The notes beneath the pieces were generated by a model, which worked only from the letters and a program-made list of their open reading frames with translations, ran no database searches and was not told where the DNA came from. Position numbers and translations under genes: made by a program. A DNA stretch of 64,000 nucleotides from Mytilus galloprovincialis. Its lineage: Eukaryota; Mollusca; Bivalvia; Mytilida; Mytilidae. The stretch is from the NCBI RefSeq assembly GCF_965363235.1, contig NC_134847.1, positions 46,813,305 through 46,877,304 on the forward strand, given 5' to 3'. Position 1 is the stretch's first letter; the number at the start of each line of letters is the position of its first letter. Shown piece after piece: positions 1 to 64,000 of the stretch.

Positions 1-1351
1 AACAATAATAATTCACTTATGTGCTAAATGTATTCATGCATTGATTTTGTTTTCCTCATGTAAAATATATATTTATATTTGAGTTCCTGGATCTTAGTCA
101 TATTTAGATATGGTTTTTTTCTTCTTCATTTCCACTTCCACAATAACTTTTCATCATACATTTGTACATCAAATCATAATAGAAATTATCATTCCCTTAA
201 AATACAAAAAGATATTTATTTATAGAATTTATAATTATTCCAGGCTCAAGAGTATTTCAAGCTGTTTTTGTACATTTTCATAGAATGTGTTACAGCTAAT
301 TTAATCATTTTTATAAATCTTCAGATTTTAATCATCCTCAGTATCCTTAAAATAGATTTATTTTATTTGAATTGGAAACCTTGTTTAAGAGGTGTTTTTC
401 TTCTTCATTTCTATTAGGAGAAAGGTTTTACCTGTTTAATAGAGGTTTGACTGAATATTCAAATTTACTTAACATTTTATCATCCTGAATATGCTTGATT
501 TTATGTGATACATTTTTAATGTAAAGGAGTCCTCATTTTTGTCACTACCATTGCACCTTTGTTCATTAGCAATTTCTACATAACTTTCTAAATTGAAGAT
601 GATCTTTTATTAATATTTTAAACAAAACGGCATAAAAATATATATGTACATATTTTTTTTCATCTTTGATTTACTCCTGATAAATACTGATTTGAAGAAT
701 TGATTGTTATATCTCTGTACTGTATATTATTTTTGAAACGGTACGATTTTATAGATATAAAATGGATTTTGTTTGACTGTTTGATATCAGTTTTGAAACA
801 GGAGTTTTCCTTCTTGTTGTTGATTCAAATAATATTTCGTGTTTAATATGTCTAATAGTGTTTGAAAAGGTTAACATTGTGTATAAAGTTGGGTATTTTA
901 ACAAGAAAACGAAAAGCAATTAAATCATAGTTTTCACAACCTTGTGAATAAATGGTGTTTTGTTAAAATAATGTAGCTTTTCAGGTTTCGATGTAGAATC
1001 TTTTATAATTGTTATGATGTAACAAATTAATTTGCAGATCATATAGTTACAGAACATAACTTTTAGTTTTTGTGAAATTAATTGTTGATAATTCTTTTTT
1101 TTTTTGCTCTCATTCAGTGAAGATTTTATTATTAACTTCTAAAATATTTATTCAATAATTATAACCAAAATTATTCTACTCAAAATTGAATAAAAAATTT
1201 GAAATGTTGATCTCATATATATTATTTTTATACCCACTACTTACAGGATATATTATGGTATACTGATGTTTGTCTGTCTGCCTCTTTGTCTTTTTTATAC
1301 ATGATGTACAATAACTCAAAAACGTTTCTTCATTGTCAAGTTAACCCTCCC
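1..1351. other. AT-rich intergenic DNA, no gene seen
   Basis: Strongly AT-rich sequence with many short homopolymers. I find no coding exon with splice sites, no tandem repeat and no recognisable mobile element. It could be the 3' UTR or an intron of a gene lying further left, but nothing in the sequence proves it. Confidence 0.5.
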
Positions 1352-3113
1352 TAATACCGGCGTCACACATCAGCTTATAGCTCCGACGTATGCTGGGCGT
1401 GTTAAAAATTCATATACACTGCCAATACGCTAGCAATTTTGGATGCATTCAACATGTCAATCATATCTGTAACGTGTGCACAACAACCTTGAAGCGTGTA
1501 TTGTGCGTACGATAAGTGTACCTAAGCATTTATCGGGCGTTCAAGAAACGTATATTGGTGTATGTCTGGCGTTTTTATAATGTAGATGGAATGCCCGCTA
1601 CGTATGAAAAAAAAGTCTTGAACGTATTTTAGACACATCCCGGTCGTATCTTGGATGTTCTATTATGGGGTGTTTGTTACAAACACACCCACATACGTCT
1701 TAGATAGGGTCGAACAATCTTAAAGCGTATGCAACGTGCCCTAAACGTGTCTCAAAATCATCTGTAGCGGTTTTCAATGCGCTTGTAGTGTTTGTATTAT
1801 ATGTGTGTAGCGTACAGGTTTACACACACACACACTTGAGCTGGATGAATTTTTTTATGCTGCATAAAAATTTCCTCGTTGTAGCGTTTACCAAGTGTAT
1901 ACCTTTGTATTTCGACGTACTTCAAACTTATGCAAAGCGCGTTTAACGATTGCGTAGCGTTCCTCTGGCGTGCAACTAACGTATACAGACTTTGTCATTT
2001 TTTGTCGAGCCTGCAACTTTTGTTGCAGAAAGCTCGACATAGGGATAGTGATCCGGCGGCTACGGCTGCAGTGTTAGCTCACTTCTTAAAAGCTATATAT
2101 TTTAGAAGGTGGAAGACCTGGATGCTTCATATTTTGTATATAGATGCCTCATGTTACGAAGTTTCCGTCAGTCACATGTCCATTGTCCTTGACCTCATTT
2201 TCATGGTTCAGTGACCACTTGAAAAAAAAGTTCAGATTTTTTGTAATGTTAAATTCTCTCTTACTGTTAGTAATAGGATAACTATATTTAGTATGTGCGT
2301 ACCTTGCCAGGTCTTCATGCCTGTCAGACAGTTTTCACTTGACCTCGACCTCATTTCATGGATCAGTGAACAAGGTTAAGTTTTGGTGGTCAAGTCCATA
2401 TCTCAGATACTATAAGCAATAGGTCTAGTATATTCGGTGTATGGAAGGACTGTAAGGTGTACATGTCCAACTGGCAGGTGTCATCTGACCTTGACCTCAT
2501 TTTCATGGTTCAGTGGTTATAGTTAAGTTTTTGTGTTTTGGTCTGTTTTTCTCATACTTTATGCAATAGGTTTACTATATTTGTTGTATGGAATGATTGT
2601 AAGGTGTACATGTCTAGCGGGCAGATGTCATCTGACCTTGGCCTCATTTTCATGGTTCAGTGGTCAAAGTTAAGTTTTTGAGTTTTGGTCTTTTTATCTA
2701 ATACTATATCTCATAGGTCAACTATATTTGGTGTAGGGAAATATTTTTATGATCTATACATCTATATGTTGTGCAGGTTTTATTTGACCTTGACCTGGTT
2801 TTCACGGTTCATTGCTCAGTGTTAAGTTTTTGTGTTTGGTCTATTTTCTTAAACTATAAGCAATAGGTCAACTATATTTGTTGTATGGACGCATTGTTAG
2901 CTGTACATGTCTGCCTGGCATATGGTTCAACTGACCTTGACCTCATTTTCATGGTTCATGTTATGTGACAGTCGTAATAAAGCTTTATATTTAGGAGTAT
3001 CAACATAATATCAATGATTAGTAAAGAAGGCGAGACATTTCAGTTTGTGCACTCTTGTCTCTGTATGTTTGGTGCACGCTGGTCTATACGCCAATGTGTG
3101 ACTCCGGCATTAA
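1352..3113. mobile_element. TIR DNA element (non-autonomous) carrying a satellite-type insert
   Basis: The left end reads TAATACCGGCGTCACACAT and the reverse complement of the right end reads TAATGCCGGAGTCACACAT. About 28 bp at each end match imperfectly as terminal inverted repeats. The left interior (about 1380-2000) is richer in CpG and in short CGTA/GCGT words than the AT-rich surroundings. From about 2004 to 3058 the interior is a separate tandem-repeat element, so the TIR element appears to have received a second insertion. No transposase reading frame is visible. Superfamily is not assigned because no clear target-site duplication can be read. Confidence 0.6.
2004..3058 (+). mobile_element. 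Satellite-bearing element, CTTGACCTCATTTTCATGG core, about six units
   Basis: It opens with a two-part hairpin at 2004-2038 (GTCGAGC CTGCAAC ... GTTGCAG ... GCTCGAC) followed by ATAGGGATAGTGATCCGGC. About six tandem units follow, marked by TTGACCTCATTTTCATGG near 2190, 2340, 2490, 2635, 2790 and 2935, so the period is about 145-155 bp. It closes with AATAAAGCTTTATATTTAGG and GGCGAGACATTTCAG...GTGCACTCTTG. The same start and end flank a second copy at 39378-40190, which defines the element. Hairpin-framed flanks around a ~150-bp tandem core match the published pearl/HINE elements of bivalves; the family assignment is inference. Confidence 0.65.
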
Positions 3114-4401
3114 AGAGTGGGATATTCCAGTTTTCTGACAATAACTCAAAAATGCTTTTAGAAGTTTTCATGAAACTTTGATGAATAATTTACATCTTTT
3201 AGAATAACCTCCCTGTAGTTTTTGTATACATTTCTGATATGACATAGAGAAGTTATGGAATGCAATTCTTTTAAAAAAAAAAAATCAATGTGCGTATCAT
3301 GGGCTGCTGTTTATTAAAAATTGGCAACATCACATACTTTACAAAAAATACTTTGTAAAAACTGAGATAATGATGCTTCCATATATGACCTTCACTGGAT
3401 ACCTCACAAAAAATAATGTAACAAACTACATTGACCTATGGTATACAGAACAAGAAATGATGTAACAAAATTGAGAAAAACAACAATTTTTGAAGGAACA
3501 AAAGTTAAACTCTATTGTTTAATTAAACAATTTTCTGCAAAAAGTAGGTCACTATGATCTATATGTTACCTTGTTTATTCCAATGATACTTATAGTAACT
3601 TGCATTTCATTCTTATTCTGACAAGTCAAAATTCACTTCATTTTTTGTTTTGAATATTGCATAAATTTTATCCAGCCCATGTTTAAAATAATGAAATTCA
3701 TAGCATAGTTACACATTCCAGACAGGAACTGAACAACACAATAAAACTATAGAGACATCCATATCAGGTCTCCATTAATAGACATAAGAAGATGTGGTAT
3801 GAGTGCCAATGAAACAACTCTCCAACCAAGTCACAATGTGTGAAAGTAAACCATTATATGTCAAATATAGAAAAGAAGATGTGGTATGATTGCCAATGAG
3901 ACAACTCTCCACAAGAGACCAAAATGACAAAGTATATCTACCTTTAAGATCACTTGGCTAAAACCATCAGTTGACATATTTAGGAGTTATTGCCCTTGAA
4001 TAACAAGTTTTACCTTTTTTGAATTTTAGACAAATAATAGTACAATGTAGATAGAGAAAAACTAAGCAATAGCACAAATTATCAGAAAGACCAGATCTAC
4101 AAATAAGTTGATATAGCTGAAATCAGATGACTCCTCTTTCACTTCAGTTTATAAGATATTTTTATTTTTGGTGCAGTGATATGGTTAATAGAGAAACACT
4201 GTAAACATTGAAAACAATTAACAAGGTAAGATATACTAATAAGTTAACATGACAGAAATTGTCTGACAACTTTTTACTGGAGTTTTAAATCCTGAATGAC
4301 CATTTCTACCCAATTTTAAGTTCACCTTTAAGGCTAGTGTTAGATATAGCCATTGCTTGGTGTCTGTTGTAGTCGTCATCAGTAATTTGCAAAAGACTGC
4401 C
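3114..4401. other. Intergenic, partial dispersed-repeat copies only
   Basis: Mostly unique-looking AT-rich DNA. At about 3785-3945 two partial, adjacent copies of the dispersed repeat marked GATGTGGTATGAGTGCCAATG / GAGACAACTCTCC occur in the same orientation. No other feature is supported. Confidence 0.5.
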
Positions 4402-4497
4402 TCAGATATAGGAATACCAGGCGTACATCTGTTCATACATCCTTCCACGTCTTGTAAGTGCTCTCAGATATACAACTCTTGTCGTTTTCTCTCTCAT
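4402..4497 (-). CDS. Possible terminal coding exon of an unidentified gene
   Basis: On the minus strand a TTACAG acceptor-like site is followed by a 31-residue open stretch ending at a TGA (4402-4404). It contains REKTTRVVYLRALTRRGRMY and ends in EQMYAWYSYI. The composition (Arg, Tyr, Trp, no low complexity) looks coding, and it lies in non-repetitive DNA. I do not recognise the family. No upstream exon is visible because a long repeat block begins about 300 bp away. The polypyrimidine tract is weak, so chance is a real alternative. Confidence 0.25.
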   Translation of the reverse strand: MREKTTRVVYLRALTRRGRMYEQMYAWYSYI

Positions 4498-4799
4498 CTG
4501 TAACGAATAAGTGTTGCTTTTCCGTCAACAATTGTTTTACTTTTCTGCTTAAGTTAGTTTGATAGGAACTGCCAGTAATTGTGATCGATCAATGAGATTT
4601 TAAAGTTACATTACTATCAGTACATATTAATTTGACGACTATTTCGAGGCTTTTCACCCTTGGTCATGGTCCAGCAACTTTCAAATCATAACCAAGATAA
4701 AAAAAAAATATCTTTTTAGATAGCAGAAGTTATCATTCTTGGAAATTATCATTCTTGGAAATATCAATTCTGTAGGAAATTGCGCAGTTTAGGAATTAA

Positions 4800-5640
4800 G
4801 GGGTCCAAATAAGCATTTTTCTAGTTTCCAGACTATACCTTGTGTGTAAGTGTATGGATCTTTCTGAAATTGTTCCACAAGGTACAATACAAAAAAAATA
4901 GAATGGTTGGGATTGATTTTGGGGATTATGACCCTATCTGTTTAGGAATTAGGGGTCAAAAAGGGGCCAAAAACAATACTTTTCTATTACTTTGTATAAA
5001 TTGCTTATTTCTTGACCAATTTCAATGGGGTCTTATTCTTCAATTCTTGGGGTTCTTTAATTTGCTGAATCTAACCATGTATAGGTTTGGGTTTTTGGGC
5101 CCTAATTTTCAATTGGTCCACATTGAGGTCCAAAGGTTCCAAAATTATACTTTGTTTGATTTCATTATAAATTGAATTATTGGGGTGATTTGATATGAGG
5201 AATCTAACCCTGTATTTAGATTTTTAATTTTTTGTCCCTTTTCCAAATTGCTCTTCATTAAGGTCTTAAGGGTCCAAAATTAAACTTAAGTTTGATTTTA
5301 ACAAAAAAATGAATTCTTGGGGTTCTATGATGTGTCGAATCTAACCATGTTTAAGTTTTTGTTTTTTTTGGGCCCCATTTTTAAATTGGTCAACATTGAG
5401 GTCCAAAGGGTCCAAAATTATACTTTGTTTGATTTCATCAAAAATTGAATTTTTGGGGTGATTTGATATGAGTAATCTATTATCTAACCCGTATTTAGAT
5501 TTTTTATTTTTCGTCCCGTTTTCAAATTGGTCTTCATTAAGGTCTAAAGGGTCCAAAATTAAACTTAGTTTGATTTTAACAAAAATTGATTTCTTGTGGT
5601 TCTTTGATATGCTGAATTAAAAAAATGTATGTAGATTTTT
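4800..5640. repeat. Tandem ~130-bp GGTCCAAAATTAAACTTTG units, left block
   Basis: Starts with diverged units of the AAGGTTGGGATTGATTTTGGG type (4800-4990), then runs into units carrying GGTCCAAAGGGTCCAAAATTAAACTTTGTTTGATTTC...TTGATATGCTGAATCTAACC. The unit is about 125-140 bp and differs by several percent to tens of percent between copies. The minus strand stays open for short stretches (ILDPLDLNVDQFENG-like), but unit lengths are not multiples of three, so this is not treated as coding. Confidence 0.7.
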
Positions 5641-5641
5641 A

Positions 5642-6414
5642 ACCAGATTTTTGTGACAAAAATGTCGGTTATTGATTTGGGGATGTACGTCGGGCGGGCG
5701 GGCGGGCGGGCGGGCGGGCGGCAATCAAATGTTGTCCTTGCATTAACTCATGAACCGTTCAACCAAAGCTTTTAACATTTTGATATGTTGTTACTGACAA
5801 CTAAATGAAGGTCAGGTTCAATAATGACGATTTTGACTTTTACCGTTCAGGAGTTATGGTTCTTGAAAGATTGAAAAATGGAGTTTTCAGTCGTGTCCGT
5901 GCATTTACGCATGAACTGTTCTACCAAAGCTTCCCAAATTTTTATATGTTGTTACTGATGACTAAATGGAGGTCAAGTTCAATAATGACGATTTTGACTT
6001 TTACCGTTCAGGAGTTATGGTTCTTGAAAGATTGAAAAATAGTGTTTCCAGTCGTGTCCGTGCATTTACGCATGAACTGTTCTACCAAAGCTTCCTTAAT
6101 TTTAATATGTTGTCACTGCTGACAAAATGGAGGTCAAGTTCACTAATGACGATTTTGACTTTTACCGTTCAGGAGTTATGGTTCTTGAAAGATTGCAAAA
6201 TGGTGTTTCCAGTCGTGTCCGTGCATTTTCTCATGAACCATTCAACCAAAGCTTTTCAAATTTTTATATGTTGATACTGATGACAAAATGGAGGTCAAAT
6301 TTGATATTGACGATTTTCACTTTCACCATTCATCAGTAATGGTTCTTGTGATATTGCCAGGACACAAATAAATGTTAATAAATCCGGTTTGCTGTCGTTG
6401 TGACAGCCTCTTGT
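5642..6414 (+). mobile_element. Satellite-bearing element with exact 161-bp tandem core
   Basis: The left flank contains the palindrome ATTTTTGTGACAAAAAT and a CGGG microsatellite. The right flank contains the hairpin GCTGTC-gttgt-GACAGC (6391-6407) and ends in CTCTTG. The core has four units whose anchor ATGRAGGTC begins at 5805, 5966, 6127 and 6288, a strict 161-bp period with few differences between units; the last is the most diverged and incomplete. Since 161 is not a multiple of three, the short overlapping open frames across the units are by-products. Structure resembles pearl/HINE elements. Confidence 0.65.
5691..5720 (+). repeat. (CGGG)n microsatellite
   Basis: About seven CGGG repeats in otherwise AT-rich sequence, inside the left flank of the 161-bp-unit element. 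Evenly spaced GGG runs could form a G-quadruplex; that is inference from base pattern only. Confidence 0.9.
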
Positions 6415-6543
6415 TTATTTTGGACCCAGTTTTTAAGTTGGGCCGAATGGGGGTCCAAAATAAAACTTTGTTTGATTTCAACAAAAATTGAATATATGTT
6501 TTTTTTTTTTATATGCTGAATCTAACCGTGAATTTAATTTTTA

Positions 6544-7345
6544 TCTCGCCTTAACGAGTCAAAGAGCGAGACATAGGTATGCTGTTTCCAGCGTCGGCGA
6601 TGGCGATGGCATCAACAATGTATTTGTTTGTGATTAGGTCGTGTTTATGGTGAACCACAAATGGTAGGTCAATCATAGTTGGTATGCAGTTGTATAAGCA
6701 TTGGCATATCCCATTTCCAGATAATTTGGCTCCACCCCTTAGTCATGGCCTATTGACTTTTTTTTCCTAAGTTATCATGTATTAGTTTGTGATTAGGTCA
6801 GTTCAAGGGGAACCATTAGTGGTAGGCCAATGTTAATTGGTATTCAGTTGTACAAGCTATGGCACATCTCATTTCCATGGAGAATTTTTGGCCTTTCCCC
6901 TCAGTCACAGTCTAATGACTTTAAAACTCATCTTAGTTTACATGTATTAGTTTGTGATTAGACCAGTTTAAGATGAAGTGCTAATGTTAAGTCAATGATA
7001 TTTGGTAAGCAAATTTATTTGCATTTGCAGGTATCGTTTCCATGGAGATTATACAGCCCCACCCCCCTTCTTCATGGTTCTTTGACTTTGAAACTTTTAC
7101 ATTGTTTACAATGTTTGTATTTAGGTTTGGGAACGACTTATAATAAGTCAATGATATTTGGTATTCAGTTGTATTAGCATTGGCACATCGCATTTACATG
7201 GAGATTGTTTAGCCATGTAACTCAGTCATGGTTCATTGACTTTGAATATTTGCATAACATGTGTAAGATGTTAAAGTATTGCTATTTTGATTTCAACATT
7301 TGCATAATCAAAATTACAAAAAGGCGAGACATCTCTGTGATAACA
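6544..7345 (+). mobile_element. Satellite-bearing element, TTTGTGATTAGGTC core
   Basis: Starts with TCTCGCCTTAACGAGTCAAAGAGCGAGACATAGG, a potential hairpin given as a position range 6544-6575, and ends near 7323-7345 with GGCGAGACATCTCTGTGATAACAG. TCTCGCC at the start and GGCGAGA at the end are inverted. The interior has about four diverged units marked by TTTGTGATTAGGTC and by TTGGTATTCAGTTGTA, roughly 157-165 bp apart. The flank words GGCGAGACAT are shared with the element at 2004-3058 although the cores are unrelated. Confidence 0.55.
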
Positions 7346-8004
7346 GTTTATTAGAATATGGGCCCTGTTTTTGAATTGGTACACATTGAGGTCCCAAGTG
7401 TCCAAAATTATACTTTATTTGATTTCATCAAAAATTGAGGTTTTGGGGTGATTTGATAAGGGAATGAGACTGTATTTAGATTTTTAATGTTTGGGCCCCT
7501 TTCTCAATTGGTCTACATTATTGTCTAAAGGGTCCAAAATTAAAGTTTGTTTGATTTCAACAAAAATTGAATATGTGGGGTTCTTTGATATGCTGAATCT
7601 AACCGTGTATTTAGATTTTTGATTTTTGGGCCCCATTATCAAATTGGTCCACATTGTGGTCAAAAGGGTCCAAAATTAAACTTTGTTTAATTTCAACAAA
7701 AATTGAACATTTTTTTTATATGCTGAATCTAACCATGTATTATATTTTTAGATTTTGGACCCCGTTTTTAAATAGGTCCACATTGAGGTCCAAAATTAAA
7801 CTTTGGTTGATTTTAACGAAAATTGAATAAATCGGGGTTTTTTCTATGCTGACTTTAACCGTGTATTAAATTTTTAGATTTTGGGCCCTGTTTTAAAGTT
7901 GGTCCACATTGAGGTCAAAAGGGTTCAAAATTAAACTTTGTTCTTTTTCAACAAAAATTTAATATATGTTTTTTTTATATGCTGAATCGAACAGTGTATT
8001 AAAA
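7346..8004. repeat. ~130-bp GGTCCAAAATTAAACTTTG tandem units
   Basis: Five or so diverged copies of the GGGCCC..AAATTGGTCCACATTGAGGTC / TTTGATATGCTGAATCTAACC unit, continuous with the block to the left. It is interrupted at 8005 by a foldback element and resumes at 8581. Confidence 0.75.
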
Positions 8005-8580
8005 GAGTAGGTCCAGTAAGACTCCTTTTTAGCCCCAAAATATAGCAGTTTTACAAAATTATTAAAATGTAAACTTTTAGTTGTTTATTGAACAGTAGAA
8101 TGCTCCTGCTACATAAATATGGGCTGCTTTTGACAATACAATGCACATATATCGGGAACTAGCCCTATTAAGTCATGTTAAATTACTGAAATCTTCAAAA
8201 TTCCATCATTTTAGTTCAAATTTAGACGGTTTTCGTGTGAAACGAAAGTGGCCGCATTTGTGTTCATCCTTCATATTGGAAGGTAAGTTGTATTTTTTTA
8301 TAATACATAACATATATAAAGGTTGAGGATGAACACCGATGCGGCCACTTTCATTTTTGACAAAAACCATGCGAAAAGTGACATTTTTTGGCATATTTGG
8401 TAGATTTTTCACATTTCAGCTTGAATCGGATCGTTTTTAATGACTAAATCAGTTAAAATCTTTCACATAAACTAATTGATTCAAATGAAATAGACACTTA
8501 AGTGTTTAAAAAGTGGTCAAAATCTTTCGTTGGATGAACCTGAAATTTGAGGCCAAAATCAGTCCTTACCGGACCTACTC
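8005..8580. mobile_element. Foldback MITE, 576 bp
   Basis: The left end GAGTAGGTCCAGTAAG and the inverted right end GAGTAGGTCCGGTAAG form terminal inverted repeats. The fold continues inside: AAAGTGGCCGCATTTGTGTT (about 8245) pairs with AACACCGATGCGGCCACTTT (about 8333). Most of the element can therefore fold back on itself as an imperfect long hairpin. It splits a unit of the surrounding ~130-bp tandem array, which resumes at the right edge with TTTTTAGATTTTGGACCC. No transposase is encoded. Confidence 0.7.
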
Positions 8581-9548
8581 CTTTTTAGATTTTGGACCCT
8601 GTTTTCAATTTGTCCACATTGAGGTCCAAAGGGTTCAAAATTAAACTTTGTTTGATTTCATCAAAAATTGAATTATTGGGGTGATTTGATATCCCCAATC
8701 CAACCCTATATTAAGATTTTTATAAAGACCGCAAAAATTGAAAAATTTTTGGTCGTATATTGGAATCACGTTGGCGTCTTTGTCCGGCGACGTTGTCGTC
8801 CGAAGACATCTTGTTTTTGCACTCTAACTTTAGTAAAAGTCAATAGAAATCTATAAAATTTAAACACAAGGTTTATGGTTTATGACCATAAAAGGCAGGT
8901 TGGGATTGATTTGGGGTGTTTTGGTCTCAACAGTTCAGGAATTAGGGGCCAAAAAGGGCCCACATAAGCATTTTTCTTGCTTTTCGCACAATAACTTTAG
9001 TATAAGTAAACAGAAATCTATGAAATTTTAACATAAGGTCTATGACCACAAAGGAAGGTTGGGATTGATTTTGGGAGTTTAATTCCTTACAGTTTAGGAA
9101 TTAGGGGCCAAAAACAGGTCCCAAATAAGCATTTTTCCTGGTTTTTGCACAATAACTTTAGTATAAGTTAATAGAAATCTATGAAATTTTAACACAAGGT
9201 TTATGACCACAAAAGGAAGGTTTGGATTGATTTTGGAAGTTTTGGTCCCAACGAATTAGGGGCCAAAAGGGTCCAAAAGGGTCCAAAATTAAACTTTGTT
9301 TGATTTCATCAAAAATTGAATTATTGGGGTTCTTTGATATGCCAAATCTAACCGTGTATTCAGATTCTTAATTTTTGGTCCTGTTTTCAAATTGGTCTAC
9401 ATTAAGGTCCAAAGGGTCCAAAATTAAACTTAGCTTGATTTTAATAAATATTGAATTCTTGGGGTTCTTTGATATGCTGAATCTAAACCTGTACTTAGAT
9501 TTTTGATTATTGGCCCAGTTTTCAAGTTGGTCCAAATCGGGGTCCAAA
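8581..9548. repeat. Composite array: ~130-bp units, hairpin flank, ~160-bp units
   Basis: Remnant ~130-bp unit to about 8705, then a terminal-type hairpin (about 8725-8757, GACCGCAAAAATT gaa AAATTTTTGGTC) followed by a CGTTG/CGTCG-rich run. Three units of the AACTTTAGTATAAGT...AAGGTTGGGATTGATTTTGGGAG type follow, and then ~130-bp units again. The hairpin plus CGTCG run recurs at about 9895; the CGTCG run without it recurs at 15838 and 21912, and a variant at 36114. It looks like the conserved left end of this element family. Confidence 0.6.
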
Positions 9549-9777
9549 ATTATTATATAAAGTATTGTGCAATAGCAAGAAATTTTCAATTGCACAGTAT
9601 TGCGCAATAGCAAGAAATCTTCAATTGCACAGTATTGTGCAATATCAAGAAATCTTCAATTGCTCAGTATTGCGCAATAGCAAGAAATATCTAATTGCAA
9701 AGTATTGCGCAATAGCAAGAAATTTTTAATTGCACAGTTTTGTGCAATAGCAAGAAATATTCAATTGCACAGTATTG
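9549..9777. repeat. 35-bp minisatellite with internal inverted arms
   Basis: About six and a half units of ATTGTGCAATAGCAAGAAAT / TTTCAATTGCACAGT with period 35 bp (unit starts 9564 and 9599). In each unit TGTGCAAT and ATTGCACA are reverse complements, so every unit can form a small stem. Related arrays occur at 11115-11360, 12860-13155, 16868-16970 and 23197-23300. Confidence 0.85.
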
Positions 9778-11114
9778 TCCCGTTTTCAAATTAGTCTACA
9801 TTAAGGTCCAAAGGGTCAAAAATCAAACTTTGTTTGATTTCAACAAAAATTTAATATATGGGGTTCTTCCCATCTAACCATGTATTTAGATTTTTATATG
9901 AACGCAAAAATTGAAAATTTTTTGGTTGTATATTGGTATCACGTTGTCGTCGTCGTTGTCGTCGTCATCCGAATACTTTTAGTTTTCGCACTCTAACTTT
10001 AGTAAAAGTGAATAGAAATCGTTGAAATTTTAACACAAGGTATATGACCACAAAAGGAAGGTTGGGATTGATTTTGGGAGTTTTGGTCTCAACATTTTAG
10101 GAATTAGGGGCCAAAAAGGGCCCAAATAAGCATTTTCTTTGTTTTCACACTATAACTTTAGTTTAAGTAAATAGAAATCTATGAAATTTTGACACAAGGT
10201 TAATGACCACAAAAGGAAGGTTGGGATTGATTTTGGGAGTTTTGGTTCGAACAGTTTAGAAATAAGGGGCCAAAAAAGGGCCCAAATAAGCATTAATCTT
10301 GGTTTTTGCACAATAACTTTAGTATAAGTAAATAGAAATCAATGAAATGTAAACACAAGGTTTATGACCACAAAAGGAAGGTTTGGATTGATTTTGGGAG
10401 TTTTGGTCCCAATAGTTTAGGAATTAGGGACAAAAAAGGGCCCAAATAAGCATTATTCTTGGTTTTAGCACCATAACTTTAGTACAAGTAAATAGAAATC
10501 TATGAAATTTAAACACAAGGTTTATGACCATAAAAGAAAGGTTGTGTTTGATTTTGGGAGTTTTGGTCCCAACAGTTTAGGAATAAGGGGCCCAAAGGGT
10601 CCAAAATTGAACTTTGTGTGATTTCATCAAAAATTGAATAATTGGGGTTCTTTGATATGTCGAATCTAACTGTATATGTAAATTCATAATTTTTGGTCCC
10701 GTTTTCAAATTGGTCTACGTTAAGGTCCAAAGGGTCCAAAATTAAACTTAGTTTGATTTTAACAAAAATTGAATCCTTGAGGTTCTTTCTGATATGCTGA
10801 ATCTAAAAATGAACTTAGATTTTTGATTATTGGCCCAGTTATCAAATTGGTCCAAAATTAAACTTTGTTATATTTCATCAAAAATTGAATAATTGGGGTT
10901 TTTGATATGCCAAATCTAACTGTGTATGTAGATTTTTAATTTTTGGTCCCTTTTTCAAATTGGTCTACATTAAAGTCAAAATGGTCCAAAATTAAAGTTA
11001 GTTCGATTTTAACAAAAATTGAATTCTTGGGCTTTTTTGATATGCTGAATCTAAACATGTACTTAGATTTTTGATTATGGGCCCAGTTTTCAAGTTGGTT
11101 CAAATCAGGATCCA
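9778..11114. repeat. Composite array with ~160-bp and ~130-bp units
   Basis: A second left-end-type hairpin lies at about 9895-9932 (GCAAAAATTGAAAATTTTTT with flanking TATATGAAC / GGTTGTATA). Four units follow with CAAGG anchors at 10036, 10195, 10356 and 10516, so the period is about 160 bp. From 10590 the sequence switches to ~130-bp GGTCCAAAATT units. This order of parts (hairpin, ~160-bp units, ~130-bp units, 35-bp minisatellite) repeats elsewhere in the window. Confidence 0.7.
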
Positions 11115-11360
11115 AAATTATTATATTAAGTATTGTGCAATAGCAAGAAATTTTCAATTGCACAGTATTCAGCAATAGCAAGAAATCTTCAATTGCTTAG
11201 TATTGTGCAATAGCAAGAAATTTTCAATTGCACAGTATTGCGCAATAGCAAGAAATCTTCAATTGCACAGTATTGTGCAATAGCAAATATTTTCAATTGC
11301 ACAGTATTGCACAAAAGCAAGAAATATCTAATTGCACAATATTGTGCAATAGCAAGAATT
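11115..11360. repeat. 35-bp minisatellite, second array
   Basis: About seven units of the GTGCAATAGCAAGAAATTTT / CAATTGCACAGTATT family, some reading GCGC in place of GTGC. It follows directly on ~130-bp units and precedes the single-copy-like tail module beginning ATCTTTCTTTGTCTAGAATAG. Confidence 0.8.
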
Positions 11361-12590
11361 TAATTGGAGTTATCTTTCTTTGTCTAGAATAGTAGTTGAA
11401 TCAACTTAAATCATTGTTTTATACAATATACAATGTATATTCACTTTTACTACCAACTGATAAATTAAAACAATCTTTACCATTCAGTGATAACAAGCAC
11501 TTTATTTTACATTTTAATATTTTATGATGTATTTAAATGAGTAGTTATTGTTGCAAACTCCATTAGAAATTTGAATTGAGATCAGTTTTGTAAAATGGGA
11601 AAGGGAAATGTGAAAAAAAAACGGTTTTGGGGGGGGGGGGGGGGTGTTTAAATTTTTCTCATTTCAGATTTCATAAATAAAAAGATAATTTCTTCAAACA
11701 TTTTTTTGAGAGGATTAATATTCAACAGCATAGTGAATTGCTCAAAGGCAAAAAAAATATTTTAAGTTCAATAGACCACATTCATTCTGTGTCAGAAACC
11801 TATGCTGTGTCAACTATTTAATCACAATCCAAATTTAGAGCTGAATCAAGCTTGAATGTTGTGTCCATACTTGCACCAACCGTTCAGGGTTCAACCTCTG
11901 CGGTCGTATAAAGCTGCGCCCTTAGGAGCATCTGGTTAATATTTGGGCCCGGTTATCAAATTGGTCAACATTGAGGTCTAAAGGGTCTAAAATTGAACAT
12001 TATTTGATTTCAACCATGTATTTAGATTTTGGATATTGGACCATGATAGGTAAATGTCCAATTTAAAATTTTTAAGTTTTTAAGTTTAAGTTCTTAGACC
12101 ACATTCATTCTGTGTCAGAAACCTATGTTGTGTCATTTTTTTAATCACAATCCAAATTTAGAGCTGAATCAAGCTTGAATGTTTTGTCCATACTTGCACC
12201 AACCGTTCAGGGTTCAACCTCTGCGGTCGTATAAAGCTGCGTCCTGAGGAGCATCTGGTTAATATTTGGGCCCGGTTATCAAATTGGTCCACATTGAGGT
12301 CTAAAGGGTCTAAAATTGAACATTATTTGATTTCAACCATGTATTTAGATTTTGGATATTGGACCATGATAGGTAAATGTCCAATTTAAAATTTTAAAGT
12401 TTTTAAGTTTAAGTTCTTAGACCACATTCATTCTGTGTCAGAAATCTATGTTGTGTCAACTATTTAATCACAATCCAAATTCAGAGCTGTATCAAGCTTA
12501 AATGTTGAGTCCATACTTGCCCCAACTGTTCAGGTTCGACCTCTGCGGTCGTATAAAGCTGCGCCCTGTGGAGCATCTGGTTAATTATTG
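11361..12590. repeat. Tail module with poly-G tract and threefold 323-bp repeat
   Basis: 11361-11640 is the tail module (ATTCACTTTTACTACCAACTG ... TGAAAAA then 16 G at 11629-11644). Three tandem copies follow of a ~323-bp segment running from ACCACATTCATTCTGTGTCAG to CTCTGCGGTCGTATAAAGCTGCG and GAGCATCTGGTT, with the second and third starting 323 bp apart (12091 and 12414). The GCGGTCGTATAAAGCTGCGC...GGAGCATCTGGTT string is the common right end of this element family. Confidence 0.7.
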
Positions 12591-13560
12591 GTCCTGTTTT
12601 CAAATTGGTCTACATTAAGGTCCAAAGGGTCCAATATTAAAGTTTGTTTGATTTCAACAAAAGTAAAATATATATGGTTCTTTGATATGCTGAATCTAAC
12701 CATGTACATTTATTTCGATTTCTGATTATTGGGCCCCATTATCAAATTGGTCCACATTGAGATCAAAAGGGTCCAACATTAAACTTTGTTTGATTTCAAC
12801 AAAAACTGAATATATGTTTTTATACGACCGCAAGTTTGTCCAAATCAGGGTCCAAAATTATTATATTAAGTATTGTGCAATAGCAAGAAATTTTCAATTT
12901 CACAGTATTGTGCAATAGCAAGAAAACTTCAATTGCACAGTATTGTGCAATAGCAAGAAATTTTCAATTGCACAGTATTGCGCAATATCAAGAAATCTTC
13001 AATTGCACAGTATTGTGCAATAGCAAGAAATTTTCAATTGCACAGTATTGCGCAATAGCAAGAAATATCTAATTGCACAATATTGCGCAATAGCAAGAAA
13101 TTTTCAATTGCACAGTTTTGCGCAATTGAAAGAAATATTCAATTGCACAGTATTGACCTGTTTTCAAATTGGTCTACATTAAGGTCCAAAGGGTAAAATT
13201 AAATTTTGTTTGATTTCAACAAAAATTGAATATATGGGGTTCTTCAATATGCTGAGTCTAACCATGTATTTAGATTTTTAATATTTGGGCCCAGTTATCA
13301 AATTGGTCCACATTGAGGTCTGAAGGGTCTAAAATTGAACATTATTTGATTTCATCAAAAATTGAATTCTTGGGGTTCTATGATATGCTGAATCTAAACA
13401 TGTACATAGTTTTTTATTATGGGGCCTGTTTTCAAGTTGGTCCAAATCGGGGTCCAAAATTAAACTTTGTTTGATTTCAACAAAAATTGAATATATGGGA
13501 TTCTTCGATATGCTGAATCTAACCATGTAATTAGATTTTGGATATTGGAATACCACAAAG
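12591..13560. repeat. ~130-bp units with third 35-bp minisatellite (12860-13155)
   Basis: ~130-bp units surround a 35-bp minisatellite of about eight units at 12860-13155. After the minisatellite the ~130-bp units resume (GGTCTACATTAAGGTCCAAAGGG) up to TTGGATATTGGAATACC near 13550. Confidence 0.75.
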
Positions 13561-14084
13561 GGATGGTAAGAATTGTCTTTGGGAGTTATGGCTCAAAACA
13601 TTAAGGAATAAGGTGCAAAGAAGGGGGAAAAAGAGTTTCCAGGTTAATGGACAATTACCTTAAGTACAAAACATAATTTAAAAGCAGTGTAAGGTTGGTA
13701 ATTGAAACTCATTTGAATATCTCACCTAAACTGCTTTTAAATTATGTATATTGGAAATTTGCCAAAAACTTTATTATTAATAAATTCCATTGGAAATTTG
13801 CCAATAACTTTAGTTGAATGAACTTCATTGGAAATTTGCCAATATAAAATGTTGCTGATAAAGCTCTTCTTGGAAAATTTGAGTTATCTTTCTTTGTCCA
13901 GAATAGTAATTGAATCAACTTAAATCAATGCTATATACAATATGCAATGCAATATTCACTTTACTACCAACTGATAATTTTAAAACAGTCTTTACCATTC
14001 TTTGATTACCTTTCTAGGGTTATGCCCTTTTGCAAATGGAAAAATTGAAGAATGTTTTAGTACCTGTTCTCTTAACTTTAATTT
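13561..14084. repeat. Diverged tail-module DNA with an 18-bp perfect hairpin
   Basis: ACATAATTTAAAAGCAGT at 13671-13688 is exactly inverted at 13730-13747 with a 41-base loop. The rest resembles the GGAAATTTGCCAATA / AATGTTGCTGATGAAG part of the tail module seen at 17040 and 23400. Confidence 0.6.
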
Positions 14085-14334
14085 AAACATACCTGCCAAC
14101 TTTTCAAAATGCCCATGTGGGTTTTACGTGCAAGATGGCTCTTACAGTCCTAAAAAAACATCAAGTGACCTACAAATGTATCTTAATGTTGTTTTTTAGC
14201 TTCTGCAAACTTTTTAAGACCTGTAGCCATTTGTTTTAAATTGTGGGCAAAAAAAATGGCTCTTTCAAAATTCCCATTTGGGAGCTTCCTTGGGGGAAAT
14301 CCCCTGCAAATAGTGACAGTTGGCAGGTATGTTT
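14085..14334. mobile_element. 250-bp MITE with perfect 17-bp TIRs
   Basis: AAACATACCTGCCAACT at the left end is exactly inverted as AGTTGGCAGGTATGTTT at the right end (14318-14334). The interior has no transposase. It interrupts a copy of the tail module. The matching ends suggest a fairly recent insertion; superfamily cannot be assigned because the target duplication is ambiguous in this AT-rich site. Confidence 0.75.
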
Positions 14335-15837
14335 GAAGTTTGTCTCAACTTAATTTAATGAAATGTGTATATAATGCTTATTACCTCTAAACTCAGTTTA
14401 AGTTCAATTTTTGGCAGCTTCACTTTTACAGTTCTTGAGTTATGTCCCTTTACAACGTTATATGCTAGCGGGGGCATCATCTGTGTCCCTTTGGACACAT
14501 TCCCCATTTATTTTTTTAGAAGTTACTATTAATTAAGATTAATTTTAACCATGACTGTATGACATTTTATATTTTAATATTTTATGATGTATTTAAATAA
14601 GTAGTTATTGTTGCAAACTCCATTAGAAATTTGAATTGAGATAATTTTTGGAATAAGGGAAAGGGGGAGGTGAAAAAAAAATTGGGGGGGGGGGGGGTTC
14701 AATTTTTCTCATTTCAGATTTAAGAAAATAAAAAGAAAATTTCTTCAAATAACTTTTTTTTGAGAGAGGATTAATATTCAACAGCATAACAGCATAGTGA
14801 ATTGCTCAAAAGCAAAAAAAAAAAAAAATTAAGTTCATTAGACCCCATTCATTCTGTGTCAGAAACCTATGCTGTGTCAACTATTTCATCACAATCCAAA
14901 TTCAGAGGTGTATCCAGCTGAATGTTGTGTCCATACTAGCCCCTAATGTTCAGGGTTCGACCTCTGCGGTCGTATAAAGCTGCGCCCTGCAGAGCATCTG
15001 GTTGCTTCTTGGGCCCTGTTATCAAATTGGTCAACATTGAGATCAAAAGGGTCCAAAAGTAAACTTTTTTTTCTTTCAACTAAAATTGAATGCATGGGTT
15101 CTTTGACATACTAAATCTAAGAGTGTATTTTAATTTTGGATTTTGGGCCCCATTTTTAAATTGTTCCACATTGAGGTCCAAGGGGTCCAAAATTAAAGTT
15201 TGTTTAATTTCAACAATAATTGAATATATGGGTTTTTTGGTATGCTGAATCTTACTGTGTATTTAATTTTTAGCCCCATTTTTAAATTAGTCCACATTGA
15301 GGTCCAAAGGGTTCAAAATTAAAGTTTGTTTTATTTCAACAAAAATTTAATTATTGGGGTGATTTGATATGTCAAATGTAACTGTGTATTTAGATTTTAG
15401 ATTTTTGGTTATGTTTTCAAATTGGTCTACATTAAGGTCCAAAGGGTCCAAAATTGAAGTTTGTTTGATTTAACAAAAATTGAATATTTGGGGTTTTTAT
15501 TATATGCTGAATCTAACCTTGTATTAAATTTTTATATTTTGGGCCCCGTTTTAAATTGGTCCACATTGAGGTCCAAAGGGTCCAACATTAAAGTTTGTTT
15601 GATTTCAACAACAATTGAAAATATGTTTTTTTTTATATGCTGAATCAAACCATGTATTTAGATTTTTGATTTTTGGGCCCCATTATCAAATTGGTCTACA
15701 TGTAGTCAAAAGGGTCCAAAATTAAACTTTGTTTGATTCAACAAAAATTGAAAATATGTTTTTTTTTATATGATGAATCTTACTTTTGATTTTTGGGCCC
15801 CTTTTATAAATTGGTCCATGTTGTGTTCAAAATGGTC
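14335..15837. repeat. Tail module with poly-G, then ~130-bp units
   Basis: 14540-15005 is another tail module (poly-G of 14 at 14684-14697, ACCCCATTCATTCTGTGTCAG, CTCTGCGGTCGTATAAAGCTGCG, GAGCATCTGGTT). From 15006 about seven ~130-bp GGTCCAAAATTAAA units follow, up to the CGTCG-rich run at 15840. Confidence 0.7.
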
Positions 15838-17877
15838 CACGTTGGCGTCGGCGTCGTCGTCGTCGTCCGAATACTTTTAGTTTTCGCACTCAAACTTTAG
15901 TAAAAGTGAATAGAAATCAATGAAATTTTAACACAAGGTTTATGACCACAAAAGGAAGGTTGGGATTGATTTTTGGAGTTTTGGTCCCAACATTTTAGGA
16001 ATAAGGGGCCAAAAAGGGCCCAAACAAGCATTTTCTTGGTTTTCGCACAATTACTTTAGTATAAGTAAATAGAAATCAATGAAATTTTAACACAAGGTTT
16101 ATGACCACAAAAGGAAGGTTGGGATTGATTTTTGGAGTTGAGGTCACAACAGTTTATGAATTAGGGGTCAAAAAGGGGCCCAAATAAGCATTATTTTTGG
16201 TTTTTGCACCATAACTTTAGTATAAGTAAATAGAAATCTATGAAATTTAAACACAAGGTTTATGACCATAAAAGGAAGGTTGGGTTTGATTTTGGGAGTT
16301 TTGGTCCTAACAGTTTAGGGATAAGGGGCCCAAAGGGTCCAAAATTGAACTTTGTGTGATTTCATCAAAAATTGAATAATTGGGGTTCTTTGATATGCCG
16401 AATCTAACTATGTATGTAGATTCTTAATTTTTGGTCCCGTTTTCAAATTGGTCTACATTAAGGTCCAAAGGGTCCAAAATTAAACTTAGTTTGATTTTAA
16501 CAAAAATTGAATCCTTGGGGTTCTTTGATATGCTGAATTTAAAAATGTACTTAGATTTTTAATTATTGGCCTAGTTTTCACGTTGGTCCAAATGGGGGCC
16601 CAAAATTAAACTTTGTTTGATTTCATCAAAAATTTAATAAATGGGTTCTTTGATATGCCAAATCTAACTGTGTATGTAGATTCTTAATTTTTGGTCCAGT
16701 TTTCAAATTGGTCTACATTAAGGTTCAAAGGGTCAAAAATTAAACTAAGTTTGATTTTAACAAAAATTTAATTCTTGGGCTTATTTGATATGCTTTATCT
16801 AAATATGTACTTTGATTTTTGATTATGGGCCCAGTTTTCAAGTTGGTCCAAATCAGGATTCCATATCAAGTATTGTGCAATAGCAAGAAATTTTCAATTG
16901 CACAGTATTGCACAATAGCAAGAAATATCTAATTGCACAATATTGTGCAATAGCAATTAATTTTCAATTGGAGTATCTTTCTTTGTATAGAATAGACGTT
17001 GATAATATATGTTGGAAATTTACCAGACATGACTATGATGTCATTTTCTATTTTTATTTGCCAATAACTTTATGTAAATAACTTCATTGGAAATTTGCCA
17101 ATATAAAATGTTGCTGATGAAGCTTTTTTTCCTTATCTTATCTAAAATGTTTTAGATAATGTATGTTGGACATTTGCCAGACATGACTATGATGTCATTT
17201 TCTATTCTTATTTGTCAATAACTTTATGTAAATAACTTCATTGGAAATTTGCCAATATAAAATGTTGCTGATGAAGTTTTTTTTATTGTTTTATACAATA
17301 AACAATGTATATTCACTTTTACTACCAACCAATCCTTACCATTCAGTGATAACAAGCACTTTATTTTACATTTTAATATTTTATGATGTATTTAAAAGAG
17401 TAGTTATTGTTGCAAACTCCATTAGAAATTTGAATTGATATCAGTTTTGGAAAAAGGGAAACAGGGATGTGAAAAAAAGGGGGGGGGGTAAATTTTTCTC
17501 ATTTCAGATTTCATAAATAAAAAGAAAATTTCTTCAAACATTTTTTTGAGAGGATTAATATTCAACAGCATAGTGAATTGCTCAAAGGCAAAAAAACACT
17601 TTTAAGTTCATTAGACCACATTCATTCTGTGTCAGAAACCTATGCTGTGTCAACTATTTAATTTTAGATTTAAAAAGTTTGAAGAAGAAATCTTTAATTG
17701 ATTTGTAAAATCTTGACATTTGTTTTGTTTAAAAAAAAAACCATGTAATGTCAAAAATTTGATCACAATCCAAATTCAGAGCTGTATCACGCTTGAATGT
17801 TTTGTCCATACTTGCCCCAACTGTTCAGGGTTCGACCTCTGCGGTCGTATAAAGCTGCGCCCTGCAGAGCACCTGGT
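15838..17877 (+). mobile_element. Composite satellite element, copy 1 of a ~2-kb duplicated module
   Basis: Order of parts: a CGTTGGCGTCGGCGTCGTCG run; ~160-bp AAGGTTGGGATTGATTTT units (15900-16330); ~130-bp units (from 16337); a short 35-bp minisatellite (16868-16970); a tail module with ATGACTATGATGTCATTTTC and 10 G at 17479-17488; and a right end CTCTGCGGTCGTATAAAGCTGCG...GAGCACCTGGTT. The copy at 21912-24211 has the same order and very similar sequence, but one more 260-bp block in its ~130-bp array. Confidence 0.75.
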
Positions 17878-17987
17878 TTTTATATGCTAAATCTAACAAT
17901 GTATTTAGATTTTTGATTTTTGGGCTCTATTATCAAATTGGTCAACATTGTGGTCAAAACGGTCCAAAATTAAACTTGGTTTGATTT

Positions 17988-20729
17988 TGTTGGAAATCAC
18001 GCACAGAAGAGAACGTTAACGTAACGCGGCATTCATTATTGTATATCCAACGTCGTTTACTTATGACGTTATCTTGTACTTCAGTCATCAATACAAATTC
18101 ATACAGTTTAGACGTCTTTGTTATATTACATGCAGTTTTAGTAAATCCACTTTACGATATTGGTACCGTGACCAGAAGAAGATGACTTCAAAGCTGAAAT
18201 CTATACGAGCGGGACACAGAAGCGCAGTTTCTAGGATTTTAAGGAGATTTGAGGAGAGAAGTGAAACAGAAGAAAAACCGGAAGAGGACAAGTTGGAAAA
18301 AATTTTGGATACATTAAAGGAAAAGCAAGATATTCTGAAGGATTTGGATAAGAACATTTTAGATAGTGTACAAGAGGAGGATATAGAGCAAGAGATACTT
18401 GACACATATGAGTATAAATTTAATTTAGAGACGAAAATACGCAAAATTCGTAAATTTATTCAAGCTCAAACATTTAAATGCAGCCGCTAGAAGTTTTTCG
18501 CCGCACAATGAGACACTGCAACCCATTCACAATGTTGGCCCCGTATATAACATTAGAGATGACTCACAAAATACTGGCCTCAATTTCACGACTTTACATT
18601 CAAATTCAAGCGTCAATAGCAACAACTTTCATAAACTACCGAAATTGAATTTACCTACATTTGATGGAAACGTACTAGAATGGCAATCCTTTTGGGATTC
18701 TTTTGATTCAGCTATTCACAACAAGAACACTCTAACCGACGTTCAAAAGTTTAATTACCTAAAGTCTTTACTAGAGGGAGAAGCGTCATATACAATAGCC
18801 GGATTTGCTCTTACGCACACAAACTACAACAAAGCTATTGAACTCATACATGAAAGATTCGGACAAAAACATAAGATCATTCAATCGTACATGCAAGCAC
18901 TACTAGACATACCCGCACCAAAGAATACGCTTACGCACCTTAGAAGCTACTACGACAGGACAGAAACATACATACGTGGCCTTGAATCTCTCGGACAAGT
19001 TCAAGACTCATACGGGTCGTTATTAGTACCAGTCATACTCAACAAAATGCCCAGTGAAATACGCAAAAACTTAACACGTGAGCACGGTTCAACAGATTGG
19101 TATCTTAGTGATCTTAGGAGATCTATTTTTAAGGAACTGGCAATTTTAGAGTCTGGTAACAGTACAGAATCATTTGAAAGTCCGAGCGCTACAGCTACCT
19201 TCTACACAAACACAAAATCTCGAGAAAACTGGCCAAAGACTAATTCACCACAGAAATCTTATCAAGTCAGCTGCGCATACTGCAAGGAATCACACTTTTC
19301 GTTAGAATGTACTAAATATACAGACCAGAATGACCGCATGAAAATTGTTAAAGAAGATAGATTGTGCTTTAATTGCTTAGGGCGACACCGCATAGTAGAT
19401 TGCAAATCTAAATCAAACTGCAAGAAATGTGATAGACGTCACCACACAAGCCTATGCAACAATGATCATGATAAAGAAACTACAAGTACAAGTAGTACAA
19501 GTACAGTACAAAAACACAACGCGGAGGAATCTGATACTTCTGTTTTATATTCATCTTTAAATTGTGATCGCCCAAATGTTTTATTAAAGACCGCAATAGC
19601 ACCACTAAGCTACAAAGAACAACCGATTGATGCAAAGATCCTTTTTGACGAAGGCGCCACACGGACATTTATTACAAGACATTTAGCAGACAAATTGGAG
19701 TTAAAACCCACAGGAAGTGAAGCAATTACGCTATCTAGATTTGGAGACGATAATGAAAACAACTCCATTGAACAGCTAAACACAGCAACAGTGAAGATAC
19801 AAACAATCTATGGCAACGAAATACCAGTCGATGTTTTGATTGTACCTAAAATCGCCGCACCATTTAAGACTAATATTGAAACTGCAAAAATGTTGCCGTA
19901 TTTGCAAAACTTAAGATTAGCACACGCCGTAACTGAGGATACATCATTTGAAATTGGACTGCTTGTTGGAGCTGACCAATACTGGAATATTGTCGAGGAT
20001 GATATCATTAGGGGCGAGGGACCAACAGCAGTAAAGTCCAAACTAGGATACCTACTCTCAGGACCACTCAAAAGAACCAGTTCAATCAACGAAACACACC
20101 TTAGTACTACCAATTTAGGAGAAACGGAAGAGACGCACACTAACGAGGATACAACAGAGAGGAATACTATTAACATTGAACATATTCCTACATTTGTGGA
20201 CACTTCAAGGACAAAACAAAGAACTACTGGTCCGTTGAAATTAACTGAAACAGACAAATCAGCTTTAATATGGACAAGAGACACTAACAAAAACAAATGC
20301 TTTTACAATGATTTACAAAGAATAGGAAAATCAAAATCTCAGTTCAAACAGCTTAACTTATATCAGGAATTGGATTACAGGGAGAAACTTACAAGAAAAA
20401 AGAACGTGAAATAAATGTGACACCGTACTATAACAAACTGTGGTAAAAGTTTAATTTTTATGATGGACTTTAAAGTTAATTTCATATTTATTATTTTAAC
20501 AAAGAGACTTTAATTATTTTACAAGTTATAAATTTTCACTTTTCGTGGGCCGGAGAATGTTGGAAATCACGCACAGAAGAGAACGTTAACGTAACGCGGC
20601 ATTCATTATTGTATATCCAACGTCGTTTACTTATGACGTTATCTTGTACTTCAGTCATCAATACAAATTCATACAGTTTAGACGTCTTTGTTATATTACA
20701 TGCAGTTTTAGTAAATCCACTTTACGATA
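17988..20729 (+). mobile_element. Short BEL/Pao-type LTR element (fossil), gag/protease only
   Basis: Two 172-bp direct LTRs (17988-18159 and 20558-20729) start TGTTGG and look identical base for base, so the insertion is very young. The 5-bp GATTT lies on both sides (17983-17987 and 20730-20734) and fits target-site duplication within a ~130-bp repeat unit. A primer-binding-like TTGGTACCGTGACC follows the left LTR and a purine-rich GGGCCGGAGAA precedes the right one. Between them lies a gag-like region: a charged coiled-coil N-terminal part, a DUF1759-like region, zinc knuckles and a DUF1758-like aspartic protease region (18180-20414). No reverse transcriptase, RNase H or integrase is recognisable. 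As an autonomous element it is broken: about one break in gag, and pol is absent. It would need another element's enzymes to move. Confidence 0.85.
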
Positions 20730-21911
20730 GATTTCAACAAAAATTGTATAAATGGGGTTTTTGATATACTGAATCTAACTGTATTAAATTTTAAGAATTT
20801 GGGCCTTGTTTTTAAATTGGTCCACATTGAGGTCCAAAGATCCAAAATAAAACTTTGTTTGATTTCATAAAAAAATTGAATAATTGGGGTGATTTAATAT
20901 GCTGAATCATGTATTTAGATTTATTTTTTTGGACCCTGTTATCAAATTTGTACACATTGAGGTCAAAAGGGTCCAAAATTAAACTTTGTTCGATTTTATC
21001 AATAATTGAATTCTTGGGGTTCTTTGATATGCTGAATCTAACCATGTATTTAGATGTTAGATATTGAACCATAATAGGTAAATGTCCAATTTAAAATTTT
21101 AGTTCTTAGACCACATTCATTCTGTGTTAGAATACTATGTTGTCAAATATTTAATCGCAATCCAAATTCAGAGCTGTATATAGCTTGAATGTTGTGTCCA
21201 TACTTGCCCCAACTGTTCAGGGTTTGACCTCTGTGGTCGTATAAAGCTGTGCCATGCGGAGCATGTTTTCAATAGTTATGCCAATTGGAAACATTGATTA
21301 TATGGAAAAGTGCAATGCTAGCCTTCTCATGTGTTCAGTTCTTGTCAGATTTTTGAATTTTAATTCTCAATTTTTTTTATTGGGGGGGGGGGGGGGGGGG
21401 GCAATTCGCAATAGCATAATGTACTGCACGAAAGTAAAAAAAATAATATAAATTCTAATCATATAACCAATTCTAAAAATTCTTCCACTACAGTTATTCT
21501 GTGTCAAATATTTAATTACCATAAAATCCAAATTCATACCTGTATCAAGCGCTATAATATTGTGTTCATTTTTGCCCCAACTGTTCAGGGTTGCACCTAT
21601 GCAGTTGTATCTGGCTGCGCTCAGAAGGATTGTAAGATGAATATGTCTGCCTGGTGGGTATCATTTGACCAAGACCTCATTTTCATGGTATATCGGTTGA
21701 TGTTTAGTTTTCTTGGTTAAGTCTGTTTATTAGAAACTATAAGCAATAGGTCAACTATATTGAGTATTGAATGATTGTAAGATGAACATGTATTTCTCCT
21801 TTGGTATTTAAGGAATTTCAACTTAAAATCAATGGTTAGTAAAAAAAGCAAGACAGTTCATTGTGTGCACTCTTGTTAATTATGTGTTCTGAAATATTGT
21901 TATTGGTATGA
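20730..21911. repeat. ~130-bp units, tail-module pieces and partial satellite core
   Basis: ~130-bp units to about 21090, then ACCACATTCATTCTGTG and GGTCGTATAAAGCTG tail pieces (21110-21265) and a 20-G tract at 21382-21401. A second diverged tail piece follows, then a partial CATTTTCATGGT / AACTATATTGAGTATTGAATG core unit (21625-21880) related to the elements at 2004 and 39378. Confidence 0.6.
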
Positions 21912-24211
21912 AGTTGGCGGCGTCGTCGTCGTCATCGTCTGAAGACTATAACTATAACTTTAGTTTAAGTAGATAGAAATATATGAAATTAAAACACAAG
22001 GTTTATGACCACAAAAGGAAGGTTGGGATTGATTTTGGGAGTTTTGGTCGCAACAGTTTAGGAATTAGGGGCCAAAAAAAGGCCCAAATCAGCATTTTTT
22101 TCTTGGTTTTCGCACAATAACTTTAGTTTAAGTGAATAGAAATCTATGAAATTTAAACACAAGGTTTATGAACACAAAAGGAAGGTTGGGATTGATTTTG
22201 GGAGTTTTGGTCTCAACAGTTAAGAAATTAGGGGCCAAAAAGGGGCCCAAATAAGCATTTTTCTTGGTTTTCGCACCATAACTTTAGTATAAGTAAACAG
22301 AAATCTATGAAATTTAAACACAAGGTTTATGACCATATAAAAGGAAGGTTGGGTTTGATTTTGGGAGTTTTGGTCCCAACAGTTTAGGAATAAGGGGCCC
22401 AAAGGGTCCAAAATTGAACTTTGTGTGATTTCATAAAAAATTGAATAATTGGGGTTCTTTGATATGCCAAATCTAACGATGTATGTATATTCTTAATTTT
22501 TGGTCCCGTTTTCAAATTGGTCTACATTAAGGTCCAAAGGGTCCAAAATTAAACTTAGTTTGATTTTAACAAAAATTGAATCTTTTGGGTTCTTCGATAT
22601 GCTGAATTTAAAAATGTACTTAGATTTTTAATTATTGGCCTAGTTTTCAAGTTGGTCCAAATGGGGGTCCAAAATTAAACTTTGTTTGATTTCATCAAAA
22701 ATTGAATAAATGGGTTCTTTGATATGCCAAATCTAACTGTGTATGTAGATTCTTAATTTTTGGTCCCGTTTTCAAATTGGTCTACATTAAGGTCCAAAGG
22801 GTCCAAAATTAAACTAAGTTTGATTTTAACACAAATTGAATCTTTTGGGTTCTTTGATATGCTGAATTTAAAAATGTACTTAGATTTTTGATTATTGGCC
22901 TAGTTTTCAAGTTGGTCCAAATGGGGGTCCAAAATTAAACTTTGTTTGATTTCATCAAAAATTGAATAAATGGGTTCTTTGATATGCCAAATCTAACTGT
23001 GTATGTAGATTCTTAATTTTTGGTCCAGTTTTCAAATTGGTCTACATTAAGGTCCAAAGGGTCCAAAATTAAACTAAGTTTGATTTTAACAAAAATTAAA
23101 TTCTTGGGCTTATTTGATATGCTTTATCTAAACATGTACTTTGATTTTTGATTATGGGCCCAGTTTTCAAGTTGGTCCAAATCAGGAATCCATATCAAGT
23201 ATTGTGCAATAGCAAGAAATTTTCAATTGCACAGTATTGCACAATAGCAAGAAATATCTAATTGCACAATATTGTGCAATAGCAATTAATTTTCAATTGG
23301 AGTTATCTTTCTTTGTATAGAATAGTAGTTGATAATATATGTTGGAAATTTGCCAGACATGACTATGATGTCATTTTCTATTTTTATTTGCCAATAACAT
23401 TATGTAAATAACTTCATTGGAAATTTGCCAATATAAAATGTTGCTGATGAAGCTTTCTTTCCTTATCTTATCTAAAATGTTTTTAGATAATGTATGTTGG
23501 ACATTTGCCAGACATGACTATGATGTCATTTTCTATTTTTATTTGCCAATAACTTTATGTAAATAACTTCATTGGAAATTTGCCAATATTAAATGTTGCT
23601 GATGAAGTTTTTTTTATTGTTTTATACAATAAACAATGTATATTCACTTTTACTACCAATCAATCTTTACCATTCAGTGATAACAAGCACTTTATTTTAC
23701 ATTTTAATATTTTATGATGTATTAAAAAGAGTAGTTATTGTTGCAAACTCCATTAGAAATTTGAATTGATATCAGTTTTGGAAAAAGGGAAACAGGGATG
23801 TGAAAAAAAATGGGGGGGGGGGGGGTTAAATTTTTCTCATTTCAAATTTCATAAATAAAAAGAAAATTTCTTCAAACATTTTTTTTAGAGGATTAATATT
23901 CAACAGCATAGTGAATTGCTCAAAGGCAAAAAAAAATTTTTAAGTTCATTAGACCACATTCATTCTGTGTCAGAAACCTATGCTGTGTCAACTATTTAAT
24001 TTTAGATTTAAATAAGTTTGAAGAAGAAATCTTTAATTGATTTGTAAAATCTTGACATTTGTTTTGTGTAAAAAAAACCATGTAATGTCAAAAATTTGAT
24101 CACAATCCAAATTCAGAGCTGTATCAAGCTTGAATGTTTTGTCTATACTTGCCCCAACTGTTCAGGGTTTGACCTCTGCGGTCGTATAAAGCTGCGCCCT
24201 GTGGAGCACCT
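21912..24211 (+). mobile_element. Composite satellite element, copy 2 of the duplicated module
   Basis: Same part order as 15838-17877: CGTCG run; ~160-bp units (21960-22400); ~130-bp array with GTCCAAAATT anchors at 22406, 22541, 22667, 22801, 22927 and 23061; short 35-bp minisatellite (23197-23300); tail with 14 G at 23812-23825; right end GGTCGTATAAAGCTGCG...GAGCACCTGGTT. Anchor spacings alternate 126 and 134 bp, giving an exact 260-bp dimer repeated from 22541 to 22801 to 23061. Confidence 0.75.
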
Positions 24212-24530
24212 GGTTTATATTTGGGCCTGGTTATCAAATTGGTCCACATTGAAGTCTAAAGGGTCCAAAATTGAACTTTATTTGATTTCATAAAAAATTG
24301 AATTCTTTGGGTTCTTTGATATGCTGAATCTAACCAAGTATTTAGATTTTGGATATTGGACCATAATGGGTAAATGTCCAATTTAAAATTTTTAAGTTTT
24401 TAAGTTTAAGTTCTTAGGTTTCTGACACAGAATGAATGTGGTCTATGTTGTGTCAACTATTTAATCACAATCCAAATTCAGAGCTGTATCAAGCTTGAAT
24501 GTTGTGTCCATACTTGCCCCAACTGTACGT
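24212..24530. repeat. Extra tail piece with 25-bp microinversion
   Basis: A ~130-bp unit and a further tail-module copy. The 25-bp string ACCACATTCATTCTGTGTCA GAAAC found in sister copies is here present in reverse complement at 24418-24442, with the flanking TTCTTAG and CTATGTTGTG unchanged. Confidence 0.75.
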
Positions 24531-24609
24531 AAATTTGTGAAATATTCTTTAAGGCTAAATATGTTTCCATGAAGCTTCAGTCTTACAGGAATTAATTTTT
24601 CCTTTAATT

Positions 24610-24840
24610 AGGTATAGGACGATGTGGTATGAGTGCCTATGAGACAACTCTCCATCCAAATAAAAATACAAAAGTAAGCAATTATAGGTCAAGGTACAGC
24701 CTTCAACACTGAGCCTTGGATCACACTGAACAACAAGCTATAAAGGTCCATAAAAATTACAAGTGTAAAACCATTCAAACGGGAAAACCAACGGTCTAAG
24801 CTATATAAATAAACGAGAATATATACTTAGCCAAACCTTC
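24610..24840 (+). repeat. Dispersed repeat, GATGTGGTATGAGTGCC family
   Basis: Runs from AGGACGATGTGGTATGAGTG through GAGACAACTCTCCATCCAAAT, GGTCAAGGTACAGCCTTCAA, and ACCATTCAAACGGGAAAACC. A close copy lies at 54375-54575 and an inverted one at 55865-56065; partial copies are near 3785, 29655, 37845, 38505, 39265 and 51930. No coding capacity. It is an abundant mussel-type interspersed repeat of unknown class. Confidence 0.7.
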
Positions 24841-24954
24841 TTTTTGATGTTTAGTTTTCCTTTGAATTCTTCAGACATGTTAGTAGTAAAAGTTTTAAAA
24901 CTTCTCAATCTCATAATTAAATGAAATTAGAAAGTTAGCACCATACTATAATTA

Positions 24955-25025
24955 TCCTTGTTAGTATAATTGGTTAGTACAACTGTCTCACGACAGGGGA
25001 TCGGGGTTCAAGTCCTCGACAAGGA
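24955..25025 (+). tRNA. tRNA-like sequence, probably a tRNA pseudogene
   Basis: Acceptor arms TCCTTGT and ACAAGGA pair over 7 bp. A GTAT/GTAC D arm with loop AATTGGTTA and a T arm CGGGG-TTCAAGT-CCTCG are present, and the B box GGTTCAAGTCC is good. The backbone resembles animal tRNA-Asp/Glu. The anticodon arm is irregular: CTGT pairs with ACAG around only six bases (CTCACG), so no anticodon can be assigned safely. Total length is 71, about one base short. It could be a decayed tRNA or the head of a SINE, but no SINE body follows. Confidence 0.5.
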
Positions 25026-25554
25026 TCACAGAAAAAATGGTGTTAACTAACTCTTTAAAATTTATTTATATGTGAACTGTTGTATTTAATTTTGGATCTG
25101 TTAATTGAAAAATATAGGTTTTAGTGCTAAAAATTAACTTTTTATCATTGTCATGATTTTATTTTTATTTTAGCAGTTTTTGTTTTTTTATTTTTTTTGG
25201 AAGGGGGATTGCTATCAAAATATTTAACAACAAGTAAGAATACTTGTTTAAATGGGAAATAACTCATCTTTATTATATTATAGTGCATACCAATTTCAGT
25301 GTTTTACATGTAGTTTTTTTCAACATCATTGAAGAAACAACTGACGAAAGAGCCTTTTTTAAACTTTAAATAATTGCAATGAAATCAATGTTCATTTTGA
25401 ATAATGCTCAGTAAAATGTGCATATTCTCCTAACATAATTGCAAAATTGGTAGATTTTTATTAAAATTATTTTTAATCAGAATGAATTATTTAAAATTAT
25501 TATGTAATAAATGATATATACAGTGGATAACTTAATGATTAATTTATTCTAAGA

Positions 25555-26420
25555 GCGGAGCATCTGGTTACTCTTGGAATTACAGATACTCATTGTTTGG
25601 GTGAACAACATGTTCAGATGAAACAACACCAACAAACATGTACAACATATATTAAAATTCCATACACCAAATGTAGTTGACATACTGCTTAAAGTATCTG
25701 AGAAACAGGTGTGAACAGAAAACTTTACTTTGACCAATGAACCATGAAAATTAGGTCATGGTCAGATGAAACCCATTTGACAGACATGTTTGTGTTCAGT
25801 CATTCTATATACCAGATAAAGTTGACCTACTGCTTACAGTATCTGAGAAACAGGTGTAAGCAAAAAAACTTTACAATGACCAATGAACCATTAAAAAGAG
25901 ATTGTGGTCAGATGAGCCCTATCTGACATATATATCCATGATACAATCATTTGATATATAAAATATAGTTAGTATACTGCTTATGGTATGACAAATGGAT
26001 GACAGCAGAAAAACTTTACAATGACCAATGAACTATGAACAAGAGATCATGGTCAGATGAGCCCTATCTGACATACATGTATATGTTACAATCATTTGAT
26101 ACATTAAATATAGTTAGCCAACTGCTAATGGTAATTAAGAAACAGACACTATCAAGAAAACTTAACCGTGACCAATAAATCATAATAAAGAGGTTAAGGT
26201 CATATAAACCCTGCAAGACAGACTGTGCACCTGACAAATATTTTATAAAGATGTCCAATTAACCTACTACATAAAGTATCTGAGTAAGAGCAAATAATGA
26301 TACTTAACCTTAATCACTGATCCATGAAATGAGGTATAGGTCAGTAGAACCTGACTGGTAGACATATAGACCTTAAAAGGATCCGATACACCAAATAAAG
26401 TTATCCTATTTCTGATACTG
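25555..26420 (-). mobile_element. Reverse-oriented satellite array of the CTTGACCTCATTTTCATGG type
   Basis: It begins with GGAGCATCTGGTTACTC, a right-end string of the satellite-element family. About five diverged ~155-bp units follow, marked by CCAATGAACCATGAA, GGTCAGATGA and GACATACATGT, the reverse complement of the core at 2004-3058. Divergence between units is higher than in that copy, suggesting greater age. Confidence 0.6.
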
Positions 26421-27492
26421 TTAATTCAGAAATAATTGCTAGGTTTTTATTATTGTGAATATGGCTACTGGTTGAGAATCCATTGATAACAACCCTGCAT
26501 TCTGAAATTTGAAGTGCATATTTTCCTTAAATCCTGATAATTAATCATGCATTTTTGTCAATTCTTAAATAATTGTAATAATAAATGCACACAAAAATAT
26601 CTTCATTTAGAGCAGAAAGTGAGAATCACATTACAAAAAATTATGGTAGTTTTAAAAGCAGTTGCTAAAATGATATGAAATGGAAACTTTGCAATGTAAG
26701 GCATATGTATATAAGATCTGAATTGTGCAGTTCTAATACCATTTGGATTATGAAGCTTTATACCAATAATTGATGCAGTCACTGGATAACATCTGTATGT
26801 CTCAAATTCAGCCTCTTTCGTTGTAGGGGAGATAATAAAAGAGAACATTTTAGGAACTTAAACTGAAAGAAATGAGCTGTTCTAAGTATTTAAACTGAAA
26901 TATGAATGTTAATACCTATCCAGCAATCAAAATACATGTAATGGAAAAGAAAGGATATGCATGACAAAACATTACAAAAGTTTGACAACCACAGGGCACA
27001 ACAAGATACATATGTTGATAACTTAGCAGGAAATGGGGCATACATCTCAAGCAGAGGGAACATAACACCCTCGTCAATATCTAAAGATTAAAATAAAATA
27101 CAAATAAATCACAAATTAAATAACTCATTTAATTAAATATCCTTTCACATATTTTATAATATGTCATACACATTACATTTCACTACATAAAATTGAAATG
27201 TATTGGTGTAAAACAGTTTAAAAAAGTCAGATAGAAAAAATGGAAAATACGTTTTGTAATTATATGCCATTTGGTGGTGTAAAAATTTTCCATCAGGTTT
27301 AGCAAGAATTTTTTGTTGAAGAAATATACATATTCTAAAGCATATGGGACATTGTTATCTACTGCAAACAATGTATCTAAATGATGTGATATTGTGATCA
27401 ATAAATATCATATTCATATTTTTAAATGTGACATCACAACTACATGTATCAATAAAACATGATGATTAAAACAACAAATTGCTATGTACTGA
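26421..27492. other. Intergenic, likely includes the TAF13 3' UTR
   Basis: AT-rich, no coding exon recognised. The part next to 27493 should be the TAF13 3' UTR on the minus strand; I see no clear AATAAA signal in the expected orientation close to the stop codon. Confidence 0.4.
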
Positions 27493-30400
27493 TCATTTTG
27501 TTGTTGCGTATTTGATTTCATCAAAAGCTTTTCTAGCTTTTCTTAGTTCTTCATTCATTGTCAAAAGTTCCTTCACTCTTGAATACTTTTTAGGATCTTT
27601 CCTGATCAGGAAAATAATGTCTTCTACACTTATTCTGCCAGTTCTTCCTACTTCCATTGCTTTCTTTGTCTACAAATAAAAAGGTGAATAAACTTATGAT
27701 TTAAAGATATTCTATCAACATCTTCTGTAAAATATGAACATAGAATATTTGGTGTATATGATGTGTCATTAAACAACAACCCAACAACACAAATGACAAA
27801 GGTCAACAAATAGTTTTTAACAAAAGACAGGTATTTGTACAATATGTAAAGCTACAGAAATGCCACTAATGTACACTCTAGCAAGCAATCACCTACAATT
27901 TCTTATCATAAAAGGGATTTCAAATTTATTAAATTTTATATATAGTGGTTATACATGGATAGCTAGCTATGAATAGAATATACATGTGTATATATCTTGT
28001 GGGATTTTATAACACCTGTTGAATGTAATTGAAATATCATCAGTGGTTCATTCTTGGTAAAAATTTAGATTACCAGCAGATCAGATTAAGCTATACTTAA
28101 TACCATAGATTGATCTATTTTCCTGAGTACCAACTTGCTTGGATTATGGAAAACTTACATGTTCTTGGATATTTAATTTTGTGGTTTTGACGAAATTTGC
28201 ATACAAGCCATTATGAAATTTGTCATTCGGTGAAGATTTAATTTTGTGGTTCACCTTTACCCATGAAATCGACAAAAATTGATATCAAACAAATAATAAT
28301 GAATCCACAGTATGGTATATTTAGTAATAATTGTGTGTATATACATGTTAACATATAAATAGATTGTCATGTCTCACAGGGGATGTTTAGCCTGTGGATT
28401 AGTAAGTTACTTTTGTTGGTAACTTTTTGTTTTATCATTTTAATCTTTACATTGCATTTGTTCCTTTAAAAATGGTCTGTACTTTTATCACCGACTCCCC
28501 ATAAACTAATGACTCTTTATTAATGAAACTTCCAGAAAATCTTTTAAAGCCTACAGTAGTATATGTACCTCTTATTCTATTTTTCATCTTAACATTGTTT
28601 GTTTCCTATAACAAGCAATGAACTCCATAATTTCCCTCTGCATATATTCATACAAACGAGATAACTGGGTGTAAGATAATAATGTATGACCTCTTTCATT
28701 TTTGTTCTGAAATTATGACCTTCTTTATTCTAATTTTATACATAAATATGTTGTATTGTGTTTATTGTTGAAAAACAAATCATTATAAAAACACATACCA
28801 TTTCAGTTAAAAATTCTATGACCAGATCTTCTAATATATCCACAGATTCTGTATAGGGATTTCTGTCATCTCCAAAACCATACATCATGCAACGTACTAA
28901 AATGTTAATATTCAAAACTGATGGTCATACATGTGTAAAAATAATGTATTGCTGAATGATAAATAAATTATTTTAAGTATAATCTCACCAATAGCATAAA
29001 CAAGTGTTTTGCGATACATTGTTCCATTCTTATTACACATAGTATTATTTGATGTTTTCTTAATCTAATGATCATTAGTTGTACTTGGTTGTGTAGTTGA
29101 GTTGTTGGCTGTTAGTTTAAATATATTTATTTAACGGTAAAGTGGATTAGGAAACAAGTTACAATGTATTACAACATATATCAATCCACTTTGCGAGTGA
29201 AATGTTCTCTCTGACAGGAGTTGAACCAGGAACCTTTGTGTTAGTTGTCCAATGCATTAGCCACTACACCATGGCGCTCTCTAATTGTTGGCTGTCAGTA
29301 TATTTGGATGATCAAGGTCCTGAATGATTATCATATGATTCTAAATATTATCAAATGGTTGACATATGTTGTACCTTTAAATGTTTGGTATATGTGATAT
29401 TAGTTTCTTCAGATTACTTTGTTTCTACGATGTATATTAAAAGCCCCTTTTCAACTGATTTTTTTAAGTTGTTCTGAAGTTGTACTGTTGCACTGCTGTC
29501 CCAGGTTAGGGGAGGTTTGGCACCAGAAAACAAGTTTTACATTTGTCATTTCAGGGCCTTTTATAGCTTTCTTAGTTTTTCTCATTGTAATACAATGATC
29601 TGCAGTTGTATCATTCTACATGTACATCAAGTGGTTTCTTGTTGAAAGTTGTCTCATTGGCAATCATACCACATTTTCTTATTTTAATGTAGATCTATAT
29701 AAATGTTACTAACATTCTTTAGAAAATATCTTCTTTCTTTTCTCCAGTGGTGTGTCATCTTCTGCATCTTCATCATCAAACTGAAAAATACATAAAAGAA
29801 TAATAATCACATGTGCACTGGTGTGAAGTAATGAAATGTATCAAGGTCCACTGGTGTGAAGTAATGAAATGCATCAAGGTCCAGATTTATGTAATTGATA
29901 AATCTTCAAAAACTAGGAAAATGCTTTCAGATCGTTTTTATCAAGACTGCTGATGACTACTTTAAACTCTATTAGATAGTGGTTTACTGATATATGCTTA
30001 GTTTGGTTGTGGTTGATTGAGTATTTTTGTGGGGTTTTTTTAACTTTCGTACCTACTGCTGTTCCAGTGAGGTTGCGTGATCACAAATGTGTTCAGCCCA
30101 GCCTTGTTATTTATGTGCCTGTTCCAATGGACGTCATGGCAGTATGGCCGTCACATCCTGCATCGTTTGGTGGCATGGTAAATATCTGATTGGACAATTA
30201 CGCCTCCCACTTTCCTTAAACCTTGGATCTATCTCTGCATTTTTTACAAAAGATCTGATTTAATCCCAAGAGAATGTGTGCATAACTACACGATTAACAG
30301 TTTATTTTGAAGACACATTACATTCTGTTCTTAATTTTACTGATTGCAGCACTAGAAAGTATGCATTACAAGCTTGTTCTATAGTGCTTGATATTTGTCG

Positions 30401-32998
30401 ATACTCTATAGTCCCATACGTTGTTATCGTTAATGATATTACTATATATTAGTATGTATAACTTTTCATTCTATCACATCAAAAAATATCATTGTATAAT
30501 TATTATGCAGTAATTTGCAATAGGTCTTTATCAGTGTTGGAACGGAACTGTATGTTTTTTTAATATTTTGGTCATTTGGCAGACTGTCAAGCAGGGCTCC
30601 GACATTCGCAAAATAACAAGTTACTTCATGTACTTGATGAAAACTTTGGTGAACTCCTAATGTTACTAACGTAACGGTACCCAAATTGCAACGAGTACCT
30701 AAATTGCACCTAATTGAAAAACTTTTAGGTGTAAGAATTGACTCTAATCTGTCCTGGACAGGCCATATTAATTACTTATGTTCATCTATATCATCTAGAC
30801 TTTATTTACTCTCTAAAATCAAGAAATTTCTAAATATTGATCTAAGAAAACTATTTTATAATGGTTATATTCTCCCACTGATAGATTATTGTTGTATTAT
30901 TTGGAGTGGTTGTGCTAAAAATGAGCTAGTCAGAATAATAAAATTGCAGAAAAGGGCTGCAAGACTTATTTTAGATTCTGATCCACTTTCATCATCAGCT
31001 CCACTGTTTAAACAGCTTGGATGGATGACAGTAGAGAACAGAATCTCATACCACAAATCTGTTTTGATACAGAAATGCCGAATGAAGGCCCTGTATATCT
31101 CACTGAAAAATTTAAAGATATGCCAGAAATAAACCAATATTGTTTGAGAAATGCCTCTTGCAAAAATTTACAAGTTCCAAAAGCCAAAACAGAGCTGTAT
31201 AAGAAATCTTTTATATATTCAGGATCTATTTTATGGAATAACTTACCAATATCCCTGAAAAAATCAACCTCAAGTACAAGCTCATTCAAAAAAGATTTAA
31301 AAGATTACTTGTTGGAACATTAAGAAGCTGTGCGATTTTATATGCATAATTATTTTCTCACACTTACTCAAACTTATGATATTGTTGATGGCAATACTAT
31401 ATATGCCATATATGAATTTGTAACTTTTACCTGTTTTGAAAATTGTATATTTCATAACAATTTTTTATTGCATTATTCATGTCTGTGTGTTTGTTTGATA
31501 TTTTGTAATTGTTTGTTATATGTCATTGTATTTCATGAGGGCCTCAGAGAAGATTAGCTTTATAGCTAACTGTGTAACCCTCTTTAAATAAAGAATTATT
31601 ATTATTATATTATTATATTATTATTATTATTTAGCAAAAATAGCAGCGGAAATCTTACAAGATTTCCTAGAGACTAAACAATTTGTATTTTTATGATTTG
31701 ATACTATGCACATCTTTCAATATAGGTAAAAATATTTAGATATGCACAAAACGTTCACAGTATTTATCAACAGATGAAGTGTTTACTGAAAAAGCAAAAT
31801 GTACTGAAAAGTCACCAAGCAACATCATCAAAACGTCATCTTTTTAAAATGGGCAAATACAATATGTTACAAGCATCTTTTTCTAAAAAAATGAAGAGTA
31901 AGCATGGACTTATATCCAATTGTTCAAAATATTTGAAAAAATTAAACAAAAGCTCTGTTATTAGACTTTAGAAGATGCAAATTTAAGCATGGATGCAATT
32001 TGGGTACTCTTCATTTCAGAATCATTGATGGTTTGGAGGTCAGTTTAAACCAATTTTTCTATGATTTCATATGGATTCAAAATTAAATTGGTGAAACCAT
32101 AGAATAAATAATGATACATCTACAAAATAAACATAAAATGAAAACTTTTGTCTGAAGTATAAATAAACGAAGGTTAAAAAACTCAAAATAGGTGCCATTT
32201 GGGTACCCTGATGTTATATAACGTTTCTGCTTCAAGTTTTGGTTATCAAAACATTCCATATGTATATGTTCCGGACCATATGAGTATAATACTCGTTTGG
32301 TTATTAACGGGCCGGACCATATAGGTATTTTTTTTAAAAATTACATTAGATAATTAATTACATGACAATTTATTATTTTTAATTTCCAGTGACTTCTTAT
32401 GTAACAGTTCATTGCGAAATTTTTGGAAATTAATTTTTTTAAGTCGACATATTGCCATTCACTCGTAATAAAAAATCGGTAATGACCATCGGTATAAAAT
32501 GTGTTTATTATAGTTTTGACAAATAAGTAAAATTAAAAATGTGAAACTTCTAATTTTTTATTTAGCTAATCTTTTCATTATAATATAATAATAAAATTAC
32601 CTATATGATAGCGTCTTTTTATTGAACGATCATACCATATGAAGCGTTCAGAAGTATTAAAAGTGAACTGTTACAAAGTGTCAATTACCCCGACAATAGG
32701 CATATGGTCCAAATACTCATATGGTCCGGAACATATATATGAAACAAAACAATAATAAAAACGACACATGCATCCAAACGTTTTCATTTTTTGAGTCTCC
32801 CAAATGACCAAAATATTAGAAAACCGTACAGTTCCGTTCCCACACTGTGTTTATTGTATGTCTCTGCTCTTGAACTGTCAGTTTGATAAATTAAATTAAT
32901 AGTGACTATTGTATAAAATGTATTAGTTTTACTTTATTTATATTTAAATTGGATAATAAAAACAACACCTGATCTTTTTCACTTTCAGCAGCTGCCAT
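27493..32998 (-). CDS. TAF13: TFIID subunit 13 (TAF13), complete, four exons
   Basis: Histone-fold subunit of the general transcription factor TFIID, pairing with TAF11 in the nucleus. Exons on the minus strand: 32969-32998 (start, MAAAESEKDQ), 29714-29780, 28799-28896 and 27493-27669 (stop). Phases join cleanly to 372 bp, 123 aa; the human protein is about 124 aa. The acidic N-terminus FDDEDAEDDTPLEKRKKIF leads into ELRCMMYGFGDDRNPYTESV, the start of the histone fold. The last exon has RISVEDIIFLIRKDPKKYSR and LTMNEELRKARKAFDE, closely matching the remembered human sequence. Exon 1 codes for only ten residues and is the least certain part. Intron 1 (3.2 kb) holds a SINE, a nested TIR element, a LINE tail and a MITE. 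The start codon is 335 bp from that of divergent COX17. Confidence 0.93.
29110..29282 (-). mobile_element. tRNA-derived SINE in TAF13 intron 1
   Basis: On the minus strand a tRNA-like head reads GCGCCATGGTGTAGTGGCTA with an A box at 29254-29274 and B box GGTTCAACTCC at 29217-29227. A short body with the repeated word AATCCACTTT/AAAGTGGATTG and an AT-rich tail near 29110-29130 follow. Length is about 170 bp. No coding capacity; such elements depend on a partner LINE. It lies antisense to nothing but intron, in the sense orientation of TAF13. Exact ends are uncertain. Confidence 0.65.
30709..31635 (+). mobile_element. 5'-truncated LINE, C-terminal end of reverse transcriptase ORF, CR1/L2-like
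   Basis: Frame 1 encodes LLGVRIDSNLSWTGHINYL then YNGYILPLIDYCCIIWSG and LQKRAARLIL, the thumb and downstream region typical of CR1/L2/Jockey-group LINEs. After a frameshift near 31075-31085 the match continues with LTEKFKDM, SGSILWNNLPISLKKS and SSFKKDLKDYLLEH, ending at a stop at 31321. A short 3' UTR leads to a tandem ATT tail (31595-31635), a common LINE terminus in this group. The catalytic RT core and endonuclease are missing, so this is a dead 5'-truncated copy, lying antisense to TAF13. Confidence 0.85.
32263..32737. mobile_element. ~475-bp MITE with 25-bp perfect TIRs
   Basis: TATATGTTCCGGACCATATG with AGTAT at the left end (32263-32287) is exactly inverted at 32713-32737. A shorter related word, GGCCGGACCATATAGGTA, is at about 32310, and GCATATGGTCC at 32700, so the ends are partly doubled. 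No coding capacity. It is nested inside the larger TIR element of TAF13 intron 1, so it inserted later than that element. Confidence 0.75.
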
Positions 32999-33333
32999 AT
33001 TTCATCTTTTGGATACACTTGTTTCAACTATGTGGACGGATTCTGGTCGGAGCACAGGTACAATTGTGAATATGTGTGGTGACTGTTTTTTTAGTTTTCA
33101 TGGGTTTAATAATCGTTTAATAAGGTCTTTTATTACAATGAATTGAATAAATATATTGTTTTATTTTAATTTTATAGTATATTTTTCAGACAAAACGAAT
33201 ATGGACCGTTGTTGTATCTTAACTATAATTTGGGGATTGGAGGATCTTTTGGTAAACATCCGGTTCTTACAAAACACGTTGGTTTGTTCTGAATTTATAA
33301 CCTTGATTCAATTTTTAATAATTTTACATCATA
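32999..33333. promoter_or_regulatory. Shared promoter region of TAF13 and COX17
   Basis: The 335 bp between the two divergent start codons must hold both 5' UTRs and promoters. It is AT-rich with no CpG island-like stretch. The acceptor-like TTTTTCAG at about 33184-33191 leaves room for an upstream non-coding COX17 exon. No individual factor site is claimed. Confidence 0.6.
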
Positions 33334-36300
33334 ATGCCGAAAGAAGAAGAGAAAAAGACAGAACAGAAATTAAAACCCTGTTGTGCTTGTCCAGAGACGA
33401 AAAAAGCTCGTGATGAATGGTGAGAGTTTCCAATATGATAATTTTATGTAACTTTATATTTTTTGGCATATCAAAAGAGGTGATAAAGAAACCAGAGAGA
33501 CAGTCAAACTCTTAGATCCAAAATACACTGACAACGCCATGACTAAATTTGAAAAAGACAAACAGACAAATAATAGTCTTTAGTCTTTAGTAAGTGTCCC
33601 AAATGACACTGTAAACACTTGTGTACGTTTCCTCTTTTGTAGTTTCTTCACATATGTAATGTTCACTCATGTACTTAATTGAAATTGTGGCTGCTGCTTA
33701 AAAAATTTTGATATAGATTTATAGTGTTTTTTGCTGTATAGTGTTTTTGAATCTACCAGACTCCGTTAAATAATTTTCCAGATGGCACAATATCTCATTT
33801 CGATTGTCTCTATTAATGTCTTCTTCATCGATTCCTAATAAGGTGTCTAAATCCATGTGTATATTTCCTGTAATAAAGTAAATAGATGTTTTCATCCTCT
33901 CTGTAGCCTCCTCATAGTTAGAACAATGTAAGAGGTAGTGTTCTACAGTTTCTGGCTCTCCACAGGAACAGTTTTTGTCTGATGATGGTATAATTTTGGA
34001 TTTATAATCATTTAGATCACAATAACCTGTTCTCAAACTAGTAGTAATTGAAAACGACCATTTGGATGGTAAATCTTTTGGTATTTTCTGACAGACATTT
34101 TGATGATAGTTGTAATAATTTCTGCCACGTTGACTTGATTCCCATTGGTTCTGCCATTTTCTTAAAACACTTTCTCTTGCTGCACGTTTTATATCCTGCC
34201 TGGTTACTTCTGATGGTTCTTCTATTTTTTCAGCTTCTTTAGCTCCTTTTTTATTACATTTGTAATATATATATACAAGACCTAACATAGAAAACTAAAA
34301 ACCAAGCAACACGAACATCCACTGGGGTTGATCTCAGGTGCCCCGGAAGGGTAAGCAGATCCTGCTCTACATGTGGTACCCATCGTGTTGCTCATGTTAT
34401 TACAAACCCTGTAAATAGTCACATTCATGAAAAGGGAAGGGGATTGTAGTTACGACGTAAGGAACATATCCGATTATATCATCTGTGAAACGGTTATTCC
34501 ATGACACTTGACAGTCAACCAACTTAATTTGTGATGGCGTCCTTAAAATTTAAGCAGGAATGATTTCAACTTCACTATTATGAACTCTTGGTTAAATAGC
34601 TTCCTTGTGAGCAGCAACCCTCTATCAAGGAAATCATGATAGAAAATAGAAGCCCAGGAATATCATATCACTTTATATACTCGGTATGCAGGTGCTGCTG
34701 GAATATTACTACATAGCAATGGAAAGTTAACAATTGGAAAGCTGAAATCATCTCTTCTCGTAAAGTTTTGTTTTCAATCAACCAACATTGTCAATTTCTA
34801 GATGTAAGTCCAGATATGAGGTAGGCTTAACTGTATCTGTTTTTGTTTTATCCTTTATTATGTTTATACATTGTATCTAGTTCGATGGGATAGATGCGTT
34901 CAACATAGTCCCCAAAATTTTGAATTAATATTTAGTGAGAGATCATCATTTATATAGTGGAAAGTAAAGTTAAAGGATATTGCTAACTTTTTATCTTTCT
35001 TCCTAAGAAGTTCCTGTACAGTTGAGGTTAGCCAAAAATCATGAAATATAGATGTCCTTTGACGCATATTGTATTTGTAATAATGAATTTTCATTTTGGT
35101 GTTACTTTTGTTCACAACAATTGTTGAATTAACAATATCAAGTTCTTGTGGAAAACACACCAATTGCATTGTAAAAATCTATTTATGTGCGAAGTAGATA
35201 TGAACTTTTCCAAATGATATTCCACTTTGTAAAATATCTTCATATTCATATGCTGATGCTGCTTAACAAAATGCACAAATCATATTAATTTTCGTTTTGA
35301 TTTAAAATAGTTCATATGAATGTCACTCCAATATTAGACATACATCACTTACCTTAGAACTGTCATTAAGCTTTGATGTGTTGTACAAATTAAATTTATA
35401 CTGATTCAAATATTTCACCAAATCCTGGGAAGTTAATATACAATTATGGCCCGTAGAAAAGGTGAATATCCAAAATTGTCAACACGAGAAGGTTATTTCA
35501 TTGAGGGCAAAGCCCAAAGTGAAATAATTTTTAAGGGTTGACAATTTTGGATATTCATCGATTCGAGGAGCCACAATTGTTTTATTGTAACGAACTAACA
35601 GTGGAATTAAGGGCCTTTTGAATCATTGAAAAAGCACTTACTGTATTCTTTAGCAACAAACAGTGCAACACAGGTCAGTGACGTTTGAAAATACATTTGT
35701 GTCCTAGAATTTCTTGTATGTACAAAAATGGTAGAATCTTTTTGTAAAATATTGATGGCCCCGAAAAGGACCGTTTATAAGAGGTATCATCGGCACTAGA
35801 TGCATGTCCAAAGCCTTATTCCCTCGTCTCTCGCTGGGCTTCCTGTAACGTGAACGCTGCCATTTTATTTATTTATGTCTGTGACATCATTTTCATGGGA
35901 GATAACTCGTGTACAAATCAAGAAACTCAAAAGGTTATTCGCCAGTGAATAATAGGGTTATTCACCGCGGGTGTAAATTTTTAGGGTTATTCGTCCTTCC
36001 TTGCAATTAAATGAAAATTAACTGAATTATTCAATGTCACGTGATAACGTATTACCCAATAGAATTGTTTGTTATATATGTAAGGTATAATAATATAAAT
36101 TATCTCTTTTTATTTATACGACCCCAAAATTTTTTTTCGGGATTGTATAATGGTATGATGTCTTTGTGTGCATTGTCGTCGTCTGCGTCGTCCGAAGACA
36201 CATTTGGTGTCCGGACAATAACTTTAGTTTAAGTTAATGGATCTCTATGAAAATTTAATAAGAAGGTTCAATATTACAAAAGGAAGGTTGGGATTGATTT

Positions 36301-37086
36301 TGGGGATGATGGTCCCAACTGTTTTGAAATTAGGGGCCCAAAAGGGGCACAAAACAAGTATTTATATACTTTCAGTATATTAACTTGTGTATAAGTATTT
36401 CAATTGCTCTGAAATTGTACCACAATGTTCAGTACCATAATTGGAAGGTTTGGATTCATTTTGAGGGTTATCGTGCCAACAGTTTAGGTATTAAGGGCCA
36501 AAAAGCTAGCATTTTTGTAGTTTCTGGACAATTACTTGTGTGTAAGTGTATGGATCTCTCTGAAATCGTACTTCAAGGTTCTATACTACAAAGGAAAGGC
36601 TGGATTTGAGTGTGGGGGTAATTGCTCCAAGGGAAGGGGGAGGGGGGTCAAAAAGTTTGGATGGTTCCAATTTTTTTTAAAGGGTTCCAAATTTTTAAAA
36701 TGTTCAAGAAGAATCTTTAATTGCACAGTAATGTGCAATAGATTTGTAAGATCTTGACATTTATTTTAAGTCAGAAACCTATACTATGTCAAAAATTTTG
36801 ATCAACCTCTGCAGTCGTATCAGACCGCTCAGTGAAGCATTTTATTCAAAGATTTAATAGGAAACAGACATATTATTTTTTTTTTGGCCTGATGTTGTTT
36901 AATTAATGCAACATGCCCCCATAAGAAGCATATAAAATGTCTTGTTTGTTTGTGTTGTAGAAAACAATGTAAAGGTATTATTCATTTTCTTATGTTTTCA
37001 GCGTCATTGAAAAAGGAGAAGAAAACTGTAAATCTTTAATAGAAGCTCACAAGGAATGTATGAGAAAACTGGGATTTAAAATTTGA
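33334..37086 (+). CDS. COX17: Cytochrome c oxidase copper chaperone COX17, complete, two exons
   Basis: Small copper chaperone of the mitochondrial intermembrane space that hands Cu(I) to SCO1 and COX11 for cytochrome c oxidase assembly. Exon 1 is 33334-33419 and exon 2 is 37002-37086, joined in phase within a Cys codon; 56 aa in total. The copper-binding CCAC (Cys16, Cys17, Cys19) is present. The twin CX9C motifs are Cys19-Cys29 and Cys38-Cys48, as needed for Mia40-dependent import. [16 protein letters not shown] and [17 protein letters not shown] are nearly invariant in animals. The N-terminus is shorter than in human, which accounts for 56 versus about 63 residues. The 3.6-kb intron carries several repeats. 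An AATAAA at 37326-37331 is a likely polyadenylation signal. Confidence 0.95.
33475..34425 (+). repeat. Dispersed repeat (ACCAGAGGGACAGTCAAACTC family) split by a LINE tail
   Basis: The left half (33475-33600) has GAGACAGTCAAACTC, CTGACAACGCCATG and AGACAAACAGACAAATAATAGT. The right half (34285-34425) has CATAGAAAACTA, GATCTCAGGTGCCCCGGAAG and GTGTTGCTCATGTTA. Uninterrupted copies at 55135-55390 and 60105-60340 show that these halves are normally adjacent. The 0.7-kb between them is a LINE 3' end. Confidence 0.75.
33601..34284 (-). mobile_element. 5'-truncated LINE tail, I/Nimb-like C-terminal region
   Basis: The minus strand encodes 189 residues with [35 protein letters not shown] and [10 protein letters not shown], ending at a stop near 33719. 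The CxCG...[10 protein letters not shown] zinc-type pattern lies at the far C-terminus of ORF2 in I-like LINEs with an RNase H domain. The RT and endonuclease are absent by 5' truncation. The 3' side has a doubled TCTTTAG instead of a poly-A, as some of these LINEs end in short tandem words. Confidence 0.75.
35440..35580. repeat. Inverted repeat with perfect 21-bp inner arms
   Basis: TGAATATCCAAAATTGTCAA C at 35463-35483 is exactly inverted at 35537-35557, and outer ACAATTATGGC / GCCACAATTGT (35440-35450, 35570-35580) also pair. About 53 bases form the loop. It is probably a small MITE or the end of a longer one. It lies in COX17 intron 1. Confidence 0.75.
36114..36843 (+). mobile_element. 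Short complete satellite element of the TATACGACC family
   Basis: The left end has TTTATACGACCCCAAAATTTT, which can fold on TTCGGGATTGTATAATGG, and then a GTCGTCGTCTGCGTCGTCC run. Three ~155-bp units (AAGGTTGGGATTGATTTTGG, TTAGGGGCCCAAAAGGGG, GTGTAAGTGTATGGATCTCT) follow. The right end CAACCTCTGCAGTCGTATCAGACCGCTC matches the CTCTGCGGTCGTATAAAGCTGCG end seen at 12540, 17840 and 24178. Because both ends are present around a short core and it stands alone in COX17 intron 1, it is the best guide to the element's true boundaries. Confidence 0.65.
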
Positions 37087-39377
37087 CACTTATTGTATAC
37101 TGTAAGTTTAGCCAAGAACAAAATAACATACAACTTTTTTTACAAAATTAATTACCATGTTTGTCTATTATTGTATATATACCGGTATGCAGTGTTTAAG
37201 TTCATTGAAAATATGATACCAATGTGTCAGATAGAAATTGACCTTATGCATGTGTACTTAAATATGTACATGTATTAGACTCTTGATTTTGGAACATTCA
37301 TATACGAACTACAGAACTACAATGAAATAAAAGATGAAGTTTGATAGTTTGATCCGTTTAGTAGCATTTGATTAACAATTCAACAATAAACTTTCTGTTG
37401 AAATTTTTTTCAAAACCCAAATAGGTTAACAGATGTATTGAGGTTAATTTGCATTTGTATCCAACGCAACGCATATATTTAATGCGTAAGGGACAGAGAG
37501 AAAAAACAAATAACATTTAACATGTCTCCATGACAAATTAAAGCATACTTTGTTGGATTGAAATACAAAATTATTAAGACATACTTTTAAATAAAGCAAG
37601 ATGAAATCAAAAAATGTGTATGCCTATTGGTTGTTTCTTTGATTGATTGTTGCTTCCTTAAGGTCTAGTGGCAAATATTTCATATATACTAATTGAATAC
37701 TTTGACTGCATTTTTCATGACTGTAACTTCTGTAATTCATTGTTAATTTATTATTTGGTGTTCTCTTCATGTATGCTACATGTAGTTACAACATATAAAT
37801 ACGCTCTAGTTCATAGAGTTACAAATCTTAAAAATTACAAATTATTGCCAATGAGACAAATATCCATCAAAGTTGCAATAAAGTGGATGTAAGCTATTAT
37901 AGGCAACAGTGTGGCCTTCAACAATGAGAAGAAAACATAGGATATAGTGAGCTATAAAAGGCCCGACATAAAAAATATTAAACAATTTAATTGAGAAAAC
38001 TAGCAGCCAAATTTAAAACACAAAAAACAAAAATGATAGACATGAACAAACAACATCCACTGAACTGCAGGCTTATGACTTAAGACAGGCATTTTAAGAA
38101 TGTGGCAGAGTTAAACATGTTGTTAAATAGTATGTAATTTTTAAATGAAATATCTGTTTTAATAAATAACTATACTTTTATATTTTCAGACACAATATAT
38201 ATGCAACATGTGATTTGGAAGCCTTTGTAAATCCTGGAGTGAAAAAGATGAGTGTATGCATGAACCTTTTATTAGCAAAATCGTGAACATATTGTACAAA
38301 TGTACATAGATCGTGAACATATTGTACAAATGTACATAGATTTAATTGTTATTTATAAAGATCTTTTTTCAGAAAAGAAAATGAGGTTTTGTTTTTTGTC
38401 ATATATAACTTTTAGATAAAAAAAAAAAAGATACACTTCACTAGAATCATCAAATATGAAAGATTGAAAAAAAAATGGTGACACGAATAAACATTAATTA
38501 GATATAGGAAGATGTGGTGTGAGTGCCAATGAGACAACTCTCCATCCAAATAACAATTTATAAAAGTAATTAATAAAGTAATTAATGTCTATAAAACCAA
38601 CCAAATTACTGAAAAATATAAAAGTACAAATACATTTGTGTACAACACAAAAACTAAGAAGTATCTCAAACTCTTTAAAATATATATACAAATGAGTGAC
38701 CTGATTTGCTCTGGAAGTTACCTGTAAGCTGCTCTACTAGTAACACCAAAAGTCCAAAGATTACAGCCAAGCCACCATGTATGTAGTATGTACATATGTA
38801 TTTTCTGTATCTCACAGCACTCTGAGTTATGGTGTGAAGGAGGAAGATTTTGATTCAGCGTAATCTAATCAGATGGCAATAAGAATACTAGAAATCCAGA
38901 CTTTGGAAATGATGTAGTTCTTAAATTCAGTCACAAACTCAGGTTGTAGCAGGTGTGTTCTAGTTTATTTATGAAATTTCAGGAAATCCTGCATACAAAA
39001 ATTCCGTCAAAATTTAAAAGGCAAGTTTTTAAATTTTGTGAAACCCATCCTGTTGCAATTTCACAATTATTAAAAAAAACATCCTATAAATTTCATGTAC
39101 ACCAAAATAGAAAAAAGATGATGATACATCAACCTAAGACAATTATGGATGGTTCGCATGTATGATGTAATAAAGATATAATACTAGATCATACTTACTC
39201 ATGTTACTGGTTGGCAAATGCAATACTAGGTGTTCCTTAATAGTTGGTATAAGTTATATGAAAATAAGGAGATATGTGGTATAATTGCTAATGAGACAAC
39301 TATCCACCAAAATTCAAATAGAGTGGATGCATGGTTGAGATGCAGAATTGTTAGCATACATGATATTTGATACTTGT
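37087..39377. other. Intergenic between COX17 and DNAJB13, scattered repeat fragments
   Basis: Holds the COX17 3' UTR to about 37345. Partial copies of the GAGACAACTCTCCATCC family occur near 37845-37930, 38505-38600 and 39265-39310, and a tandem 33-bp duplication of ATCGTGAACATATTGTACAA at 38280-38340. No host exon is recognised. Confidence 0.5.
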
Positions 39378-40190
39378 GTCGAGCCTGTGACTTTTGTCGC
39401 AAATAGCTCAACATAGGGATAGTGATCCAGCCATCTAACATCTTAAAAGCTTTATATTTAATGGATCAGTGAACAAGATTAAGTTTTGGTGGTCAAGTCT
39501 ATATCTCAGATACTATGAGCAATAGGTCTAGTATATTTGGTGTATGGAAGGACTGTAAGGTGAACATGTCCAACTGGCAGGTGTCATCTGACCTTGACCT
39601 CATTTTCATGGATCAGTGGTTATAGGTTTTGTGTTTTGGTCTGTTTTTCTTATATTGTATGCAATAGGTCTACTATATTTGGTGTATGGAATTATTGTAA
39701 GGTGTACATGTCTAACTGGCAGGTGTCACCTGTCTTTGACCTCATTTTCAAGGTTCAGTGGTCAAAGTTAAGTTTTTCAGTTGTGGTCTTTTTTTCTAAT
39801 ACATGTACTATATGAAATAGGTTAACTATATTTGGTGAATGGAAACTTTTATGATGTATATATCAGTCGTGCAAGTTTTATTTGACCATGACCTCATTTT
39901 CATGGTTCAGTGCTCAGTGTTAAGTTTTGTGTTTTGGTCTGTTTTTCTTGAACTATAAGCAAAAGGTCAACTATATTTGTTGTATTGAAGAATTGTTAGC
40001 TGTACATGTCTGTCTGGCATGGTTCATCTGACCTTGACCTCATTTTCATGGTTCATTTGTCAATGTTTAGTTTTCTTGGTTAATGTTAAGTTTATGTGAC
40101 AGTTGTAATAAAGCTTTATATTTAGGACTATCAACATAATGTCAATGATTAGTAAAGAAAGGGAAACATTTCAATGTGTGCACTCTTGTC
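39378..40190 (+). mobile_element. Satellite-bearing element, second copy of the GTCGAGCCTG family
   Basis: Same start (GTCGAGCCTGTGACTTTTGTCGC...ATAGGGATAGTGATCC) and end (AATAAAGCTTTATATTTAGG ... CATTTCAATGTGTGCACTCTTGTC) as 2004-3058. The core has about five ~145-150-bp units with CTTGACCTCATTTTCATGG. Comparing the two copies fixes both ends and shows that unit number differs by about one. Confidence 0.7.
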
Positions 40191-40276
40191 CAGAATTATT
40201 GTCATATATTCTACTAGGTGGCATTGGTGTTATGTCAAATGCAGGATATTTGATCATTTACCTGAATGATTGAGAA

Positions 40277-40510
40277 GCCTCTGTGACAGAGTGGTCTAAG
40301 TAGTTACTACTGCAATCACTAGCCAGTCAAGAGTGAGGTGTGAGTTTTGAACCTCCTAGTGCGGGTGCATTGACTTCATTCTTAATTGACTAGGATTGTC
40401 AGTTTTCCTATCAGAGTTTGGTGGTTTTATCCGAGCCCTCCGGCTTCCTCCACCACCATTCATTGCATTTTAGATATAGACCACAAATAAATCAATAAAA
40501 ACTGACTATA
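40277..40510 (+). mobile_element. tRNA-derived SINE with conserved central domain
   Basis: Head GCCTCTGTGACAGAGTGGTC has a Leu/Ser-tRNA-like A box (GACAGAGTGGTCTAAG), and the B-box-like GAGTTTTGAACCTCC follows. The central part TTTATCCGAGCCCTCCGGCT TCCTCCACC resembles the conserved metazoan SINE core described as Nin/Deu-type domains, and the tail AAATAAATCAATAAAAACTG is short and A-rich. Subfamily is inferred from memory. Confidence 0.6.
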
Positions 40511-40799
40511 AATGACATTTAATATACTTAAATCAATATATACAAACATGAAATATCACAGTATACATGTATAACAATAAGTTAAAATAAATTTTGTATA
40601 TGTTTTTTTCTCAAAAATGTTTTGATAAAAAAGGTACTGTATCAAAAGTAATAAGTTCTTCTTAGTTTTAAAATTGTAAGCACTGTCAAAATCTTTTGTA
40701 CTAGACAATAAATAATTTAAAACAATTCTAGAAATGTTGACAGGAAGTAGATTTTGCTCAAAATTATAATTTTACAAATGCATGATGGTAGTTTTTAGA

Positions 40800-43700
40800 T
40801 CACTGTAATAATGCTCTTTTGATCAAGTCTTTTCTCTCAGGTGACAGAGATGTTGGAAATTCAATTTCAAATTCTATGACAAGATCTCCTTTCTTTGATG
40901 GGTCTTGTGATAATGGCATACCCTCTCCAGGAACTATTTTTGTGTAGCCAGGTCTGAAAAAAAAATACAAATTTATTGAAGATATTGAGAAAGCAATACC
41001 ACAGTTACAGCAGAAAAAAATGTGTGTGCAATATAAGCAAAAATAGCATTGAAGTACATTTTTGAGGTTTATGTATTTTAAAGTGATACATTATATTTTA
41101 TTGCAGTTATGATTTTAGCAAAAAGTTCTTAACTTTTTCAGTGAAATTATTTTAAAAATCTAACATCTCTGAGCAATGATGTGGCTTACTGTAATCCATT
41201 TACCAATATTATATGTTTTGGTTTAGCCATGTTTCCTAGACTAGTAAATTTTGTCAAAACTTTGTTTAAACGCATAAGAATATCTGAATATTTGTCCTGA
41301 GACTAGTAGTTGGAAAAGATTTTGGTGAGACTGTTTACTAGTTTGAAAGTAGATTCCTGTAGATGTGCTTTTTACACAGTGACAGAAAACATATTGCCAT
41401 CATTGGCCTCCATGTAGTACATAAACTTCAAATATATAATACATTTGAAATCTGTGTTTTTACTTGTGTTTTTTTAAACAATAACTTACTTTATGATGTC
41501 ATTGATTGGGATGTTTAATATTCGGTCATCCAATGTGACTATTTCTACTGTGCAGTTTGTTAGAGCTTTTCCCAGAGGAACTTTGGCAGTGTGCACAAGG
41601 TTGATACCATTCCTTCTGAATCGTGGATGGGGTTTGTCTTTTAGGATGAACACAATGTCAGCTGAAAAAAATGAAAAAAATAGTCTTGTTAAAAGGCCAT
41701 TGGTTTTACTTCAGGAATAATGCTTATTTTGTAATATAGAAACATCTTTAATGTGTGATTGAAACTATTATTGTTTCAATTTGTTTGATACTTGAAAATA
41801 TCTTATCAATGTAGCAATTATAGTTCAACTACTTGTATTTAAACATAAGTAAAAAGAATAATATGTCATTGTGTTACCTTAATTATTATTTAAAAAGTGT
41901 TTTCATTTAGTGCAATAATACATAATTTTATCCAACCTCTCGAAGATGTAAATACTATTTTAATTTGAGCAAGGAATGTGTTAAAATGTTCAGCATAAGA
42001 TGACAAAACCAATAACATACAACTCAGTGTGAACTTCATGTTAACCTGAGGTTAAAGTCACTGCTTGTTCAAGTTGTCTTACTAGGAAAAAACTTCTTTC
42101 AATACACTAACAATTGTTGAAATAACCTTAAAAGAAATGAAATTGAACTAGTTGCAAGAAATGAGTTCCATATTTATATTTTCAGTAGATAAATAAGTCT
42201 AGAATCTAATGCTAAAGTAATCCCTTTGAGATGTGTAACATACCTGGTATATTATTTGGTCCCTGGTCTCCTTCCTCTGTAAATGTAATTCTGGTTCCTG
42301 GTTTCCATCCCTTTTTAACTGTGATGGTTAAAATTTTGTCTCTTACGCTGGAGGTGTGGCCATCCTCATTCATAACCTAAGGAAAATCATATTAATTTGA
42401 TTAAGTCGCCAAAACTAATCGACATTTAAATGTTATTAATTGTCTTTGGAAGCAAGAGTTTTTAAATTATTTAATTAATGTTACATTATAAACAAGTTTA
42501 ATTACTTCTTCATTGGTAAAATCATATATGAATAGTTGTTTTTGATTGTAATTTAAAAGATTTTGCAATGTAATTGAAATAAATAACTGAATTTGATGAG
42601 TTTTATCATGTTTTTTTATTTACCCTTCTAGAAATTTTCATCTTTTTGGTGCAACCATGAAATACTTCTTCCAATGACAAGAAAAGTTCTCTTTCTATTG
42701 GTGAATCTTGTTTCTTATGTCCTCTGCCTTGTAAACCACCAAATCCCATGCTTAAATCTCCATCAACTCTGTCATAAAATTCTGCAAAAAGTAATAAAAA
42801 AATTCGGTATTTAATATTAATATTATTAACCAGGTTAAAGGTCTGTTATGACTCATGATGGTTAATGATACATCTGCAATTTTCAATAAGTAAGTTTGTT
42901 TAATTTTCTGTTTTGGACAAAAATTTAATGGCACTGAGAGGCCTTTGAAGAAAGAAAGATTTTGGTAATTTCTCTGATATTGTATTATCCTTCTTTGTAT
43001 GCCTTTATTTTATATCTGTGAATGCCTTATTTATATCTTTGTATGCCTTTATTTTATATCTTTGTACGCCTTTATTTTATATCTTTGTATGACTTTATTT
43101 TATATCCTACCTTGAAATGGATTATCACCACCAAAGAATTCTCTGAAAACTTTTTCTGAATTTCCATGGAATGTGTAACCTTGGGTCCAAGCACCTGCCT
43201 CCCCACTACCATGAGGAACACCATTCTTTAGGCCTTCTTCTCCAAACTGATCATACACTGCCCGCTTTCTTGCTGAAAAAATAGGATTTTGAAAGATTAA
43301 TGTAACTACATGTATTAAAAAACTTCATACATCATATAACACAGAAAAACTCTGCTTAAGATCATCTTTTAGTCAACTTATAATATAAACACTTGTTCAT
43401 CTTTAAGGGTGTTGATGACTGAAACTATAATTGAAATTCACCTCTCCATAATGTCTTCTGGACAAAGAACTCACTTCCTCTCAAAGATCATACATTACGA
43501 TAAAATGGTTTATGTTTTAACTCTAAAAATATTTAAGGAAAACTAAAAAAATGTAAAATATCTGTCAGGAGATAACTTATCTAACACGGAGGTAACATCA
43601 ACCACCCTACAGAAAAAATTCCCCTATTTCACTATTACCAATCAGCAAAACATTAACCTAAAATTTGTTTAAACTTGTTATCGGATGGATTCTGTCAAAG

Positions 43701-45591
43701 GTTGATTGAAAAAAAAAGAAACATTTACAATTCAACTCTTCATATCAGTATGAAAAAAATATCACGAAAAACAACATGAAATTGGTTCCACAGCTTATAT
43801 ATATATATACTTCTGGAAATTTCCATAAAACTCTCACTTTATAGCAGTTTTGTTAAGTTGACGCTTTGTAATGATTTATTGTCTAGGCCTTATCAAATGC
43901 AAATACATAAGTTTTTCTTTACTTTACTACTTACGATCACTTAAAATGTCATAAGCCTCAGCACATTGTTTGAATTTGTCTTGAGCATTTTGATCACCAT
44001 CATTTCTGTCAGGATGAAATTTCAAAGCTAATTTTCTGTAGCTGTAAAAAATAAAAATATAAGTAAAGTTAAATATATAAAGGATACAATTGTTGTACAA
44101 AAATAAATTTGAAGCAAATAAAGACATTTTAAATCTGCGCAGACGCACACCACTTGAGTAATTTTATAAGATTATGATATAATTAGGTATAATTAAGAAA
44201 TAATTCATGGGGGATGGAATATTTTGTGATTTTACCACAGGTTGGCCCTTAAAGAAAATATTTTACCCTAAGCGATAGGACAAACACGGCTATTGTTTTG
44301 GATCGAAGCGCTCTAGGTGGAGACAAATATTTGCCGTTCCCATAAATAAACACACTATTAAATTGGCGTAAAAGAACGGAGCAAACTCAATTAGTGACAT
44401 GCTTAAAGTTTTTACAATAACGTATTTAGATAGCTTTGGGTGAATTTAAATTATAATTTACTTATCATAATGTCTTATATGTTTTTAAAAAATCGGCTTA
44501 TACCACATTTAGCATTGTTTGTTTATGTTTCCTTGTTGTGATGATTTTTGTTTTGGAAAGCGTGTATTTTTCCATAAAATGCACATATTCATACGTCATC
44601 GTTCTATGACGTCGGGTATCTCATTCATAAAAAAACATATGACATGGGAGTACAATTGAAACAGCCCTGGCAATATATTCATATTTTACCACTGGTGTGT
44701 ACTCAAAGCGTTTGAAGGACGTCATGTTAGAATAGGAAATAATGAAGAAAAATAAATATAGAAAGGTGGGTCTCATTGGGGTCTAAGCGTGACGCGGGAT
44801 TGCCGATTTTTCGTAAGCGTGAAACGGGAAAGTCAAATTATTGTGTCGTGAAAACGGGAATTAAGGTCTAGCGGGACACGGGAAATTACAAAAAAATGAG
44901 AATTGCTTAAGTACATAGTATAAGCGGGATAAGGGAATCTGACAAAACAGTAAGCGGGATCCGGGATCAGAACCCCCCAATGAGACCCCCAGAAAGGGGG
45001 TACTCATTTGTACTTTTTTCATCTGGCCTGAACCAGTTCAGGGATATGTTTTTCAGATGAATCTGTCATGTGACCTCCATCCCTCAGTTGTATGGGAATC
45101 AAGATTATGAACGTATAGAACATAAATTAATTCTATATTACCTTACAATACAGAATGACGATTATGAAAATGCTCGAAAACTTTTGTAAAAGACCAGGGA
45201 TCAAGCAGGCCTTCTATCTTTTTCAGTGAAAGGCATGATACCAGAATTGATGACTGATTCCCATGGGCCATGGACATGGTTGGTACCATATCCAGGGAAA
45301 TAATCATTGCCGGCACAGCTGATGTCTATAATAAGACTTACTTGGCAAATGGAAGACTGAACAGACTAAAAATGGATGTTCAGTGGATAGTTGTAGATAC
45401 CTATTCTTTAATTTAAAAAAAAACAAAACATAAACTGATTGAAAGTGAAATAACAAATCAGTGAGTTCTTATGAATTTGGAACATTATGTTTGATCCTGT
45501 AATTTAAAACATCAATTCCTTACTGTTTCTTAATGTCTGCATCTGTTGCACTTCTTGTTAATTGCAAAATATTGTAGTAATCGACTCCCAT
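40800..45591 (-). CDS. DNAJB13: DnaJ homolog subfamily B member 13 (DNAJB13), complete, seven exons
   Basis: Class-B J-protein of axonemal radial spokes (RSP16 orthologue), needed for motile cilia and sperm flagella. Minus-strand exons: 45524-45591 (start), 43935-44041, 43111-43272, 42624-42781, 42244-42376, 41490-41661 and 40800-40953 (stop). They join to 954 bp, 317 aa, against 316 in human. The J domain (about 1-70) begins [20 protein letters not shown] and has an intact HPD at residues 32-34 (KFHPDRN). A Gly/Phe stretch [18 protein letters not shown] follows, then two C-terminal substrate-binding lobes ([43 protein letters not shown]). There is no CXXCXGXG zinc finger, as expected for class B. 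All introns are GT-AG. It is divergent from CFAP47. Confidence 0.95.
44768..44989. mobile_element. ~220-bp MITE in DNAJB13 intron 1
   Basis: GGGTCTCATTGGGG at the left is inverted as CCCCAATGAGACCC at the right (about 44976-44989). The interior is rich in GCGGGA / GGGATC words (AAGCGTGACGCGGGATTGCC, TAAGCGGGATCCGGGATC) and has no reading frame. Confidence 0.7.
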
Positions 45592-45940
45592 CGTTTATTT
45601 TTGTTTTGAAACGACTGTAAGATCGGGTCGTTTACTAAAGATGGCGTGGTTGCTATGCGATGTATAGCTAGTTTATTTGACGGTATTTTCGTACTGAATT
45701 AATGTCAGATTTTGTTTTAATTGATTATTCGATACATCAGATAAAATATAATAGCTTCATAAAGAAACATAATTGTTTTAATTTTAAAAGAACAAAACAA
45801 ATTTAAAGGTTTTACTCACTTACGAAAATGCGGTTATATTTTGTTTGCTTGAAAAATCCCCGAGCAACCTTCCCAAACAATATGGCGGTAATAGTTTGAT
45901 GTTTTTAAAAAGATAATCTACATCTTTGAACGAAAGCATC
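45592..45940. promoter_or_regulatory. Shared bidirectional promoter of DNAJB13 and CFAP47
   Basis: 349 bp separate the divergent start codons of two axonemal genes. GTTGCTATGCGAT at 45649-45661 has a good left half and a weaker right half of an RFX X-box, and another half-site AGCAAC lies at about 45862. AAGATGGCG (about 45638) and ATATGGCGG (about 45888), resembling YY1-type sites, lie near the two ends. RFX and FOXJ1 are the known regulators of ciliary genes; their action here is inference. Confidence 0.65.
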
Positions 45941-48900
45941 ATGGAAGGTGACACGTTCGGTGTCCGAATTTCACCACCGCAATTGGAATTCTTTGACACA
46001 GATGTCAACACAGTTCATGAGCTGAACATCACTGTGAAAAACATAAGCAAATCAAGTAAAAGCATACGATTTTATGGACCAAAATCTAAAGTGAGTAGGA
46101 TTTAAGTCGTCTGTTTACATATGCAACAGCTAATTTATAAACTATAATATATAAACCCTGAACCAAGTCTTCGTTATTGGTTATTGCCAAGCCAGTTTTA
46201 GCAAGTCAAAGTTTCCAGAAAAATTTATCCTGAATTCCCCAAAAAATGAAGCATCATCTTTCCCTGATTTTGAAAATTGATTCTTACTTTTAGAAACCCA
46301 ATAGGTATTATCCTTAAATTCCAGCTGAAATTAAGATCCAATTTTGACACCATGAAGACTACTTATATGATAAAGCCACTTCATGGTTTTGACATATTGC
46401 AGTCTTAAAACATGTAGAATACACCTTATCACTAATCCCGGCTGACCCAGCCGCTTGAACTTTTGACGCATACAACAATAACTAATGCATTGTGGCTTCA
46501 GATATTTTGTTTTATGACGTCAAATTTTTACGGGAACCTGTGTGATATCCAGTAATGACGGACAAATAGCGATTGTGTATGAGGGGCATATTTTTTTGAA
46601 AGAGGTGTTAATTGTAAAAGAAAGTATGTGAAAGAGGAAATCCTATGCTAATTTTCAATCAACTGTTCTGTTTCCTTGATGTTTCCCCATATTTTTTTTC
46701 ATAGTATTGCATCTCCATAATGGCCATTATGAAAATATCCCCCCTATTCAACATAAAATTGAGAATGGAAATGGGGAATGTGCCAAAGAGACAACAACCC
46801 GACAATAGAGCCGACAACAGCAGAATGTCACCAACAGGTCTTCAATGCAACAAGAATTCCCGCACCCGGAGGTGTCCTTCAGCTGGCCCCTTAACAAATA
46901 TATACTAGTTCAACTGTAAAAGGGTATATTTATCCATGTTCCAGACATTTCCTATGTCAAAATCATAATGCTCTTATTTTTGCACAATGTCAACAGTTCA
47001 TAGAATCGTAAGTCAGGTGTCTCAGAATGCAAATAGGGGTAAGGTCTATTTACAATCCTCCAAAACTCAAATGCAGAAAAAAAAACATGTATTTAACATT
47101 ATTCAAGATACATGTACATGTAAACTGCATGTGTAAAGCAAAATTATATCCGGGTGAAATTTGATCCGGAGGAAAAAATGTCACAGTAGTTGTTGTTATT
47201 TTTTTATCCGGAGGAAAATATTTCCCTGGGATATATTTTCCTCTGCCGTGAAATTCTATAGGGGTAGTTAACTTATTGAATATTTAGTAGAAAAAACTTA
47301 TCCTTTACAAATACTATGAAATAATAATAGTGTATTTGAATTAAAGCGAAATTGTTAAAAAAAAAAAAAAAAGGAATCATAATGGGAAATAATTTCACAA
47401 ATTATTGAAAATATTTCCTGAAATATTCAAGTCAATATCATCCTTTTAAAAAGAAAATTATCATGAAACATAGGGAAGAAAACCAGAAATAATTTCAAAG
47501 ATCGTAATTGTGAAAATAATATCATGATTAAATAAGGTTAGTGTACATGTACAAGTGAGTTGTTTTCAGATCTCAATACAAATATAAATTAAAAAGTAAG
47601 GTAAAATATAGTTGCATTACTACAGTGACTGTTAACAGTAATAGAAGAATTTGACTATGATCATATTTTTAACTATATAAATATTTTGTCTGTGGACAGA
47701 TATGTAGTTGTTGATTATATGGAAATCAGATAAATCCTAGCATAACAATATATTGGAACAAAAGCAATTATGACAGCTGGATAGTATTTATCTGTGAAAT
47801 GTTATCCGTCTTATTAAATCAAGTTGTAAGTCATCTTTTTATATAAATGAATACATAAGAAATATTATTCAAGGAGAATTTCAGTTTGAAATAGATTCAG
47901 AAATATATTACATTAATATCTTTAAAATAGAAATTGCTCATAATTACCTCCCTTTGATAAATTATGCAAATTTGTTCTACCCTTGTGAAACATTTTATAA
48001 TTATAGTCAGGTATATATTGATTGTAAGTAACTTACACAGTAGTTAATAGGACACTTTTTCACAAGGTTCTGTGAAATATAGTTCGGCAAATATATACCG
48101 GTACATACTATCCGCATAACACAGATGGATTTTCACTCCTCTGGAAAAAATCTACCTGTGAAATACCATGCCTGGAAAAAAATTACCGTGACAGATTATC
48201 CTGAGGATAAAATATCACAGAGGAAGAAATAAACCGTTACACATGAAGCAAGAGGGACACATGTCACTTAACAGTTAACACCAGTTGTGTCAGTAATATT
48301 TTAAGCTTAGTGATTTTTATAGGTACAATATAATATTTTATTGTACTGTTTGTTGAAAGTACAGACATGACTGACTTTATTTATTCATATTATGTTATGA
48401 TAAGTAAAACCATACATTTTATGAAAACATCAATTTGATGTTTTCATAACTTCATTTAAATCATTATTACATTGTTTGATCCTTAAATTGATAAATTCAT
48501 AAAGCATCTATTATAATGTTACTTATAATACTTTTTTGCTACTCTCTAATATTAAACTATTAAATAGAAGGTTAAAAATTAATTGAATTGTTCTTTTTAT
48601 CAAGAAATATTTACTTTTTTAGTTCTTCAATCTAAAAGTAAAAAACCCTACAAAGCCAGTGGCATCAGGCTTATGCGTCCCAGCTATTATTGAATTTGAA
48701 ACCAGTGAAGCAAAAGAGATTCGTGATAGACTGGTTGTAACTATTGATGGTGATGTGGCTGAAATACCATTAATAGCGTAAGTTCTTAGTTTCATATTTT
48801 AATGTTAGGATTTATTTTACATTGTACACAAATAATAATTTAAATTTGTACTAAAAGGATATTCAGTCTATCATAATACAGAGACACAATTTCCAAAGAT

Positions 48901-51900
48901 ATTATGGTTATTTTTTTTTTGGGGGGGGAAGGGGGGATTATTAGCATTAATTTACTCTTTACAATTACTGGGGAATCTTCAAACAAAGACCGAAGAACTT
49001 GCATCAAGTTCAGAGACTACATGTATTAACACACTTAACAGTAATAATCACATTTTTTCCTATCAAATCAGATTATCGATTGATTTTAAAGGAACTATCC
49101 AAAGTAATTTAAGTTTAAAATTGTTGATTGCCCTGACCTATATTGGATTATTTATTTAATCATAGATATCCTATGCAGCCTATGCTGGAAATTGAAGAAG
49201 TTGTTGACTTTGGAAGTCTTGTAGCCAGCAGTAAAACAATATCAAAAGAAATAGCATTAACAAATCATGGATCTAAGGCTGGAGAATTTAAACTGAAGTA
49301 TTCTGGAGACAAACCTTTAGCCATTGTTCCCACCAGTGGCAATGTACCTCCTAAAAGTGTACAGTTGATAAAGGTAAATATGTGAATCAAGAATAAAAAT
49401 ACATGTACTACAAACCATGCAATATGGAGCATACCTGTCAAATACAACGATTTGTTTCAATTTTGCTGGTTTAAGTATCTTTCGAGAGTAAAAAAAATTC
49501 CAGATCATGTACTTTGTGACTTTCTAAAAATTACCATAATTACCTAGGGCAGCAAAATTCCAAATAGAAGTAACATACATTAATGTATTGTTCAAATGTT
49601 GTGTAATGGCTACTTTAGTAAAAATATATCTTAAATTCATAGCTACAACAGTCAGGGGCATTACTTAAACAAGTAACAATTAAAATTACCTATACAAGTA
49701 ATGTTGAAAACGAGGCTATTTTAAATATAACTTATATAAGTAACTTTTCTGAATAATATTTTTATAGGTGTCCAATAATACAGATTTTACTAACTTTAAC
49801 AAATTTTCAAAGTCATCTGGTTATTTTTCCCATGAAATATAAAATCTAATTCTTCTGAAACACTAAATAACTATCTGACACACTTATCTTTCACACCAAC
49901 GCTTCTTGGTCAAAGATTGGTCTCTTGGGACTATTAAATTATCATTTTCCTCCAAAATCTTGAAGGTAGACTGATATAAATAGATAGATACTTGAGAATT
50001 AATTAAGACTTGAAGTTATTTATAATTTGCAATCAAATTCAATCACATATGTTCCTAAAATAAGTGTAATTACTAAATTTTTTCAAAAATGTATAAAATA
50101 ACTTATTCAAGTCATATTTTTGTCATTATTTTTAAATTAACCCATTATTTCTATACTCCTCTCAAATCGAATAAATTCTTTGTTTTATGATATAAAGGGA
50201 TGTAAAAATTCATGAAAACTACATTTAGTCTATGTTTCTATCAAAAATTAAATAACTCTATTAAGTAATTTTATTATTTTTAGAAACAAAAATTACTTAT
50301 ATAAGTAACTTAAAAAAATAACTTGTTTAAGTAACGCCCCTGACTGTACAATATATTTTTGATAAATAGAAAAAATACCATACATTAATGCTTTGATATG
50401 TTTTGAATATTGTTTTGTGTGTTAGCAATATTTTCGAATCCTTTCTTATTATTGCTTTGCAGATTGAATATGTAACAAAAGAACCTGGAAACTTAGAAGA
50501 GCATGTGAGGCAAGTAACTTTTTAAGTCATAAATGGAATTATTTCTGTATGGGAAAAGGGATGTTTGTATAATATTATTAGGTATTTCAATACAAATGCT
50601 CCATATCTAAAATATTCTAATTGAGAAAAATAATTATCACAAAAAAAAAACCCACACCAAAACAAAAGAAATTTGCTGCAGTTAAAATAAAACAGACAAG
50701 TGGTGTACATATGTAACAGTAAGTGTTATAATATTGAAATGTTTTTGATTTACGCCAGAATATGACAAAAATTGACATGCCAATGATTGATCTGATAGAC
50801 CCTCTAATTTTCTTATAAATATCTATGAGTATAATCTGTTACAGCATGGTTTTAGATCTCAATTATTAAACTCTTTTTTATGTCTATTAGTGATTTGCAA
50901 TTATAAATGATTTTTTTTCTAAATAAACTGACATTTTTTTTTTATATTTTAATACATTTTTCCAGAGTTAAACTAGAGGGAAGAGAACCTAAACAATTGA
51001 CAATAAAGGGAAGATTAGTTGACAGAGCTCTAGAAGTTTTATCTGTAGATACTGGGGCACCAGTAGATTGTGTACAGTTTGGTAGTACCTATTATGGATG
51101 TGACAGAACACAGTGTGCATTACTTTACAATAACAGTCCAGAATCTGTTAACTTTGTAGCTGTACTAGATGAAGATGCTGTGGCTCAGGAAATGGTAATC
51201 ATAGTCAGATAGAAGAAAATAATAATCATTCCAAATTATCTCAAGATTCGGTTGAATGTTACGGGAATAAAAGTACCATTCATTTTATAAAAAAAATAAA
51301 TGTATTAATAATTAATGGAATTAAAAGATATTTGGTTTCAATCTTTTATAGGAAATATATATTATTTGGTTGGAATATTTTCTTCATTTTATTTAACAAC
51401 CATAATTGAACCTTACCATACAAAGTTTTGTGGATGCTTTTACCTCACCATTTTCTGGCAGACTGCCACAGGTTGTATATTTTGTTGACCCTGTCTTATC
51501 ATGCTGTTTCTGGCATAGTTTTATTTTCTTCTTTTTAAATTCTTATCCAAACATTGTTTGAATAATTGCCATCATCAGGGCAAGAAAAGTTTAAATGTAA
51601 TAAAATAATTCATCTGTCAAAATTTTATTACAGGGAATAGATTTGACAAAAAGTACAACTGATGCCTTGGCTAATACTGGGAATGGAGATAAATCTAAAG
51701 GTGGAACGAATGTCCTAACATCACTGGTTACCGCCATACCTAATCAGGGAATACTTAAACCTTATGAGAAAATACCAGTATTCTTCAGGTTCAGTCCAAG
51801 GTATGTGTTATACAACTATATTTCATTGGCTTAATACAACACAAAGTATAAGGGAATAACAGTTGGTTAGATGTCAGAATTTTAGAAGATCTTCATTTCT

Positions 51901-54900
51901 AACAAAATATATGAAAATATAAAGAAAATGCGGTATGATTGTCAATGAGAACTTTCAAAATTTGGATGTTAGCTGAACTATAGTTTACATACAACCGTCA
52001 ACAATGAGCAAAATCCATACTGTAAACTCAGCTGTAAAAGGCTATCACATTTAAACCAATTCAAACAAAAAATCCAATTTCCTAATGTATGCTTAAACAA
52101 TAAATTATAAACAAAAATGACATATATAGCAAACAAATGTCTACCAAATTGGATTTTTTTTTACATTTTTTTTAATATTTAATTAGATGGCATGCTGCTA
52201 AAGAAGGATGGAAATGTAACCAAGATCCACCACCACGAAAAGATTTTGCTCTGTTTGTGAAAATACAGATTATAGGCTCTAATGGAGGGTTCACAGAACA
52301 AGGGTCAACGAAAAGTGGTAAATTTAAGTTATTATAACATGTTCATAGTAAATACAAAAACTTGATAGAAGATTAATAGACAGAATGAACAAAGATCATA
52401 TTTATATGAAGCAAACAGCTGCTTTAAGAACTGAATATTTAAATATATTTGTATTGAGTATAATTTCTTTAGAAAATACATATACATGTATGTAAAATTA
52501 ATTTCCAACTATAGGAACAGTGATTGTATTCTTCATGGTTATAATGTTTGAATAGGTAAATATTATTGTATTAAAGATCTAGTGTATTCTAATTTGTGGC
52601 CTTAAATGTAGCCAAATTCCTTTAATACAATTAATACTTTATTTCTCATACATTTTAAATGGGGGTAACTGCACGGAAGAACGTGGCATAAAATTGCCAT
52701 TTCACGATGAACGAACAATTAAAAATGTCTTGCCTGTTGATCTTTTTACGGATTTCATGAAACACGGTGAATAGGGAACCCTTTTCATGGCTTCACCTGA
52801 AATAAAAATGGCCTAACACATTGCACGAAAATAACCCTTTACCAACCTCTTAAAGGAGTTCTGTATTTTAGATATGTTTGAGTCTTATTTGCTTCATTGT
52901 ATTTTTAGATACTTCAGTGGAGATTGCATTGGCAGGAACGGCACTACCTGTTTTAGTTGATATCGAACCTTCAATGAAGTTTGATTTTGGAGAATGCCCA
53001 GTTGGAGAACATGCAGATGTTTTATGTACTATCCACAACAGCTCAAACGAATTACCAGTGATTTTCCAGTTTCGTAAAATTGCTCACTTCACAACTCACC
53101 CAGCAAGTGGAAAGATAGAGGCTGGACAAAGTCAAGATGTTATTTTCTCTTTTGGTCCAAAACAGATTGGTATGCTTGTTATTCTGTTATAATAAGCATA
53201 TATTAATAATTAATAGACCTATATGTGCCAAATATGTTTTACTTTTTTTGCAAGAAATGTAAATTAAGTTCATCAGAAACTGAAGAAAAAAAATCATCTC
53301 AATAAAAATCAACGGTTGTAAAATGATAATGCTATGTTTTTGTAGATCACACATGAAACAAATTCAATATCTTTAAAAGTTTTTATAAATTTTGTATCAA
53401 TATTTAAAAACTATCATAAAAGGTATATTTCTTTTTTTGCGTGGGGAATACAATTTGTTTGTTCATTGATTTGACAAGGAGTTTAACAATTGATGTCCTT
53501 ATCATTATAGGAAGCTTTAAACCAACCCAGCTATTAGACATCATTGGACAAGTAGCAGACAAAAGGAATCCTACCATGACTTATCTACAGGTCATCAATA
53601 CAATGGCTGTACAGTTCTCAGGCAGCAGTGACCCAATACCAAAGAAAAGGAAGCCAAAATATAACCCAGGTATGGTGCTTGTTTATGACAGCAGTGGTTT
53701 TAGTAAGCTAAAACTAGCTTGATATCCATTACAGGCTGCTTATGAATAAGTAAATTTTATGCAAGATCATAATTTCCGATTAGTAATTTCCAATTCTTGG
53801 AAGGTGTACCTTGCAGAATTTAAATTTTTAAATGCATCAGTGAAATGAAATAAAGCTTTTTAAAAAAAAAAATAACCAATGGAACACCATTATTTTTTTT
53901 CAAAAAAAGAAAGAAAAATTCATGAAAACTTTAAATTCAGGCTGACTGCATTTTATTATGAAATACTTATGCAAATTTGCAATGAAATATAGGTGATTAC
54001 AAGTTTTTTGTAGTTCTATGCAAATTAGCCATGCATGAGAATATTTTGATGATTGCAAGTTTTTCGTGATTGCTCTTTTATTAAATTGTTTTAATTTTAT
54101 TTTATCAGGTTTAACACCATACATCAGCAATGAGGTTGGCATGTTTGCTGAAACAACATTTTCTGAAGTAGGTGACAATGACTTAAGGAATGCCATAGCA
54201 GGTGGACATAAGACTCAGTTACATAGGACAGCTGAGGATAAAACAGGGGCTAAAGTGGCCTTCCCTAACGATAGAGCACAGAGTATTAGGCCAAGTGATA
54301 ACACATACAAGTTAGTTCACTTTATTGTTATTGTTAAAAAAAATTGATGGAATTTAAGCCAGTAGGGAAAAGATATAGGAAGATATGGTATGAGTGTCAA
54401 TGAGACAACTCTCCATCCAAGTAACAATTAATAAAAGTAAACCATTATAGGTCAAGGTACAGCCTTCAACACAGAGCTTTGGCTCACACCGAAAAGCAAG
54501 CTTTAAAGGGCCTCAAAAATTACTAGTGTAAAACCATTCAAACGGGAAAACCAATGGTCTTATCTATACAAAAATGTCTTCTTTCACTTCTATTTTAAAT
54601 TTCTATGAAATTATCTTATAAACTCTTGTCTTCCTTAAAAAAAAAATGTGTATTTTAACGAAATTATATGGACTACTTATATCACATCTCAGATTTGTTT
54701 GTGAGTTTTGACCCTAACAAATATAAGATACCTTAAAACTGCTTATATTTATTTATGATTATTAATTCAATTTAGAAGAAATTAGTGTACTTTAATTCCA
54801 ATATTTCATTCAACTTAAAAAAAAGTGATTAGATGTTAGTTATGATCCTCTTAAGTTAGCTTGACAAATGTTACCTTTATTTTACAGAACAATATTCACC

Positions 54901-57900
54901 AAAGCTGATAGACATACTTACATTGACCCAGATTATGCACATAATGAGGAAGAAGGTCAAATGAAAAATTCACACAGAGACAGTTATGTAGCCATGCTTA
55001 GAGAAATGAGACAAAACAGGCTCAATAAAATAAAATCCAAGTAAGTTTTTATAAACATTTCATTTTATGAATACCACTTTCCTTACCAGTAAAGATATAA
55101 ATAAAAAAAATCAATGGCTCGTGGAAATAATCATTTAAAAGAGAGACGAAAGATACCAGAGGGACAGTCAAACTCATAAATTGAAAATAAACTGACAACG
55201 CCATGGCTAAAAATGAAAAGACAAACAGACAAATAATAGTACACATGACACAACATAGAAAACTAAAGAATAAGCATCACAAACCCCACTCAAAACTAGG
55301 GATGATCTCAGTTGCTCCTGAAGGGTAAGCAGATTCTGCTCCACATGCGGCACCCGTCGTGTTGCTCATGTTATAACAAATCAGGTAAATAGTCTTAATT
55401 CGGTAGGTTAAAAAAAGAGCAGTGTGATGATCCATAGTATTGCATTGCTTACTATTTTGACCTTAAAAATAATCTGTTGTTTTTTGTGAAATCACATGAC
55501 ATATTTTTTGTACTTACAGGGAGTTTAACCAGACAAACAACAAAACAGATATTGGTATAAAATCTGCTGCAGGACTCAGACCCAAAATTCTGAAGCAGGA
55601 TGAAATAGTACCTGACCCTAGAAGTAAGTCTTATTATCATTTTATTGTTCTCCCTGGGGCCTTTTAGCATCTGGTAATGTGGTGGTATATTGCTAGAATG
55701 TGATGCTATCTGAAATTATTTTCTAATAGATTGTGGTATGGATGTTAGTATTAGATTACTGTGTGAATTAATTCAGTTTAAACATGTTAAAGAGTCTGAT
55801 GTACAGTAGTTGTCGTTTGTTTATGTAATTTATACGTGTTTCTCTTTTCTCGTTTTTTATTTTATATAGATAAGACAGTTGGTTTTCCCGTTTGAATGGT
55901 TTTACACTAGTAATTTTGCCCTTTATAGCTTGTTGTTCGGTGTGAGCCAAGGCTCCGTGTTAAAGGCCGTACATTGACCTATAATGGTTTACTTTTTTTT
56001 AAATTGTTATTTGGATGGAGAGTTGTCTCATTGGCACTCACACCACATCTTCCTATATCTATCTAAAGAAAAAAGAATTTTCTTGATAATCTTTATTGAA
56101 ATTTGATTAATTTATGTTTTCACAGGTCCATCTCCACCAAACTCAGAGTACAAACTACTTAGTACTAAAGAATTGGCTGAGGTTGAACAGATGTCCAGGA
56201 GTAAACCAGTAAGTCAATATCTAGTCATTATAGATGAGAAGAAATTACTCAGACTTAAACTTTAATTTCTATCTATATCTTTATTTATGTTTACATTTCT
56301 TATATGACCATTAGAGGTATTCGGAGGTCAACTTGATGATTAAGTAGATGGTGTCAAGACTAAAATACACACAAAACGAAGCTACATATTATTGGGCTCA
56401 TGCCCTGTAAACAGTTTATTTTAAACTTTATAATTTGGATAAATGTTTTACATGGTTATAAATCAAATATATGAATTTGTATCAAATCGATGAACATCAA
56501 TTTGACAGCTAGTACCCGTTTAAAGAAGAACTGAATTTTAAAAACGACTTCATTGTTCCATTTTTTTTCTTCATATTTTTTAGACTAAAAGTTAGAAATT
56601 TATATTTGCACTGATAATAATTTATTTTATTAGGAATATAAATCTTATCCACATATGTTAGAACTCAATACATGTGAATTTAATTTATTAAAAAGAGTAA
56701 ATTGTTTGTTATAGGTTTGTGAAGGGCTGAATGCTGTACCTACAACAAATGAGGAAAAGGCAGATTGTACAAAATGGCTGTCACCACAACAGTTACATCA
56801 GATTATTGTGGGTAAGTCAGTTTAATTATACAAACAGTACCCTAGCTATGCATTTGATATTGAATAAACAGTTGAACACAACTAAACTTTAAGAAGCTGA
56901 CCGTCAACCTGAAGTCATTGTAAGTTGTAAATATTGATAAATGCTAATTTACATGTATTTCAAAATTTAGAAATTTGTGAACTTACTCTTTAACAAATTA
57001 ATTAAAATCAAGTTTTGCTATATTTAGAAAAGGTAAAACACATGAATGAACTGTTCCAATGTTACCAGATTGATTGAAACATGAACATTTAAGAAGAGAA
57101 AAGCAAACAAGATATGATGGAAAAAAGATTTAAAAAATGCAATGGTTGAATCTTTAACACATTTTGTATTTATTTTAGGTCCACCAGTGTTAGATTTTGG
57201 TAAAGTTTGTCTGAGATCTGTGAGGACAATGAATTTAAGTATTGTCAACAACCTTAAACAACATATACATGTTGTAGCTGAGGTATGCATATTTGTCTTG
57301 CTTCACCATTTATTAAAACTTCACACTCATAAAATTATAATGTCAATCATTTGAAGAAAAGAAAACCAAAGTTCTTCTCTTAATCTATCAGACTTGAACT
57401 AAGTTTTGAACCTTCATCCATGCTAGTAAAATACATTTAATTTTAAAAATACAGAGTTGTAATTAAATGTTTCTAATGTCAGTCATGATTTTAGTTGTGC
57501 AATTTGATTTCAACTGTCATTGCATATTAAGCTTAAAAAAATGACAAAAAGTAACAATATGGAAAATAGATCATCATCACAAATCAACTGTTTCAAAAGT
57601 CTTGAAGTATTTAGTAAACAAGCACATATGCAAAACATATTGAATGTATCTAAAGGGATCCCAAATAAATACAAAGATCAGAGAAACTATAAATTACTGA
57701 TGTCTCTTAAGAAAATAAGAGTAATTATCTTTTCTTTATATTCTTTACATTCCTATGAAATTTGACCAGTCTGAATAATAATGCAAATGTCAAATTATTT
57801 TTTTCAGATTGATTGTAGAGAGTTAAGACAGAGCAGTCCCCTGTCACAAGTTATACCCCCAATGTCCAAGGCTAATCTACCTATTGTATTTGAATCTAAT

Positions 57901-60900
57901 GTCAAAGGCAAATTCCAAAGGTATGTATACAAATATCCTTCATATCAGTTCATGAATCAAATAGATACTCCTAAATTTATTAGAACATATATGAAAAATT
58001 AAAATATTAGTTTGAAAAACCTTGAATTATCTTCTGTATAGTATTTGGAGGTGCTTAGAAACACTGCATATTTAGAAATATTTATTCTTCAAGAGGCAAT
58101 TTTCAGTTTCCAGTTAATTTTTGCCCCCACAACTGAAATTATGCTGCTGCAACTGAAAGTTGGGGGGGGGGGTATTATTTTACCCCTGTCTGTCTATCCG
58201 TCTGTTCCTCCCATTATGGGTTTTATAGTAATTCCACATCACTTCTCCTACAGTTTGAATGCTAGGAAGTTTTCACTTTGCTGGCTGTTTGTACATATAT
58301 TGAAGGTGTGATTTTTTTATCAATATTTGCTCTTTTGGAAGATAGTTGAACTTTGTCATTTTTGGGGTATAAGCGGTTTGTTATAGTTATTTTAAAATAA
58401 CATCTGCAGGTGCAATAATTGTGTCTCCCAGACACAACAATATCTCAACGAGCGTCCTACATTGACTTTGTTTTTAACAGTCTTACTTTAAAATCTTAAA
58501 GTTTGCAAAAGGATACAGAAACATTTATCAGATTAGAAGACTGAAATATTTTGCTGTTGGTTTAAGAATTCTACCAACAATTTTATAGGATTGAATATTG
58601 ATAAACAATGTGTATATTTGTGTTACAGATCAGTTTCTTACCAGATCAATGGTTCGTATAAACACCATGTGACAGTTATAGCAGAGGTAGTACCTGTATC
58701 ATTGAAGCTGTCAACAGATGAATTGATTCTGGGTGCTTCATTTGGTCTACCCGCTGAAGCAGGTTTGTTATTGGCCTTTTCAGAATCTAAAGGACTATGG
58801 GTTATCTCATTGTTTGTACACCAAAATGAAAATAACATGACGTCATTGGTTGAATTTCCATTGTGTAGAACGTTGTAACCCAATCCCAACGTTTTGGTGT
58901 ACGCTTTCGAAATTTTTTTACCCAGAATGCATAGTTTTCATTTTATTATAAGGTTGCTTTTTTCATCCCTTTAAGTGAAGTGGAGATTTTTTCTTAGAAC
59001 CCCATCATCCATTCAAATTATTAGTAAAGTCATAAGTAATTGCTTTTTAAAAAAAGTCTTTTGACCTTCACCGCTGGTTTACAGGTACATTTTCATGTCT
59101 CAATTACATGGACTAACTCTTATTAGATGTGAACAGACTGATTGACTTAGATTTTGTTGGTTGAAAAAGTATTTGCAGTTAGATCATGAAGATAAAAAAA
59201 AAACTGGAAGTTTAAAAGTGGAAACAAACATTGAGGAAACAACATTTTAATATTTCTGTGTAAGCTACAACATATTTTTTTCATTAAACAAGGCCTATAG
59301 TAGAAATAGAAAACTTTAAAATAGCATGAACGTTTATTTATAATTTTTTCAGGGTTCCGTGGTGTGATAACATTACATAATCCACTGAACCATGCTGCAG
59401 AGTTCACATGGACACCAATATTAGGTGACAGAGGAACTGCCTTCTCTATAAGACCAGCTGAAGGTAGGATTGCAAGTTTTTTTGTACTATAGAAGAGTTT
59501 TAAGTTTTGTGATCAGGATGTTTACAGCTTCTTTATATGATTCTAATACTCTTTAAAAAATATGTTATGAAAAAAAGTTTACATACTTGTAAATAATGAG
59601 AATTAACATGTAGGAATTAGGCCACTTTCACCCTGAGACTGAACAAGTTTGCTTCAATCTTGATTTAATTTTTGAACAATTATTATAAAGTTCCAATGCT
59701 TTGATATTGAAATCACTTGAAGATGTTTTAAAATTGTTGAATGCATATATGTAATTGATTGTATGTCAAATAATTGATTAGTTTATATTGCAAATATGTT
59801 AAACAAAATGTGAAAAAAAGCATTTTTCGCATCAGCAGTTTGATCTCAGCCTTAGAAAAATCTTTTTTAAAATGTTATTTTTATTTCTTTATAGGTACTG
59901 TAGATTCTTTCAAAGACTTAGACTGTGAGGTAGTATGGCATCCATCTTATTTAGCTCCTGAGGATGGGATGTTCTCCCTCAAAGTACATGGTGGTCCTAC
60001 ATTGCAACTCAGCTGTAGGGCAGAGGTATGAAATATCATGTTAATCATTAATTTTAAACTGCCTGAAAACATTAATTAAACATTTGCACCATTGATTTTC
60101 TTATGAAAGAGGGACAAAAGATACCAGAGGGACGGTCGAACTCATAGATCCAAAATAAACTGACAACACCATGGATAAAAAAGAAAAAGACAAACAGACA
60201 AATAATAGTATACAAGACACATACAAGATACATAGAAAACTACAGGCTAAGCAACTCACACCCAACCAAAAGCAGAGGGTGATATCAGGTGCTCTGAAAG
60301 TGTAAGCAGAAACTGCTCCAATCATCTCCAGATTGTACATGATGGTATTATAGCAGATCAATGTTAGCAGAATGTTTTACCAGTTGACAAAATATATGAA
60401 GCATAATTGTGAATGTAACACATGCATTTCATCCTTAATTGCATAAATTACACACAAAATGATTTGAAAGTAAATGATTTTCAAACTTTATTACAGCTTG
60501 GAACAGCCAGTGTACAGTTTGTAGAACGGAGAATCATGTTTGGTCAAACTCCCATAAATCTGACTACAACAAGGACAGCAATGTTGGCCAATACAGGACA
60601 AACTCATGCCTACTTTCAGGTAAATTTACTTTTGTTAAGGCAAGATGATTATACAGTGTAACCTGTGTTATCAGACACACTGGGGAACCAGAAAAAATAT
60701 TGGATTAAGCAGGGTGTCTAAATACTCAGGTTTTTTCTGTAAGGATAGACATATTTTGGGACCATGAAAATGTGTCAGTTAAAGCTAGATGTTGGAATAC
60801 TCAGGTGTCTTATTAGACCGGTTACACTAGTACTGTATTAGAATTACATATAATCTATTTAAAAAAAAAAGGAAATTCAATACTACATTTTACTAAACAA

Positions 60901-63900
60901 TTATTAATAGATTAAAATAGTTTTAAAATGAAAACTGGAATTTTTTTTCATCCTTACTAAATTAAAAGTAATTTATTACTGTGTCAGCTGATAGCTGTAG
61001 CTTTAAATATGGGTCACTTCTGTCACAATCATTGTGGTTGTTGTCTGTGTCCCACTTTATGTAAATCTGATTATCCTTGAAAGCTTCTGGATAGAATTCA
61101 ACTTAACTTGCCCAGTTTCTTTAAACCCACAGAGTTATGTAACTGCTACCTGAATTTTTTATCTGAGTCAATTTATCCACTTTTAAATCAAAATATAGGT
61201 CATTGCAATCACTATTATGCACATCTTCTTCAGAAGAAATGAATTTAGTATCAAATTAAGACTTCTGATTCTTGCCCAAACAGAAAAACTTTTACAAAAT
61301 AAGATAATTTTGTATGTAACAGTGAGCTTTTAAGAATGTTTATTTGGGTGTAATATATTTTTATTTGAACACAGGGTTTTTTCCAATAGTATCATTTTGC
61401 CCAGAATTTATTGCTAACATTTCTTTTTATTTATACAGGTGATAGACTCTAACCCTTTCCCTGGCCTTACTGTTTCACCTGTACATGGAGTGGTACCAGT
61501 AGGGGGGTTTGCAGAATTAAAGGTCATGTTAACCCCACAAGCTATGGTAAAGTTTGATACACGAGTCCAAGTGGCAATCAAACAAGGAAAGACACTAGAA
61601 CTTAGAATGGGTGGCACAGTAGAGCCACCTACTGTTGACATAGATCTGGTATGTATTGATATGAGACATTGATTTTTATATATATAAAAAACCATTTTGT
61701 TATTGTATACGAACAGATGAAATAAGTTGAAAAGAACAACAATAAGATAATTAAAATTAATGAATCTGGGGGAAACAAAATTTTTTTTTTTTTTCAAATT
61801 AAGGATGCGGTGTTACAAGACCACAGACTTCGGAGAATTACAATAAAACAAATCAACAATCATACTGAGTAAAGACTGAAAAGATAATAAAAAATTTGCT
61901 GGAAAACTTAACTTATTTTCTTTTGATCCTTTTCTTAAGTACCATGTATGTTTGGTATGACATTTATTATGAGATATCAGGATTTACATAAAAGTTCATG
62001 ATTTTAATTCTTGATGACAATACAGAAAAATCTTGATTTTTTGGGGTATATCTTAGAATAACAATAACTTATATTACATTTGATATTTTCAGCCAAACTT
62101 TAACTTTGGTGGTGTCTACTGTGGATCAGGATCTACACAGTCCTTTAGACTAGCCAACAGAGTAAGTACAATGTTACGTTAAGCAACAATCAATCAATCA
62201 AATAACAGGTTAAAATGTTGGATGCAAAATTAAAGTTTATTAACCAATTCTAATCTTCTGTAAATTTAAAAATGCAAGCTTTATAATAAAAAAAATCAGC
62301 TTATTTATGTATGTCTATAAACATACACATCAGTACTAAAATGAAAAAATTATAAAGAGTATGTTTATATTTTAATTCACAGTGCTTTTGTGTAAAAATG
62401 TGGAAATATTTTGAACAGATTACATTGTCTTAACAAAAGTGTTAAAAGTTAAGTGACAAATTTAATTCATTGAGGTATATATGGTCATAACTTAATCCTA
62501 AATTTATTCAGTTGGTCATGTCATTAAAAAGATTTAACATGTTTTAAGTGATTCCTCTTCTTTTTTTAGGCTGTTACTAAAGCTAAACTAGAATTTGATC
62601 TAACCAGATTTAGAGACTTCAGTCTTAGTTTCCCTGGTTACCAGACACAAGGTATGTATTACTTCGAATCCAGCATTTAATCCTTAAAAAAGCTTGATGA
62701 TAAACTGGAGGAAAAGACAAACAATATTAATGTCTAAATTCAATTTATAAAGATAAATAATGATTTATTTTTGGATATTATTCATCTTTAGTAAACAAAA
62801 AATGGAAGATTTGAATATTGTAAATCAAGACAAAAAAGGCATGCCATATTAACATTCCAAATCAAGGCAAACCATAACAAATCTTCAATGAAGTGGGACA
62901 TTTATGTTAAGTGGTAAAAGCGGACTGTGGTATATCATTCCAATCATATATCTTGATGAAGTGTATTTGTGTTATTATGTTTAGCATCTTAGAAATACCT
63001 CTACCAAAAAACTTCACCCAATTCACTTAGTCTTAGTGGACTGTATTACACAAGATACTTCCGCTTGTTAAATACACTACTTGTCATATTCAGGTGTTAA
63101 AAAAAAACTTAAATATTTATATGTTATGATATTGTTACATGTTTTGAATTCTTCTATGCGTTTTTTCAGAGGACTACAGTTTCCAGCTACTAAACCCAGG
63201 CATGTTTACTGTTACCATGGCACCAGAAGAAACCATTGAAGGAGAACTGATATTTATGCCAACTGAGGTATTTACCATTCTATGTGTTAGTCCATCTTCC
63301 TGGTAATGTTAATAGTATTTTAAGAAGAAAAGTGTTTGTTGTATAATTTGAACAGTGGCTTTTAGCTTGCTTCAAGTTTAAATTATTGTTATTGAAATTT
63401 GAAAGTACCCTGCTATATTGTTATGTATACCTGCTGGCATATTTTCAGGAGTGCATTTAAAAAAAGAAGTAGGGATATCTGTAATAATTTTCATTATATC
63501 AGAGCTTGAAAAATACTTTATTATCAAATAATTTATAAAGGATATATTGTAAAATCTAGCTATTTCAGAGTATAGATTGATTTTAATGTTAATTTTACCA
63601 TCATTGTTATATTTTTCTTCTAGGTGGCAGCATATGATTTTGTGATGCCATGTATTGTCAACATGCTTGGAGCACCAACACCAGCCCCGACACCATTCCC
63701 GCCTACACCAGCGCCATCTAACAAGAACAGTTTACAACATATTATAAATCCACGACCACAGCCATTCTCTGTAGCGACACCTAGTAAACATGTGATAGCT
63801 ACAGCCCTCAGACAACCACTTACTCTTTCTTCAAATAAGATTGAGTTTTCATTACCATCAACATTTGAGGATCCTTCATCTTCAACTGGTCTTGGTGTTA

Positions 63901-63905
63901 CAAAG
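45941..63905 (+). CDS. CFAP47: Cilia- and flagella-associated protein 47 (CFAP47), 5' part, runs off the window
   Basis: Axonemal protein with many ASH/MSP-type Ig-like domains, linked to the central apparatus and sperm motility. Exons: 45941-46090, 48623-48777, 49166-49373, 50463-50509, 50966-51194, 51634-51800, 52187-52317, 52909-53169, 53511-53669, 54109-54310, 54888-55040, 55520-55623, 56126-56208, 56715-56811, 57179-57282, 57808-57920, 58629-58762, 59353-59463, 59895-60025, 60497-60619, 61439-61648, 62093-62161, 62570-62651, 63170-63267, 63624-63905. They total 3603 bp in unbroken phase, 1201 codons; human is about 3190 aa, so over half lies beyond 64000. Ig-like strands such as PPVLDFGKVCLRSVRTMNLS and FGECPVGEHADV recur. 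EVVWHPSYLAPEDGMFSLKV and FQVIDSNPFPGLTVSPVHGV match remembered CFAP47. Exon 4 ends in a GC donor. The last exon has a Pro-rich linker (APTPAPTPFPPTPAPS). Confidence 0.92.
46735..46910 (+). repeat. Dispersed repeat in CFAP47 intron 1
   Basis: GAATGGAAATGGGGAATGTG, AGAGACAACAACCCGAC, CCCGCACCCGGAGGTGTCCT and CAGCTGGCCCC form a block of higher GC than the intron. It matches a widespread mussel interspersed repeat from memory. Class unknown, no coding capacity. Confidence 0.55.
50510..50965 (+). other. GC-AG intron of CFAP47
   Basis: The donor reads AG|GCAAGT and the acceptor TTTCCAG|AG. Only this donor keeps the frame (HVR joined to VKLEGREP). The nearby GT candidates, after CAT or after CAA, both run at once into AGT TAA. 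The other 23 complete CFAP47 introns in the window use GT. Confidence 0.85.
54375..54575 (+). repeat. Dispersed GATGTGGTATGAGTGCC-family repeat, CFAP47 intron 10
   Basis: GATATGGTATGAGTGTCAAT, GAGACAACTCTCCATCCAAG, GGTCAAGGTACAGCCTTCAA and AACGGGAAAACCAATGG follow in the same order as in the copy at 24610-24840. Confidence 0.75.
55135..55395 (+). repeat. Dispersed ACCAGAGGGACAGTCAAACTC-family repeat, CFAP47 intron 11
   Basis: Uninterrupted copy: AAAGATACCAGAGGGACAGT, CTGACAACGCCATGGC, AATAATAGTACACATGACAC, CATGCGGCACCCGTCGTGTT. It shows the normal join that the LINE breaks at 33600/34285. Confidence 0.75.
55865..56065 (-). repeat. Dispersed GATGTGGTATGAGTGCC-family repeat, inverted, CFAP47 intron 12
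   Basis: Reverse complement of the family: GGTTTTCCCGTTTGAATGGT, AGCCAAGGCTCCGTGTTAAA, GGAGAGTTGTCTCATTGGCA, CACCACATCTTCCTATATC. Lies about 1.3 kb from a copy in the opposite orientation. Confidence 0.75.
60100..60350 (+). repeat. Dispersed ACCAGAGGGACAGTCAAACTC-family repeat, CFAP47 intron 19
   Basis: GATACCAGAGGGACGGTCGA, CTGACAACACCATGGAT, AAACAGACAAATAATAGTAT, CATAGAAAACTACAGGC; the right end is diverged (GCTCTGAAAGTGTAAGCAG). Confidence 0.7.
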
Positions 63906-64000
63906 GTACTTTTAACAAGATGCATGTTGTTAATCCAATAAGATTGTGTGCATTATAATAAAATTTCACAGCACTTTTTCTAAACAGATTAGTACAAACA

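Follow-up and report, generated by a model that had tools for sequence, protein, structure and literature searches.

Tandem-repeat elements in a Mytilus galloprovincialis locus are probably non-autonomous Helentrons

Non-autonomous Helentrons (HINEs) built around tandem repeats have been described in bivalves. The accessible part of PMC7492417 presents 11 Cg_HINE elements from Crassostrea gigas; its group 2 combines common flanks with different repeats, and two elements carry double arrays. The same part re-categorises pearl as a non-autonomous Helentron and names MgE, a pearl element of Mytilus galloprovincialis. According to the portion of PMC5139131 available to us, the bivalve satellites BIV160/Cg170 consist of ~160-bp repeats related to those of the pearl element CvA.

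We analysed a window of 64,000 bp from M. galloprovincialis (contig NC_134847.1, positions 46,813,305 to 46,877,304). It contains elements of four types (A, B, C and T), every one with a tandem core whose consensus units measure 147-166 bp (Table 1). The initial annotation had located four types with tandem cores, and its ends agree with ours within ~10 bases. It had missed the complete T element (9895-11935, hereafter T9895) and the T ends at 8722 and 12821. B, C and all T copies but T36 adjoin or sit within an array of 135-bp repeats.

Likened by description, the elements of the window share several modules with Cg_HINE: a 5′ subterminal repeat with a complementary inverted repeat, a microsatellite, central repeats mostly of 140-180 bp, a 3′ subterminal repeat and T-rich insertion without duplication. 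Cg_HINE also has a 3′ palindrome, which in the window is clear in B only. Some Cg_HINE elements are related in all modules. In T, as many as four tandem arrays follow one another in a fixed order, whereas at most two are described for Cg_HINE in the accessible part of PMC7492417. The bivalve elements of the pearl family (CvA, CvE and CvG of C. virginica; MgE) have ~160-bp central repeats, as in the window, again by the description given there. DINE-1/INE-1 and HINE-Mo, as described in the available part of PMC4067079, are likewise non-coding and have subterminal inverted repeats, a 5′ inverted repeat (DINE-1), a microsatellite or tandem repeats, a 3′ stem-loop and TT or T-rich insertion; by contrast, the 3′ stem-loops of the window are no better than shuffles save in B. 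The pearl/HINE-like reading of the initial annotation agrees with the features observed: fold-back 5′ repeats, a microsatellite, central repeats, an inverted 3′ repeat and T-run insertion. Its term "undescribed group" is too strong, since Cg_HINE has the same design, including flanks common to unrelated repeats, as far as the accessible part of PMC7492417 goes. A, B, C and T, set beside the oyster elements by description, appear to add new representatives to this known kind of element.

Table 1. Features of the window. Tandem cores were established from TRF or from the spacing between units; element ends were read from the sequence.
Feature	Position	Strand	Tandem core	Other parts
Element A1	2003-3057	+	147-bp consensus, 2340-2958	5′ hairpin TGTCGAGCC...GCTCGACA; weak GC-rich stretch; 3′ AAGGCGAGACAT...CTCTTG
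135-bp satellite stretches	5039-15839	+		Discontinuous, partly within T elements; host nested insertions; further stretches up to 24437
Element B	5640-6413	+	161 bp x3.8 (TRF), 5733-6348	AACC[A/G]GATTT at each end, in inverted orientation; hairpin at 5′; microsatellite (CGGG)n at 5691-5721; 3′ palindrome GCTGTC...GACAGC, then CTCTTG
Element C	6542-7354	+	~163 bp; unit spacings 159/165/163, 6622-7109; absent from TRF list	Inverted ends TATCTCGCCTT / AAGGCGAGACA; 5′ hairpin; GGCGATGGCGATGGC stretch; 3′ end between 7346 and 7354
T copy (T8722)	8722-9780	+	~160 bp, 8813-9252	5′ end with hairpin; 135-bp repeats; 35-bp repeats; no 3′ end could be assigned
Complete T element (T9895)	9895-11935	+	160 bp x3.9, 9982-10605	5′ TATATGAACGCA; GTC microsatellite 9942-9966; 135-bp repeats; 35 bp x6.6; tail; 3′ TGCGGTCGTATA and ...CATCTGG
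323-bp unit x2.8	11761-12658	+		T 3′ end and 135-bp satellite piece in each; copy 1 overlaps end of T9895
T 5′ subterminal repeat	12821-13155	+		Exact TATACGACCGCA fused directly to interior sequence and 35-bp array; putative deletion derivative
T copy, 5′-truncated	15838-17876	+	~160 bp, 15875-16343	135-bp, 35-bp and 155-bp arrays; tail; 3′ end
A fragment	21624-21876	+	Core portion	3′ end CTCTTG at 21875
T copy, 5′-truncated	21912-24213	+	~160 bp, 21954-22403	Four arrays, order identical to copy 15838-17876; 21954-24213 vs 15875-17876, 0.963 identity over 1984 aligned bases
A-type core array	25601-26424	-	A-type	No ends recognised by eye
Compact T element (T36)	36115-36840	+	160-bp-type units, 36272-36584	Outside satellite; subterminal repeats at 5′ and 3′; 135-bp array absent; 3′ boundary approximate
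Element A2	39377-40188	+	147-bp consensus, 39512-40074	Ends as in A1; flanks unrelated to those of A1; 0.908 identity to A1 over 770 aligned bases

Relations among the cores were examined with a profile test. No relation was found in seven of the ten plus-strand pairs; B and C gave 49/200 and 88/200 shuffles against the 135-bp repeat on that strand. The A and C cores are homologous (z 9.5, 0/200 shuffles), and T is related to the 135-bp repeat (z 4.2, 0/200). Alignment of consensus to consensus gave weak signals (A-C 12/300; B-T 63/300 on the plus and 2/300 on the minus strand; T-S 38/300), after which the A-C relation was settled by the profile test. Among 20 nhmmer comparisons, C matched A with E 9e-5, T matched S with 0.0023 and B matched T with 0.006. 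Aligned without gaps, B and T have the same base at 80 of 161 positions (0/2000), though the minus strand reaches 72/161. Their relation is only suggestive, because the profile test scores on both strands (z 3.5 and 3.4) and the reversed control is high (14.3 vs 16.7). The 135-bp array of T may derive from its 160-bp core. Self-complementarity of the units was not clearly above chance (lowest 25/500, in B). Two BIV160 primer sequences from the available part of PMC5139131, a weak test, had no match to the five window cores at ≤15/500 shuffles.

These relations bear on the proposal of the initial annotation that a single mobile frame takes up unrelated satellites and exchanges them. The exact occurrence of AAGGCGAGACAT in both A and C and the predominance of core pairs without a relation in the plus-strand test speak for such a frame, as does a published case, the oyster Cg_HINE group 2 (PMC7492417, accessible part). 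However, A and C, the pair that shares the flank word GGCGAGACAT, turned out to have homologous cores. The relation of T to the 135-bp repeat and the plus-strand agreement of B with T, with its minus-strand reservation, also count against such a frame, which we regard as unlikely.

The ends were tested by comparing identity inside and outside the proposed boundaries, random 45-mers having a mean of 0.49 and a 99th percentile of 0.60. The ends are fixed across copies in A, with 0.87 inside and 0.52 outside for the 5′ pair and 0.84-0.89 against 0.51-0.57 for three 3′ pairs. The T copies have end words in common but are less clean: three 5′ pairs gave 0.63-0.85 inside and 0.51-0.58 outside, and ten 3′ pairs 0.60-0.93 and 0.41-0.91. 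Within the latter, satellite flanks are common to both members of the pair 11935/24213, and the pair 17876/36840 shows no drop (0.60 inside vs 0.61 outside).

The T 3′ word TGCGGTCGTATA has six exact occurrences, three of them within the tandem 323-bp array. In inverted form the word occurs without mismatch at 12821, with one mismatch at 36115 and with two at 9895. The inverted subterminal repeats of T match at 12 of 12 bases between 12821 and the six 3′ copies; T9895, whose own 5′ and 3′ copies differ at two positions, has inverted ends matched by 29/1000 shuffles. Those of C comprise 9 exact bases (19/1000). The match in B (9 of 10 bases) is not significant alone (284/1000), nor is that of T8722 (177/1000). 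In A it is at chance (557/1000 for A1 and 983/1000 for A2), with 7 of 9 bases agreeing by eye, and A was assigned to the type mainly via C.

Hairpin-forming flanks, also part of the earlier description, were found in part. Fold-back at the 5′ end was equalled in stability by at most 4/300 shuffles in A1, B, C and T8722, four of the seven ends, and was not significant in A2 (65/300), T9895 (39/300) and T36 (17/300). The 3′ palindrome is clear in B only (0/300); the other eight of nine ends gave 21 to 280 of 300, no better than shuffles. The T hairpin GACCGCAAAAATT...AAATTTTTGGTC, previously placed in three T ranges, actually lies at 8727: the two 5′-truncated copies are without a 5′ hairpin, and the one at 36115 is a variant. 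The 5′ module is followed by a microsatellite in B, (CGGG)7.8, and in T9895, CGTTGTCGTCGT, both in the TRF list; only short GC-rich triplets, seen by eye, occupy this place in C and A.

Canonical Helitrons have 5′ TC and 3′ CTRR ends and insert between A and T. This assignment was rejected: T begins with TATA, ends with CTGG and occupies T-run sites, and A and B end with CTTG.

The insertion sites were reconstructed from the flanks. B, C and T9895 are located inside the 135-bp satellite, and when their flanks are joined a monomer is restored in phase at a single T-run, with no duplication of the target. Against the 135-bp consensus, with all 120 bases aligned, the joined flanks scored 138 (B), 130 (C) and 171 (T9895); those of A1, an element located outside the satellite, scored 37. 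The 5′ ends fall at monomer position 88-89 in four of five examined and the 3′ ends at 82-94 in seven of eight, these observations not being independent. Elements are nested, inserted into one another or into the satellite. In five of six elements the ends show no significant direct repeat, in keeping with T-run insertion without target duplication; the exception is T36, where the 7-base repeat TTTTATT is reached by 5/300 random pairs.

The T36 repeat would suit MITEs, which move by cut and paste, have terminal inverted repeats and duplicate their target, and in which the tandem repeats would be present by chance; pearl was itself originally described as a MITE (PMC7492417, accessible part). 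Such an identity is nevertheless very improbable: the inverted repeats are placed asymmetrically, at the very 5′ end but ~20-35 bp in from the 3′ end, the other five elements have no significant direct repeat, and three pairs of flanks (B, C, T9895) rebuild the monomer without duplication. Least credible is a single complex satellite, expanded and rearranged without transposition and with the hairpins as internal features, which would suit the contact of B, C and most T copies with the array, the tandem 323-bp unit holding T 3′ ends and the monomer position common to most examined T ends, but not A1 and A2, which have the same ends and unrelated flanks outside the array, nor T36, also outside it, nor B and C, for which no plus-strand relation to the 135-bp repeat was found and whose removal restores the monomer.

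Because of the fixed ends (A), the inverted subterminal repeats (T, C), the fold-back 5′ ends, the restored empty sites (B, C, T9895) and the nesting, we read A, B, C and T as non-autonomous Helentrons (HINEs), mobilised in trans by an autonomous Helentron and carrying their cores as cargo. From few copies per family in a single window, we put the probability of this reading at about 0.86. This autonomous Helentron, at another genomic site, would provide a Rep/helicase protein able to recognise the subterminal repeats and hairpins. The element would be copied by rolling-circle replication as far as its 3′ end, and the copy would insert in T-runs, leaving the target unduplicated. The internal arrays would be cargo and would diverge as their elements do, as between A and C and probably between the 160-bp and 135-bp arrays of T, and T elements therefore probably both make the 135-bp satellite and insert into it.

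No Rep/helicase family was detected at E 0.01 among the 39 closed frames of at least 90 aa in the window. Virus, phage, plasmid, bacterial and archaeal sequence collections, of little bearing on an animal element, contained no copies (phage/plasmid query, 2000-9800). A search of published text, exclusive of figures and supplements, for the element words and four forms of the common repeat word of the window returned none.

More tentatively, the cores might go back to a very small number of ancient repeats that have always stayed in a Helentron frame, one lineage comprising A and C and another B, T160 and the 135-bp repeat. New satellites would then arise inside the element as its repeats diverge and shift in register, as from 160 bp to 135 bp in T, and not by capture, and T would land in a satellite of its own making, a self-feeding nested array.

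In the accessible part of the oyster work (PMC7492417), capture of satellites by Helentrons and their formation inside them are two open scenarios. In the window, related frames enclose related cores, and one element, in which several arrays follow one another, lies beside a satellite that receives new insertions. The choice between capture and formation is therefore testable with one mussel genome.

The window is eukaryotic DNA, probably of a mytilid mussel to judge from its common repeat words. All four of its element types (A, B, C and T) carry central tandem arrays, recognized by TRF and by unit spacing; besides these cores there is a satellite of 135 bp and an array of 35-bp units. The initial annotation placed the elements correctly to within about ten bases. 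The tandem cores it described for T are real, but it overlooked the complete element T9895 (T copies are named by their 5′ position) and the T ends at 8722 and 12821. The layout agrees with that of HINEs, the non-autonomous Helentrons, in PMC7492417 and PMC4067079. We regard A, B, C and T as very probably (about 0.86) non-autonomous Helentrons of a known kind, the place of A among them resting mainly on its relation to C.

Elements and neighbouring features, with their cores and the supporting observations.
Feature	Position	Core or arrays (bp)	Observation
A1	2003-3057	147 (consensus)	TRF, unit spacing
A2	39377-40188	147 (consensus)	
B	5640-6413	161 (consensus)	TRF, unit spacing
C	6542-~7354	166 (consensus), spacings 159-165	unit spacing; absent from TRF list
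T, all copies		161 (consensus)	TRF, unit spacing
T9895	9895-11935	160, 135, 35	
T copy	15838-17876	160, 135, 35, 155	
T copy	21912-24213	160, 135, 35, 155	
T36	36115-~36840	160 alone	
T 3′ end plus satellite piece	11761-12658	323	tandem (TRF)
Older element	1353-3110		contains A1 between inverted ends ACCGGCGTCACACAT...ATGTGTGACTCCGGCAT (by eye)
Element in satellite, probably a MITE	8010-8580		~21-bp inverted ends GAGTAGGTCC...GGACCTACTC (by eye)
BEL/Pao-like remnant	17989-20730		DUF1759 (E 3.8e-42), DUF1758 protease match
tRNA-like sequence, possibly a SINE head	24955-25026		Rfam RF00005, 45.4 bits; ARAGORN without clear anticodon
Open frames, then ATT repeats	30653-31323		resemble 3′ part of LINE reverse transcriptase (by eye); no Pfam match at 0.01
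Perfect tandem duplication	38280-38341	30	TRF
Host genes	40800-63950		Pfam, split frames: DnaJ C-terminal domain (minus strand, E 5.6e-06); CFAP65/HYDIN-like domain (plus strand, E 2.3e-06)

Element ends were compared against a baseline of random 45-mers (mean identity 0.49). For A, whose 5′ end is common to two copies and 3′ end to three, identity falls from 0.84-0.89 inside to 0.51-0.57 outside. The comparison is less clean for T: three pairs of 5′ ends fall from 0.63-0.85 to 0.51-0.58, and in ten pairs of 3′ ends the inside values are 0.60-0.93 and the outside values 0.41-0.91; one of these pairs has common satellite flanks, and the pair 17876/36840 shows no drop. TGCGGTCGTATA is exact at six T 3′ ends, three of them within one tandem array; 12821 has the exact inverted form, and 36115 and 9895 have that form with one and two mismatches, respectively. 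The inverted match between ends was reached by 19 of 1000 shuffles for C and 29 for T9895, and lay near or within shuffle range for T8722 (177/1000), B (284/1000), A1 (557/1000) and A2 (983/1000); that of T36 (11/1000) is an AT-rich word and not the subterminal repeat. Fold-back of the 5′ end beats at least 296 of 300 shuffles in A1, B, C and T8722 and is weaker in T36, T9895 and A2 (17, 39 and 65 of 300 shuffles as good). Among nine 3′ ends examined, only that of B has a palindrome better than shuffles. The hairpin initially ascribed to T exists, at 8727, but is absent from copies 15838 and 21912, both truncated.

The 135-bp satellite is interrupted by B, C and T9895. When 60 bases from each flank were joined and aligned to the consensus of its unit, the monomer, these three matched over the full 120 bases (scores of 138, 130 and 171); the flanks of A1, whose site lies outside the satellite, scored 37. 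The junction falls at GATTTT/TAAT, with 1, 8 and 2 inserted bases left for B, C and T9895, respectively, in alignments that are also gapped elsewhere. The small insertions in C and T9895 arise because the join points lay short of the ends (7343, 11 bases ahead of the likely end, and 11934, one base short). Monomer position 88-89 was found for four of five 5′ ends examined, and 82-94 for seven of eight 3′ ends, which include tandem duplicates and are thus not independent; for ends 12821 and 17876 the position is near 46-53, next to a local TTTT. Since the monomer holds 28 TT steps and three T-runs of at least four, a preference for T-runs may explain this clustering. For A1, A2, B, C and T9895 the best direct repeat flanking the element is not exceptional: between 48 and 260 of 300 random pairs equal it. 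T36 is flanked on both sides by TTTTATT (5/300). The BEL/Pao-like remnant also lies within the satellite; by eye, its terminal repeats are alike and GATTT is duplicated. No pol family was found in its frames of at least 90 aa.

Relatedness of the cores was assessed profile against profile with block-shuffled controls (8 units of A, 3 of B, 3 of C, 11 of T and 19 of the 135-bp repeat). The cores had been taken as unrelated; those of A and C are homologous, scoring 28.3 against 10.5 ± 1.9 (z 9.5; 0/200), with a reversed control of 9.8. Their alignment holds 123 identities in 195 columns, and wraps round the unit so that some positions count twice. Moreover, AAGGCGAGACAT is exact in both, and both arrays end near CATGGTTCA (by eye). 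A and C seem to form a single lineage whose parts diverged together, as described in PMC7492417 for group 1 of the oyster elements (Cg_HINE). The T core and the 135-bp repeat are also related (z 4.2; 0/200 shuffles). By eye, the switch from 160 to 135 bp sits in a matching GGGCC...AAAGGGTCCAAA segment in all four T copies with both arrays; as these copies are of common descent, it counts as a single event. An ungapped comparison of B with T gives 80 matches in 161 positions (0/2000 shuffles, 0/1500 window 161-mers). However, the minus strand also exceeds these controls (72/161), and profile scores on both strands (z 3.5 and 3.4) come with a high reversed control; the B-T relation is therefore only suggestive. 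The remaining seven plus-strand pairs showed no relation in the profile test (31 to 166 of 200 shuffles). Signals were much weaker when consensus sequences alone were aligned.

Two T copies carry four arrays in the same order. They are 96.3% identical between 15875-17876 and 21954-24213 (1984 aligned bases), and their outer flanks are dissimilar (3′ outside identity 0.52). T9895 is 89.0% identical to 21954-24213 over 1878 aligned bases. T thus holds up to four arrays, whereas the excerpts of PMC7492417 describe at most two per Cg_HINE element.

No Rep or helicase family was found at E 0.01 in the 39 closed frames of at least 90 aa in the window, and any autonomous partner would be located outside it. 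Rolling-circle copying of the elements would follow from their family membership. The suggestion of an undescribed group goes too far: PMC7492417 already reports that unrelated repeats can have a common frame, and it names MgE, a Mytilus galloprovincialis element of the pearl type, so neither this kind of element nor its presence in mussels is new. Most interest attaches to the composite T element, and also to the sign of satellites arising and diverging inside the frame.
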